From the NCBI GenBank assembly GCA_032622095.1, contig CP136062.1:202333959-202397958 (forward strand): a DNA stretch of 64,000 bases. Reading direction: 5' to 3'. Below the pieces are notes generated by a model, which was given only the letters and a program-made list of their open reading frames with translations, did no database searches and had not been told where the DNA came from. Shown one piece after another: positions 1 to 64,000 of the stretch. Numbering within the stretch: the first letter of the stretch is position 1; each line of letters starts with the position of its first letter. This DNA is from Siphonodentalium dalli (taxonomy: Eukaryota > Mollusca > Scaphopoda > Gadilida > Siphonodentaliidae). A program made the translations under genes and the position numbers.

Positions 1-886
1 ACAAAGAAACAATAATTATAAGCCACCGACCGACCAACGTGACCATTTACACGTACCATCCCTTTGTCCCACAAAACATCCGCTAATCGGAGATTGAGCC
101 AGCGTAGCCATTGGTGTACGGCTCATGAGGAACTATGATCTATGCTTTTGAGACTGAGACAAAGCCCGCTAATAGAAAGAAAAAGATTAGTGAAAGACCA
201 AACGTTGCTCTTAACTTGGGGGTGAGGCACCCGCAACATCCCTGTCGCGACGTAGATCTAGCTGACCGATTCCCATGGGCGGAAGGGTGTTGCTTGACGA
301 CATATAACCAGTTGATAGACGGCGACACTTTTGGAATTAGTTCTCGCACCCAGACAGTGGGAGGGGTGGACGTTTGTTGTTGTTGAGAACCCTCGCGCCA
401 TCTGTATGCAATACATGACACGTCTGATTGAGAGAATGCGATTCATAGTATCGGTTTCAATACGTTCCCACCACGCCTAATAGCAACTGCTGTTATCATG
501 GGAGTATCTTCTGAGATCATTCATGCTTGTATGTGTGGGAAGTTGGATATCTATAAATACTCAAAAATATTTGAGAGATCTTTGCAACCTTATGCAATAA
601 GATTATCCGTCGATTAGTTCTCAGCCATCAACCATTATCTCTTGTGTGTATGTGTCAACACATATGTTCAGTCGTGTTTATATCAATACCTCAAACGTAC
701 ACATGGCTCTCTGTGTATTTTAAATGTCTGGAAATTTATACAACTGCATGCATGCGTAACTATGTTGCTGTGGATGAAAAATGTACATACAATCTACATG
801 TATAGACATACATACATGTGTGGTAGCGAACACATTGTTGGCTTTGGACTTACTGGTCGGAACACTGAGAAACAACATTAGTGACA
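1..886. other. no recognised feature
   Basis: I see no recognisable gene or repeat. The longest open frame (135-386, plus, 83 codons) has no domain or family signature I know and is overlapped by an equally long frame on the other strand, so I do not call it a gene. Confidence 0.5.
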
Positions 887-1260
887 ATGACTAACATGTT
901 CTTAGTCATCAGCTAAGTTAGTTTTCTTACTAAGTTGAAATTGATAAGACTAACTTAGTTCTTAGTCAACCCAATCCTTCTCAGAATGACTAAGTTTAAA
1001 TTGATACCACTAACTTACTTCTTAGTCAAGTAAATAGTAGTCAACTTTTTCAATTCACGCGATTTGTTTGTTCGAGGAAGAATCATGCAGTTCTATAACA
1101 AATCCGTCACTAAGAAGACCAATATGTATGCACACTTTTCTGCAAGTATATCTGGTGAATATGACTAACTTAGGATTAGTCACAAGCATTTTGGAGTCAC
1201 TTTGAATAACTCACTCCTTTCGTCGAGTCACTATGTGACTAACTTTCGCCTTAGTCATAA
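887..1260. repeat. TTAGTCA/TGACTAA-rich degenerate repeat, cluster A
   Basis: The stretch is dense in TTAGTCA and its complement TGACTAA. Two ~40-bp blocks beginning at 931 and 991 (both starting TAAGTTKAAATTGATA) align at an exact 60-bp period, so part of it is a two-unit tandem repeat. More diverged TGACTAA motifs continue to about 1260. A second cluster with the same motifs lies at 2056-2245, on the other side of T1 copy 1. Function unknown. Confidence 0.6.
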
Positions 1261-1502
1261 TGGCGGTATTACACGAAGAATAACTAATTTCAATAGTGCC
1301 TTAAATGATGCTTAATATTCATTGATAAATCTTAAATTTCCATTTCATCGCAATTACATTAGATCTATAATTGAACGATTATGGTGGAAGAATATAATGG
1401 CATATATATAAGAAATTCACTCCCACACCAAAGGCTACACATTATTTGGATAAATGGTTCTTATATCATAGACACCACAAACATCTCGGGAAAATTACCT
1501 AG

Positions 1503-1872
1503 TTAACCCTTTACCCAACAGAAGGGCCATTTGCCAATGCATTCTCTTATATATGCGAGTCGACCATAGGTCGCCTCGCATATATAAGAGAATGCATTGG
1601 CTTAACACATTAAAAATTATAAAATTGTTAAAGAATGTAAGAAAAAAATGGTCAATGCATTCTCTTATATATGCGAGGCGACCTATGGTCGACTCGCATA
1701 TATAAGAGAATGCATTGGCACAGGGCATAACTGTAACTATCACAATGTGGTCAAGGAGCCGGTTCCAATGATACCCATATTTGTATGGTTCTATTGAGAC
1801 AGACCGAAGATATTTTATGCTGTTGAAGCTTTATTTGGCCGGTTTTGGCCGGTTTGTTGGGTAAAGGGTTAA
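1503..1872 (+). mobile_element. T1 copy 1: TTAA-flanked double-hairpin MITE
   Basis: The element starts TTAA-CCCTTTACCCAACA and ends TGTTGGGTAAAGGG-TTAA. A TTAA target duplication with CCC-starting inverted ends is the piggyBac superfamily pattern, so this is a piggyBac-like MITE by inference. Inside are two ~69-bp hairpins, 1533-1601 and 1652-1719. The second is the reverse complement of the first, with an AT-rich spacer between them. A right-hand segment of about 150 bp (unique to T1) contains a tandem GGCCGGTTTT motif. There is no transposase frame, so it must be mobilised in trans if at all. Confidence 0.85.
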
Positions 1873-2055
1873 ACAGACCTATACCACAAACTATTGTTAT
1901 AACTCTCAAGAGACCAGTATTGGAATCTGTGTTTTAGAGAAGTTATCGAAAGCTTGTCCATTCAACTCTGTCTCTGATTCTGGATAATATATCATCTGGT
2001 TGGCTATTGAAATTATTTGCACAAAACTGCCACCAAATTACATTCTCATCTTCCC

Positions 2056-2245
2056 AATGACTAAGAAAAGTTTGTCATTATGACCCAATAAATATAGTAT
2101 ATTAGTCATTGTGACTAAGATACGAATTAGTCATCATGACTAAGATTGTAAATTCGTCAGAATGAACAAGAGAAGTTAGCTGAGTTACGGACACATATCT
2201 GACTAATCAATCTTAGTCATAATGACTAAGTTTTTTCTCAGTGAG
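2056..2245. repeat. TTAGTCA/TGACTAA-rich degenerate repeat, cluster B
   Basis: This has at least five near-palindromic joins of the type TTAGTCAT..TGACTAAG (for example near 2103-2122, 2125-2145 and 2214-2231). It is the same vocabulary as cluster A at 887-1260 but without a clean period. The two clusters lie either side of T1 copy 1, so they may be one older repeat field. Confidence 0.55.
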
Positions 2246-2605
2246 CGCACTGCACGAAGTAGTGTTTGGTGACATTCCAACCTTTGTGATCTGTCCATCC
2301 CTACGAATGGCTGAATGGAAATTCATAAGGTTCTGTCTTTTGTTTCGGTCCCAACAACGAAGGACAGACAACTGCAATGTTTGATTTTGGAACTGATTGT
2401 CCTCTAATGGCTGCTATAGAGTGAAATGACTCCAATGTAATGAATGTATTTGATCTTCTAGATTGGACGTTTTAACGTTTGTTTCAAAATCGCCGACTGT
2501 TGCACATAATCCTCGTGTGTGTCGCTTTCAAAATGTCACTAGTGGAGATAATCAGCTGCAGTGACAAGTTTTGCATTAACAGTATAATCGCTACGTTCTC
2601 ATATT

Positions 2606-3013
2606 TTAACCCTTTACCCAACAGAAGGGCCATGTGCCAATGCATTATCTTATATATGCGAGTCGACCATAGGTCGCCTCGCGCGCATATATAAGAGAAT
2701 GCATTGGCTTAACACATTAAAAATTATAAAATTGTTAAAGAATGTAAGAAAAAATGGTAAAAAGTGTTAAAAAAAGATTTTTTTAAAGCCAATGCATTCT
2801 CTTATATATGCGAGGCGACCTATGGTCGACTCGCATATATAAGAGAATGCATTGGCACAGGGCATAACTGTAACTATCACAATGTGGTCAAGGAGCCGGT
2901 TCCAATGATACCCATATTTGTATGGTTCTATATATTGAGACAGACCGAAGATATTTTAGGCTGTTGAAGCTTTATTTGGCCGGTTTTGGCCGGTTTGTTG
3001 GGTAAAGGGTTAA
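2606..3013 (+). mobile_element. T1 copy 2: TTAA-flanked double-hairpin MITE
   Basis: Full copy with TTAA on both sides and the CCCTTTACCCAACA / TGTTGGGTAAAGGG ends. It differs from copy 1 by a longer spacer (with GTTAAAAAAAGATTTTTTT) and by an extra GCGC in the distal arm of the first hairpin (near 2682-2686). It lies about 730 bp from copy 1 in direct orientation and is highly similar to it. Confidence 0.85.
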
Positions 3014-3849
3014 TGGCAATTTTCTCCTGTATCCAAGGAGTTGTAATTTACGACTTGGCGTTACTAAAAACAGCACAGACGCAGGGCGTATACTTAATTT
3101 ACCGACGCGTTTAAATAAATATTCTACCAAATCGGTTTCCCCAGATGGTCCCGTCTCCTGTTTTCTTGCTCAAAGATTTATTTATAGACGAGGCATGTGG
3201 ATACATTTGTCAAATGTCGGCACCGCCATAAAATTACGTCTTCGACATATTTGAGGTGTGTCCCGACATTCTCACCATTCATCGGATGGGTTTCTGAGCT
3301 ATTTACGTCCTCTGGGGAGGACACCTTTGTTGTTTGTATTGCGGAACTACCCTCTTTTCAATTCATTTTTGCAATAAGCTCCACTATGAGTTACGTGTTT
3401 GGCGTGTTTTGTTTTTTAATCTCGCCCACGTCTCAAAGAGGTTTATCATAAAAAACGAGGAGAAATTTACTAAAATTAGCAACATTGGGTACAATGTCTG
3501 ATTTTAAAGCTGGGAAACTAATTAAAACGTCAAGACCCACTGCCCACGATGTTGCTTCACCCGAACAAGTATATAGACTGCTCTTGTGTAGTTCCCTAGA
3601 ATGCTCAGGCTTACGTTCTGTGTGTGGGACTTTATACAAAGTAGAAGTCAGTGCAATTCAGAAATTAGATCAGAATGTTATTAAAGTTATTAGCCGACCA
3701 CGACTGAAACGATAAGGAGACATAGGCTACCCGGCCTGAAAATGAGTGAGACCAATGTTTTGTAAAGTTATACTTTCGATAGGATTCTTTTCCTCGGAGG
3801 TGAGTGGTTCTAGACAAATCTTCCATGTTTTGCACTTAAATTGATACGA
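3014..3849. other. no recognised feature
   Basis: Short overlapping open frames at 3197-3451 (plus, 84 codons), 3485-3715 (plus, 76 codons) and 3433-3639 (minus) lie here. None has a signature I recognise, and I see no splice-flanked homology to a known family. Confidence 0.4.
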
Positions 3850-4165
3850 AATTGTGTTTTGATGGATGGATAATATAGGTCGACGAATACACGAAACCGA
3901 TCTACATGCTTTTTATACTATGAAATATCTTGCCAAAGTCATTGCAATTTCCAGTTATTTACACGCTGAATGTACCAGTTATTCTGCTATTTTCTGTTCC
4001 GTGCCGAGCAAATGTCTGTTTTTTTTGTTTGGGACCCAAACATCGTGTTCAAAGTTTTTGTTATGACTTCAATCCGTCTTTCTGAGACATGATACTCGTA
4101 GAAAGGTAGTTCAAGTATTTATCGACCTATTTTGATACCGGGACAATTTTAAAAGCGAATATCTA
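3850..4165 (+). repeat. T9 dispersed repeat, copy 1
   Basis: The sequence around 4040-4150 (GACTTCAATCCGTCTTTCTG, then TATTTATCGACCTATTT) recurs in the same orientation near 35950-36030 and 54280-54350. Weaker similarity extends about 150-200 bp upstream in the three copies (TTGCCAAAGTCA, then AACGCTCTTTAT in the better copies). I see no terminal inverted repeats, so the class is unknown. Confidence 0.6.
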
Positions 4166-4219
4166 TATATATATAAAAGAGTATATGATCTGTCTGTTGT
4201 CTGTTCGGTGTTTTCTCCC

Positions 4220-4294
4220 AAGCCCATATACACCGATTTCAACCAAGCCCATATACACCGATTTCAACCAAGCCCATATACACCGATTTCAACC
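4220..4294 (+). repeat. 25-bp minisatellite, 3 units
   Basis: Three identical 25-bp units in direct tandem, each starting AAGCCCATATACACCGATTT. The array is followed by CCAAATTTGGTGAGGTGACT. No coding role is apparent. Confidence 0.9.
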
Positions 4295-4409
4295 AAATTT
4301 GGTGAGGTGACTCGAGGTACCCTGGCGGAGGTTATATCGGCGTTAGTTTTAATTTTTTTTTTTTTTAAACTATTTAATTAAATAAATAAAAAAACAACAC
4401 ACAAAAATA

Positions 4410-4560
4410 AGCTCACTGTGGGCCTATTTCAGAACTAAATAAATGTGAATATTTACGTTCAATATGAACCAATTTGAAGACCAGATGTACGCTTTTTATA
4501 CATTGTGTTTTAATTGTGGTCCGCGCCATCCAACAAAATAACGGCAGCCGCCATTAAATT
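4410..4560 (+). repeat. G-family fragment
   Basis: Contains GGGCCTATTTCAGAACTAAA, ATGTGAATATTTA, CAATATGAACC and GTCCGCGCCATCCAACA, in the order seen in the G repeats near 57630-57730 and 59995-60065, but diverged. I call it an old fragment of the same dispersed family. Confidence 0.5.
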
Positions 4561-6824
4561 ACGTTGGCTTTGATTGACCTTTGATTGACCTTTTATGGCT
4601 GTTTTGTTCACTCTTCTATGTTCTTCTCCTGCTATACTGGTCAGTATTAAAATGCATTTTTTTCAAAAACTATTCGGTTATGATTTCAAAGACATGGATA
4701 GCTGTTTTCTTCCCATTTCGGGAATAAACTAACAATGAATGGTCTTTATTCTTCTGTAGCATACATAGTCCCCATACAAGTATTTACTACGGGCGAGTAT
4801 AGCATGGCCATATTATAAGTTCAATGCTTTACAGAAGGAAAGCCACGAACTATGAACAGAACAAGAAATGTTATTGCCATAAGAGACCTTTGGTCACTTG
4901 AATATGGGTTTGGTCGCTGAAAATATATGTAAATGCTGATTTAGTAGCATCTTGTTCTTTGGGCAGTGACGCTTTAACACAGCGTGCCATTTCCCATAAG
5001 TTATGCCCCTTGCCCTTGGGTGACTCGAGCACCACAAGCAGCGCCTTGGGAGAAAACCCATTTTCCCTATCACCGCGAAAAGCATTTGACATTATCAGCT
5101 ATCGTAGATATCGAGATGCTATCATTTTCATCTGTGCATGTCGGGACTTTTCCGATTAATTGATGTTGTCTGGGTTATAAGGGCAGCGGGCCAGACGGTT
5201 CCTCTGGCGGATAACATGCTTCTGTTTACTAACAGTCTCTCGTGATCCCAGCCAACAGCAAAAACTACGCTACTCACGCCTGTCGTAAACAGGTTTAGAT
5301 GAGGATTATTTGATTGACATGAGCATTTGGTGCTCACATCTATAGAAACCACACACCTGTTGATTGTTTTGGAATAGGTGGTAATGATGTTTCACCATGC
5401 AACCGGGGAAGGATTAGCCGTGGGATTGTAACCGTTTACATCCTCGGGTGGTCAGATTCTCGGTCACATCACCCGGAACACGCGCGATGGTCAACTCAAG
5501 AAATATCCAAATAATAATGACTATCATAACAATTAACATTCCGTTGCCAGGTTGTACGCATCGTCCTTATAGTCTGGAGACTAGAGACCACAAGTACCAT
5601 CGCACGTGTATGCTGTAAACGCTTTACTGCAAAAATATGGCATTCAAGCGCATTTCAACGGGTGAATTGCAAAAAAAAGAGTCACTTATATATTTATGGT
5701 GACAGGTGTTAATGAATGACAGGTTCATATATAAGTGGGTATGATAAGAATATTCGACCAATATATGTTGCCAAAATACTTCACCGTTAAGGTAGCATCC
5801 TCGTGAAATAGTTTAACACTGATATACATTGTAATTATTCTCTATCAAGAAACATACCCTCGCAATAATATGAATGGTATAAATAAAAAAAATTAAACGT
5901 GTATTCATTTGGAGTGTGATAAAGATGCAACTACGATATGGTTTGATGTTGGTTTCTTTATATTTTCTGTTCTTCTTGAAACATGTCACCTAATTTCGAC
6001 GTATGAAGCACATTGAAATACAGACGTTCCTATGGTACTTCACTCAGTTTTGAATAAATATAAGTGTGGCATGTTGTCTTTTGACGTTCCAATGAAAAGA
6101 TAGTCGGGTTGAAAAATAGAACACGTGGATCCACCTTAATAATGAAGGATAACAAGAATAAACTTGCACGGCAAGTGAATAACCACTTACCCCTAATATC
6201 TATTAAGTGGGCAAGGTGCAACCGCCCACAAATGTCGTGCGATGTTACAGACAGAACACGTTTTTCTTATAAAACTCACTTATATAGAATCCACTCAAGA
6301 GATTTTGAGCTCTTCGAACTTTATTGTCTGGGGGAAATACTCGAGGAATGTGGTTAATAATGGTGAATGAACAGGGAAATTCACCCCAATCCTCACGTAT
6401 ATACGTCAGCCCGTGATCTTCAGTTGTGTGGCACTCAAAATTCCATGACACCATTACTTTGGATAGCTTCCGCTCAAATTTCTGTAAATGTTGTGGAATT
6501 TTTGGATTTCGTCAATCTACCGTGATGTTGGCTACAACACGCGGCGCCAACTGATTTTTTCCCGGAATTATTTCATATGCGCGAGCTACTAGGAGTCTTA
6601 TTTTCGTAACAGGTTTGTGAAACGGAATTAGAAATTCATACTAAAAACTGATATATTACCATATTTTGGCTAAAATTTGCTCAACTTAAATATCTAAATA
6701 CATCTGCAGCATTTGGACGGCATTCCGTAGAATAAGTGTCTGGTTATAGTTGAGTTGAGGAGGCTTCAATCAAACTAGTATCGGCAGCAGATAAGTATTA
6801 GCCATGTTTAGAACTCAATGGGCC
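4561..6824. other. no recognised feature
   Basis: I see no gene or clear repeat over these 2.2 kb. The open frames at 4871-5092 (minus), 5128-5352 (minus) and 6109-6357 (plus) are under 85 codons and unrecognised. A short weak foldback (TCACTTATATAT ... ATATATAAGTGGG) lies around 5682-5738. Confidence 0.4.
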
Positions 6825-7057
6825 ATATTCACCAGCCGGGTTTATTTTATATTTTATATGTGGCTCATATCATAGAGGGTTACCGACCACGGTATCGGCG
6901 GCCCTATAGCTATAGTTCTGATTTAGCGACACGCATGCCTGCTCGCTTTGACTGGACAGTTACCGCGACACACGTTGGATAGATACCCTGGGTGGTTGTA
7001 TAGTCTCACGCGATATAGATCGCCTGGACTATATATTATAAACCGACTGGTGAATAT
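6825..7057. mobile_element. 233-bp MITE with TTCACCAGYCGG ends
   Basis: Left end ATATTCACCAGCCGGGTTTA and right-end complement ATATTCACCAGTCGGTTTAT form an ~18-20 bp terminal inverted repeat. TA lies directly outside TTCACCAG on both sides, consistent with a TA target duplication. The interior has no open frame of interest. Single copy in this window. Confidence 0.6.
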
Positions 7058-7237
7058 ATTCAACAGTCAATTGTATATATATAGTCCAGGTGGTTTATCG
7101 CGATTTATATAAGATTGTGATCGCGGTAAATAATAAAGAACTATCTCTATTAAAATCTTTTGTACTGTTTTCAAAGTAAAACTATGGATGATTTTGTGGA
7201 TTTCGCCATGCCTGTGACACACGATTAATGGTGCACT

Positions 7238-7508
7238 GTTAAAACAATCCGTTATCATACTGTACAAAGTTCCGGAAAATCGCTGCCGTCATTATGCACC
7301 GTATATATATAAGGGTTACGGAACATTGCACCATTTTATTTCGGCCATTTGTTCTGTTCGGCTATGCATGGGACAAAGTTCTATATTCAAATGGGACATA
7401 GAATCGTAACAAAACTGTTAAATATTCCCCTCAACTTTACGGGACTATGTGCCGGCAGCAATTTTCCGGAACTTTGTACCGTATGAGAACGGAATGTTTT
7501 TAACATTG
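7238..7508. mobile_element. foldback element, ~65-bp arms
   Basis: Left arm 7238-7303 and right arm 7436-7508 are inverted copies sharing GTACAAAGTTCCGGAAAAT and GCTGCCG, separated by about 130 bp. Similarity continues outward through CCGTTNTCATAC and TGTTAAAA. Neither end carries a clear target duplication. Probably a foldback or MITE relic. Confidence 0.6.
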
Positions 7509-7831
7509 TGGTTGCAAATATTTTTTTCAATTTTTTGTTACCTGGTAAGCTGAAAATTTGCTCAGGACATTTTGAGTAATTTCGTGTCAAATTGGACCGT
7601 GCAGCTTTAAACATCGCGATTGAAACCAATTCATCTCAATGTCTGTCTTCGTAAATTGTATTATCTCCCATATTCTAATGTGCGTACAGTGACCAATGAT
7701 ACATCTGAGATTTGTTCCGTTCAAATGCACCGAGTTGTACATTCATGTCTTGTATCAGCATACTCAGCCCAGTGGGCTCACAGAGTCAACATACCGGTTA
7801 TCGACATTGACAACACGCACTAACCTCGCAC

Positions 7832-8059
7832 TTAACCCTTTCTTTGCCCAATGGATATTACCATCAGTTATTAAAGTATACATTGGGGTGATATATTAAT
7901 CATCTGTAGGGATGTTCAGGAATATGAAATATAAGGTAGACAACAAATAGACGAGCAAATAATATAAATGCAGTTTTATTTATAAGTTTGTTAAACTTAT
8001 CTGAATATTTTCCAAAGGAACTATACTCATCAAAGAGTATTTAGTAGGGGAACGGTTAA
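7832..8059 (+). mobile_element. T5 copy a: TTAA-flanked MITE
   Basis: Starts TTAACCCTTTCTTTGCCC and ends GTAGGGGAACGGTTAA, with TTAA at both borders. Shares internal landmarks with the T5 copies at 9978-10281, 43485-43722 and 50371-50601: CATCAGTTATTAAAGTATAC near the left end, and ACTCATCAAAGAGTATTTAG near the right end. No transposase. Piggybac-like only by its TTAA target and CCC start. Confidence 0.7.
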
Positions 8060-8456
8060 AGATATTGTTTGCCGCGCTTTTGATATTCTCTCGCCGAAGA
8101 ATATATTGGAAGAAAATATAATTTCGCCGTGTCTGATACACATCTGTTTACTTGGGATTGCCAAACCGGATTAACTATGGTTAGTTCTGAAGAGATCGAT
8201 TTCGTCGCGACGAACAATATCGCACGTAGTATAACCGTAGGGCTATATACCAGAGACGTAGCTGGAGTTGTTTTGTTTCGGGGTGGCGAATTTCCAACTG
8301 TATATTTCAACAATCACTTTAATCAAGTCAACTCTATAGTAGATTTAATTTCTCGTTAAATTTGGTTTAACTTTTTATTCAACAAGTACCACTGCCAAAT
8401 TTGTCGCGTTTATAAACGTTGTATACGACCATTTTAAACACGGCGTATTATGGTTT
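8060..8456. other. unassigned stretch with one 76-codon frame
   Basis: An open frame at 8129-8359 (plus, 76 codons) and one of 85 codons on the opposite strand (8056-8313) overlap almost completely. The plus frame has ordinary amino-acid composition but no family I recognise, so I leave both uncalled. Confidence 0.3.
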
Positions 8457-9010
8457 TGGTCCGTCCGCCCGTCTGTTCATATTTAGTTTCCAAGTGATAA
8501 CTTCAGTGCTGAACTAAATGGCATGAAATTTTGCATGTAGGTTCACTACCACCACACAATACGGGTCTTGTTGGATTTTGGGATCTAGCAGCCCTTTTCT
8601 GTCAGAGTTATGACCGTTTTGGGCTCAGTTTTCGTTTCCGGTCGTTAACTTTAGTTTATGCTATATAACTGCATGGAATGTAATTTGATATGCAAGTTTA
8701 TAACCATAAAATACTATCATGTTCGATTTTTGGTTCCGTCAGCTCATGTTTTCGACTTGGAGATACCCAATCGGGTTTTCCTGGTTTCCGGTTGATAACT
8801 CCAGTTAAAATTGACCGAATGGAATGAGCATTGCTGTGCATATTTGAAAACATAAGGCACAGGTCATCGGTTTCAGTTCGTTCGCCGATTTTGCCAAGAG
8901 TTACATACCTTTTTCGACGTTGACATTCATATTTTCTTGATTTCCAATTGATATCACCGGAGTTAGGGTTGGGTGATCAACACCAAACTTGTTCTGTGAC
9001 TGAATTGGCT
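8457..9010 (+). repeat. degenerate ~150-bp tandem repeat starting with CCGTCCGCCCGTC
   Basis: After GTCCGTCCGCCCGTCTGTTC comes a block that recurs four times in diverged form, near 8487, 8632, 8783 and 8939. Each begins close to GTTTCCRRNTGATAACT and continues with a GGCATGAAATTTTGCAT-like line. The spacing is 143-156 bp. This is an old, decayed tandem array. Confidence 0.55.
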
Positions 9011-9977
9011 CACATTACAAACTTTGCTTGAATCGGCGATTTGTCCAATGGCCGACACAGCTTAGAATTTTGTCCAGAAGAATTCTGGGTAACGTTGAAT
9101 ATTGTATAAAAGGTCTATGTGCCAATAAGGCATGCCAATAGACACACACATGAAACCATGCCACCTATGTGCAGTTTGGTCGGTATTTGGCAGTATAAGT
9201 ACTTACGCACTTGCGCCTGGTGCTAGCCTGGCTCTACTTCAGAACCAGCATTATATTCTGGAAGTAACGAACGTCTTGGGATCGAACGTTCCGAGATCTC
9301 GCTCTTGGCGAGAGTGAGCTTAGTGAAGAGAAGGTTTCGGTAGTTCAAACGAACCAATATCGTAGTACAAACAAAATGATTAATTTATTTTACTCCGCTG
9401 CGGCAGCGCTTGTATCAATAAAATCATGAACTTCAAAAAAATTACCCTGGGATCTTATAGCGCCGGAGTACGTGCGCGTAAATATGGCCGATCGATAGTT
9501 TCCGGGGGGACGAGCTCCGATTGGTCGACTGCGCAGAAGCACAGACACACGGAGTACTCACAACGTCTTTATAAGGAAGATTGTATTAATTTGGTTGTTA
9601 TGTCTGAAAGTCTTACTACGAGTCTGTACTCATAGTGACTTTAGTGAGAGTAGCGTATCATGCGACTCTGTGATATTGGCCAGACGTTACGTCATTACCG
9701 CGACTTCTATCTTGGATTGAGATGTTGCATGCGGCAGTGTTGTTTCGCCTAGCAGGTATTTATCTAGTAGTTTCTCATATCCCCACCTGTTACTTCTAAA
9801 CGCAATGAACTTTTCTCATGCGTTAACCCATTCGCTACTGAACAGATTCTTCTAGTTAGTTATAAATAGAATATATCGGAATAAGCTATGCTCCATTTGC
9901 TACGTTAATAAGATAACATAAGCAGACGATGGTAGAGAAACACACCATGACTTTCTTTAGTTCCTTTGTTGGTTATG
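9011..9977. other. no recognised feature
   Basis: Short open frames at 9132-9317 and 9426-9635 (plus) are unrecognised. I see no repeat shared with the rest of the window. Confidence 0.4.
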
Positions 9978-10281
9978 TTAACCCTTGATTTTATAATGGA
10001 TTATATCCATCAGTTATACAAAATATACATTGAAATCGTCTTTCTTCTATTCAACTGGGGTGGGGGGGGCGAACCATAATAAGACGACAGCAAATTCAAG
10101 TACAGACGAATTCATTTCATGAAAGCAGACGAAAGATAATACAAATACAGATGGGGTCCTATCTATTCGAAATGCTCAGATAATAAGTTCAACAACATTG
10201 GTCGTTTGTTAAAGTTGTTATTGAATATGTCCAAAGGTATGAAACTACTTAACAATGAATATTTAGTAAAGAAATGGTTAA
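9978..10281 (+). mobile_element. T5 copy b: TTAA-flanked MITE
   Basis: TTAA borders at 9978-9981 and 10278-10281. The interior has ATCCATCAGTTATACAAAAT, AGACGACAG, a G-rich run at about 10056-10069, and the right end ATTTAGTAAAGAAATGGTTAA in two parts. It is longer than copy a because of a diverged internal segment. No coding capacity. Confidence 0.7.
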
Positions 10282-10583
10282 TATTACTTCGATATTTTAA
10301 ACTTATTCGCGTAATCAACATATGCAAAACGCTCAGTGTCTTATATCTAAGAAAACACCGATCCTGTACGTCGCGTGGTGGTGTCCCAAGTCACCAAGGA
10401 GCAGACTCGGTTAAGTATTGAAGTACTTTTGGTTTAATGACAGTTATGAACAATGTGAGGACATTTGCACCTAATGTCCTTAATTGATTTAGGCATTAAA
10501 CACTGGCATGAAACAAAGCATGGACATAATGAACGTCCTCAACAATTTACAATTGGGATTCTCACGTTACGTAGTCGCACTCC

Positions 10584-11176
10584 CAGGGTCTGCGCTGGAC
10601 CGAAATTTACTCTCAGTGCCAAATAATTTGTCAAATGAAAATATTATTTGCCAAATGAAAATATTATTTGCCAAATTATTTTTGCATTTGCCAAATGCTA
10701 TCTCTGATAGTACCATTTTCTGCAACCTTCAGTCTTATGTTTCGACACTCGCGGTTTTAACGACTTTTTTTTATTATCGATAGAAAAGAAGTAAGTCGTT
10801 TATAATATAACAATAAGCCAATCGCCGAACAATACAATGACAGAAGGGTTGCTTCATCAGAAGGCACATCACAGGTGGATTAGCTATACAAACACCACCA
10901 CCACCACCACAGTAATACTATGATCACTTCAACCGTCGGTACTAATGCTATGAGATTATCTGCATCTTAATTGAGGTGTTAACTTTCCTAAACCATATAA
11001 AACGTCACTAATATAATTATGGTGTAAGAGTTTCCTGAAACTAATGGTATTGATTGACCAATATTGCTCAACTTTCTTGAGGAATTAAAAAGTGACTTGC
11101 CAAATGAAAATATTTTTTGCCAAAAGTGAATTATTTTTGCCATTGGCAAATTTGGCAAGAGGCAGCGCGAACCCTG
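10584..11176. mobile_element. 593-bp hAT-like non-autonomous element
   Basis: Ends are CAGGGTCTGCGCTGGAC and, complemented from the right, CAGGGTTCGCGCTGCC. They are flanked by CGCACTCC (10576-10583) and CCCACTCC (11177-11184), an 8-bp target duplication with one mismatch. CAGGG ends with 8-bp duplications are the hAT pattern. The motif TTGCCAAAT(G) recurs many times just inside both ends (10619-10698, 11097-11160), as expected of subterminal transposase-binding repeats. No transposase is present. Confidence 0.75.
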
Positions 11177-11184
11177 CCCACTCC

Positions 11185-12119
11185 CAAAAGTAATGACACC
11201 ATATTAATGTTAGAGTTATACAAGTTTTACCAACAAACAAGACAAGCATATAATACATTGGCCCGAAGTGATATTTAATATTGACGGCCATGTGCTTTCT
11301 GGTCGCGAAATTTCATAACTTCGGGCCCTCAACTTAATTTTGATGCGTCCATGCTATATTGTCTTGCCCCGCGTGTGCGGTCTGTTCAACAAAAAGAACA
11401 ACCGCAATTTACAAGCAAGACCATCCCAATGCAGAACAATACGCCTGTACGTGAAACACGAGACACTTTATTCTTGTGAGTGCTACCTATGTCCCTACTT
11501 TGCTCGACCACAACAATATATTAATATATACCTATATTTCTACCGAGCTACTGCATGGGTGGGAAAAAATAATTCCACTGATTACTATTATATGACGTTT
11601 CCAGTCATGCTTTGTGTTGCACGTACTCGCATAACTCAATCGTGCAACGGGAATTTCTGAAATATCGTCTTGTCTACGAAAAACGATCACCAGTAACAAG
11701 CCTACCCCACACGCAGCGTTTATACACCGTCGTACATTTGTTAACTTTAGCGTCTGTAAGGTTGTGTGGTTTCCCCGTGTTTCTCCGTTCTCCCAGTCAT
11801 CCGTGTTACAGTTTTGATATACTGCAGTGGTGAAAATGGATGCGTGGTCTGATAGTCACGAACAGGTGGGTCTGACGAGAAGAGATACATCGCTCGACGA
11901 GAGAAAGTGACGAGGAAGCTGAGGCTAGACTTAATTTAATGCTAAATGGAACTAATTATGTAGAGTTACGTCCCTTTTATGCAACAAGGTAACTCTATTG
12001 GATTATTGTAGTTTATTTTCGTTTAATTCGCTATATATAGACCATATCACGATATGTTCAGTTTTATGTTTAGAGGAAAGAGTGAATCGATGGCTAATTT
12101 AGCTGCGAATGCAGCCACT
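11185..12119. other. no recognised feature
   Basis: Contains a 106-codon frame (11340-11660, plus) and smaller ones. The 106-codon frame is rich in Tyr, Arg and Cys and has no motif I recognise. No repeats noted. Confidence 0.35.
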
Positions 12120-12300
12120 GAACACAGAAACAACTTACCCCTGGATTCAACTGACAAATTTGTCCAGATACACGAATCCAATTACCTTCATCTGAGCTTA
12201 TCGGGATTTGAACCAGCTCCACTATCGCTTGGCGGCTTATGAAATTATGGTATCCTAATGTGCCATATAACTGACCAACTGAGTCACCCTGCTCCCTGGG
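12120..12300 (-). mobile_element. possible tRNA-derived SINE
   Basis: Reading the minus strand, TGACTCAGTTGG (12286-12275) fits an RNA polymerase III A box and GGTTCAAATCCC (12214-12203) fits a B box. There are 60 bases between them, which is longer than in a standard tRNA. No cloverleaf can be drawn with confidence, so I favour a SINE head over a tRNA gene. The 3' body beyond 12200 is uncertain, as is the end. Confidence 0.45.
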
Positions 12301-12829
12301 TATACGGACGGTTTATGACCACAGGTATATCTGGAACAAAATGACCCCACTCCAAAAAGTACACTCTTATGTTTTTTGTTCCAGGTACCTGTGTAAATGA
12401 CTTTCAAATGTGCTTTGTATCGATTAAGTCACCGGGGGTCTCGTATTAACTGAGGTACACGGACATAATGTCTAGACTGATCGTTAACGAGAAAATGGAA
12501 TAACGGAATTTTATGCACCAATGTCGGATCTCAAAATAATAGTGATAGAGTTATACGAGAAAACGAAATACGCGCCAATGTTAGAACTCCAATTCATGTT
12601 ATAGTTGTACGTGAAGTTTTTCGCTGTTGGGGCAACGAGTCTTGCCAAAACACTCAGATATATGATTATATTCTTCCTTCGGAGTTCGGGGTGTCAAAAT
12701 GTCCTACTTGGCACCCCACACTGGACAAAATCAAAAGTCCCAGTCCTTCAAATTATTCTATCATTTAAAACCGACAAGTTCTACTTTTGGCATTAAGCAA
12801 AATGTTGCACACTACATAATGTTGGAAAT

Positions 12830-12975
12830 AATAGCCATTTCGTTACTAAATACTCATTGACGAGTAGTTCCCTTATCGAAATATTCAGATATAGTAATAT
12901 GTTCAACTTTCGTCCTTGTGGCCACTTGTTGAATTTATATCTGAATATTTCCCAGCAACATCGTCTGTTTTTCAA
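12830..12975 (-). mobile_element. T5 fragment
   Basis: On the minus strand the T5 right end is visible: CAATGAGTATTTAGTAACG next to CTACTCGTC, with ATATTCAGATATA-type sequence beyond. No left end can be found. A degraded copy. Confidence 0.45.
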
Positions 12976-13017
12976 ATGCATACACTGGGCCCCATAGATG
13001 TTATATTATGCACATAA

Positions 13018-13417
13018 TTAACCCTTTACCCAACAGAAGGGCCCTGTGCCAATGCATTCTCTTATATATGCAAGTCGACCATAGGTCGCCTCGCATATAT
13101 AAGAGAATGCATTGGCTTAACACATTAAAAATTATAAAATTGTTAAAGAATGTAAGAAAAAATGGTAAAAAGTGTTAAAAAAAGATTTTTTTTAGGCCAA
13201 TGCATTCTCTTATATATGCGAGGCGACCTATGGTCAACTCGCATATATAAGCGAATGCATTGGCACAGGGCATAACTGTAACTATCACAATGTGGTCAAG
13301 GAGCCGGTTCCAATGATATCCATATTTGTATGGTTCTATTGAGACAGACCGAAGATATTTTAGGCTGTTGAAGCTTTATTTGGCCAGTTTTGGCCGGTTT
13401 GTTGGGTAAAGGGTTAA
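13018..13417 (+). mobile_element. T1 copy 3: TTAA-flanked double-hairpin MITE
   Basis: Complete, with TTAA on both sides. It carries private substitutions: GCAAGTCGACC in the first hairpin and GGTCAACTCGC plus AAGCGAATGC in the second. The two G-to-A changes fall at matching positions of the inverted hairpins. It ends 410 bp upstream of the 33-bp satellite array. Confidence 0.85.
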
Positions 13418-13827
13418 GGCAACCTAAATCCGTATCCCTACCGTAGCCCTACACCACCACCCCCATGCCCATTATATAGTTGTATTGAGCCCCATGTCAC
13501 ATAGATATTATACACACAATAATACACAGCGAATCTGTGTGCCCATCGTGAGTCTACCCCTCTTCACCCAGCCACTAACCCACCCCACCTAACCCCATAC
13601 TTTGACAAAATGAAACGCCCAACCAAAGTAGATATTATGAACAAAATAAAGCACCATGAATTTGTAATTTCAAAATGTAATGCGCACCATAATTTAATTG
13701 TACATTCATATGAGCGAGTGTTGTACGCACTCACATCATGTCAACCATGATTTCGATGAGCAATAAACTATCTATCTTTTATAACTGCAGGGGAATCATT
13801 TCGAAACGAAGATGTTAAAATGTCGGA

Positions 13828-15124
13828 ACAGCCTCCACCTATATATATATATACATCGGTCTTAGATATAACAGCCTCCACCTATACATCGGTCTTAGAT
13901 ATAACAGCCTCCACCTATACATCGGTCTTAGATATAACAGCCTCCACCTATACATCGGTCTTAGATATAACAGCCTCCACCTATACATCGGTCTTAGATA
14001 TAACAGCCTCCACCTATACATCGGTCTTAGATATAACAGCCTCCACCTATACATCGGTCTTAGATATAACAGCCTCCACCTATACATCGGTCTTAGATAT
14101 AACAGCCTCCACCTATACATCGGTCTTAGATATAACAGCCTCCACCTATACATCGGTCTTAGATATAACAGCCTCCACCTATACATCGGTCTTAGATATA
14201 ACAGCCTCCACCTATACATCGGTCTTAGATATAACAGCCTCCACCTATACATCGGTCTTAGATATAACAGCCTCCACCTATACATCGGTCTTAGATATAA
14301 CAGCCTCCACCTATACATCGGTCTTAGATATAACAGCCTCCACCTATACATCGGTCTTAGATATAACAGCCTCCACCTATACATCGGTCTTAGATATAAC
14401 AGCCTCCACCTATACATCGGTCTTAGATATAACAGCCTCCACCTATACATCGGTCTTAGATATAACAGCCTCCACCTATACATCGGTCTTAGATATAACA
14501 GCCTCCACCTATACATCGGTCTTAGATATAACAGCCTCCACCTATACATCGGTCTTAGATATAACAGCCTCCACCTATACATCGGTCTTAGATATAACAG
14601 CCTCCACCTATACATCGGTCTTAGATATAACAGCCTCCACCTATACATCGGTCTTAGATATAACAGCCTCCACCTATACATCGGTCTTAGATATAACAGC
14701 CTCCACCTATACATCGGTCTTAGATATAACAGCCTCCACCTATACATCGGTCTTAGATATAACAGCCTCCACCTATACATCGGTCTTAGATATAACAGCC
14801 TCCACCTATACATCGGTCTTAGATATAACAGCCTCCACCTATACATCGGTCTTAGATATAACAGCCTCCACCTATACATCGGTCTTAGATATAACAGCCT
14901 CCACCTATACATCGGTCTTAGATATAACAGCCTCCACCTATACATCGGTCTTAGATATAACAGCCTCCACCTATACATCGGTCTTAGATATAACAGCCTC
15001 CACCTATACATCGGTCTTAGATATAACAGCCTCCACCTATACATCGGTCTTAGATATAACAGCCTCCACCTATACATCGGTCTTAGATATAACAGCCTCC
15101 ACCTATACATCGGTCTTAGATATA
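13828..15124. repeat. 33-bp tandem array, 39 units
   Basis: One 43-bp edge unit (13828-13870, carrying a 10-bp TA expansion) is followed by 38 units of exactly 33 bp (13871-15124). Each unit starts ACAGCCTCCACCTATACATC. I saw no differences among the 38 units. Because 33 is divisible by 3 and the unit has no stop in one frame on either strand, long frames appear on both strands (plus: TASTYTSVLDI repeated). These frames follow from the periodicity and are not evidence of a protein. Confidence 0.97.
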
Positions 15125-15849
15125 AAACTCCTGTTGTTTCAGGCATGACACATATAACAGTTGATTAATTTGACCAAAATTGTGGGTGGTTGAGTCTTTT
15201 GACATATTAATGGTCGTAACAACTAAACACAGTTTTTTTTTTGCAGAATATATATATACCTTGTGTATACACACATAGATATACAACATAGATTAAAATT
15301 AACATACAAGATGTATCATTCGGGCACAAATGTGAAAAATACTGTAACTTGCCACAATTTCCCCCTGATATATACCACTCAATTTGCCCGATAATTGCCC
15401 AAATTTGACCGTTTATTGCTTGAACGTTGATCTTTCAAAACGTTTGGGGGGCTGAGAGGGCAGCCAGCCACCTGTACCGTGCGGGTGTGGTCGACATATT
15501 CATATAACCATACACCTTCGTGGGAGATACATCTTTAAATCTCGACGGGAGATCTTCTGTTTGTTGAAGTAGCCACACGCGTATACTTATAATTGAATGG
15601 CCGGTCGTCTGCTTTGTCGGTCGTACACGCGTGATTGACACGTATACGATAATAACCGATGGACTTTCCGCCAACTTCCGCATATTTCGGTCGATTGGCC
15701 TTATCGAGCTCTGGCGACTGGTATTGAATATATTCATGGCAATCTATTGCAAGGTAACTTGGATTAGCTATATAGGTATGACCAAAATCCCCAGCCTGTT
15801 CTCCTGAAAATAAGCTCACATTTATCGTATTTCAAAAACACAAATAAAC
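15125..15849. other. no recognised feature
   Basis: Two overlapping minus-strand frames (15435-15737, 100 codons; 15535-15819, 94 codons) are unrecognised. There is a TA-rich stretch at about 15249-15260. No gene call. Confidence 0.35.
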
Positions 15850-16060
15850 CCATATCGGTATTTTTTTTACGCTCCATATGAACCTAAATCGTCTTATCAA
15901 TCCGCTCTTTATAATATGCTTTCACTGTGGCCCTCGCCATAAAACGGGTATAAGACCATGGGGTTACTTCAGAATCAAACAAGTCCAACATGAACCTATA
16001 TGTGAGTATTTAGGTGCAATATGAAGCTATTTTCACGAGGATATGTTGCACTCCCATGAA
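15850..16060 (+). repeat. G-family fragment
   Basis: Carries CACTGTGGCCCTCGCCATAA, ACGGGTATAAG, TTACTTCAGAATCAAACAAG and TTTCACGAGGATATGTTG in the G-family order, diverged from the copies at 57.6 kb and 60.0 kb. Confidence 0.6.
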
Positions 16061-16280
16061 TCGATTAGTTCAAATGATTGAGGTATCTCACTAGGACTTG
16101 TTCAAAAAGTCATGCGATGTTCAGCTTGACCAACTTTAGATTTTTGAGTGAAGTTAAAATGTTTCCACTATTTTCATATTGTTAAGATTAAATTAATCTT
16201 TCTAAACAATATTAGGAAATTTGGACAGTCTGTTTCCTCCGATCGAATATCCCAATGTATGTTTTGTCGTTATCTGTTAT

Positions 16281-16738
16281 CTGACAGTACCAGTCAGAAG
16301 AAGTGGTATATTGAGGCGCGCCTTTATTGCGATATTTAGCGCGCTTTATTTAAAAAAAGGCGCGATTATAGCGCAATACCAAAAATTTATTGCGACATTG
16401 AGCGCAAAATATTGATATATTAAGCGCGCAAAATTTCATACAGACCTGATAGTTATATATATTTTTTTTAGATAAATACTGTGCATATAGTGTACATATA
16501 GCATTTACAACTATAATTATATACAAATCTAAAATATTGTCTCTATTTATGCAATAATACAGAAGAAGCAATAATTTGCTTAAATGTCACAATTTTGATG
16601 CAATATTAAGCGCGAAATATTGCGATAATAATATCGCAAGCGGCGCGCTTATAAGCGTTTCCACTTGCAATATTATTGCGATATTGGGCGCGAAAATAGC
16701 GCGCTTTAAATACCGCTTCTTTTGGCTGGTATCGTCAG
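16281..16738. mobile_element. unclassified TIR element with GCGC-rich subterminal repeats
   Basis: Left end CTGACAGTACCAGTCAGAAG matches the complemented right end CTGACGATACCAGCCAAAAG. Both continue as AAGYGGTAT and then a GCGCGC block, giving a ~40-bp imperfect TIR. Just inside both ends the motifs TTGCGATATT and AGCGCGC/AAATATTGCG recur 4-5 times per side. The centre is plain AT-rich DNA. I could not identify a target duplication, so I leave the superfamily open. Confidence 0.65.
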
Positions 16739-17084
16739 CTTTAGTCAGGCCGTCTTTGTACTAATATATTATACACAATAGAACAGGTGCAAGGACGAGA
16801 CACTTCTTGTGACAGAAAATACAGGAACTTCCGGTGCTGACAATCGCTCAAATTAGATGAAAAAAACTAGTCGGGGAGAGCACATAATCGTGCACTGCAC
16901 ACCCCTATGCTATATATCAGTTGTATATAGTATGCTGTAGTCAGCCGAGCCGAGCCCGGCAGAACCTCTTGTTCTGTCCCAAAGAAGTGTGTCGCCTACA
17001 TTATCAACACCGATTTGTGTTATATTGGCAGGCTCTATATATATAGGTTAGACAATTTTAAAATAGAAATTTCTTCTTCCAGCG

Positions 17085-18130
17085 CAGCTGTTATCGTGAA
17101 AATAAGCACATAACGGGTGTATTTTAGTGAGCGAAATAAGCTTGATTTAACATCAATATACATTAAAACGCGTTTTTTTAAACAGTCCAATATTGCATCC
17201 ATACGAAATAAGCCCATGACGGCATTATTTAATCTCCCCTTTTTATCGACACGACTTAACTGATGCACGATCTTTATAATCTGTTTTCATTGCTGCCCGC
17301 GACATTAAGCGGAATAACGGGTATATGCTCACTATATATAGGCTTATTTCAGAATCAAATCCGTCCAATACGAACCTATTCGTGAAGATTTAGGCCCAAT
17401 ATGAACCTATTTGGATAAGGATATGTTGCTTTATCGGGCAACATATATATCCTCATACAAATTGGTTCATGTTAGACCTAAATATTCCAGCCTGTTCTCG
17501 AGGAAATAAGCGAATAGTGAACTTATTTGATGGGACTGAAATAAGCTCATATTAGTATTATTCAGATGTGAAATAAGCCCTATATTGACCTAAACCCCGG
17601 TTATTAAAACATCCCTACGCGTGGGACTATTTCAACATCAAATAAGCTCGTATTGTGTTTATTTTCACGAAAACAGGCTGGAATATAACACCAACTCACG
17701 ACTCAAAACAGGCTGGAATATAACACCAACTCACGACTTTCCAGATGTATGCCTTGTACCGTGACCGAAGCTATCCACCGTAATAACGGCAATAAGTCCA
17801 CTATGGGCTTATTTCAGTATCAAATAAATCCAATATGAACCTATGTGAAAATGTAGGACCAATGTGAACCTATTTGCACGATGACATGTTGAAATATTCA
17901 CATAGGTTCATATTGGACTTAAAATTTGATTCTGAAATAAGCCCAGTGGGCTTATGCCAGTTAATCCGTTGAATGGCGCGGGTCGCAGTGAAAACATATT
18001 ACAAAGAGCGTGCATCTGGCAAAGTCGTGTCGACGAATTTTTTGTTAGATTAAATAGAATCTATATGGGTTTATTTCGTATGTAAATAGTCCCATAATTG
18101 GACTGTTTTAAAAACCACTTTTTACATCCA
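17085..18130. repeat. G-family cluster
   Basis: A kilobase built from G-family parts: AAATAAGCACATAACGGG (17100), two hairpins (about 17385-17487 and 17796-17955), a MITE-like unit (17485-17683), a 35-bp direct duplication starting at 17671 and 17706, and CTTATTTCAG/AATAAGCCCA motifs throughout. The hairpin at 17796-17955 pairs GGGCTTATTTCAGTATCAAA with TTTGATTCTGAAATAAGCCC. Similar parts occur near 49.2, 57.4 and 59.4-60.6 kb. Confidence 0.65.
17485..17683. mobile_element. G-family MITE, TTCCAGCCTGTTCTCG ends
   Basis: Left TTCCAGCCTGTTCTCGAGG and right-end complement TTCCAGCCTGTTTTCGTG are inverted, with TA on each side (17483-17484, 17684-17685), consistent with a TA duplication. The arms continue as AAATAAGC. 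A related unit is at 57368-57559. About 199 bp, no coding capacity. Confidence 0.65.
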
Positions 18131-18145
18131 TATAGAGCGAAGATG

Positions 18146-18363
18146 TACAGTATAGTGCTCTAAGTAATCGACTCCTTAACCACAGCAGAATTATTGGTAA
18201 CTTTTCAGGATTTAGTCGGAAATATGGCTTGTTGCCATTCATCGGAAAGCTCTCCCCAGAGCTTTCCGATGAATGGCAACAAGCCATATTTCCGACTAAA
18301 TCCTGAAAGGTTACCCATAATTCTGCTGTGGTTAAGGAGTCGATTACTTAGAGCATTACTGTA
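18146..18363. mobile_element. C copy 1: mariner-like foldback MITE
   Basis: Almost perfect palindrome: both halves carry AAGTAATCGACTCCTTAACC, CAGCAGAATTAT, AGGATTTAGTCGGAAATATG and GGCTTGTTGCCATTCATCGG, meeting at a few unpaired bases near 18255. The ends are TACAGT...ACTGTA. TA plus CAGT ends are typical of Tc1/mariner elements. The left terminus here has extra bases (TACAGTATAGTGC). Confidence 0.85.
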
Positions 18364-18445
18364 TATTGAGGTAAATAATGCCAATATGAGATTATTTCGC
18401 TCATTATAATAACCCCGTTATGCGATTTTTTCACGAGAACAGGCT

Positions 18446-18536
18446 GTATCGGGACATGTCGTACTGTATCGGGACATGTCGTACTGGATCGCGCACATAT
18501 CCCTGGATGGCGCACATATCCACTGGATGGCGCTGC
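18446..18536 (+). repeat. two adjacent short tandem repeats
   Basis: A 20-bp unit (GTATCGGGACATGTCGTACT) occurs twice, followed by 2-3 imperfect copies of TGGATGGCGCACATATCC. Confidence 0.8.
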
Positions 18537-18879
18537 ATTTTGACCATTATGAAAGATTTTAGCCAATAACGTCACATTAGCGTGAAGATTGTCTGTTATC
18601 TCGTTCCGCTAGAACGAGTAAAAGGTTGCATGGATATCAACAATTGATTAATTCTCAAACCAGTATTACTTTATAAAGGGAAGTTAGGGAACTTATATAA
18701 CACACATACAGCGATATAAAACTATCTCGTTCATACCGCTTAGCCGTCATGCAATGAATTTTAAGCAGACCTTTCCTCGAGTAGAGGTGTTCTCAGTGAG
18801 TGTCGGTTCACCTACAGATCGACATATTTATTGACTGATACTTAGTCAATAAAATAAAAGAGGTGGCTTATACGTGCGT

Positions 18880-18995
18880 GTGTTAACCATTTTGATTTCA
18901 TTTGTTGTATATATTCTGCTGAGTATAAAAGATGGCCCCAGAAATGGCCAGATTTAGTTTACAGTACCCCTTTAAATTATTTCGGAAACTATACT
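18880..18995 (+). repeat. T10 dispersed repeat, partial
   Basis: Shares ATATTCTGCTGAGTATAAAA, AAATGGCC and TTTACAGTACCCCTTTAA with the T10 copies at 26940-27130 and 34978-35160. The 5' half is missing. Confidence 0.6.
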
Positions 18996-19140
18996 ACCAT
19001 GAGCCCAATACTTGATGTCTAATCCATTCCATGACAATTATTCATCTGATGTATTTCACATATTGTAGTCATTCATGGAATAAATTATGTTCAAACTGAT
19101 AATCATACGCCACCAAAGGGTCCTTATTCATTGCATATAA

Positions 19141-19345
19141 TTAACCCTTTCAGTGCCAAGTCCGATTTTTGTATTAACTCATATTTCCTTGATCATTTTT
19201 AAAGTTTATTGATTATAATAATGTGATACATTGATGGAAAGAGCTCTTGGAGCTCTTTCCATCAATGTCTCACATTATTATAATCAATAAATTTGAAAAA
19301 TGATCAAGGAAATATGAGTTGATACCTCAGCACTGAAAGAGTTAA
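19141..19345. mobile_element. TTAA-flanked foldback MITE
   Basis: TTAACCCTTTCAGTGCC on the left and GCACTGAAAGAGTTAA on the right. Arms of ~100 bp (ACTCATATTTCCTTGATCAT, ATTATAATAATGTGA, TTGATGGAAAGAGCTC) pair across a near-zero loop at about 19247. A single nearly perfect hairpin with piggyBac-type TTAA borders and no coding capacity. Confidence 0.8.
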
Positions 19346-19816
19346 TAAAACTTTTCTGGGATTCTGTATGCGCGCACTAAACTTACTGTCCCTGTTCCCT
19401 GCAGTCGAAGACACCAGTTAGCTGAAGCTTCTATCCTTATACCGAAATAAATTTCTCGTTCGATGTTGTTCCACACACCGAGAGTTATCATATTTAAAGA
19501 CATATTATGTACTTATTCGGGTGCGTGAAACTAATAAGTTGGTATTCAGAAGGTATGCCACCTGGAAGAATGTAGCATTCTAGTAAAATCGCCGAAAATT
19601 TCAAACAAATCGACCTTATGACTTCATAGAAAACATCGTCTGAACTACGCTCAATTGTAAATATTTACTTCGCGATTCGGGACGCAACTATCTGGTGCGA
19701 TTAACGAAAACGATTTCGCAATCGAGAGTCACTGTATTTAATTAATACGTAAGAATGACGGCGCTTATTGTCAATTTGGATATCATATTTATAAAATATA
19801 CTACTTTGAGCAAGAT

Positions 19817-19924
19817 TATTCTCCATTTCTATTTGATCACCCTACCGGAGTGTTTCACATCACTTTAAGAGTATTCTCCATTTCTATTTGATCACCATAC
19901 CAGAGTGTTTCACATCACTTTAAA
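19817..19924 (+). repeat. 54-bp tandem duplication in the left arm
   Basis: Two copies of a block starting TATTCTCCATTTCTATTTGA and ending CACATCACTTTAA lie head to tail (about 19817-19870 and 19871-19924). The opposite arm near 20858-20912 has only one copy, so the duplication arose after the arms were formed. Confidence 0.8.
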
Positions 19925-20059
19925 CCTTTACTGTTTCGTATCTTATACAAATGTATGTTTCTATACTATATAATCAGTGTCGAGTAGTTACAACAACCGA
20001 CGTTAACTTATTATTTGAACATTATACCCACGAATGAATATCAATTATTCAGCACTTGT

Positions 20060-20184
20060 ATTATCTTTCGTCTATCTGTCGTCTGCTCATTTATACTGAA
20101 CACCCATCCAAATGAATAATAGATCAATCCAAAGTATATCTGTATAACTGAATGGGATAAACCAGTTAGTATAGAAAAGGTTAA
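20060..20184 (-). mobile_element. T5 fragment inside the long-TIR element
   Basis: On the minus strand TTAACCTTTTCTATACTAAC, CAGTTATACAGATATAC, AATAGATCAATC-like and AGACGACAGATAGACG follow the T5 left-end order. The right end of T5 is not clear. Confidence 0.5.
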
Positions 20185-21240
20185 CGGGTTGTCATCGAAG
20201 AGAGAGGACATGTTAACAGTCAACCTCTCAATTTTTTTAAATTTTAAATTTTTTTTTTTACAAATATTTGATGTTATCAGTGTCGCTTGTTCGTATGAAA
20301 ATGTATTTACTATATCTATTCGATCGTACACTGTAACCCTTAAATTTATACGCGTCATGATTATTTATTATCTAGAATATCTCTTCACCGAATTTCAGTT
20401 CATAGGCGTCAAAGATAAGGCAGTCGATGCAAACAGATATTCCATTGAATTTTAGTCGAGTTGTGTGATATTGCATGAGGCAGTGATTGGTTTGGAATGC
20501 GGGATGTACGTTAATAAATTGTTTACACGACTCGAGATATCATGAGCCAAATATACATCGGCGATCTAACTCCGATCATGCCATGGTTTCCCAGCTGGCT
20601 ACACAACAGAGCATAATTAGTGGGCCCCTAATATCTGTGTTTATAATATCCATAGCCCTCGATTATTCTTGATATCTATTTTGGACTGTGGTGGGAAACT
20701 CATTTAGAACGGCGTGCTTGTTGGATCCATGTTTGATGTCAGTGTAGCATAACTATGCCGCAAAATGCAACGGATTCTCGTACAAATGAAAGTCAAACAT
20801 TTGATTGCCAATAAGGAAGAATGCAGATTTCGGTATTGTTTTGACGGTTCTTGATGTTTAAAGTGATGTGAAACACTCCGGTAGGGTGATCAAATATAAA
20901 TGGAGAATAATCTTGTTCTACAAATATTATAATTTCTACAAATATTATATCCAAATTGACAACACACATCGTCATTCTTATATATTAATTAAATGCAGTG
21001 ACTCTCGATGGCGAAATCGTTTTCGTTAGTTTATCGCCGATTGATGCGTCCCGAATCGAGTAGTAAATATCTACATTTGAGCGTAGTTCAGACAATGTTT
21101 TCTATGGAGTGGTACGGTCGATTTGCTTCAGATTTTCGGTGATGTTAGTAGAATGCTACATTCCTCCAGTTGGCACCATAGCGCCTGGATAATAACTGAT
21201 CAGTTTCCCGCACCCGAACAAGTCCATAATATGTCTTTAA

Positions 21241-22846
21241 TTTTGGTATGGTATATTTGTGTTGACAGATATTTAGTCAAGGATAGCTCAGCCCAAAAGT
21301 GTTCATATTTAATAAGGTTAGCAGAGGCTATATCAGCTCAAAATATTAATATTGATTGAAATGGTGAGTAACCGAATGAGAAATAAGCCACACAGGCCGC
21401 GTGTACATAGAAAGCTCCCCACAGCAATAAGCCTTGTCACTGGTTCGCAATTTTCAAGATGGCCGATGGTTCCATATGGTCCGATTCCTAGTATTTTACC
21501 CAACCCACCGGTAAAAGGTCAAAGTTAAGTAGCATCCATGGATTTGTAAACATTCGACAGTGCGAGCATTTTTTAAATCAGCATTTGATGGCATAATTTC
21601 AGTTATTCTGAGTTCAACTACGGGTTTAAGAATTGTTTTGTGGCCATGTCATCTACAAAGTTAGGACCTGGTGACGATGCGGACATTCAGACGTTTAAGC
21701 GATGGACGCCCCCTTTTGTCAACGAACTTCTCATAATTTACTGACAAATAGCGAGTATTTACGATAAAAAATAACGCAAAAACATATACGTGATACACTC
21801 AATCCATTTACTACGCGAAACCTACGTATCGTATGTATCCAGGGTGATTGTTTAGTTAGTTTTATGAAGTTGTCGCACCTGCGATTCGGTAACGAACATT
21901 TTATTTTGGGAATTCACAGACTGGAGCCATATGCTAAAAATAGATGCTACTTCTTAACTTTGACCTCCGGAGACCAACTGGCGGATTCACCGCGAGTTAG
22001 TGATCTTACTTATTGCAGAAAACAATCATCTTCATATATGCGAGCTTTCTAGATAATTTGACAGTGTTATGTGGACCAAGTGGTGGAATAGACTAATCGT
22101 GCCCGAGCCAGTGGCATCGGCTCATGCAGATATATAAAATATATAGACGACAAGAACGCCGAAGATCCAAATCATGTGCGTGCTTCGTGTACTAATATGC
22201 CGTATACAGTGTGACACGTGTATTGGTGTTTCAAGCGTGATCGAGTCCAAATTGTATGCAGGATTAGAGATGAGACACCGGGAACCCCATACCAACGTCA
22301 CTGCATGATACTTACACCGAAATCTTGCTTTACGTGTTTCCCTAATTCCTATTAGAAACCAACTTCACTGGCGATAGACTCCTCGGCACGAATTCAGATT
22401 ATCTACCTGAGCACAATGACGTCGTTCTGGTTTCTACCAGGTACAATCAGTGCGTCTAATTCGTGTAGATGTGTTGTTTGACAATGGAACTATTGTCTCC
22501 TGGGGGTTTAGCTATTAGCTTAGTCTTTCATTTGATTAGATGTAAGTCCCCGTGTTGTTCAACGCGTCACCATTTACCCCACACGTTTACAGCAATTCCA
22601 CACACGGTTGTTAAAAGGAGTATAAATATCCAACATCCGGCTCTCAGTGATTTACAACGTACCCGGTGTGCTTGGTTTAGGGATTTGTTGTTCTTCAACC
22701 CATATCCGGTAAGGCTCTCGGACATGACCAAGTTAATATCGATTTAGCATTTGCCTGGCCCTCTGTTCTACCAGAGGAATAACCGTATTCCTGATTACTT
22801 CAAAGATACCTGAATAACTCTACCACGTGGCAGGTGATATTGTCAA
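21241..22846. other. no recognised feature
   Basis: Open frames are all under 95 codons (longest 22469-22747, plus, 92 codons) and unrecognised. I saw no copies of the window's repeat families. Confidence 0.4.
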
Positions 22847-22990
22847 TACAGTAATGCTGTAAATAATCGACTCCTTAACGACAGCAGAATTATGGGTAAC
22901 TTTTCAGGATTTAGTCGGAAATATGGCTTGTTGCTATTCATCGGAAAGCTCTCAGTGAGAGCTTTCCGATGAATGGCAACAAGCCATATT
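22847..22990. mobile_element. C copy 2, right arm truncated
   Basis: TACAGTAATGC and the whole left arm are present, plus the first ~35 bp of the right arm as far as AACAAGCCATATT. The rest of the right arm is replaced by the left end of the TIR element at 22986-23363. Confidence 0.8.
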
Positions 22991-23363
22991 ATATACAACA
23001 TCTTCCATGTTATATACCATTTGAACGAGGAAGCTGCACAACATTGTATTATCAACTTATCCGGTCGAATAATCTGTGAACATGTTTTTGTCAAGGTACC
23101 GACGTGTGTTCTTTGCTTAATTTCGATCTGGTCTATACTGTCAGTCTATTATTCTCAGTGGAAGGGGAATAACTATATCAATTAGTTGTGAATTATGATG
23201 CATTCTGGATAAATAACGGGGGAAGCCTTGGTGCGAATCTGAGAATCTCACTTGGTTGGCACTCCTAGTCCATAGAAACTGTTGTTCCGTATTCCGGTAG
23301 AATAAATATTTTTTTCGTTCCGCTTCCAAATGATATATAACATGGAATATGTCGTATATAATG
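22986..23363. mobile_element. 378-bp element with ~42-bp inverted ends
   Basis: ATTATATACAACATCTTCCA on the left pairs with complemented right end ATTATATACGACATATTCCA. Both continue as TGTTATATAYCATTTGRA. It abuts the broken C copy at its left end. No target duplication identified and no transposase. Confidence 0.6.
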
Positions 23364-23420
23364 TTATCTGGGCATTCAAACAAAAACTAATTGGGCCTTT
23401 AAGAGAGAATGTGTGGCGAT

Positions 23421-23754
23421 TACCCAACAGAACGGCCCTGTGCCAATGCATTCTCTTATATATGCGAGTCGACCATAGGTCGCCTCGCATATATAAGAGA
23501 ATGCATTGGCTTAACACATATTAAAAAATGATAAAATTGTCAAAGAATGTAGAAAAATATTATAAAAATTGTTAAAAAATGTAAGAACAAAATATAAAAT
23601 TGTTAAAGAATGTAAGCCAATGCATTCTCTTATATATGCGAGGCGACCTATGGTCGACTCGCATATATAAGAGAATGCATTGGCACAGGGCATAACTGTA
23701 ACCATCACAATGTGGTCAATGAACCGGTTCCAATGATATCCATATTTGTATGGT
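23421..23754 (+). mobile_element. T1 copy 4, both ends truncated
   Basis: Begins inside the left TIR (TACCCAACAGAACGGCCC) and stops at CATATTTGTATGGT, before the GGCCGGTTTT segment and the right TIR. Both hairpins are intact. The spacer is a tandem amplification of an ~35-bp AAAATTGTTAAAGAATGTA unit (about 23520-23615). Confidence 0.8.
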
Positions 23755-24091
23755 GTTCATCTGACATTTTTGAAGTTTGAACGTCTAAATATAAACTTGT
23801 CTATCGAAAAGAAAACTGGCAACGTCGAGGTATGGGTTTGCAGCACCAACGCATCCAAACCAACCCACGCGTTATCAATACCAACGACAATTCGAATTGC
23901 GGTTCAGAAATGGGTCAATACCGGCATGCGGATAACAAACGTGACTCAACCGTGTGTAACAGAAGCATAAATGTTCCCATATGAAAATTGTTCATGAAAA
24001 TGATATACATGCATCACCCCAACTCATATCACAGGGACGAACACATTTGATGCTAGTCTTAATAGTAACTTTGAAAGTTACGTGCGCAAGG

Positions 24092-24194
24092 GCTATATAT
24101 ATATATATATGTATATCGTGCCAGTTCAATAGGTGGGCTGTACATGTGTCGTGCCAGTTCAATAGGTGGGTTGTACATGTATCGTGCCAGTTCA
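24092..24194 (+). repeat. (TA)n followed by a 33-bp minisatellite
   Basis: A short TATATA run is followed by 2.4 units of a 33-bp repeat (24116-24148, 24149-24181, part to 24194), each starting TCGTGCCAGTTCAATAGGTG. Confidence 0.85.
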
Positions 24195-24591
24195 CACCAT
24201 GCACTCCTTGCATATCGCATGAAGCCGAGAAGGGTTATATCAAAAATGATGACGCTGACCCAACGAGAAACTAAAACTCTGATAAATATACTACGAGAAA
24301 AGTAAGTGGAGTCTTACTACAAACTGTCTGTTAATGCAGCCAAATGGCGGCTATAAACATTTATTATCCTGTATATATAGTTACCACATACCGCATACAT
24401 TTTTGCCACAATAAAGCGGTTAGTTGAGAATATACATCTTGCACTGAAAGTATCATCAAGATCTCCGAGAATTTACTTCTGTATTTCTGTCATGTGTTTT
24501 ATGGCCACTATATCTATAATTCAACCACACCGAAAAGTGGCGACAGCTGTGGGTGTTGACCCCTTCCAACTTGTTCCAACTCAAGGGCCGG

Positions 24592-25731
24592 ATTCGTCAT
24601 CTCCAGTTTAAACCTCAGAGTTCATACCCGGTTTAAACCTAGATTGACGTCCGTCCAAACCGGGCCTAAGGGGCCGTTTGTGTTCGTTCAGTGGCTATAT
24701 ATAGCTGATTCGGCGAGATAATTTGCAATCAAACTACCTTTCAATTTCAATTCTTTATTCACTCTCAATAAATCAAAATATTGACACGTCTGAGAGGTCA
24801 TAAATATCATAACATAATCAATATAATTATGACGATGGCGGTCAATACATGTATAAACATAACTATATTTTATTTCTATTGTCTTGGCGGTGAACCCGTT
24901 AGCTGTTCTATATTTCTGATAAAGTCACACATTTTGTGTATTAAGACAGCGTCTTTTGTTCCCATGATGATCTTAAACTGTTTCAAGTTAGGGGAACTTG
25001 TTATCGACAAAGGTATAAATCGTCTTCTCAGTGAACATATAGCGTCACAATTCATTATATAGTGGTATTCGTCTCCAACTCTATCTCCACTGCACAAGTT
25101 ACAGAACCCTGTTACCAAGCGGACACAAGCAGGCGGATGGAATGGTTATTGGCACGCCCCCAATTAACACGAACACGCTCATGCTTATAACAACAGTCGT
25201 GAGAGAATTAATAAATGGTGACATGATACTACAAAACCGCCACTCTCGTGGAGATTATGTACAACTCCACCCATGTAAAAATCACGGTCCAGAAAAAGAC
25301 GGTTTCGTCGTCTCAGGTCTAACATACCTAGATCGGGTGTAAATGGACCTTTGAATGGTTATGGTTTAGGTGCCGGTTTAAGGCTATACAACCAAAACAA
25401 TTATCACAATTGACAAAATAAAATTATCTCCGCGAACTGAGCGTTTCTCGCGTATAAAATTTTAATCAAACTATGCTCGTTGTCGTAATTATCGATGTTG
25501 GCTATCGACAGAACGCGGCGGTCCGCATTAAGCAAGTATGATTATTTCGCTCGACGATGTAGAGATACTATTGTTAAACCCCGGGTCTGGCTGGACCAGG
25601 TTTAAACCAGAGATGACGAATGTGTCACATATACCGATTGTCTCTGGTTTAAGCCACGTAATTAGCTGCCAAACGGTATTTTAAACGTAAATATTTAAGT
25701 AGACCAGATTTAGACCGGAGATGACGAATCC
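24592..25731. mobile_element. T8 element or pair of fragments, GGATTCGTCATCTC ends
   Basis: CCGGATTCGTCATCTCCAGT at 24592 is inverted relative to GGAGATGACGAATCCGAC at about 25714-25731, and another inverted copy (CCAGAGATGACGAATG) is at 25603. Next to these lie TTTAAACC motifs. The right half (about 25480-25620, complemented) matches the fragment at 36632-36730. A LINE 3' end lies inside. This may be one element with a LINE in it or two nearby T8 copies. Confidence 0.5.
24736..25150 (-). pseudogene. LINE reverse-transcriptase 3' end, relic
   Basis: On the minus strand the frame 25118-24876 (80 codons) reads through CNLCSGDRVGDEYHYIMNC, a C-x2-C ... H-x4-C cluster with the VGDE.HY signature. 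This is typical of the region after the reverse-transcriptase domain in many animal non-LTR retrotransposons. The same frame continues upstream of 25118 for a few codons. Downstream, AATAAAGAATTGAAATTGAA near 24735-24765 looks like a LINE 3' tail. The catalytic RT core is absent, so the copy is 5'-truncated and dead. Confidence 0.7.
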
Positions 25732-25739
25732 GACAAATG

Positions 25740-26202
25740 ATTTAAATGAAGTTTCCTTAGGTGGTTACTTTTGGTATACAGTGATGGAAAATCTAAGTTA
25801 TACACCACAACAAACACCTTGGCACTCCCCTATAATCATTTCCTTTAAACCTTCGATGACATGATATCCTCTTGGGAAGTGTTAATATAACAAGTTCATA
25901 TGCCGTTAATTAAACTTAGAGCACAATCCCACTGTTGCAATCGTTCCCTGATTTTTGGTAAAGCACATCAATTCCCAAGGCTGGCGAAGGAATGGTTCAG
26001 TGATTATCCCATTGTTAGGAACACGCAACTCGCACGGGCGCTTCAAAGTGTTGTTTCGGACATATCTATTCACATTCAACGGCGATCAGTTCATGTTAAT
26101 CACGTTGTTGGGCGTGGCTAACCGGCTATTGTGTCAAAACACGCTCAACGGCACATTTCCAGTTGATTGCATAATGTGGGATCAATTGTGCTCTAAGTCA
26201 GT
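25740..26202. other. no recognised feature
   Basis: Overlapping plus frames at 25900-26121 and 25955-26218 are unrecognised. Confidence 0.35.
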
Positions 26203-26284
26203 CAGAGCACGCGAATAGTTCTTTACCAGAATAAATCTCGTCTTCGACTCGATTGATTCTGGTAAAGAACAATTCTTGTGCTCT
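26203..26284. repeat. 82-bp hairpin
   Basis: AGAGCACGCGAATAGTTCTT pairs imperfectly with AAGAACAATTCTTGTGCTCT. The inner stem GTTCTTTACCAGAATAAATC pairs with GATTGATTCTGGTAAAGAAC. No clear target duplication. Confidence 0.7.
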
Positions 26285-26319
26285 AACCCTTACTTATCTG
26301 AACTGTCATTGCAATCGAA

Positions 26320-26442
26320 TGAATGGAATGATTATAGCACTATCCTTTTATTATCAAAACTCCCTTCCTAATATATTGACGATGTCAGTGTATATACTTT
26401 CATAACTAAATGGAAGAATATATTTAGTAATGGAATGGTTAA
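26320..26442 (+). mobile_element. possible T5 fragment
   Basis: ATATATTTAGTAATGGAATGGTTAA (in parts) at 26420-26442 resembles the T5 right end, with TTAA at 26439-26442. The left end is not identifiable. Confidence 0.35.
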
Positions 26443-26939
26443 TTACCATTATTGCAGTGAGTTATGAAGACAATCCAAATAAACTGTGGGCGAATTTCTG
26501 GAATCCCACTGTTAACCGATTACGTATTGGCTGTATAGACCAGAACACGTGGAGATGATTTGGCGCGAAAACATTACTGGTTGTATTGTAGCGAATTTTT
26601 TGCTAATTATAGAGGCACTTGAGAATGCTGAACTATAAAAAACTGGAATCCCAGTGGTGATGATGAAATTTTACCAGGTAATGTCTTCTCTTGTGTGTTG
26701 TGCGAAATTTAAAACGTATTCAAGTTCGGACATTTCATGTGATCCTATATATAGGAATTTTCGAGGTAATATATATTTCTTGTCGTATAGGCGAAGGTTT
26801 GGTACAGATTGTAAGTATAGGATTGATAACCCCCCCCCCCTTTCTGTGGCGAGCTGTGAAGTCAACCGCTTCTTAAAGACATACTGCGGGCTTAGATGTC
26901 AGTTTATCAAACTGGTAAATTAATAATAATAAATATAAA

Positions 26940-27130
26940 GGTCATAAACTCATATTTATTATAATTACCACGTTGTGTGTATCGTTCATAGAGCACATGG
27001 GAGTATTTTGCACTAATCCATGGCTCAATTTCATTCATTTATTGCATATATTCTGTTGAATAAAAACGGAGATGGTCCTATAAATGGCCGGATTCAGTGT
27101 ACAGTACCCATTTAATGTTTGATGTTCCGA
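26940..27130 (+). repeat. T10 dispersed repeat, copy 2
   Basis: Matches 34978-35160 over its length: GTCATAAACTCAT, ATCGTTCATAGA, CACTAATCCATGGCTCAA, GCATATATTCTGTTGA and GTACAGTACCC in the same order. No TIRs seen. Class unknown. A C10 run lies upstream at about 26830-26840. Confidence 0.65.
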
Positions 27131-28104
27131 AACCTCCTCCCTACAACCTCGTTGGAACCCGACAGGGGGACATACTACAGGCTTTAATGGGTATGGTATA
27201 TCAAACATAGAATAGAACTTAATTTAGGAAAACAATTATCACATCTCCGATCGACTGTTCAAAGTCTCACTCAATTTTGACGCAAATAATACACTCTTCA
27301 TTTGACATCTTAACATGTATCCGTACATTACCTCCTAGCGTTGTCTGGTTTGGTTAGAACATTTATGAAAATAATTAATTTGTACAGGCGTAATAGCCAT
27401 CTGTTGTATTCCACATCAATTTAGCCCATTCTTTACTAAAACGTCATTGACGAGTAGTTGCAATGTGTTGAACGTGTTGAATGGGATACCATGTCAGGGA
27501 AATATGTAGAAATTGACTTAAATGTCAATAATTGCTAATTATGGAGTTAACAACTACGCGTATGATTTTCAGTCACTGCCGTCTACTATATGTTGGACAA
27601 TTCCGAAGCCTGGAAATATATATGAGCTCGTGGAATTTTAGAAATTTTAGGCGTACAATGTACAAACAATTTTAAGAGTCAACCGTGTAATCGGTATTTC
27701 TGTTTAGTATCTAAAATCATATGTCCTAATGCTAATAAAAGAATCCAAGATTTATCATTCATATGTACAGAAATTAGCTTAATTGTTTGACGAATCGTGT
27801 GGAAATTTGGCGGGCAAATTGTCGAGGTGTTTTAGCGTAGCCTTAGTATACCGTGGGTGAAGGTCGGCTGTTATCGGCGGTAAACAAGTTGATATAGTGT
27901 CTCTAAGAGAATATAGGAACATGTTTTGCGGGTATATATATATACATAAGAGAAGTAATAATTAATTATCTGCTCTGGTCGGCATTTCTGTATCCATTCA
28001 CGACAACCCAAGGACGGCTATATGAATAGTACATGTACGAGTAATATAATAGTTGTAATAATAACATGGGTGGTATAATAAGAGTTATTATTGTGAATTT
28101 TCTT
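27131..28104. other. nothing clear; short T5 end at 27424-27460
   Basis: CCATTCTTTACTAAAACGTC followed by ATTGACGAGTAGTT resembles the T5 right end on the minus strand. Otherwise no gene or repeat was recognised. Confidence 0.35.
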
Positions 28105-28784
28105 TCACGGCAAATTGGAGCAAGAACCAATCTTTTTCGAACTGTTCCATTTTAATTCACGGCGCGCATTATATTTTTCACATTTATATCGAAAGCGTAA
28201 CTCTCCTAGAAATGACGAAATCGTTAGTTTTTCTGGTGTGAATTTTGTTCTATAGATATATTGTTTTACCAAGAGCCAGAATAAATTAGTGGTATGGTTT
28301 TCTTTACACAGCGGGACCAAATTATCATTGTTCGCTTAATCGCTTGCAATTTGACGCTACCCCATGAATGTATATCTTCCAGAAAAATTTGAACGTGTTC
28401 ACATTCCCAAAATATATGTGATATGCTTTCCTTTTTGTCTTTGCAACGCACGTATGTGTCATCTTGTCGAATTTTGGCTAATTTCAGGAAGCTATTATAT
28501 ATATATATAGTTGATATAATTCCAGAGTTTATTCTACACTGAAGCCATTGAAGCTTTGTGTCAGGCGTCGTGGAAAAGGGTAGTTTATTGTATATATTCC
28601 AGTCAATTTCGTCATCGCCTATTTCTATTCGCCATTTTGCCTCGAAAGTGGGTACCTGACAATCATAGTTCAGTATGTCATAGAAATCGCGTCCTCCGCG
28701 GGGATTTCTGAGTAGGGTCACGAAATAATCTGGGAGGGTGGGATTCGGGCTTCGGACAATGGGTTTTGAGTAAGAAACAAACTA
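28105..28784 (-). pseudogene. LINE ORF2 C-terminal relic (zf-RVT region)
   Basis: The minus-strand frame open from 28781 to 28266 has the layout of the zinc-binding region after LINE reverse transcriptase: DWNIYNKLPFSTTPDTKLQW, then KESISHIFWEC (H-x4-C). Only one upstream Cys (YVRC) remains of the usual C-x2-C. The match continues in a different frame (28320-28105: KQYIYRTKF, then SSFLGELRFRYKCEKY), so there is a 1-nt frameshift near 28325. A stop at 28782-28784 ends it upstream. The RT catalytic domain is not seen. L1/Tx1-like is my best guess. Confidence 0.75.
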
Positions 28785-28917
28785 TCGATTTACAGGCTTT
28801 GTGTGCCCTGGAAAAAAAGCTGTCCCAGCTGTTTTCAATTTCTCAAACAGACGTAAGACAAACGCTCTTTATTTGTAACAAATCAGGAATAGACTAAAAG
28901 TAGGTTGCGTACTTTTA

Positions 28918-29105
28918 TTCCGTAGATCCAATACTCCGAAGGTCCGTTATTCCCATGGCAAAAATACTCCGATGGTCCAATAGTCCGAAGTATAATATCA
29001 CGAAAGCCCAATACTCCGAAGATATCATGCAGTATTCTCCGAAGAACGATTAGTACTACGAAGGTCCGATACTCCGAAGGTTCGATACTCCGAAGGTGTT
29101 CTGAT
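28918..29105 (+). repeat. degenerate CTCCGAAGGTCCGATA repeats
   Basis: About ten diverged copies of an ~16-bp motif (GATACTCCGAAGGTCC and variants AATACTCCGAAG, AGTCCGAAG) in loose tandem. The spacing varies and the last two units near 29068-29097 are the cleanest. Confidence 0.75.
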
Positions 29106-29869
29106 GTAATCGTATTTTAGGGATCGGTCTACATTGTGCATTGTCAGAAACTATACAAGAGTGGACTGTGTTGGGTTCTAACATTTCGCATAGTCCCAGT
29201 GGGCCTTATGCGAGCGTAAACCCCCATTCTAGCATGCATGAATGTTAGTTGGCAAGTTCAACTTATTAATTTTGCTGTTAAGATGCAGCAAACTTGGTCG
29301 ATTCATACAAGTGATTTACTACTTAAACAGAGATGCTGAGTTACAGGTATTATCTATTTTGTCTCGTGTCGAGTTTATATACGCCATGAGGTCACACACG
29401 ATATACTAAAGTTGCATCTATTCTTCGGTTCTCGTACTGAATCTGAAGAAATCACGTTATGAAAAAAAACAAGTTAACTGAATGCACTTATATATCTTAG
29501 AAAAAGTCAACGAAGTTACATAACTCTTAATTTTAACAACGAATGCCGATGAGCACTACTGTATATACTAACAGAGCAATCCGGTTATAAATCGGTGGGG
29601 TATACATCTATATTTGGTCCAATAAATCGTCTTTCGGAACAACCTCAACAAATTTTCCAGTCATAAATTTCAAATACCGGACGTGTCTCTCGTATGATAT
29701 ATACCTGTATTGGTATATTCTAGTCTGTGGCTATCGGACATTCGGAATAAAGAGATGACCACAACAAGTTAAAAACACTCCTTATTCGCCTTGCTCAAGA
29801 ACATTTATGGAGAAAAAAGTTTTGGACAAGTGGGGAGTATACGTTTGTCTTCTACAGAGGCGCGTAGTC
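29106..29869. other. no recognised feature
   Basis: AT-rich, with no gene or shared repeat recognised. Confidence 0.4.
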
Positions 29870-30100
29870 GATCGATCAGTCAATCAATATGATAAACATA
29901 TCAATATATCCATCAATCAACTAGTTAACCCAATCAATATAATAAACAAATCAATTCAGCCATCAATCAACCAGTCAAACCAAACAATATAATAAACAAA
30001 TCCGCCCATAAAGCTAATAGTTAAATCAAACAATGTAACCAACAATCAATAAGTCTACCAACAAGTCAAACAATCAATAATCAATAACTCGTAAATCAAT
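29870..30100 (+). repeat. degenerate ~50-bp tandem repeat rich in AATCAAT
   Basis: Units around 29884, 29933 and 29983 share CAATATRATAAACAWATC, CCATCAATCAAC and AGTYAAMCC at about 50-bp spacing. The rest decays into AATCAATAA-type low complexity. Confidence 0.65.
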
Positions 30101-31179
30101 TCCGATTTGAGAAACCTCTGACAAATTTCAACAACGCGTAATGTTCAGGACTTATATAAAAACCCGCGACGATTTGAAGCCTGACATTGTGTTCGCTTTG
30201 TTACATCACTCCGGTCCGGTTCAAGGGAACACACTATGCGACGAATACGTGAAATACTTCTATACGAACTTTATATGCCTCAGAAATAATTATTCAAGTC
30301 AAGAATAAGTCAAGGAAAACACTCGGTCGGGACTTCAGTGCAAATTTGAAGAGTTTGACAATTTCTACGGCTTTGGTAAGTTTATTTTCGAGTATATAAG
30401 GCCTATAATTATACCACTATTTCGTGAATTTATTAGCAATTATTCTGTTTACTACCAGATTACATATATCTCTTTAGAGTCAAACGAGCCACGTCCTTTT
30501 GAACTTATAAATTATTTGGCTTTTATCTTGATCTGGTCCAACAACAGGTATATATAAACATTGCATACCCATTAAGATACCATATCTTTCCGGTGGGGCG
30601 GGGGTATTGAAATGTTAAATCTATGACTGGTAACAATAAAGAGTGTTTAATGTTGGATGTGTTCCTTTATGGTAAAAATAAAGAGCGTTCACAATGGAAG
30701 TTTAATCCTGACTCGGCCACTTCGGTGCGTCTTCAAGAGCATACATGTTACGTATACCTGTTAACATATCCATCCACTTTCATCCTGATAATATATATGA
30801 TACGATTTCAATGTACTCAAATTAATGACTAGACATAACGAGCCGCTTTTGACAATCGAATGACTCGAAACACCATGCGGTTTGAAGATTGAAATCGTTC
30901 GCCTCTGTTGCATCCCGGTTCCGTGGATCAAAATAGGTCAATACACACGTCAAACAATGTTATGCGGAGTGTATATATACCACATACATATCTATTTAAG
31001 TCATTTCATTTAGAACAAGAGCACCGCCACAGTGGCATAATACGCCCGTTTGCATGTATCAAATTACATTTCAAAAAGATTCCACAACTTGGGAGTTATC
31101 AGCCGCAAACCATTCAAGAAAATTAAAAAATATATGTAAAACAAGTCTGGTGTCTGCATGGTGAGAATAAATTGACAAC
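30101..31179. other. no recognised feature
   Basis: Nothing assignable. TATGGTAAAAATAAAGAGCG at about 30670 is repeated in diverged form near 31645 and echoes the AACGCTCTTTAT motif of T9. Confidence 0.4.
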
Positions 31180-31570
31180 AGTTTTGTCCAATCCTGACTG
31201 CAATCATCAACAGGAAACAAAGAAAACCCTAATTTCATAGACGGATAGGTCCGTAACTCTGGTGCCGAAGATCGAACTTTTGACCTGCACTTTATGCATG
31301 GTTTCAAAAATATACACCAAATTTCAGTCAACTGTGGTTATCATCCGGAACGAAAATTAAGCCCAAATTTCAACAAAGGATCGTAACTGTGGTAAAGACT
31401 AGTGTTCAGCCGGACCCAACATCTTCACATGTATTTTGTGGTAGTGGACATGCATAACAGATTCCAATCCATTTAGTTCCGTAGATCCAGTTTTCATCCG
31501 GAACCAAAATATGATCGGGCGGACAGGTGGATGGAGAGACGGGCGGACACAAACAATAATACGTCGCCTT
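31180..31570 (-). repeat. degenerate repeat ending in GGGCGGACAGGTGGATGG
   Basis: Diverged lines such as GTAACTCTGGTG / GTAACTGTGGTA and TCATCCGGAACSAAAAT recur, and the block ends in a GGACGGAC-like run (31517-31550). The composition resembles the complement of the block at 8457-9010, but alignment by eye is weak. Confidence 0.35.
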
Positions 31571-32542
31571 ACTGGCGTATACAATCGGGTCTTGAGCCTT
31601 CTTCAGCATGGAACATTAAAGGGCGTTATCTGTTCTCTTCAATTTATGGTAAAAATAAAAAGCGTATCTCACTGTTGTGTGGATGAAAACATGCAGATGA
31701 AAAATTAGTTTCACTTTAGCAGTTTGTTTTCTTCAGAGTATATAAAACTTGTATATTGTATATCTTTATTGCACGCGCCTACCAAATGAAGTAAACACAA
31801 TTTGGAGGTTCAAATAAGGCATGTTCGTTCAAATGAATAAAGCCCATTTATTTCGCCAATACACCCCTCTCCCGCCATGGCTCAACGTCAGCGCAACTGC
31901 ACAATCACCTGGGACCAAACTAACAGGTATGCGGACATGTTTTGAGTCTGGTCCTAATCCGAAGCGTATTCCAGGCAAATAGACATTTTTGAGATATCAA
32001 CACATGCTAGTAATTTACCCGAGCATGCAGTCGTTGGAATCCTCTATAGATAAAATGTGAGCTTCTCGTAGGAAAACATAAACATTTCAAGTATTACAGC
32101 GAACCTGTCTTATTTTATGTGCTGTTTCGACACTGTTTCGATCGGGAATTTTTGCAATAGCTTAGCAGTAGTCTTCTCGGTACTTGGGTGGTTTTTATTC
32201 TGATAAACGACACTTTAAGGTACGCATACTGCCAATTTATGCAGTACTCTTGATTGGTGAAGCATGTCTCTGTCGCAAGACAAAGAAGAACGCATGGAAT
32301 TTGGTGTTTGATTTACGGTATCTCGCTGTGGCTTAAGATGCACTATCCAATTTGCCACAAACATAGTCAAAAATCGTAAATGTCCAGCTTACACGGCAAC
32401 AGAAACATGCAAATGCTCAGACGTGCAGTCACCGCCATACATACGCATTGCACTCGCGAAAATATATACATGAACGCATCGTGCCATCAGAATTACGTTA
32501 AAAAAGTACAAATGGTAAAACAAATCTTTATTGCATGTAAAG
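31571..32542. other. no recognised feature
   Basis: No gene or repeat recognised. A frame at 32380-32679 (plus, 99 codons) runs into the C element and is not a gene call. Confidence 0.4.
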
Positions 32543-32735
32543 TAAGTAATGCTCTAAGTAATCGACTCCTTAACCACAGCAGAATTATGGTTAACTTTTC
32601 AGGATTTAGTCGGAAATATGGCTCCCCCCGAGAGCTTTCCGATGAATGGCAACAAGCCATATTTCCGACTAAATCCTGAAAAGTTACCCATAATTCTGCT
32701 GTGGTTAAGGAGTCGATTACTTAGAGCATTACAAT
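32543..32735. mobile_element. C copy 3, internally deleted
   Basis: Both outer arms are present. The left arm jumps from AAATATGGCT to CCCCCCGAGAGCTTTCCGAT, so about 25 bp of the inner left arm (TGTTGCCATTCATCGG...) is missing. The tips are mutated (TAAGTAATGC and GCATTACAAT). Confidence 0.8.
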
Positions 32736-33248
32736 ATCTATATACCGCTTTTCGGGGACGGAAGCATGGGCGCTCTTTGTTAGGTGAAGACCGTTGGATT
32801 TTTTCCTAGGCTGCAAACGATTCAAAACTAGCTGAACTTTTGAAAGCCGATGTTTCCTATTAATGGGCCATGGGTCAGATATAATTATTTTCTGGTATAT
32901 GCAACATTCATATGGCCGTTTATATGGTGTAATGGTGACATGGCACATTTAACAAACAATGCTAGGTAGAGAGTAATTTAATGTAAATTCAATCACTTTA
33001 TAATTTAAATTATGATATGACCAACAAGGCTGCGTTATCACAAAGACTACAAGCCGCGATGTCGAGAAGGGTTCGTGCATGACCAAGGGGACCGAAACAT
33101 ATCTACGACCTCGCGCAAATGTTTGCTTTGAAAACGCGAAGGCCATGTGTATAAAGTTCGTATTTTACACCTGATATACAGGATAAAACCATATTCACCA
33201 TTGATGCTTGTTTCTATTCTGTTTTATATGTCAGGCAATTCTTCAAGG
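32736..33248. other. no recognised feature
   Basis: No gene or repeat recognised. Frames are under 80 codons. Confidence 0.4.
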
Positions 33249-33837
33249 ATTGTCCACTTATAAATGGACAATCGGTACCTAAAATGGTCATTAATAAATG
33301 GACAATCCAACCACGCGTGGCACGCGAGCTTGGGATTGTCCACTAAATGAAGACATGTTTTGGTAATCCTGCATGTTAGCTTCATATTTAATATGAAGGA
33401 CAATAACTCTATAAATAATATTAATTTGCTAAATAACGGTGATTTGTATGAGAAGAAGTGTTTTTGACGAAATAACGGAGATATTTGAAGAAGAGTTGTT
33501 GACGAAATAACGGAAATATTCGAAGAAGTGTTTTTAAAGAGTCGTACCCCAAACCTCCCAAAAACCCACCCACCCAAGGGAAGAATTTGACTTATATTTC
33601 ACAAAAGTTGATCTGTTGTGGTGTTGCAAATTTCTCATACAAATCTCCGTCATTTAGTAAAATTACATTCTTTATAGAGTTATTACCCCTCAGATTTAAT
33701 ATGAAGCTAACATGCAGGATTATCGATATATGTCGTGATTTAGTGGACAATCGCAAGCTCGCGTGCCACGCGTGGTCGGATTGTCCATTTATTAACGACC
33801 AGTTTAGGTACCGATTGTCCATTTATAAGTGGACAAT
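33249..33837. mobile_element. 589-bp element with ~205-bp terminal inverted repeats
   Basis: Arms 33249-33453 and 33632-33837 are inverted and close to 90% alike by eye. Both tips are themselves hairpins (ATTGTCCACTTATAAATGGA...), and ATTGTCCA/GGACAAT recurs at about 33266, 33300 and 33345 and at the mirrored positions. Both arms share CCACGCGTGGCACGCGAGCT. The 180-bp centre has a 38-bp tandem repeat (GACGAAATAACGG, GAAGAAGTGTTTTT). No clear target duplication and no transposase. A fragment of the central repeat also appears at 40196-40225. Confidence 0.75.
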
Positions 33838-34977
33838 ATTATGCGCATTAGGTGTTATATGTAGATACAATATCGTGAACTGCGACCGAGTGTTTGGATC
33901 TTTCTTTACTCCCTTTATGTTATAAAGTTCAGCTACAAATGAAGAAAATATCCGAATAATCATTATTTGTAATTACTTTACATCAAATTTAATCTTATAT
34001 ATACTGCATCCATAAATTTTACTTCACAAATGTATTTTGCTGATTTTTGCCTGTCTTCACTCCAGGGGGGAGGCAGTTTATTGGTAACGCGTAGACGGAC
34101 ATCCCATAAGAAACCCGTGTCTGCTACATCACTGCCTATATAAAACATAGTCCCACGAGGCTGCTTTGTCGATGTCGGTATGCTCTGATAAAAAGTCCCG
34201 AATGAGAAATCACCTGGAATTGTAGGAATTCTTTGCACGGCTTACAGAATAGCGTACGTTAGAATAATATACCCGATGTCTTCATTCATAGTTCCAATTG
34301 TGTAGTATGTATGTTGGCATCTGACGTTCCTAGCATACTGATTAATAATTACTGGCACGGTAACGTATCCGAAATACGATAACTGGTCATATCGATATCT
34401 GAACATTGTGCCGTAGTATATAGTATGCATTTCACGCTATCACGACATCGCTTTCAAGAAATCAGTTTCGTTGCATAAATCGTCGTATTAATTTATATAC
34501 ACCGTGGACAATTACCAAAAAAAGTTATGCTTTTCTAACTTGTGTAGTTTATGATAAAGACTAAATTAATTAATATTCGCCATACTGTCCGTAAAATGCA
34601 GTGTTTGCACAGGCATATTCATCAAGTAAGCAGATGCGTATATCCAGACATGTATAACAACAATTATCTATGACTCCCAATCTGCTTCCACCGTTTTCCC
34701 CATACAAGTCCCATGCATGCGGATTTCGTCTGTCGAAAATTTTCGATTAGATTGGTTAGTTGATTGGGGTTTAGCCTCCTTTCATTCGGCACCTCATGCC
34801 ACGAAGACATGGATAATATTACTCTGATATTACACCATTGAATGTCGAAAGCTCGCTGGTTAGAGTACCATGCAGGATCTCCAAAACGTTGATTTGGGTA
34901 ACCAGGGTCACAGAGTCGTTGATTAGAGTACACATGATCCCCGAATAATGAACATTAGTTACATGTAATGACTCAAG
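33838..34977. other. little recognised; degenerate tandem at 34845-34935
   Basis: Three diverged ~30-bp units (GTTGATTTGGGTAACCAGGG, GTTGATTAGAGTACA, GCTGGTTAGAGTACC) lie at 34845-34935. Read on the minus strand they give an N-Q-R repeat in an 89-codon frame, which I regard as incidental. Nothing else noted. Confidence 0.4.
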
Positions 34978-35160
34978 TCATAAACTCATTTTCATTATTA
35001 TTACCATATATTGTTTGCATCGTTCATAGATCATATGAGTGTAGTTTCACTAATCCGTGGCTCAAATTCAGTAACCAGTTGCATATATTCTGTTGAGTAT
35101 AAAAGGATTTAGTTTACAGTACCCCTGTAATGCTTTAGAGCTAAACCGTAGGAGGAATTA
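34978..35160 (+). repeat. T10 dispersed repeat, copy 3
   Basis: Same landmarks as 26940-27130: GTCATAAACTCATT, ATCGTTCATAGATC, CACTAATCCGTGGCTCAA, GCATATATTCTGTTGAGTAT and TTTACAGTACCCC. Lacks the GGTCCTATAAATGGCC segment. Confidence 0.65.
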
Positions 35161-35240
35161 GTTACAGTGTGAGGGTACTCAAATCCAGTAAAGAGTAACA
35201 GCAAACTCCATCATAATAAAACACAGTTATTAACAACGCC

Positions 35241-35417
35241 ATAACCATTTCACGACGATAGCTGCACTGGTGCAGCATTAAATATCCTGTCCCGGTGTAT
35301 TCTCTTATATAAGAGCATGCACTGGATTACAAGGCGGGGGTAATTCTTTTACATATGCGAGACACAGTGTTTTCTCAAAATTTAAGTCCATGTAAGCTCC
35401 AGTCATGGAAGGGTTAA
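35241..35417 (+). mobile_element. T4 copy 1, degraded
   Basis: Left end ATAACCATTTCACGACG (mutated TTAACCCTTTCACGGCG), then AGCTGCACTGGTGCAGCATT and AAATATCCTG. The right end CTCCAGTCATGGAAGGGTTAA (in parts) keeps TTAA at 35414-35417. The first hairpin is collapsed to TATTCTCTTATATAAGAGCA and the second is nearly gone. Confidence 0.7.
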
Positions 35418-35689
35418 ACTACAACACAACTAAAAGTAAAGACGAAATGTACTTCAACAGAGAAATTATCAAAGTAGAGTTTCCATTCCAATTCCAACTC
35501 CGTGTCAAATCGAGCACAAAAATAGACACGTCGTCGAAGTGAACCTTGTAATACAGCGATGACGACGAAAAGTTACGTGTACTTCGACGACAGCATAAAG
35601 ATCGTGTGCACTGCAATACTCTCATTGGTTGTGACAACTGTAAATATATACATGTAACTGGAGACTGTGAATCAATGCGACTTTCGGCT

Positions 35690-36070
35690 TCCAAATTTTG
35701 TCTGCGTAATTTGGAAAGAGCTATAAGATATGTTGACAAATGCACGAAATATTGATACACCGGCTCCATACTGTCCATGGTTACGGCCATTTTCCATTTG
35801 TTTTCAATGTTTCGCGCAGAAGTGATATAAACGCTGTTTATTTCTACCAAATCAGGATAAAGCTAATAGGGAACGCTCTTTTCTGTCCCATGTTGTGCAA
35901 ATAATGGCCAAAATGGGAGCGAAACCTTGTGTTCAAAGTTGTATTTTTATGACTTCAATGCGTCTTTCTGGGACATATAATGTGCGTAGATAGGTAATTC
36001 AAGTATTTATCGACCTATTTCGATACCGCGGGGTCAAATCTAATATTATTAGGTGTATTTTGGAGCCCAA
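35690..36070 (+). repeat. T9 dispersed repeat, copy 2
   Basis: Shares TTTCAATG, AACGCTGTTTATTTCTACCA, AATCAGGA, GACTTCAATGCGTCTTTCTG, TATTTATCGACCTATTTCGA and GTGTATTTTGGAGC with 54045-54415. A 143-codon minus-strand frame (35850-35419) overlaps it and is unrecognised. Confidence 0.65.
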
Positions 36071-36631
36071 AGAACCAAGTGGCTCCAATACAGATGACAT
36101 AATAAGGGAAAATCCGGACAGACGGACGGATAGACAAAGATAATTTATTTATATACTCCCGGGAACATTGATATGTCCGGGGACACCTATTCAAACCGAG
36201 CACTGCACGCATGCAACCATTTGATCGGAGTGTGTGTGCTGCTGGTATAATTGTCTGATGTACAACGATAACCTGTTGCCGGCGGGATGCACTTGCGTGT
36301 CTCCATAAACGCGCCATAAACACGAGCATTCTTATACAAATTATAGTGCTTCGATCAAGAGTTATTCCCCTCTCTGGGGCTTACATTTATAGCCAATTAC
36401 AGCTAGTTGTATATTACACCGTAGTGTATTTTGATTCAGATCTTGCAACGCAGAAGCAAGTGTAGTGTAGCATTTGGTGCGTTTATCTACTGTTTAACTG
36501 GCAAATCATGAGGGCCAAACTGCTCCATCCTTGCATGCCCCCACTTGCTCGGTCTGGCATTGGCACATATTCAGCATACATTCATGAAGGTGTATCCATG
36601 GTCAAAACCAAAACTTAGTACCTCATATTGA
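36071..36631. other. no recognised feature
   Basis: A short GGACAGACGGACGGATAGAC run lies at about 36115-36135. A minus frame of 104 codons (36329-36015) is unrecognised. Confidence 0.35.
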
Positions 36632-36730
36632 CCGGATTCGTCATCTCTGGTTTAAACACGGTCCAGTCAGTCCACTGTTTATATATAGCAGCAGTATCGT
36701 CCAGTTAAATAATCGTACATGCCTAATGCG
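36632..36730 (+). mobile_element. T8 fragment
   Basis: GACCGGATTCGTCATCTCTG, GGTTTAAAC and ATAATCGTACATGCCTAATG match the right part of the T8 locus at 25480-25620 in inverted orientation. Confidence 0.6.
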
Positions 36731-37041
36731 AACCGTCAAGTTCTAGCGACAGCGAAATAATAAGGAGCATATTTGGATTCGGACAGTTATAGACAAGACG
36801 TGCTCACACAAGCAACATGTACGGGAATACGTTTTGATAATTATTTTCGTGTATAACAATAAACCGGTAACTAAACAATACCATTCCATAATAATAATAA
36901 TAATGTTTATTCTCTGATCAAATACATATATTGAGAAGTACAAGGAGAAAATCTATACAAAAGAATGATAATGTAACACTATATGTATAATATATACACG
37001 AACTTCTTGGTGTAAATATAATCAACGTCTTCCTTATGTAG

Positions 37042-37045
37042 CAAT

Positions 37046-37077
<32 letters not shown>

Positions 37078-37170
37078 AAGTATCATCATAGTCAATCATC
37101 ATCATATCGTCGTAGCAAATCATCATAATACCATCATCATTATAATCATAATCATCATCACCGTCATCGT
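37042..37170 (+). repeat. (ATC)n microsatellite, interrupted
   Basis: A pure (ATC) run at about 37047-37076 continues in interrupted form to about 37165. The Asp-rich minus-strand frame it produces is not a gene. Confidence 0.95.
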
Positions 37171-37493
37171 CCTCTGAGACTACTATAACAACAACAACAC
37201 GGTCCATCAAAACACCAAAACATATAATTATAGAACATGACGCATGTTTGTATATATATGACTGGAAGGGAGGAAGGGGATTTGACAGCAAGCATCAGAT
37301 GCGTATATAGAGCCATCTCCTCAGAAAAGAGCAGTTTACATATAGTGGTCAGTAAGAAGAAGCCTTTTTTCGTAAGCGGTAGATATCGACATGGATTGAT
37401 GTGTCTACCGCGTTGAAATGACATTAAAGGCACGTGAGGCCTTAGTTGTCGAAAATATTCATATTTGTTCCAATCACCGTAAACAGAAAAACA

Positions 37494-38997
37494 TTAAAAC
37501 GCATACGGTTTCGTTCATATATACCATGACCATCGCGTAAACAGCATGTTATCATAAAGATTTACTATATTTTACCTAAGCAAGAGCCTGATTGTGTTAC
37601 AGAAGACAGCACAATGCTGCTGGCTAATCACACACCAATGGCATAAACGCTCTTTGTTCGTTCCATATCAGGAATTCACCAACAAAGAACGCTCTTTATG
37701 TTTACCATCATAATATAAACAAACACCAGAAAAGTAACTTTTTATGATTTTGTTTACATAACAATGGTCAAAGATATGACAATAACATACTGTTTAAGCG
37801 ATATTTCTTATTTGTATACGGACAAAGTCTGTCTACATTTTGTTGTTCTTTCTGTTTGTGGCGGTTTTTGACGGGTGGAAATATTTTCACAGGATACCCA
37901 CCGCCAAGGCCAACCGTACCTTTAAGAGTTGTGTTAAAGGAACACCTACAAGCCATTTGGTTTCTACGTTCAGTCACAACAGTTTCAAAGTTACCTGAAA
38001 GAAATATTACGTTGGTAAGACGAAAGTGGTTAATTCACTGGGAAACTATGCCCGTTTGCACATGCATACAGTAATGCCCAAAGTAATTGACCACTTAACC
38101 ACAGCAGAATTATGGGTAATTTTTCAGGATTTAGTCGGAAATAAGGATTGTTGCCATTCATCGGAAAGCTCTCGGGGAGAGCTCTCCGATGAATGGCAAC
38201 AAGCCATATTTCCGACTAAATCCTGAAAAATTACCCATAATTCTGCTGTGGTTAAGTGGTCAATTACTTTGGGCATTACTGTAGTGGATCGAGTGTTGCT
38301 TTAATTTTTCCAGCGGCAATTACCGTTTATCGATGAGAGAAGCATGCTGTACTTTGGTAATTAAAACATTTATAGAGTTACTTCTCCTATTCTGGTTGTG
38401 GACGACATTAACGCTTTGTTTAATACGGTTATATTTTAGGAAACTATCAACAGGTCACATAGTACTTAGAATACGGGTGGTATATATCACAGCAAAGCCT
38501 TGCACATGTAAGAGATCTCTGGTAAAGGTGATACAGGTTAAGGATACGGGCGGCGTTGGCGTTGGGTATGCTGTTAAAATATTCACCTCCGTCAAAAACC
38601 GCCATAAACTGAAAGAATAGTAAAATATAGACAGACTTTGTTCTTATGCCAATCAGAAATATGGGATAAACAGTATGTTATTGTCAATGTATTTGTCTTT
38701 GTTATGTAAAAAAAAAAGCAAAAAACGTTACGTTACCTGGCTTTTGTTTAGATCCGGATATGGTAAACATAAAGAGCTATGGTTGTTACTGTTTTCCTGA
38801 CATGGAAAATATAAAGAGCATTTGTATCATTTGTGTGTGATTAACCAATAGAATTGCGCTGTGTTATGTAAAAAGAAGCACAACTTCTGTAACACGAGCA
38901 GGCTCTTGTTTACGTACACCATCGTACGTCTTGACGACAATATACTATTTACGCGCTGATTATGTTTGGCATATGAACAAAACTATATATATTTTAA
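37494..38997. mobile_element. 1.5-kb element with ~450-bp terminal inverted repeats
   Basis: The left arm (37498-~37945) and right arm (~38535-38993) are inverted copies. They share GTTYGTTCATAT near the tips, AAGAGCCTG, GTGTTACAGAAG, TTAATCACACAC-like, GCTCTTTATGTTTACCATA, GACAATAACATACTGTTTA, AAAGTCTGTCTA and TGGCGGTTTTTGACGG. TTAA lies at both tips (37494-37497, 38994-38997). Both arms encode a similar short frame (VKIF..VKNRH), which follows from the duplication. The centre holds C copy 4. No transposase. Confidence 0.7.
38067..38283. mobile_element. C copy 4, variant subfamily, nested
   Basis: 217-bp near-perfect palindrome between TACAGT and ACTGTA. Both arms carry the same variant block, GCCCAAAGTAATTGACCAC, where most copies have GCTCTAAGTAATCGACTCC. 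It sits in the central part of the long-TIR element 37494-38997 and so postdates it. Confidence 0.85.
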
Positions 38998-39502
38998 TAT
39001 TCCTTCTGTTGATGGCGATTTGAACAGAAATGAAACCCGTTCCTTTAAAGCGAAAATTAATCAATCAATTTTGAACATATTCCGTAGAAATAGTCCACTT
39101 CAAAAATGTAATCCCACTCGGGCATTATTACTCAATCAACGCTTGGCAACCCCATACCATACGTCAGTTAACGTATATATCAAGACATACGTCGATTGAT
39201 ATAGCTCAGCGTGGGATTTTATATAGCATGATATAAACTGTCTCGACAATAAGTCACAGTGGTTTTTGATCGGATATAGCGTATCAAATATGTTATATGT
39301 AAAACTGAAAACGACTAGACGCTTGTGCTGGTAGTAACTACTATTCAATGTCGTATCTTTGACATCAAACCTGTGCGTCTAATCGCTCTTTGAATGTGAC
39401 TGGCTTCAACCACGAATTCGCTTATGTTATTCCACCGTTTAAGAACGCGGTCGGTGGAGAAATATAGCTTCACGTCGGTATTGCACCTGTAGATTTGCAG
39501 CT
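38998..39502. other. no recognised feature
   Basis: No gene or shared repeat. Frames are under 80 codons. Confidence 0.4.
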
Positions 39503-39770
39503 TATTCCTTCCATGACTGGAGTTTCCTAAATTTAGCGAAACCCATGTACCAGTGCACAATGCATTGTCTTATATATGCGAGTCTCCCATATAGGAAGCC
39601 TCGGGTATATAAGAGAATGAATGCAATGGCCTAACAATGACTTGACCTTGTAAGCAAGTGCATATATGCAAGGCTCCCTATATATGGGAGACTCGCATAT
39701 ATAAGAGAATGCACTGGCACAGAATATTTAATGCTATACACCAGCGCAGCTCCCGTCGTGGAAGGGTTAA
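39503..39770 (-). mobile_element. T4 copy 2
   Basis: The right border GGGAGCTGCGCTGG (complemented) and TTAA at 39767-39770 are good. The left border TTATTCCTTCCATGACTGG is a mutated TTAACCCTTCCATGACTGG. It contains two hairpins: TATATATGCGAGTCTCCCAT paired with a CCTCGGGTATATAAGAGAAT arm, and CTCCCTATATATGGGAG paired with CTCGCATATATAAGAGAATG. The stem is like that of T1 but the loop sequence is different. Confidence 0.75.
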
Positions 39771-41362
39771 ACTGGTGTCCTCTCGTCCTTTTTGGTTTGT
39801 TCTTTGAAGCCACCCACTAACATGGATGTTGTATACATGTATAGTATCCCCGGATGTGTGTAAGGGTTTAGATCATGTCTCATCTGAGCCGGCGATACAT
39901 TAATAACATAAGGTTGAGTTTTCTGTCTCCGTATGGTAGTTGGCATAATTTTTGAGTTTGTATTATTTTAGTAGGACTCCTCCCAAGGCCTTCCAAGAAT
40001 GTTTTACTAGTGAAGATGCGTTTGCGGTTTCCATACTCCAAAGCTGTTCTCACCAACGTTCTTACCAGCCAATATTAACACGATTGGATATCGAAAGATA
40101 CTCAACCGGGGTTCACGATTAGATAGCGATTGATATTAAATCGCTATAATACGCCCCACGTGAGGTCATATGATTGAAGCTAGGATTATTGACCAAATAA
40201 CGGAGATGTTTGAAGAAGTGCTTTTATAGAGCTTTCGTAATATCCCGGTCCGGTTTCAAATATGCGAAACCCTTAATACTTACCGAGTTATGGCGCGATT
40301 ACATAATACATATATAATCTAGAGATACGGACCATTTTCTTCAAGATCAACATGGAACAATCAAGTTTTGCGGAGTACATATATAGTCTTGTATTGGAAG
40401 TTTGTGTAGTAATCGGCCCAATGTCATGGGTTAAGTTTTTGTAATGTATACATGTCTCCGTTTCTGTAGAATGATTGATATGCATGATGAAGAATGAGCG
40501 GCAGTTTTCTACAAAACAACCGGAACCGTAGATTATTCAACACTAAAACAGATTAATTCATCCTTGAATCTTTGAACTCTTATTGTGTGGTCTAATTTAC
40601 GTTATCACGCTCGTTTGTCATGCCGGGAGGCATAACTCGTGCGAACGAAAAACACCAGCTCGTCAACACACGTGTATCGTTCCATCTATTACATGCATGT
40701 ATACATATTCCGACATTTACATTATTCCTGCAGGTGTAATCCTTTAATTACCTGAGACATGTTGAGCTGGCACACAAATCGATGTTTGTCAGCACAGTGA
40801 CGTCCCGTGTGTTCTCGGGAGTATTAAGTTCACTTGTTTTCGGTATATTAAACTAAGATTGTATAAATCATAATTTACAGTTATCGTATTGTTCGTTATT
40901 TTAAGACATCGCGGCGGCTCAGTGTTGAGTGGAGATGTCACCGGTTGTTAAATTAGTTTACCTGAATTTTAATTGCAGAGATGTAGATCTGCGGTTTCAT
41001 CTTTTATTTCAACACCTCGCTTCGTTTCCGGATTCCATTTTTCATGATATATATAGTATATAAATATAAACAGTTATACTCTCAACTCATCGCAGTATAA
41101 ACAGTACATTCCTTTGCGATTTGTCTTAGTAATGAGAGTGGGCGCGATATTCGAAGCGGACTTGTAGCTGAGGACTTTATGTGAGGCGAACATGGTTTTT
41201 AACCATATATTGTTGACTATATATGTCATAGACTTTTTTGGAAATTTGAGCTGATACTATTAAAATCGCACGACGCGTGTGTCATAAACGGAATTAACAA
41301 GAATTCCAGGAAGTCCGTGAGTATTCATGTTTTTCCTGGTGAAATTTGGTGGAATTATACTC
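39771..41362. other. nothing assignable
   Basis: Only a short match to the centre of the 33249-33837 element (AAATAACGGAGATGTTTGAA at about 40196) was noted. No gene. Confidence 0.4.
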
Positions 41363-41572
41363 TTAACCCTTTCACGGCGGGAGCTGCGCTGGTGAAGCAT
41401 TAAATATCCTATGTTAGTGCAATCTCTTATATATGCGAGTCTCACATATAGGGGGCCTCGCATATATAAGATAATGCACTGGATTACAAGATTAAGGTAA
41501 ATTTTGTTAGGCCAATGTATTCTCTTATATATGCGAGGATCTATATGGGAGCCCCAGTCATGGAAGGGTTAA
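41363..41572 (+). mobile_element. T4 copy 3, best copy
   Basis: TTAA-CCCTTTCACGGCGGGAGC on the left and CCCAGTCATGGAAGGG-TTAA on the right. The first hairpin is complete (ATCTCTTATATATGCGAG, loop TCTCACATATAGGGGGC, CTCGCATATATAAGATAATG). The second is half deleted and stops in its loop (GAGGATCTATATGGGAG). TTAA borders and CCC starts again suggest piggyBac-type mobilisation. Confidence 0.8.
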
Positions 41573-42614
41573 AGAGTAAAAGATTAGTCCAATAATTATT
41601 TACGGTGTATCATTTGTTTGTGTTGATCGAGCTCTTCAATATTTATCTGAATGTTGATGACATCACATAAACAGTTGACAGGTTCAGCCACATGTACGTG
41701 TAACTTGTAACGTGTGTTGTCATTACCAACGGACTTCGCGTGATCATTTCGCCTACACATAAATGGTCAAACCATTTAGAAGTGTTGTGTCCAGCGTGTG
41801 GTACACGACACTTGCAGCGTAGAGGAATAATCCAATATTCTGATACCCGAATGAGCAATCAACGCTGTATTTGATTGAATGAAATTAAAACGTATCGGTG
41901 GACCCATTGTGGCCGCTTGTCGCAACCCGAATATTATTTACAAGTTTTACTAGACGTTGGTCGATGTCTATAAACTATTGGTTTGGCGACGTAAATTCAC
42001 ATGACCGTTCCCGTCATGTCCATAGCAATAGTATAGTAACACGCGTTATATTATACCATGTATGGCTTATCATAATGTTGACAACATAGTTTGTGTAATG
42101 TGCGAGTGTATTCAATATATGATTGCTCATATTCTGTTAATTTTGTTTGGTATTTTCAGGATAGTTTTATTTGTAGACATTTTCCCCGAGACCAACTAAA
42201 TTTCGTTTGGGACACCAACGTAATACACTCGCGTTTAAAGTACACAATCCGATTCGATGCATGGTCACCATATATATCATCAGATTCCAAAAACAAAATT
42301 CTTGAAATGCCGCTTCATTTATCCCAATCGATTAATTGCCAAAAAAATTCTAACCACTGTTAACAATTGTATAAAATTGTCAAAAAAAAGGTGTTATATA
42401 TCAACATTTTGTTCAACGCAATTTGGTATATCGAGAGTATGTCGGACATTAATCGAATATTTGTCAGGCCGCCATATGTTCGAGGTGGTGAAAAATAACA
42501 TTTCTAAACTCGAAATCTGATAACTCTGGGCTTTGATAGGTGGCTTCCTCGACTCAAATCTAATATTTGTTTACCCACGGAGCCGCAGAAAGAAGAAATA
42601 GTAATGTAGGGGCG
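41573..42614. other. no recognised feature
   Basis: The overlapping plus frames 42091-42363 and 42257-42520 (about 90 codons) are unrecognised. Confidence 0.35.
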
Positions 42615-42977
42615 TTAACCCTTTACCCAACAAAACCGGCCAAATAAAGCTTCAACAGCCTAAAATATCTCCGGTCTGTCTCAATAGAACCATACAAATA
42701 TGGGTATCATTGGAACCGGCTCATTGACCACATTGTGATGGTTACAGTTATGCCCTGTGCCAATGCATTCTCTTATATATGCGAGTCGACCATAGGTCGC
42801 CTCGCATATATAAGAGAATGCATTGGCCTAAAAAAAATCTTACATTTTTTAACAATTTTATAATTTTTAATGTGTTAAGCCAATGCATTCTCTTATATAT
42901 GCGAGGCGACCTATGGTCGACTCGCATATATAAGAGAATGCATTGGTACAGGGCCCTTCTGTTGGGTAAAGGGTTAA
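42615..42977 (-). mobile_element. T1 copy 5: TTAA-flanked double-hairpin MITE
   Basis: Complete and in minus orientation: TTAA-CCCTTTACCCAACAAAAC at the left and GTTGGGTAAAGGG-TTAA at the right. The spacer is short. Both hairpins are intact. Confidence 0.85.
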
Positions 42978-43484
42978 ATGTGACTATGTATCTTTAACTG
43001 TGACTCTGAGATGCGTAGAAGAGATACAAAGATTGCTGCACTGCCATGAATTTTTCCGGCAGGTATATATATGGACCGTGGTGAGGTTTGCAGTGGTTAG
43101 AAGCAATGGCGATTCTGAACTCCACTGAATTTTGAAGCATACCCGTTGGAAGTTCCTCACTGTGACGGCCATTACCGACCACAAGACAATATATCAATTG
43201 GGGTTAACTCCCTTTTCTCGAAAACGTGACTGCGCATTACACACAAAAAACTTAAGGCAAGCAATGGTAAGTTGGTTATTCACGTGGGCTATGCGCATAG
43301 AGTCAACTTTCTCATTTAGTCTCACTTGGACTATATATGGGTCATCCTTAGTAAACTGTGAGTGGTATATAAGAATCGGATTCAGTGTTACCCATACAAT
43401 TTATGAAAATAACTATTGTGAACAAGATTATTTGCTACGCACGTGTCTGAAATACCAGACGAATTGTTTCGCACCCCTTCATAC

Positions 43485-43722
43485 CTGTCTATATATGGTA
43501 AATGACATTTCCAACTCAGTTATAAACGTATACATTGGGATGGTCTATTATTCATCTGGAGGGATATAAGCAGACGACAGAAACAGAAGAAGTCATATTT
43601 ATTGGAGGGAAATGTACAGATAATACGTTCAATAATGAACTGTTGTTCTTTGTTGAACTTATTTTCTGAACATTTCCTAAGTGAACTACTCATCAATGAG
43701 TATTTAGTAAAGCATGGGTCAA
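43485..43722 (+). mobile_element. T5 copy d
   Basis: AACTCAGTTATAAACGTATA, ATTATTCATCTGGAGGG, AGACGACAGAAACAG, TATTGGAGGGAAATG and ACTCATCAATGAGTATTTAG match copy c (50371-50601). The borders have decayed (right end AGCATGGGTCAA in place of a TTAA). The 145-codon frame 43132-43569 runs through it and is not a gene. Confidence 0.65.
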
Positions 43723-45831
43723 ACTTGTGGAACATACGGGTTCATTCATTCTTTCTTTTCACTCGGATTAAACTGGATCCCATGCAGCGAACTTTTTCAT
43801 TACGTTGCCTTACGCGTGTGGGTGCATGGCATAATAGTTTTGCGCGTTTCGTAGCAATACCGAAAAACATGTGTCTTGTCGACACGGGTTAATAAGTATT
43901 GAATGTAGTGCAAAGCACGATAGAGTAAAGCCTGTATTGGGCGAGTAAGCCAATTACGGACGATTAGTGTTCCGAGTATCAAGGAGAAACAGCGAAGTGG
44001 TCACTATTGGCTTTGGCTGCAGACTAGGTCACTGCAATTGGTCGAGATGCATGTACATTTATAAGGTTGTTCGTTTTCACACACAATTAATTTGATCATA
44101 TATCCGTCAGTTTCGTTATTTATCTACAATATTTTTGAATAACAACACCTTGCCCTGAATATGGAGATAGCCTTTCCATTGATCGCATATTTCCTCGATT
44201 CGATCAGAATAAACGGGACCGAGTCAACTATAGATGGCCAGAGTCCCAACATCGTTTTATGCTTGATGGTTACATGTATGTTAAGTGGAGATAAGACTAC
44301 TGGTGCACATGTTAGGCTGATCCATTGAAGTCGGAAGCACAGCGGATGACGCGAACTTCACAAGTGCACGCTATATGTTGTTCGACTATGTCATTGCAAA
44401 TATCGCAGGGGAAACTTATGAATGGGAGCTTATGTTTGTCACATCTGAATAATCAATTGTGAATAGGAGTCATCGCGACCAAATGCATTAAGTAAATTTG
44501 AATTTCACTTCACGTGATCGCGTTAAACGTCTATCTGAATCATTGCGGCAACATTGGCTGCTTGTTCCGTACCCGGCGCGGAAACTGTCCGGGCGAAGAG
44601 AAACACCTGTTCGCCTTGTCACACTTCGGTTCTCATTAATCTATGCTAATAACCCTACCTTTCGATGGTCTGTGACTCAAAACCCCAACCGCAAACACGT
44701 ACATTTGCGACCGACTTCTCGTTGCTCCGAGATTAACTGCGTGATTAACACATTGTGACTGCTTACTTTGATTTTCGATGCGCATCTTCCATTTGTTTGT
44801 TAAGATAAGATCACCTAATGCGCGAACATTGTTGTTTTCGTAAAATTTTCTCTTGGGAAACAACTTAATAGTACATCTGGTCGTACTTGTAGCCTGTGTG
44901 GTTTAACCCATTCATTCGTGAATGTACCGTACTGTCTTTTCATTTATTTTAGATGGACTTTTGTTCATTTGTATAGGAGTGTTCTGATAATATAAAGAAA
45001 CGACCAACATACGAACACCATTATTAATTTATTATACTGGTCTCATTCGTTCATAAGGGTGCTCAGGCGTTGCATAACTTGCATTCGACAGCTGTTTGTT
45101 GGACGTATTATCTAATTTATCCAAGTACATGCATCTCTACCATTTCATAAGTTGGAATCATTTACTGTCCGTCATCAAGTATTCGGTTACCAATGGAGTT
45201 AAAATCTATATCTTCCGTTATACATGGCATAATAATCGATCAATGTTTCTGTTCAAATATGCTTAATTGGAGTTCTTCCCACAAAAACGTAGTTGACAAC
45301 CCAACGACCGATGATAAGAATTCCGTTGGGCGAGGAATGATTGGGGTAAATAAATAAGAGAATGCTATTTATCTGCGCGAGAGGTTTATGTTGAGATTTT
45401 TTTTAAAAGCCAATTGACCGTATCGACGATTGTGTGAGGATTTTCACGTATTTTCCAGCATAGTAGAATTACCTAATATGATAATATGCGAAGAATATGG
45501 AACGAGTCAGGTATGAGGTTGATGGAAAGATTCTTGCGAAGGATCGTGTAAATAGATCAATTGAACGCAAATGCATGTCCGGTGATGGCTAACGCATGCA
45601 GGGTACATATAACAACGCACATGCTTGATTAACGCGTGTATACCGTTATACTTTGATATATCTATGGTTTAGTCTTTAATAAGATAAACTTATAATAACG
45701 TAGAATAATCATTAAATGTCGCTGCAATTAAGCCGATAATTAAGTATTCCAACTTCAACTCCAACATACGTTCCGACCGATACAGGCATCTCGATGAGTA
45801 GAAACTTGAATAGATGGGAGGGTTCATACCC
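43723..45831. other. no recognised feature
   Basis: Two kilobases without a feature I can name. Frames 44498-44758 (plus) and 44863-44636 (minus) overlap and are unrecognised. Confidence 0.4.
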
Positions 45832-46048
45832 TACAGTAATGCTCTAAGTAATCGACTCCTTAACCACAGCATAATTATGGGTAACTTTTAAGGATCTAGT
45901 CGGAAATATGGCTTGTTGCCATTCATCGGAAAGGTCTCCCAGAGAGCTTTCCGATGAATGGCAACAAGCCATATTTCCGACTAAATCCTGAAAAGTTACC
46001 CATAATTATGTTGTGGTTAAGGAGTCGATTACTTAGAGCATTACTGTA
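45832..46048. mobile_element. C copy 5
   Basis: 217-bp palindrome, TACAGTAATGC to GCATTACTGTA. Both arms share a private change, CATAATTATG in place of CAGAATTATG. The left arm has in addition TTTTAAGGATCTAGTC not mirrored on the right. Confidence 0.85.
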
Positions 46049-46088
46049 TATGCATGCCTCGTGTTATAGTAATTTGAGAGTGTCTGCG

Positions 46089-46114
46089 TATATATATATA
46101 TATATATATATATA
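46089..46114. repeat. (TA)13 microsatellite
   Basis: Uninterrupted TA run just after C copy 5. Confidence 0.95.
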
Positions 46115-46909
46115 CGGCCTATTGAGGCGAAATCATTTGTCCGGAGAAATGAGACTCAATCGTGTGCAGTCTTTTCTGGATTTTGGCCCACAAAGCCAGA
46201 TCTTAATAACAGGTTTTAATTATGCTAACCAACGAAATTAAACTATTTATTTATAATCACCGTTTATAACTAAATACTTTAATTGTCCCTGCTCACATAT
46301 TAATTCATCGTAAGTTGTGAAGTACCAAATGTTCTTTTCATCGCGTTGGTCCATTGCTGATTTCGCGCTTTTTAACAACCACTGCCGATAGTCACGTGAA
46401 TTTGTTTTCTCGAAAAAAGTGGTTTCGGTCGAAAATTTCAACGACACAGTCATTGTAAATCATGTGTGAAGTCACACGTATACATACACCCATTACCTAT
46501 GAACATGCAGTTTTGATGCTACATAATAAGGTATAGTAATGCCACAGTAGCACGCACTACAAATATCACGTACGTATAACTGAACGAGGCTAATACAGTT
46601 GTGGTTGTCAAGACAATGTCTTATTTCCATGAGTGTTGACTTCAAGTTTGTTGTCATGAATGTGAAACAGTAACATCTCACCCAATAGTAATACTTGAAG
46701 AGCGTTCTTACTTACATGCGATATGGCTTAATTGTTTATTGATTATGACAGTTTTTTTTGTAATTTTGTGACGCGTGTCTTCTACGAATGACCCTGACTG
46801 GAAGTCATATTTAATGTTAGTTACCTGCTTAACACTGGTTAGGGAAAGTTTTATAACATAGTGACAACTCGGATGCAAATTATTAAAGGTGTGATCCCTC
46901 TGCCCTACA
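46115..46909. other. no recognised feature
   Basis: No gene or repeat recognised. Confidence 0.4.
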
Positions 46910-47298
46910 TTAACCCTTTACCCAACAGAAGGGCCCTGTGTCAATGCATTCTCTTATATATGCGAGTCGACCATAGGTCGCCTCGCATATATAAGAGAAT
47001 GCATTGGTTTAACACATTAAAAATTATAAAATTGTTAAAGAATGTAAGAAAAAATGGTAAAAAAAGATTTTTTTTAGTCCAATGAATTCTCTTATATATG
47101 CGAGGCGACCTATGGTCGACTCGCATATATAAGAGAATGCATTGGCACAGGGCTAACTGTAACTATCACAATGTGGTCAAGGAGCCGGTTCCAATGATAT
47201 CCATATTTGTATGGTTCTATTGAGACAGACCGAAGATATTTTAGGCTGTTGAAGCTTTATTTGGCCGGTTTTGGCCGGTTTGTTGGGTAAAGGGTTAA
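46910..47298 (+). mobile_element. T1 copy 6: TTAA-flanked double-hairpin MITE
   Basis: Complete copy with TTAA at both ends. The second hairpin has a CCAATGAATTCTC change in one arm, and the junction after it reads CACAGGGCTAACTG (CAT lost). Confidence 0.85.
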
Positions 47299-48823
47299 GC
47301 AGTATAGATATAAGATAACTTTCAGTCAGAGGCACACGCCAACAGCAGCTTCTATTACCAATAATTGACATTTGCTCATTTGGACCACACATCGATCCGT
47401 TCGAAAATAACAAACGCATGCATCAAATTAATAAAGATAATAAATAAAGATAATGAATAAAGATAAACCAGTAGATCTAGGGAAAAAATAAATAAATAAA
47501 ATTTACAGAATATATACGTATAAATACGTATATGTACGCTATATATAGAAAGTCATATGTCACATGCATGCGGATATACGCTGGATCGGTGTTCTTTATT
47601 GCCCCAGACATATTTCGCACACACATGATCGTAGTTATTTGCAGTAGAAGAACGTCTTTAACAGTTATGTCTTATTAACGTAGAGGGTTGTTTGGAGACC
47701 GCCGTCTGCTCAAATACACTGATTGATTTTACAGCAGGTGATTATGCTGATTTACACAAACTTTTTCGAAGATACTGACTCAAAAGAGTCTACACTAATC
47801 ATTTCATATAACAAATATGTTGGTGTTGTTGTAAGTGATATTCAACGTGTCCGGGAAGAGATATCACGTCTTTAGTGATAAATTAACTAATCCCTTTCTT
47901 TGCGAAGTACACAAAAAATTTAAACCGCAGTTGACGTACGACGCGTTATTTCACGAACCAGCCAATGGTATTGCAATTGGCGATAAACATGTTATCCCGT
48001 CCATCACTCACTGAATTGCATTGCAATGCAGATCGACTGAGAGCAATAAGGAGCGATAAATGTCTCAACGCTACATTAATAGCGGGTAAGCGTATCATAT
48101 TATGTTGTATCGAATAACCATAATAACAGAGTGTCCCTTTGTTGGGTCGCCGTTAAATGATAATTCTTTTTAGATAAAACCTCATGTCGACTTTTAATGA
48201 CTGACTTCTGAGCTATTGCTGGAGTCGTCTTACTCGAGAGGCCCATTCAACTTTCATCTTAGATACTAACAGCGATGTCATGATATCCGTAAAAATCCGA
48301 CGTTTTGCTTGTTAGTTAGGAGTGACGGTCTGTAGTCGTACGAACTAGCAATGTTAAGAATGTGAACCAACGCAAGTAGTCGGTCGCGCATTGCGAAAAC
48401 TTCGATTTGATTCAAGACTGAATATATATTAGATTTCTTTTGTCCGTGATGAAATCCATACAGGACTAAATTACTTGCATTCAATTCCAATGGAAAAATA
48501 TGTGTTAATATAAAGCATTTTCTTGTACAAAAAGATCCTGTCCCGGGAGGGGGTGGGGGCAAATACTTATACCGTATGTCGATAAATAAGTTGAGTACTT
48601 TTGTACGGAGTGGATACCCCACATGCATGTAAACACATCCTGACTGTAACCCGAGTCACATAACTTGCCCCTGGAAAAATGAAAGATTGATAAGTTATGG
48701 TTTAACGCTATGCCATATCACGACAGAAACAGATCGTCAAAAACAATTGTGGCGAAGCAGCTGTTTACATAAATCAGACATGGGATCAAACTAAAAATAT
48801 GACTTACATATTTACAAGTAATA
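47299..48823. other. little recognised; A-rich ATAAAGATAA run at 47430-47500
   Basis: A low-complexity (AATAAAGAT)n-like run lies at about 47428-47500. A minus-strand frame of 116 codons (48628-48278) is unrecognised. Otherwise nothing. Confidence 0.4.
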
Positions 48824-48991
48824 CACCCTTCTGATTGGAGCTTCCTGAAATTTTGCGAAAACCATGTGCCAATGTATTCTCTTATATATGCCTTGACATT
48901 GTGAGTAGTACATTCTATTACATATGCGAGGTGCATGGAGCGCATGACCTTTAATGCTGGACCAGCGCAGCTCCCGCCATGAAAGTGTTAA
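48824..48991 (-). mobile_element. T4 copy 4, hairpins largely lost
   Basis: Right border GGACCAGCGCAGCTCCCGCC then ATGAAAGTG-TTAA. Left border ACCCTTCTGATTGGAGCTTC is the diverged CCCTTCCATGACTGGAG end. TGCCAATGTATTCTCTTATA marks the remaining half hairpin. Confidence 0.65.
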
Positions 48992-49129
48992 GTATCCCAT
49001 GTCTGTTTAAGAACTCGTGTTAAAAGGGCTACACACGGTTATAAACGTTGTATTTGTGTCCAACACAACCATTGAACTTGCAATAACATTCTGAACTGTC
49101 ACCGAACTGCACTAATAAATAATGAGTTG

Positions 49130-49260
49130 ATTTCGGTGTAACCAGGGCATGGAACAACATATCCTCGTGCAAATAGCTTCATATTGGACCTAAATATTCA
49201 CATAGGTTTATATTGGACTTATTTAATTATGAAATAAGCCCATGGTAGACTTTATAACAC
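49130..49260 (-). repeat. G-family fragment
   Basis: ACATATCCTCGTGCAAATAG, CATATTGGACCTAAATATTC and ATGAAATAAGCCCA in the order of the complement of the G copy at 57.7 kb. Confidence 0.65.
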
Positions 49261-49327
49261 ATTATAAAGAGCGTACATATAAGTCGATTAAGGTTAATTT
49301 TGAGTGTAAACAAAGTATGCCGACATA

Positions 49328-49785
49328 TGACCCGCCATATCAAATCCAGTCGTAAAGTCGGGATTTTTTTACCCTGTGCCAATGCATTCTCTTATATATG
49401 CGAGTCGACCATAGGTCGCCTCGCATATATAAGAGAATGCATTGGCCTAACAATTTTTTATCATTTTTTTTAAATAAATGTTTCTTACAATTTTTAGGAC
49501 ATAAAATAAAAAACATCCATTACCATGCAGGGAGCCCCACACATATATAGAAGCACATAGAAGAGTGTCGTCTGTTCATGTTTGTCTGGGGCTCTGTATG
49601 GGTGAAATTATAAAATTGTTAAAGAATACAAGAAAAAATTATTAAAATTGTAAAAAATTGTTAGGCCAATGCATTCTCTTATATATGCGAGGCGACCTAT
49701 GGTCGACTCGCATATATAAGAGAATGCATTGGCACAGGGTGAAAAAAATCCCGACTTACGACTGGATTTGATATGGCGGGTCACA
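49328..49785 (+). mobile_element. T2 copy a: double-hairpin MITE with TGTGACCCGCC ends
   Basis: Long terminal inverted repeats: GACCCGCCATATCAAATCC, AGTCGGGATTTTTTT, ACCCTGTGCCAATGC, then a hairpin identical to that of T1. The spacer is unlike T1 in its middle (GGGAGCCCCACACATATATA, TTGTCTGGGGCTCTG) but T1-like at one side (AAATTGTTAAAGAAT). A second inverted hairpin and the right TIR follow. The left tip has lost two bases. TA precedes it (49326-49327). Confidence 0.85.
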
Positions 49786-50370
49786 CATGAGCTTATTTGT
49801 GTTATGTAAATAAGCGCAATATGTGCTTATTTTTAGGAGAACCGGCTGCATTGACAGATACATGTGTGTGGACTGCAGTCTGGGTGAACGTCGACTCTAT
49901 ATTTGAAATATGTTGTAATGAATATTTAGGTATGAGTTTACTCAGACTGTGTGGACTGGTGTTTGTTATATGTTCGTTGCTCACTCTGGAGGTTGTAGCG
50001 TGTAATATACTCAAATATAGGTCGATATTATTTTATTTAATTGAACAAACATTTGCTTTATATGAAGACTGTACCTCATAATGTAGTGAACAATATTTCT
50101 GTTAACGTTGACGCCGCCAAAGATGTTGTTGAAGTAATCGGTTTGTATTGTTCAAGGACATTACATTTTTTTAATAGAACGTTTTAAATCTTCCGTATTT
50201 TGCTGTATTTCCCAAAAATACTTTTCACGGACAATTTCAAGTTGTCGTTGTGATGCAATCGCCGCATGCCACGAAGCCCATGTGTTCTATGGGTCTTAAT
50301 TCGTGGTGATGATGCCATCATGATGGTGTGACTAACTTCCCATATACTTTGACCGGAACTAGTTCCCAAC
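49786..50370. other. no recognised feature
   Basis: The start contains G-like AATAAGC pieces (to about 49850: GGAGAACCGGCTG). A 94-codon plus frame (49797-50081) has a hydrophobic stretch but no recognised family and overlaps an antisense frame. Confidence 0.35.
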
Positions 50371-50601
50371 TTAACCCTTTCTTTACTAAATGGATTCTCC
50401 AATTCAGTTATAAAAGGAATGATCTATTATTCACCCGGAGGGGTTTTCGGGAAAATTAACAGACGACAGATAATACAAGTATAGAAGGAGTCCTATTTAC
50501 TGGAGGGAAATGCTCATTATGGTAGTTTGTTGAAATTAGTATCTGAACATGTCCTAAGGGATAACTACTCATCACTAAGTATTTAGTATAGAAATTGCTA
50601 A
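50371..50601 (+). mobile_element. T5 copy c, near complete
   Basis: TTAACCCTTTCTTTACTAAA at the left, AATTCAGTTATAAAAGGAAT, AGACGACAGATAATACAAGT, TACTGGAGGGAAATG, and ACTCATCACTAAGTATTTAG with TATAGAAATTGCTAAG at the right (TTAA mutated to CTAA). The ends are weakly inverted (TTTACTAAAT / ATTTAGTA). Confidence 0.7.
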
Positions 50602-50724
50602 GCGAAATCCATGTTCACCCCTTGTTGCATGTTAAAATTGTCCGACTGGTAAACACGAGGTGCGTTAAGATGTTAAAACAAATGTCACACAAACGACAGC
50701 GTGAAGAAGAATGGTGTGCTTAGA

Positions 50725-51020
50725 AAACCATGTGCCAATGCATTCTCTTATATAGGAGAATGCTTTGGCCTAACACATTTTATATTATGTTTTATAACGG
50801 TTAAAGAATGTAAGAAAAGATGATAAAAATTTATATTTATTGTTAAAGAATGTAAGAAATAATGAGAAAAAATGAGAAAAATTAGGAAAAAATGAGAAAA
50901 AAAAAAGAGAATTTGTTTAAAGAATATCAGAAAAAATGAATTTTTTTTTTATGGAATGTAAGAAAAAGTTATTCAAAAAACGATAAAAATTGTTAAAGAA
51001 TGTAAGAAAAAATTTAAAAT
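50725..51020 (+). mobile_element. solo half-hairpin with expanded spacer (T1/T2-derived)
   Basis: TGTGCCAATGCATTCTCTTA TATAGGAGAATGC is a collapsed hairpin (50734-50770). After TAACACATTTTATATT comes a run of TGTTAAAGAATGTAAGAAA units to about 51020, the T1/T2 spacer motif amplified with G/A-rich filler. There is no second hairpin and no TIR of either family. Confidence 0.6.
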
Positions 51021-52291
51021 ATGATAATAAACCCCAGTCCTTAACCAACTCACCTATCTGGTCATTCCACCCTATTACTGCCCTGTCCTTGGATCAGGAT
51101 GGCCCGAGAGAAAACGTTATGCAATGTACGGGAGAATACTCTAGTCTTATTCTGGATAAATACTTGGCACCAGCAGGCAAGCATATAGCATCAGCGTAGT
51201 GTCGTGTCGGATCTAAAAGGTTCTAAATGTATGGAGGGGTGTCGACGGCTGGATGCTTTTGCGCACTCTTAAAGTTCAGGGTATCTTCAACATGATACAT
51301 TCTGATACATTCAGCAACAATACGACATCAATTAGGCATATGTTGTCGCAGCAGTCTCATTAAAATACTAAATATTTACTAAGTCAATTGATATTATATA
51401 TGCTAGAGTTATTTCTATGGTGTATGCTGCACATTGGATAATAAGTGCACATTAGTGCAGATGGCGCACACTGCAGTAGGCCACTGGAAACTATGGTTGT
51501 TGTTATTGTTTGTATGATCTGAACCAATTGGAGTTGGTGGGTTCTTGTTGTGCAAGGGGTTTGGGGCCCTTCTATATTACCTCACGGCTTGATACTGCTG
51601 CTGTTTGATCTGGAGTGTGTATGCACTTAAGGCGTGTGGGGCATTATGTCAGAATGGACGTCTTCGGCGAAGGAATTTTTGTTTAATTATGTATACCGTA
51701 TTCGGAGATATAATCCACTGGTTACCTCTTGGCCGAGAAACCAGTCACGTCGGATTTAAGTACAGCTGGCTTTCTGGTTTTTTTTAAAGAAAATATATGA
51801 AGATAAATGGAGATAATATTCTGGTCACCGCGACATGCACTTGAGTATCTACACAATCGTGTTATCAGATTTGAGGTTCAAAATCAGGAACGTTGGGAAT
51901 TTCAAGAATGATTATACTACATTGTTTTGGACATTTTAATATAAATTTAATTGATATTATGTGATATCCAGGTGACATAATTTAATATGAAACATTCTGC
52001 ACTTAGTTGTAAATTTCCGACATGGAAGACAAGACGCTTCAATATCTTGAGTGACTTCACAGCCGTGCTACATTTATGGGTCAGAACCAAGATATTTGCA
52101 AGTTTCAAGCGTGAACGATATACTTGCATAAAATCCTTAGATAACAGTTTCTGACTTTCGAAATCTGAAATCTGAAATCTTTCATATCAAATAGGGGCGG
52201 TAATGATCGCAAAGTTTTTATACTAAATTTGAAATTCGTTGAACTAGTGTCAGACAACTTTTACTTGAGGAAAGGGTTCCATGTGGAGTTT
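51021..52291. other. no recognised feature
   Basis: No gene or shared repeat. All frames are under 75 codons. Confidence 0.4.
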
Positions 52292-52383
52292 GCAGAATGA
52301 GGTCCCCATAGGGTGAATTTAGTTATGCTATCCCGCATAGCGGACTAGCATCACTAAATGCATCCTATGGGACCTCATTCTGC
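52292..52383. repeat. 92-bp foldback, GCAGAATGAGGTCCC arms
   Basis: GCAGAATGAGGTCCCCATAG pairs with CTATGGGACCTCATTCTGC, with further pairing inward. A sister hairpin is at 52548-52638, 165 bp away. Possibly a tiny MITE. Confidence 0.75.
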
Positions 52384-52547
52384 TTAGGCCCAATATTCTC
52401 TGGAACGTTTCTTTATTATCAAATTTCTATAGAAAGTTATTCACATAGATCCCATTTCTGTTCAGTTTAGTTTCTCTATTTCCCAAATTGGCAGACGACA
52501 CATTGCATAACCGAGGTTCCCAATGGGTGTACATCACAATATCATCA

Positions 52548-52638
52548 CAGAATGAGGTCCCAATATGGTGAATTTGTTGATGCTAGCCCGCTGTGCAGGA
52601 TAGTGCCACTAAATTCACCATCTTGGGACCTCATTCTG
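52548..52638. repeat. 91-bp foldback, sister of 52292-52383
   Basis: CAGAATGAGGTCCCAATATG pairs with ATCTTGGGACCTCATTCTG and has GGTGAATTT/AAATTCACC inside. The sequence between the arms differs from the first hairpin. Confidence 0.75.
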
Positions 52639-52703
52639 CAAATGACAGGCACACTTAACTCAGGCTTGCCTAGGCGGAGCTCCAAAATAACATATGAACC
52701 CCT

Positions 52704-53078
52704 CCCTTTACCCAACAAACCGACCAAAAACGGCCAAATAAAGCTGCAACAGCCTAAATTATCTTGGGTCTGTCTCAATAATATGGATATCATTGGAACC
52801 GGCTCATTGACCACATTGTGATGGTTACAGATATGCCATGTGCCAATGCATTCTCTTATATATGCGAGTCGACCATAGGTCGCCTCGCATATATAAGAGA
52901 ATGCATTGGCCTAAATTTTAACACTTTTTACCATTTTTTCTTACATTCTTTAACAATTTTATAATTTTTAATGTGTTAAGCCAATGCATTCTCTTATATA
53001 TGCGAGGCTACCTATGGTCGACTCGCATATATAAGAGAATGCATTGGCACAGGGCCGTTCTGTTGGGTAAAGTGTTAA
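52704..53078 (-). mobile_element. T1 copy 7, left TTAA lost
   Basis: Minus orientation. CCCTTTACCCAACAAACCG at the left is preceded by CCCCT where TTAA is expected; the right end GTTGGGTAAAGTG-TTAA keeps it with one TIR mismatch. Both hairpins are present, with one change (GAGGCTACC). Sequence resembling a T5 end (TTAACCTTTTCTATACTAAA) starts in the same right TTAA. Confidence 0.8.
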
Positions 53079-54044
53079 CCTTTTCTATACTAAATCGGGG
53101 ACCAACCCAGAGGGCGACTTGGGAGATATCTTCTCCATATAATGGGAAATTCGACTGACACACGAGAGTCTGGTTAGTTGGAAATTTACCGGCCAACAGT
53201 ATCAACTACGCACATGGACTCAAGTCATAGAGGCAGTCATACAAAAGACATGTAATATAGTAGCAAATATGACAAAAAATGCGTCTCGTTTCATCTTGTC
53301 AGTTCACACCCGTCGGGGATTTGACTTTAAAGGGTGCCTTGTTCCGCCTTCCAGTTTGCCGAACATTCGTATCTAGCTCATCGCCAAAACACAGACACCT
53401 GTTACAGGAGGTGTATTGTTGAGAATCCACCCAGATCTTAGCTTACAAGTCTGTGATTCATTGCCAGGCAAGGATTTCTTATCTCTCAAATCAACCATAT
53501 TTCGTGTGCTGATAACACCGTCACTAGCGGATTCGCGGTTTTATGCTTCCCCGTAATAAAAGAAAACAACTGTTTGTGTCTGTTCTTATCGTGCGATACA
53601 ATGTGGAACAACTCAATTTACAAACGTCAGAGATCCGATTCAGCTTTGTTCCAATTGTGTGGCAGTAAGGCTCATGTTAATTAAACTTCTGCATACCGTC
53701 AACTGAGAGTCCCATTTTACAATGTAATAATGCGCAATGAATTTGTTTTGTTAACTGTTTTCCGAAAGACTGAATTGTAAGGTGCAATTGTGGAACTATT
53801 AGATTGAATTTCATGCTTTCTTTCAACATTACAATACTTTTAAAGCAATGAACACTTATTGAGTTATATTTACTGCCGACGGCATCCCTTCGACACCTAA
53901 TCTACGGAATGTTTATGTCATCGTCTAAAATCTATCATGGACAAAGTCGTTCACATTTATGCTAAGATGTTAGTGTTATTTTGATATTTTAAACGGACAT
54001 GGCTCATTCGAACTTCGAAAACAAATTCTACGTAATTTGGAGCG
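53079..54044. other. no recognised feature
   Basis: Apart from the possible T5 tip at 53075-53096, nothing was recognised. Confidence 0.4.
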
Positions 54045-54415
54045 ACGGTTACGATAGGTCGACAAATAACGGACTATTGATATACCGGCTGCATATGTTC
54101 TGATAAACACTTGCCAAAGTCACAGCAATTTTTCAGTCGTTTTCAACTTTTCCCCAGAAGTCAGACTGACGCTCTTTATTGCTACCATATCAGGAACATA
54201 CTACCACGGAACGATCTTTTCTGGTCCATGTCGTGCAAATGGCTGTTTTGTGTTTGGGACCCAGTTGTATTTTTCATTACTTCAATACGTCTTTTTGGGT
54301 TACATAACGCTCGTAGAAAGGTAGTTAAGATATTTATCGACCTATTTCATTACCAAGAAAAATTCAAAAGCGAAAAATATTATGTGTATTTTGGAGCGCA
54401 AACCGACATGTGACT
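54045..54415 (+). repeat. T9 dispersed repeat, copy 3
   Basis: The most complete copy by eye: TAGGTCGACAAATAACGGAC, TTGCCAAAGTCACAGCAATT, GACGCTCTTTATTGCTACCA, TATCAGGAACATAC, ACTTCAATACGTCTTTTTGG, TCGTAGAAAGGTAG, TATTTATCGACCTATTTCAT and GTGTATTTTGGAGCGCAAA. The 100-codon plus frame inside it is incidental. Confidence 0.65.
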
Positions 54416-54503
54416 TTAAAGGAAATTTCCAGCACTTTGGTTCTGTATATTCCGATTATCTCACTAAAGTACGTGGGAAATATTGTATGGGGAAGCTTAT
54501 AAA

Positions 54504-56580
54504 TGTGACCCGCCATATCAAATCCAGTCGTAAGTCGTTTTTTTTTTACCCTGTGCCAATGCATTCTCTTATATATGCGAGTCGACCATAGGTCGCCTCG
54601 CATATATAAGAGAATGCATTGGCCTAACAATTTTTTATCATTTTTTTTAAATAAATGTTTCTTACAATTTATAGGACATAAAATAAAAAAACATCCATTA
54701 CCCTGCCGGGAGCCCCACATATATATAGAAGCATATAGAAGAGTGTCGTCTGCTCATGTTTGTCTGGGGCTCTGTATGGGTGAAATTATAAAATTGTTAA
54801 AGAATACAAGAAAAAATTATTAAAATTGTAACAAAATTGTTAGGCCAATGCATTCTCTTATATATGCGAGGCGACCTATGGTCGACTCGCATATATAAGA
54901 TAATGCATTGGCACCAGGGGGGGGGGGTCGCGCACAAAAATTCCATATATGAGGCGGGGGTGGGTGGGTCATTTCACCCGGAAAAAATGCGTAAATGACC
55001 AAAAATGCAAATTTTTTCCTCCACTTAAAATCACTGTTTTTGTGTTCATGTAATCTGTTAATATCAACCATATGACACACTATGCTATTTAAAACATACT
55101 AACCAGAACTAACTACCATTTAGGGGTGTATGTATGCTGATGTATGTCAAAATTAATGTACCAGATTTCGACGGATGAAAGATATATTATATAAGCATAA
55201 TTATGAAATGCATGATTACCATCTTCTGTTCTTAATCCACATAATGGATATTATTTGTTATCAAGATAAACTTGATGATACAAACAAAAATAACAGTTCC
55301 ACTATATTCCACTGGTTTAAAACTATAAAACAAAATAACTCATACAAAAAGTTCATACTATTTGGATAACAGTATGAAAACTTAGCCTTTTGTGATATTA
55401 AATCAACCACAGTTATTATTCACAAGTCTAAGCAGTTAGGTACTGTACACATACCTGTAATAAGGTAGTATATCTTGGAGTTCCAGTTATTTGACTGCCA
55501 ATACATATGGTATTGTAATTATTAGTTGTTTGTTCATTATTGGTTGCTTTGATATTCAATTTAGGATATAGCAGGATAGAGCAATGTAACTATAAAAGTA
55601 GCTTTTGGTATTAAAGTCTCAACTTATTCCATATGCAACATAAAGCTAGAATATAAACATGACTAATATGAACTTTGTTCTTGAAACTAATTATAAATCA
55701 TACTAACCTGGATCAAACTGCACAGGTAATCTATGCAACTCTCTTCATGCGAACTTTCTCAGAGTCACATATCTCAACTGAACAGTCTGATCCAGGATGC
55801 TTGTTCTTATAATGGGTTTCCATGTGATACGTCCAGTAAACCACATTGCACAGGGGTGCCTACATGTATACAGACGGTTTGTACAAGGTGACCGTGGCTT
55901 GGATATCTCTGCTGGCTTTAAACTAAACTTTATACTCTGATAATAAGTTAATAATACTACCAATTTTTCGCTAATATTGGTATATGTCAATCTGCAAACC
56001 AACATGACATACATACATGTATTTAGACTGAGCTGCTGTGAGTGTGACTTTCCTTGGCTTGGGTCCCAGATGAAATTTGTTCTACCCCTATTACTACAGT
56101 ATTACTATTGGGCCTTGACTCTAAAACATCTTATACTATTGTTATATAAAAGAATATGGAGTTATTGAGGATATCAGGAAATGTATTACCTCGTAATTAT
56201 TATGTTTTATGGCATTATGCCCAATGTTTTTAAGTGCATGCGTTCAGCATTTCCACATTTTATACTAATAGAATTATCTCCCTTTAGGTTTACTAAAATG
56301 CTGGGAATAGTATTAAATAATAAGAAATGGAACAATTCTTTGCTAGGCTTTGATTTGGTTTATATTTTATGTTTTTTGTAAGATTTTGGGGGGTGGGTCC
56401 CAAAAATTGGGCGGAAAAAAAAAGAAAAAAATTGCAGGTAGAGGGGTGGTGGGTCCCCGAAAGGGGCAAAAACATTTTTTTCGCCCTATATATGTAAAAA
56501 AAAATCCGCGACCCCCCCCCCCTGTTGGCACAGGGTAAAAAAATCTCGACTTACGATTGGATTTGATATGGCGGGTCACA
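54504..56580 (+). mobile_element. T2 copy b, split by a hAT-like insertion
   Basis: The left part 54504-54914 has the TGTGACCC end, both hairpins and the T2 spacer. The right part 56525-56580 resumes at TTGGCACAGGGTAAAAAA and runs to the TTGATATGGCGGGTCACA end followed by TA. Between them lies the 1.6-kb element 54915-56524. The three uninterrupted T2 copies show the original junction GCATTGGCACAGGGT. Confidence 0.9.
54915..56524. mobile_element. 1.6-kb hAT-like insertion with poly-G ends
   Basis: Left end CAGGGGGGGGGGGTCGCG and complemented right end CAGGGGGGGGGGGGGTCGCG, then CATATATGAGGCG / CATATATAGGGCG, form a ~42-bp imperfect TIR. ATTGGCAC is on the left (54907-54914) and TTGGCAC on the right (56525-56531), which fits an 8-bp target duplication that has lost one A. 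CAGG ends plus an 8-bp duplication favour hAT. The interior has only short frames and no transposase I recognise, so it is non-autonomous. Confidence 0.75.
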
Positions 56581-56690
56581 TATTCTTGACTCATATTAAT
56601 TCTTTTTATATATTTTCTGTTGAATATAGAAGTCGACGGCCCCATAAATGGCTGTATTTAGGTACAGTCTGCCTTTATAAGATGTCACCG
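56581..56690 (+). repeat. T10 dispersed repeat, diverged
   Basis: ATATTTTCTGTTGAATATAG, GGCCCCATAAATGGCTG and TTTAGGTACAGTCTGCC follow the T10 order. It starts right after the T2 end. Confidence 0.5.
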
Positions 56691-56773
56691 GGAAGTTCAA
56701 TGAGAGTTTATAGTTTAATTGCCTATGACAAATAACCACACGGGTGTCATATCTACTCGCCATGCATCGGAAG

Positions 56774-56990
56774 TACAGTAATGCCCTAAATAATCGACTC
56801 CTTAACCACAGCAGAATTATGTGTATTTTTTCAGGATTTAGTCGGAAATATGGCTTGTTGCCATTCATCGGAAAGCCCTCAGTGAGAGCTTTCCGGTAAA
56901 TGGCAACAAGCCATATTTCCGACTAAATCCTGAAAAATTACACATAATTCTGCGGTGGTTAAGGAGTCGATTATTTAGGGCATTACTGTA
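56774..56990. mobile_element. C copy 6, variant subfamily
   Basis: 217-bp palindrome with TA borders. Both arms carry GCCCTAAATAATCGACTCC and the inner change ATTATGTGTA, neither found in most copies. A few unmatched changes exist (GGTAAATGG, TGCGGTGG). Confidence 0.85.
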
Positions 56991-57362
56991 TTGCAAATAA
57001 AGCTGTTTGAACATGTGCAGCTTAGTAATAAATGGAAGGCGCTATTATTTTCTGATAAAAGTACATTGCTGCGATGGACGAGAAACAAATCCTCAAATAA
57101 CAGTTGCCTTGGTGCAATTTCACAATCTGAGATCGGGTGCACTTGACTTGGAACATGTTCTGTTGAATTGGTTTAATGCCCGAGCTGTTAGGTGATAACA
57201 CCCCCGCCAGCCTCGAACTAATAGAGGCAAGACTGCTGTAGGTCACAGGTGGTTTAAAGTGGCATGTAACAACCACGATACAAACTTAACGAATAATTGC
57301 TCGATTATGCCACGCTGTATACATAGATAGTAATAGGCCAATAAATATGTTTAATTATAACA
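56991..57362. other. no recognised feature
   Basis: An 84-codon minus frame (57276-57022) overlaps a 62-codon plus frame. Neither is recognised. Confidence 0.35.
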
Positions 57363-57367
57363 ATATA

Positions 57368-57757
57368 GCAGCCTGTTCTCGCGGATATAAGCTCATATAG
57401 TGCACTTATTTCATGAGACTGAAATAAGCTCATATTGGCATTATCTAGATTAATTAAGCCCAATATGGACCTAAACGCTGGTTATTAAAGCAACAATAGA
57501 TGGAACTTTTCAATAAGAACTAAGCCCGTATTGTGCTTATTTTGACGAGAACAGGCTGGAAAATAACACGAATAAACCAACTCACGGTTTACCAGCTGTC
57601 GCTCTTTAAAATGTGTTTTCACTGTGGCCCGCGTCATGGAACGGAATAACGGGTATAAGTCCACTGTGGACTTATTTCAGAATCAACTAAGTCCAATCTG
57701 AACTTCTGTGAATATTTAGGTTCCTATTTGCACGAGGATATGTTGATACAAGACATA
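57368..57757 (+). repeat. G-family copy, with MITE-like unit at 57368-57559
   Basis: CAGCCTGTTCTCGCGG (57369) is inverted to ACGAGAACAGGCTGG (to 57559), the same TIR as 17485-17683. It continues with CACTGTGGCCCGCGTCATGG, AACGGAATAACGGGTATAAG, GGACTTATTTCAGAATCAAC and TTTGCACGAGGATATGTTGA, then ends at the T2 copy c insertion. Confidence 0.7.
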
Positions 57758-58217
57758 TGTGACCCGCCATATCAAATCCAGTCCGTAAGTCGGGATTTTT
57801 TTTACCCTGTGCCAATGCATTCTCTTATATATGCGAGTCGACCATAGGTCGCCTCGCATATATAAGAGGATGCATTGGCCTAACAATTTTTTACAATTTT
57901 AATAATTTTTTCTTGTATTCTTTAACAATTTTATAATTTCACCCATACATAGCCCCAGACAAACATGAGCAGACGACACTCTTCTATGCTTCTATATATG
58001 TGTGGGGCTCCCTGCAGGGTAATGGATGTTTTTTATTTTATGTCCTAAAAATTGTAAGAAACATTTTTTTTTTTTTAAATGATAAAAAATTGTTAGGCCA
58101 ATGCATTCTCTTATATATGCGAGGCGACCTATGGTCGACTCGCATATATAAGAGAATGCATTGGCACAGGGTAAAAAAAATCCCGACTTACGACTGGATT
58201 TGATATGGCGGGTCACA
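57758..58217 (-). mobile_element. T2 copy c
   Basis: 460 bp from TGTGACCCGCCATATC to GATATGGCGGGTCACA, with TA immediately outside both ends (57756-57757, 58218-58219). The spacer is in minus orientation relative to copies a and b. Both hairpins are intact, with one change (AGAGGATGC). Confidence 0.9.
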
Positions 58218-58288
58218 TATACTTAGACCCCTGAACGGTTTGATGTCTGAAAATATGTGCTGTATTTATACATCCTGGTCCCATTCTT

Positions 58289-58371
58289 GGGGGGGGGGGG
58301 CAAACATTGTATCACCAATAACGTTAATGTTTTATTGGTGGTGCCCCCGGGGGTGATGGGTGGGGGCAGGG
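58289..58371 (+). other. G-rich tract with possible G-quadruplex
   Basis: A G12 run (58289-58300) and the run GGGGGTGATGGGTGGGGGCA GGG (58349-58371), which has four G3+ blocks with loops of 1-4 bases. Between them ATCACCAATAA pairs with TTATTGGTGGT. Structure is inferred from motif only. Confidence 0.6.
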
Positions 58372-59069
58372 TGTGTGTTTCTATGTGGTATTTGGGGCGG
58401 GCCACCAACCCATGCCACCCAAATTGACCGAAAGAGACATTTTTGAGAATAAGGAATAAGTTCCAAATGTCATGTTCGTCAAACGGATGGGGATTCTGAA
58501 ATCCATTTAATCAATCTTTGACCATTGGGGAACATGGCACACAGTCGTTCATTGAGGTCGAGGCCTTGCGTGCATGTAGACTGATTCGGTAAGTCAAAAT
58601 CGATCCTCGGCTCAGGGGGGTATTGGAATATCGGCGATTGCGTAATGATTTGGATCATTCTAATCTGACTCCGTGGACGTGATATCACGTGTGCGGCACG
58701 CATTCTGTCGCATGTTGTTGAATATATTGTCTACATGATAACACCCCCACACTACTCTAATTCAGAGGCTTCGAATGGCATAGGCTACAATGTACACCAG
58801 TTATGATTAAATCCGTACTCAAACACATCCGCGTACGCGTTTGAGTATGGTTTTAATAAGAACTGACTGTACACCTAATCCTCATAACGATGTCCCGGTC
58901 TCCTCGGATCACAGTATAGTGCTAATGCAATAACAAAACACTAGTTTATTCTTACATCATGACATTGCGTATTTGGGTTTTTTTTTAAATTACAAAATAA
59001 ATGCAACCAGCACATGACAAACAACAAGAGCAGTGTTTGGATGTGCAATATAGCACTGGGAAACTATTC
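58372..59069. other. no recognised feature
   Basis: A short inverted repeat around GTACTCAAACACATCCGCGT / ACGCGTTTGAGTATGG lies at 58816-58852. Otherwise nothing. Confidence 0.4.
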
Positions 59070-59135
59070 AAATTTACGATGGGGATGTGATAAATTTACG
59101 ATGGGGATGTGATAAATTTACGATGGGGATGTGAT
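59070..59135 (+). repeat. 22-bp minisatellite, 3 units
   Basis: Three identical units starting AAATTTACGATGGGGATGTG at 59070, 59092 and 59114. Confidence 0.95.
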
Positions 59136-59369
59136 AAATTGATAAATAGTCAATTGTGCTATCTGTTCGATATTCAGGCTATGGTCATTGAACAATTAGG
59201 AGAACGTTAGTTTTCTATTAACTACATCGATAAACGTGCCTCTTCTACTGTGGTTGCTATGGACCGAATTCGGAATATAGTTTCGTTGGGATGGTATAAC
59301 ATGCACGAGGTAAGTATCGTTTTCTCTCACCTATAAAAGCATCACAGCTCACAATCAACTTACGGGTCA

Positions 59370-60071
59370 GTCTGTTCTCGTGAAAATAAGCACATAACGG
59401 GCATATTTTAACCCTTTACCCAACAAAACGGCCAAAACCGGCCAAATAAAGCTTCAACAGCCTAAAATATCTTCGGTCTGTCTCAATAGAACCATACAAA
59501 TATGGATATCATTGGAACCGGCTCCTTGACCACATTGTGATAGTTACAGTTATGCCCTGTGCCAATGCATTCTCTTATATATGCGAGTCGACCATAGGTC
59601 GCCTCGCATATATAAGAGAATGCATTGGCCTAAACAAATTCTTTTTTTAACACTTTTTACCATTTTTTCTTACATTCTTTAACAATTTTAGAATATTTTC
59701 TTACATTTTTTAACAATTTTTATAATATTTTTCTACATTCTTTAACAATTTTAGAATTTTTAATATGTGTTAAGCCAATGCATTCTCTTATATATGCGAG
59801 GCGACCTATGGTTCTGTTGGGTAAAGGGTTAATGAGCGAAATACGCTCGTGTTGGTATTATTTAACCTCAATGTGTATATGCGCCCTATATATGGACATA
59901 AAACGCGTTTTTTTAAAACAATTCGATAAGAGACTATTTCATCCCACATACGCCCGTATTGGCATTATTTAATCTATCTTTTTTCTTTATAATGTTTTTT
60001 CACTGCGACCCGCGCCATTCAATGGAATAACGAGTATATATGCTTATTATGGGCTTATTTCAGAACATATA
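59370..60071 (+). repeat. G-family copy interrupted by T1
   Basis: TCTGTTCTCGTGAAAATAAG and CACATAACGGGCATATTTTA (to 59411), then after the T1 copy TGAGCGAAATACGCTCG, AAAACGCGTTTTTTTAA, CACTGCGACCCGCGCCATTC and GGGCTTATTTCAGAAC. The same order without a T1 is at 17085-17240. T2 copy d follows, and G-like sequence (TTTGCATGAGGATATG) resumes at about 60545-60580. Confidence 0.7.
59408..59832 (-). mobile_element. T1 copy 8, inserted in a G repeat, one hairpin half deleted
   Basis: TTAA-CCCTTTACCCAACAAAAC on the left and TTCTGTTGGGTAAAGGG-TTAA on the right. The first hairpin (59565-59632) is complete. The right-hand hairpin stops at its loop (GAGGCGACCTATGG) and jumps directly to the TIR. The spacer is expanded to about three units of TTAACAATTTTARAAT. 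Confidence 0.85.
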
Positions 60072-60530
60072 TGTGACCCGCCATATCAAATCCAGTCGGA
60101 AGTCGGGATTTTTTTACCCTGTGCCAATGCATTCTCTTATATATGCGAGTCGACCATAGGTCGCCTCGTATATATAAGAGAATGCATTGACCTAACAATT
60201 TTTTAACATTTTAATAATTTGTTCTTGTATTCTTTAACAATTTTATAATTTCACCCATACAGAGCCCAGACAAACATGAGCAGACGACACTCTTCTATGT
60301 GCTTCTATATATGTGTGGGGCTCCCTGCAGGGTAATGGACGTTTTTTGATTTTATGTCCTAAAAATTGTAAGAAACATTTATTTAAAAAACATGATAAAA
60401 AATTGTTAAGCCAATGCATTCTCTTATATATGCGAGGCGACCTATGGTCGACTCGCATATATAAGAGAATGCATTGGCACAGGGTAAAAAAAATCCCGAC
60501 TTACGACTGGATTTGATATGGCGGGTCACA
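60072..60530 (-). mobile_element. T2 copy d
   Basis: 459 bp, TGTGACCCGCC to GGCGGGTCACA, with TA on both sides (60070-60071, 60531-60532). Small changes only (GTCGGAAGTCG in the left TIR, CTCGTATATATAAG in the first hairpin). It lies between two parts of G-family sequence. Confidence 0.9.
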
Positions 60531-62467
60531 TATGTGGATATCTACGTCCAATAAGAACCTATTTGCATGAGGATATGCTGACATATCAACATATCTAGAC
60601 ATGTCCGTTTACAACCATGGTACCTGGCGACTGCTTTCAAAAAACTACCACTTGCACCTTGACGGCACGTTCCTGTGTATATTTGTCTCACTCAATATTT
60701 CCTACACCGCGTCACCGGTTGTTCTACATAAAACAAGAGTGGGCGTCCAACGAAGGATGACGAATATGGGGCCAGCTAAGTAAACGAATGGACTTCTATA
60801 TGCTTGTGAATGGAGGAAAATTCGCAGACTTTTCGTGTTTAATTGCGAGGTAACGTGAGTAATGGGACGATTGCGACTCCTAATTGTTGGTATGTAAATT
60901 TACATTCAATCATTCACTATCGCTTCCAGTCGGAATTATCAATGGTCTTTGATAAAATGGACAAACAAATGGTGGCCCGCGACTTACAGAGTACGTTAGT
61001 TGAATATCAATGGATCAGAGACATTTAGTTTTGTTCGCATCGGCCTGTACATATATTAGTTGTAGTTGCCAGATGGTTGCACAGGAAATGGAGAATTTAT
61101 GACATATTTGCGATTCAAACTAACTACTCTATCGTGTTGTCATTTTGACACTGTTTGGTTACTGATTGACCAATAAAACAATCCTAGAACTTGCATTTGG
61201 AGAAAGTCTCAGTACCACGCAACAACCAGGAAAACGCTTTGTGTCTTTTCGCCGTGGGGTTGGCGTGAAATTGTAACGCGCGCCACGCAACACTCATTAG
61301 TTAACAATTGTTGCATGGCACAAAGAAACTCCATCTTCTGAACATTACATCGAATTTGGGGATACCAGGAGTGAAATATTAGTTTAAACATAGTTTATTT
61401 GTTCATAAATTGATTTATGAAAAAAGGGATTGGAGGACAAGTGCTATACTCACTTAGAATACCATCCTCTCCTTAGTATACATGTATAATACACTGACCA
61501 ATTTGAACAATGAAGACGAACAAACAGAGAAGTGAAGTATGAAATGCATGGCTGTTATATTATTTCAGTACACGTCTCGATGGACAGGGTTCGTGATATG
61601 TGGTCTTTCATTTATGATTTCATTCAAAAACATCTGATCACTGTATTTTAAAAGATCTCAAAATGTTATATGGTTTCAGTGTGTTTCGAATTATCTCATG
61701 GATATCTAGAGTCAAGCGGCAACTTTCCCATCGGCTGGTGCCGGTGAAATCAGAGTGTTCTGACAATTGAGAAGGTGGGAATTTAGATCTGAACAATCCT
61801 GCTTATACTATATAGAGGACCTATGTTCGCCTGTCACTGACAAACATGTTAATACTATATACAATTTGGGGGCGGAATTTTACTGCGTTGCGCAATTTAT
61901 CCTTGGAGTAAACATCGCATACTTCAGTCAATTGGATGCTTAGCTAGGGGGCCTTTGACGGATCACTCCGGATCAACGGGATCCAACTATCACATCATCG
62001 CTGAATAAAACTGAATGAAATAACTAGCTATGCATAAAACCGCGCTGTTTGACATGGCGGGGGCAGACTCATCGATCTGTTCGCCGACGTCTCTATCCCC
62101 GTTGAGCGGACATGTCGAATTCATGCAAATAATCTCCATGGCATATGTCATTCGAGTTGTCGGTACGAGTCCTGTGATAGGAACTTAGGATATTTACGAT
62201 TGTTGACTGTATTTCGTTTTATATATTATATGATCATAAGTTTATTTCCCCAATCCTTACGTTAATACGTCACGAAAAAATCGAGATATCTAACGATGTT
62301 CACATCATTAAGGAAATAACAGGTTAATAACAGTTCAAAGTGACGTCAGAAAATTCAGGGGTTAACATAACTTATTATCAGACCTGAAAATAGATCAGGT
62401 TTTCCCAGCGCCGTTCAACGTCCGTCACAACGTCTTGTCCAATCAAAGTCCGTTTCATATAATAAAA
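60531..62467. other. G-family tail to about 60590, then nothing recognised
   Basis: ACCTATTTGCATGAGGATAT at about 60555-60575 is G-family. The following 1.9 kb has no gene or repeat I can name. Frames are 60-61 codons. Confidence 0.4.
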
Positions 62468-62610
62468 CAGTTATCGCATTATTTCTTGGTTGACACGAGG
62501 AATTGCCAGCCCTTGGAAGTCAATATTCACCCCGGCCTACGGCCTTGGTGAATACTGACTTCCTCGGGTTAACAATTCCTCGAGTCAACCTCGAAACAAT
62601 GCGATAACTG
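62468..62610. mobile_element. 143-bp foldback, CAGTTATCGCATT ends
   Basis: CAGTTATCGCATTATTTCTT at the left pairs with the complement CAGTTATCGCATTGTTTCGA at the right. GGTTGAC, GAGGAATTG, GGAAGTCA and TATTCACC continue the stem to a small loop at GGCCTACGGCC (about 62545). TA follows on the right (62611-62612) but the left flank is AA, so a mariner-like origin is only suggested. Confidence 0.7.
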
Positions 62611-62612
62611 TA

Positions 62613-64000
62613 TATTATTTGGGGCTTATAATGGTCGTTTTGTCCGTTAGACAAAATCATGACGCTGTCAATTTTACGGGTGAATGACAGGTCACGTAGA
62701 GGGTGAATATCACCAGAAAACCACTTCACTGCACGTAAAAATCACAGTTCCCGGAGATCTACTAACAACTTACCCAGAGATATATACGATTCAGGTTGGC
62801 TTCCCTTGCGCGGATCACATGCACATCCGCGCGTATTTGGATTAGGACCAGGTTCGCCATCGACGGGAAGTTTATGTCTGCATACAGCGTAATGCACCTA
62901 TATATGCGACTGGTGAACTAGTCCCCCATTGTCTGTCCAAAAGGAGACCCTATCATGCAGACCAGAAACGATATATCCTTGTCGGGCCTCTTCGTTGTGT
63001 ATTCATTATCTATACTTTTTTATATTTTGCCACTAAAGAGACAGTTTTAACGAACTATTATATATCATTGATTTCTACATGTAAAATCTCAATTAAGAGC
63101 ATTAAATACTCACGACGTTGTCCGCCAACATATGAAGTTTTGTGTGAGGGAAAAAAAAAATTATCAATTAAAATGTGAGTTCTTTGAATAAGTCTTGTTT
63201 TTTGTTTATCATTTAAATTCTATGTCATGGATTTATGACGAAGAACACGTCCTAGTTTTGCATTGTTCATGGTCCTATTTGGCTCACATAATGTCAATCA
63301 AAGCAGTAAGACGGTGTGTATTTGAAAATAAGTTCCACAATGAATGACATCTCTCTTCGACTTTGTCCAATGAAGCGACACTATAAATACTAATCACTAT
63401 ATACTGATAGCACACATTCAGAAGATTCCACGAATTCAATACATTGTTACATAATTTAAAGTGTTGAGCCATACTCGTTTAATAATACTATCTTCATAAT
63501 TTGAAGTTAGTTTCTAGTACTACGTGTGCCTATAAATGTCCACTTAATTTATGGCAAGTGATCACACAATGGCGAGTGCGCTGCACGTGTTCTTGATACA
63601 TTTCAACTGTAACAGTAACGTTTGTTACTTAAAATGTAATTTCTTTGCAAAGTTTAGCACGCATCTTGTTGGTTTATCTAGGTACTTGTGCACGGAGAGT
63701 TAGCAGTATTGTTATTGGCAGGGCAGCAGTCCTACCAGAAGATGCAACATCGAATTCCCTTTTGAATCGTAAGAAGTATCGATAAATTTGATTGATCTCG
63801 GCTTTCTACTCTAATTACACAGTTTAAATTTAAAGGCATCATACCTAATTACAAACTGTTTTATTTAACATAGATCGCTTCGATTTATTACCATAGTTCG
63901 CTTGGCGATAAGCTATTTTTTTTTAAAGTTATTTGATTCTGTATGATTCCTTTAAACAGTGTAATTAATTAGAAAACCGAGATTATTTTTTAAGCGATGT
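62613..64000. other. no recognised feature
   Basis: AT-rich, no gene and no copy of the window's repeat families. Frames are under 70 codons. Confidence 0.4.

Follow-up and report, generated by a model that had tools for sequence, protein, structure and literature searches.

Core-bearing Elements in the Window

The window, a single stretch of 64,000 nucleotides, holds 17 elements that carry a common core, in which a 69-bp hairpin and its inverted copy flank an AT-rich spacer with tandem repeats. One family, T1, has a TTAA target and CCCTTTACCCAACA ends, and is represented in the window by seven copies with both ends and by one decayed copy. With up to two mismatches allowed, CCCTTTACCCAACA has 15 matches, 14 of which are the ends of the seven elements (355–417 bp; one end carries a single mismatch). 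The fifteenth match, at 22570, has two mismatches and is unpaired. Copies with TTAA on both sides lie at 1503..1872 (+) and 13018..13417 (+), at 2606..3013 (+), where the left hairpin has a 4-bp insertion, at 42615..42977 (−) and at 46910..47298 (+). The copy at 52700..53078 (−) has TTAA on one side only, the copy at 59408..59832 (−) has lost the outer half of one hairpin, and in the copy at about 23420..23754 (+) the termini are decayed or lost and both hairpins are intact. The TTAA target that a previous examination (the sequence-only reading) assigned to T1 is therefore present on both sides in six of the eight copies, with one of the other two having it on one side and the other being truncated.

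A second family, T2, is delimited by eight matches to its end sequence, TGTGACCCGCC, which form four elements in the window, at 49326..49785 (+), 54504..56580 (+), 57758..58217 (−) and 60072..60530 (−). Three are about 460 bp long and one is 2077 bp, the latter because its second hairpin is interrupted by a hAT-like insertion. The TA target previously given to T2 is clear in two of the four copies (TA/TA at 57758 and 60072), with ca/ca at 49326 and aa/ta at 54504, and the same flanks bear on any Tc1/mariner-like reading of this family. The two arms of T2 are near-perfect inverted copies of each other (41/45 to 46/47 per copy) and the core therefore sits at the center of a palindrome; if the core were removed, T2 would form a near-perfect palindrome. 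The window also contains other palindromic elements (I4, I5, I6, I8, and I17), whose loops are 1–4 nt long. The core is present in all 12 T1 and T2 copies, with half a hairpin missing from one.

A third family, T3, also with a TTAA target and missed in the sequence-only reading, comprises four and perhaps five elements with other ends (CCCTTTCACGG and CCCTTCCATGA) and a diverged core, and is described here as older than T1 and T2. Its members lie at 35240..35418 (+), with one recognizable hairpin, at 39504..39771 (−), with both hairpins, at 41361..41575 (+), and at 48822..48991 (−), with collapsed hairpins. TTAA is found on both sides of one of the four (41361..41575) and on one side of the other three. 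An old core remnant at 50728..51035 (+) has an expanded T1-like spacer, one collapsed hairpin and uncertain ends that are weakly T3-like. A relationship between the left flank of T5 and T3 was considered and rejected (p 0.19).

Structure of the Core

The hairpin has a 3-nt loop and one unpaired T/C position within its 69 bp, and the folding of four hairpins, two from T1 and two from T2, gave z values of −14.7 to −15.9. The window contains the sequence CCCTGTGCC 18 times, always inside a T1 or T2 element, compared to an expectation of 0.09, and 18 was reached in none of 100 shuffles. The hairpin covariance model (97 rows) also scores unrelated palindromes, and 50 bits was therefore the limit for homologs, waived for hairpins that blastn had already revealed (50728, 35285, and the second strand at 39.6 kb, among others); the weak rows outside this count include those at 17825, 26199, 17395, 58803, and 7019. 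All hits above 50 bits, which represent intact core hairpins, are within T1, T2, or T3. Damage to the hairpins can be seen directly. At 35285 and 50728 the tip is gone between TATATA repeats of the stem, and the hairpins with junctions near 59812 (T1) and 41551 (the second hairpin of that T3 element) have lost a segment that runs from close to the tip into the arm, while the inner-stem deletion in the T3 hairpin at 39656-39724 is away from the tip.

The proposal that T1 and T2 share one core between unrelated termini, with hairpins that are nearly identical, is borne out and can be extended to T3. The T1 and T2 consensus hairpins have no mismatches over 2 × 75 bp, in contrast to 8 mismatches in 60 alignable positions of their spacers (0/150 versus 8/60, Fisher p 3e-5). 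The claim of a common spacer is correct only in part, as TTGTTAAAGAAT is found in both families (differing at one base in T1 copy 42615) and the consensus spacers differ in these mismatches and in length, 78 bp in T1 versus 218 bp in T2. T1 arms align with T2 arms no better than shuffled sequences, and no grading of the two sets of ends into one another was seen. The T3 arms have only TTAACCCTTT in common with T1, and their similarity to T2 does not exceed that of shuffles, yet the T3 hairpins, three of which were used, are homologous to those of the other families with a mean identity of 0.77 to T1 and to T2.

Arm and Core Mosaics in T1

Among the eight T1 copies, each arm type occurs with each spacer type, giving four combinations. 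The C,T arm is found with the expanded spacer at 23420 and with the short spacer at 42619 and 52704, and the T,G arm is found with the expanded spacer at 59412 and with the short spacer at 1507, 2610, 13022, and 46914. These arm types are defined by just two nearby bases, in few copies and at few sites, the arm base at consensus position 300 cuts across both of them, and the spacer, being a tandem repeat, could have expanded or contracted repeatedly. Copy 52704, the only one of the eight T1 copies tested whose core is significantly less changed than its arms, has diverged arms (10/152 changed) and a near-consensus core (2/218; p 0.005), where target bases are omitted, the core is the hairpins and spacer together, and the test was chosen after the alignment had been seen. 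Copy 59412 has the opposite pattern, with 16/205 changes in the core and 1/146 in the arms, due partly to misalignment at its deletion and partly to its expanded spacer, and the rates of change in arms and core do not differ significantly in the remaining six copies. A general rule that hairpins are better conserved after insertion is contradicted by the four young T1 copies, which have more changes in hairpins (12/600) than in arms (4/683; p 0.04).

Searches for Independent Movement of the Core

No T1 or T2 element that lacks the core was found in the window, where blastn searches with the T1 and T2 arms returned core-bearing copies only. There is also no clear case of a solo core among the 17 core-bearing elements of the window, the ends of the remnant at 50728 being unclear, and no target duplication at the core boundaries that is consistent across T1, T2, and T3. 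These results offer no positive support for transposition of the core on its own, which seems unlikely, or for the earlier suggestion that it was once an element in its own right. The elements of the window include no direct instance of exchange between T1 and T2 and no hybrid that has a T1 arm at one end and a T2 arm at the other. No transposase was seen, Rfam gave nothing at gathering scores in the window, no tRNA was found there, and Pfam gave nothing above cut-off for 10 reading frames. A decayed LINE may account for a sub-threshold zf-RVT match at 28266-28778. Exact-pattern scans of viral contigs gave 0 matches, and a 16-mer scan of genome contigs gave 21 bacterial stretches with a single match each, which, from the listing, were taken as chance.

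Origin of the Common Core

The ends are what usually define a MITE family, whose members are regarded as deletion products of one autonomous element. T1, T2, and T3 are best explained as eukaryotic MITEs, DNA transposons that are non-coding and non-autonomous, in which the ends would determine the transposase that mobilizes each family. The TTAA targets and CCCTT ends suggest that T1 and T3 were moved by a TTAA-cutting and probably piggyBac-like transposase, while T2 would have been moved by a different transposase with a 2-bp and mostly TA target, and the fold-back module in the middle appears to lack transposition of its own. Given the common core, the unrelated arms, the four T1 arm/spacer combinations and the loss of hairpin tips, all of which are directly observed, a tentative reading that falls a little short of an even chance is that these are composite MITEs whose fold-back module is captured and exchanged through gene conversion or the repair of breaks. 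Another core-bearing element would serve as template when an extruded hairpin breaks or excision leaves a gap, presumably in gene conversion or template switching, and repair of this kind could explain why the hairpins stay uniform among families whose ends are unrelated. T1 and T2 may have received the core from a T3-like source, with T2 arising when the core was captured at the center of a palindromic MITE. Capture or exchange by recombination at the palindromes, which the sequence-only reading had put forward, is moderately favored by the arm/core mosaics of T1 and by hairpin losses that remove the tip or break at it. It is somewhat doubtful that the core is a vehicle-independent, non-coding and transposase-less passenger that persists because breaks at its own palindromes let it be copied between DNA transposon families, even across transposase classes; if true, the core would rank as a third-level parasite, equivalent among DNA transposons to the SINE central domains. 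A module common to elements with unrelated ends, together with signs of mosaicism, would mean that the interiors of MITEs can evolve separately from their ends, and the core-bearing families would offer a natural record of palindrome recombination.

The identity of the hairpins could also be maintained by selection on source copies, rather than by exchange, if they function for the elements or their transposases as a binding site, replication pause or source of small RNA, with the ends having been replaced. This would account for the lack of T1–T2 changes in hairpins relative to spacers, and for the unpaired T and C that are invariant across all 26 aligned hairpins. In addition, two adjacent near-tip stem pairs are changed on both sides in T3 relative to T1 and T2, with some of the T3 hairpins retaining the pairing, and the covariation score and double-change cells of the hairpin alignment exceed those of all 500 shuffles. 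However, kinship alone can beat such shuffles in the absence of structure, the number of pairs with double changes (three) was reached by 74 of the 500, and constraint alone does not yield four arm/spacer combinations. Maintenance by function is considered unlikely. Slightly less likely still is that the core is itself a DNA transposon, with ends CCCTGTGCC...GGCACAGGG and the hairpins as long terminal inverted repeats, that inserted into the ancestors of all three families and was carried along as a passenger thereafter. The sequence common to T1 and T2 does end in both families at an identical base on either side, at an inverted repeat, the T2 core is flanked by TA/TA and, if the core is one base shorter, the T1 flanks can be read as GC/GC. 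On the other hand, TA/TA is a trivial outcome of the inverted T2 arms, the shorter core gives AC/GT in T2, the T3 boundaries have no duplication, and the confinement of intact hairpins to the three families, like the blastn results with the T1 and T2 arms, argues against a core that moved alone. Ordinary nesting and decay, where a core-bearing element inserted into another family and lost its own termini, is very improbable. Nesting does happen here, as seen with the hAT-like element in a T2 hairpin, but no remnant of a T1 or T3 arm separates arm from core in the four T2 copies, and their arm/core junction is the same on both sides, the nested insertion aside.

Relation to Known Elements

Short inverted ends that start with CCC are typical of piggyBac. 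T1 and T3 have such ends together with TTAA target duplication, and they resemble piggyBac-like MITEs in the TTAA flanks described above for T1 and in that both families begin with CCCTT, but differ in that the palindromes are also present in the non-TTAA family T2 and in the lack of a visible transposase. No comparable arrangement was found in the open-licence literature, using sequence motifs and chimeric or palindromic MITEs as queries, where absence is weak evidence. The ends of piggyBac and piggyBat contain short palindromic transposase sites, of 14–19 bp compared to the 69 bp of the palindromes here (PMC11707139). The view that no such family had been described holds in that none like it was found, and is qualified by double-hairpin or repetitive hairpin-forming elements, which are described in mitochondrial DNA as free-standing, without transposon ends (PMC2800124). 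These are likewise repeated, paired hairpins, whereas the intact cores in the window are inverted hairpin copies that sit inside transposon ends.

The central domains of SINEs (CORE, V, Deu, and Ceph) are a conserved middle module in families with different ends, and chimeric SINEs are attributed to template switching by reverse transcriptase (PMC3272025). The likeness lies in a middle module common to families that differ in their ends, but SINEs are retroposons, while those considered here resemble DNA elements that duplicate their targets and carry fold-back hairpins. The structural diversity of Galileo, a Foldback-like element of the P superfamily, is attributed in PMC4168063 to gap repair, template switching and ectopic recombination. 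Galileo also has long inverted repeats, but as described there its variation is within one element that makes 7–8 bp duplications, whereas here one core is found in families with unrelated ends.

A Hairpin Core Shared by Families With Unrelated Ends

The window contains two families of mini-transposons, T1 (TTAA target; seven elements with both ends, spaced 355–417 bp between terminal motifs, and one decayed copy) and T2 (other ends, with TA on both sides in two of the four copies; three elements of ~460 bp and a fourth of 2077 bp). All 12 elements carry the same core, in which two mutually inverted 69-bp hairpins, separated by an AT-rich spacer, lie between CCCTGTGCC or a variant and GGCACAGGG, with the outer half of one hairpin deleted in T1 copy 59412 (59408..59832, minus strand). 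The core motif occurs 18 times in the window against 0.09 expected, and four hairpins folded as DNA at −36.1 to −38.8 kcal/mol, compared with shuffle means of −6.5 to −7.6. Together, all core-bearing elements (n = 17, leaving out the insertion in T2 copy 54504) occupy ~6.0 kb, or 9.4% of the window. That insertion, of ~1.6 kb (54918-56520), lies in a T2 hairpin, has ends CAGGGGGG...CCCCCCTG, is flanked on either side by TTGGCAC and is presumably hAT-like, judging by its appearance.

Majority consensus sequences, built for each family from an alignment of eight T1 and four T2 copies, showed no difference between T1 and T2 in 150 bp of hairpin (a 75-bp segment on both sides), while the spacers differed at 8 of 60 positions in their best-aligned part (Fisher p = 3e-5 for the hairpin-spacer contrast) and that of T2 was 140 bp longer. 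The arms, between ends and core, gave no T1/T2 alignment above shuffles (130 to 487 of 500 scored equally high), and similarity ends at the identical base on either side, at CCC and GGG. The composite structure, one core in families with unrelated ends, is real and interesting. In the way it works, it resembles the central domains common to different SINEs and the repair-driven variation of foldback-type elements, a likeness that does not imply membership, and no described equivalent was found in the open-licence literature searched.

Weaker hairpin copies at ~35.3, 39.6, 41.4 and 48.9 kb sit within members of an older family, T3, which have TTAA on one or both sides and whose ends, CCCTTTCACGGCGGGAGC and CCCTTCCATGACTGGAGC, differ from those of T1 and T2. 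Hairpins aside, T3 has no similarity to T2 above shuffles, and TTAACCCTTT is the sole sequence in common with T1. By their TTAA and ends, T1 and T3 fit piggyBac-like MITEs, which a putative piggyBac-like transposase would move; T2 is left without a family assignment. T3 hairpins have a mean identity of 0.77 to those of T1 and T2, based on three T3 hairpins and leaving out collapsed or halved ones and the halved hairpin of 59412. At the tip, the best T3 hairpin has CTCCC..GGGAG and T1/T2 have CGACC..GGTCG, two neighboring pairs being altered on both strands of the stem. Controls for covariation were mixed: the cells changed on both sides and the covariation score were reached by 0 of 500 shuffles, the number of double-changed pairs by 74 and the pair types by 58. 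A fifth weak core, the old remnant 50728, has an expanded T1-like spacer, uncertain ends and a weak T3-like flank (p = 0.02, one among 12 comparisons).

How the Core May Have Spread

If the core transposed by itself, target duplications would be sought at its boundaries, and none is present in T1 (AAGGG/CATAAC) or T3 (AATAT/GAAAA). The T2 core is flanked by TA/TA, which is uninformative because the T2 arms are inverted copies, making a self-complementary dinucleotide automatic; read one base shorter, the core has flanks GC/GC in T1 but AC/GT in T2. A covariance search of the window with filters off, in which rows below 50 bits were inspected in part, placed all hairpins scoring more than 50 bits in T1, T2 or T3. 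With neither a consistent flank duplication nor an extra hairpin, there is therefore no positive evidence for independent core transposition in these 64 kb.

The preferred reading is exchange of the core between elements with different arms through break repair or gene conversion. The right arm of T1 is of two types, told apart by a pair of bases close to each other (C,T or T,G), the T1 spacer is either short or expanded with an extra TA, and all four combinations occur among the eight T1 copies, mosaics that may be read as cores moving between arms. In T1 copy 52704 (52700..53078, minus strand), changes number 10/152 in the arms and 2/218 in the core (p = 0.005, uncorrected, one of eight copies compared). 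However, informative sites are few, the spacer, being a tandem repeat, may change several times, and one arm base conflicts with the two arm types. The arm-core difference is not significant in six T1 copies and has the opposite sign in 59412, partly from misalignment, and young T1 copies carry more changes in hairpins (12/600) than in arms (4/683; p = 0.04). Exchange of the core is hence modestly supported.

For palindromes, PMC7999016 reviews both the cleavage of cruciforms and template switching. Old hairpins 35285 and 50728 are missing their tips, the loss lying between TATATA repeats in the stem, and in hairpins with junctions near 59812 and 41551 the cut starts close to the tip and extends into the arm; we infer that such tip losses are the expected trace of hairpins forming in cells. 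The collapse of the 48.9 kb element is more complex than tip loss, and in one T3 hairpin, at 39.7 kb, the stem deletion lies elsewhere than at the tip. Stripped of its core, T2 would be a near-perfect palindrome of ~92 bp, and other palindromic elements in the window have loops of 1–4 nt. T2 could have originated when a palindromic MITE broke at its center and repair captured the core.

Other Elements in the Window

Another element with a double hairpin, unrelated in sequence (52289-52642; single copy in the window), has an imperfect hairpin, GCAGAATGAGGTCCC..., twice in inverted orientation, with 83-bp arms, 81% complementary and 188 bp apart; this architecture may recur in the S. dalli genome. 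A palindromic MITE family with mostly TACAGTAATGC... ends (18156-18355, 22914-22994, 32546-32732, 38067-38283, 45832-46048 and 56774-56990) includes some nearly loopless members, those at 22914 and 32546 being shorter or less perfect. The palindromic element at 19145-19345, which has TTAA on the right and CCCTTTCAGTGCC at one end, is perhaps another TTAA-type MITE, and an inverted repeat at 33249-33837 has 206-nt arms, 89% complementary and 177 nt apart.

The window (G+C 38%, N = 0) reads as gene-poor eukaryotic DNA. It has no tRNA and no Rfam match, and its reading frames with a common start reach at most 151 aa once those formed by a 33-bp tandem repeat are set aside. That repeat (13850-15125; 38.7 copies, 100% matches) has frames open on both strands. 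The frame at 28266-28778 has a zf-RVT match below threshold and is perhaps a decayed LINE.
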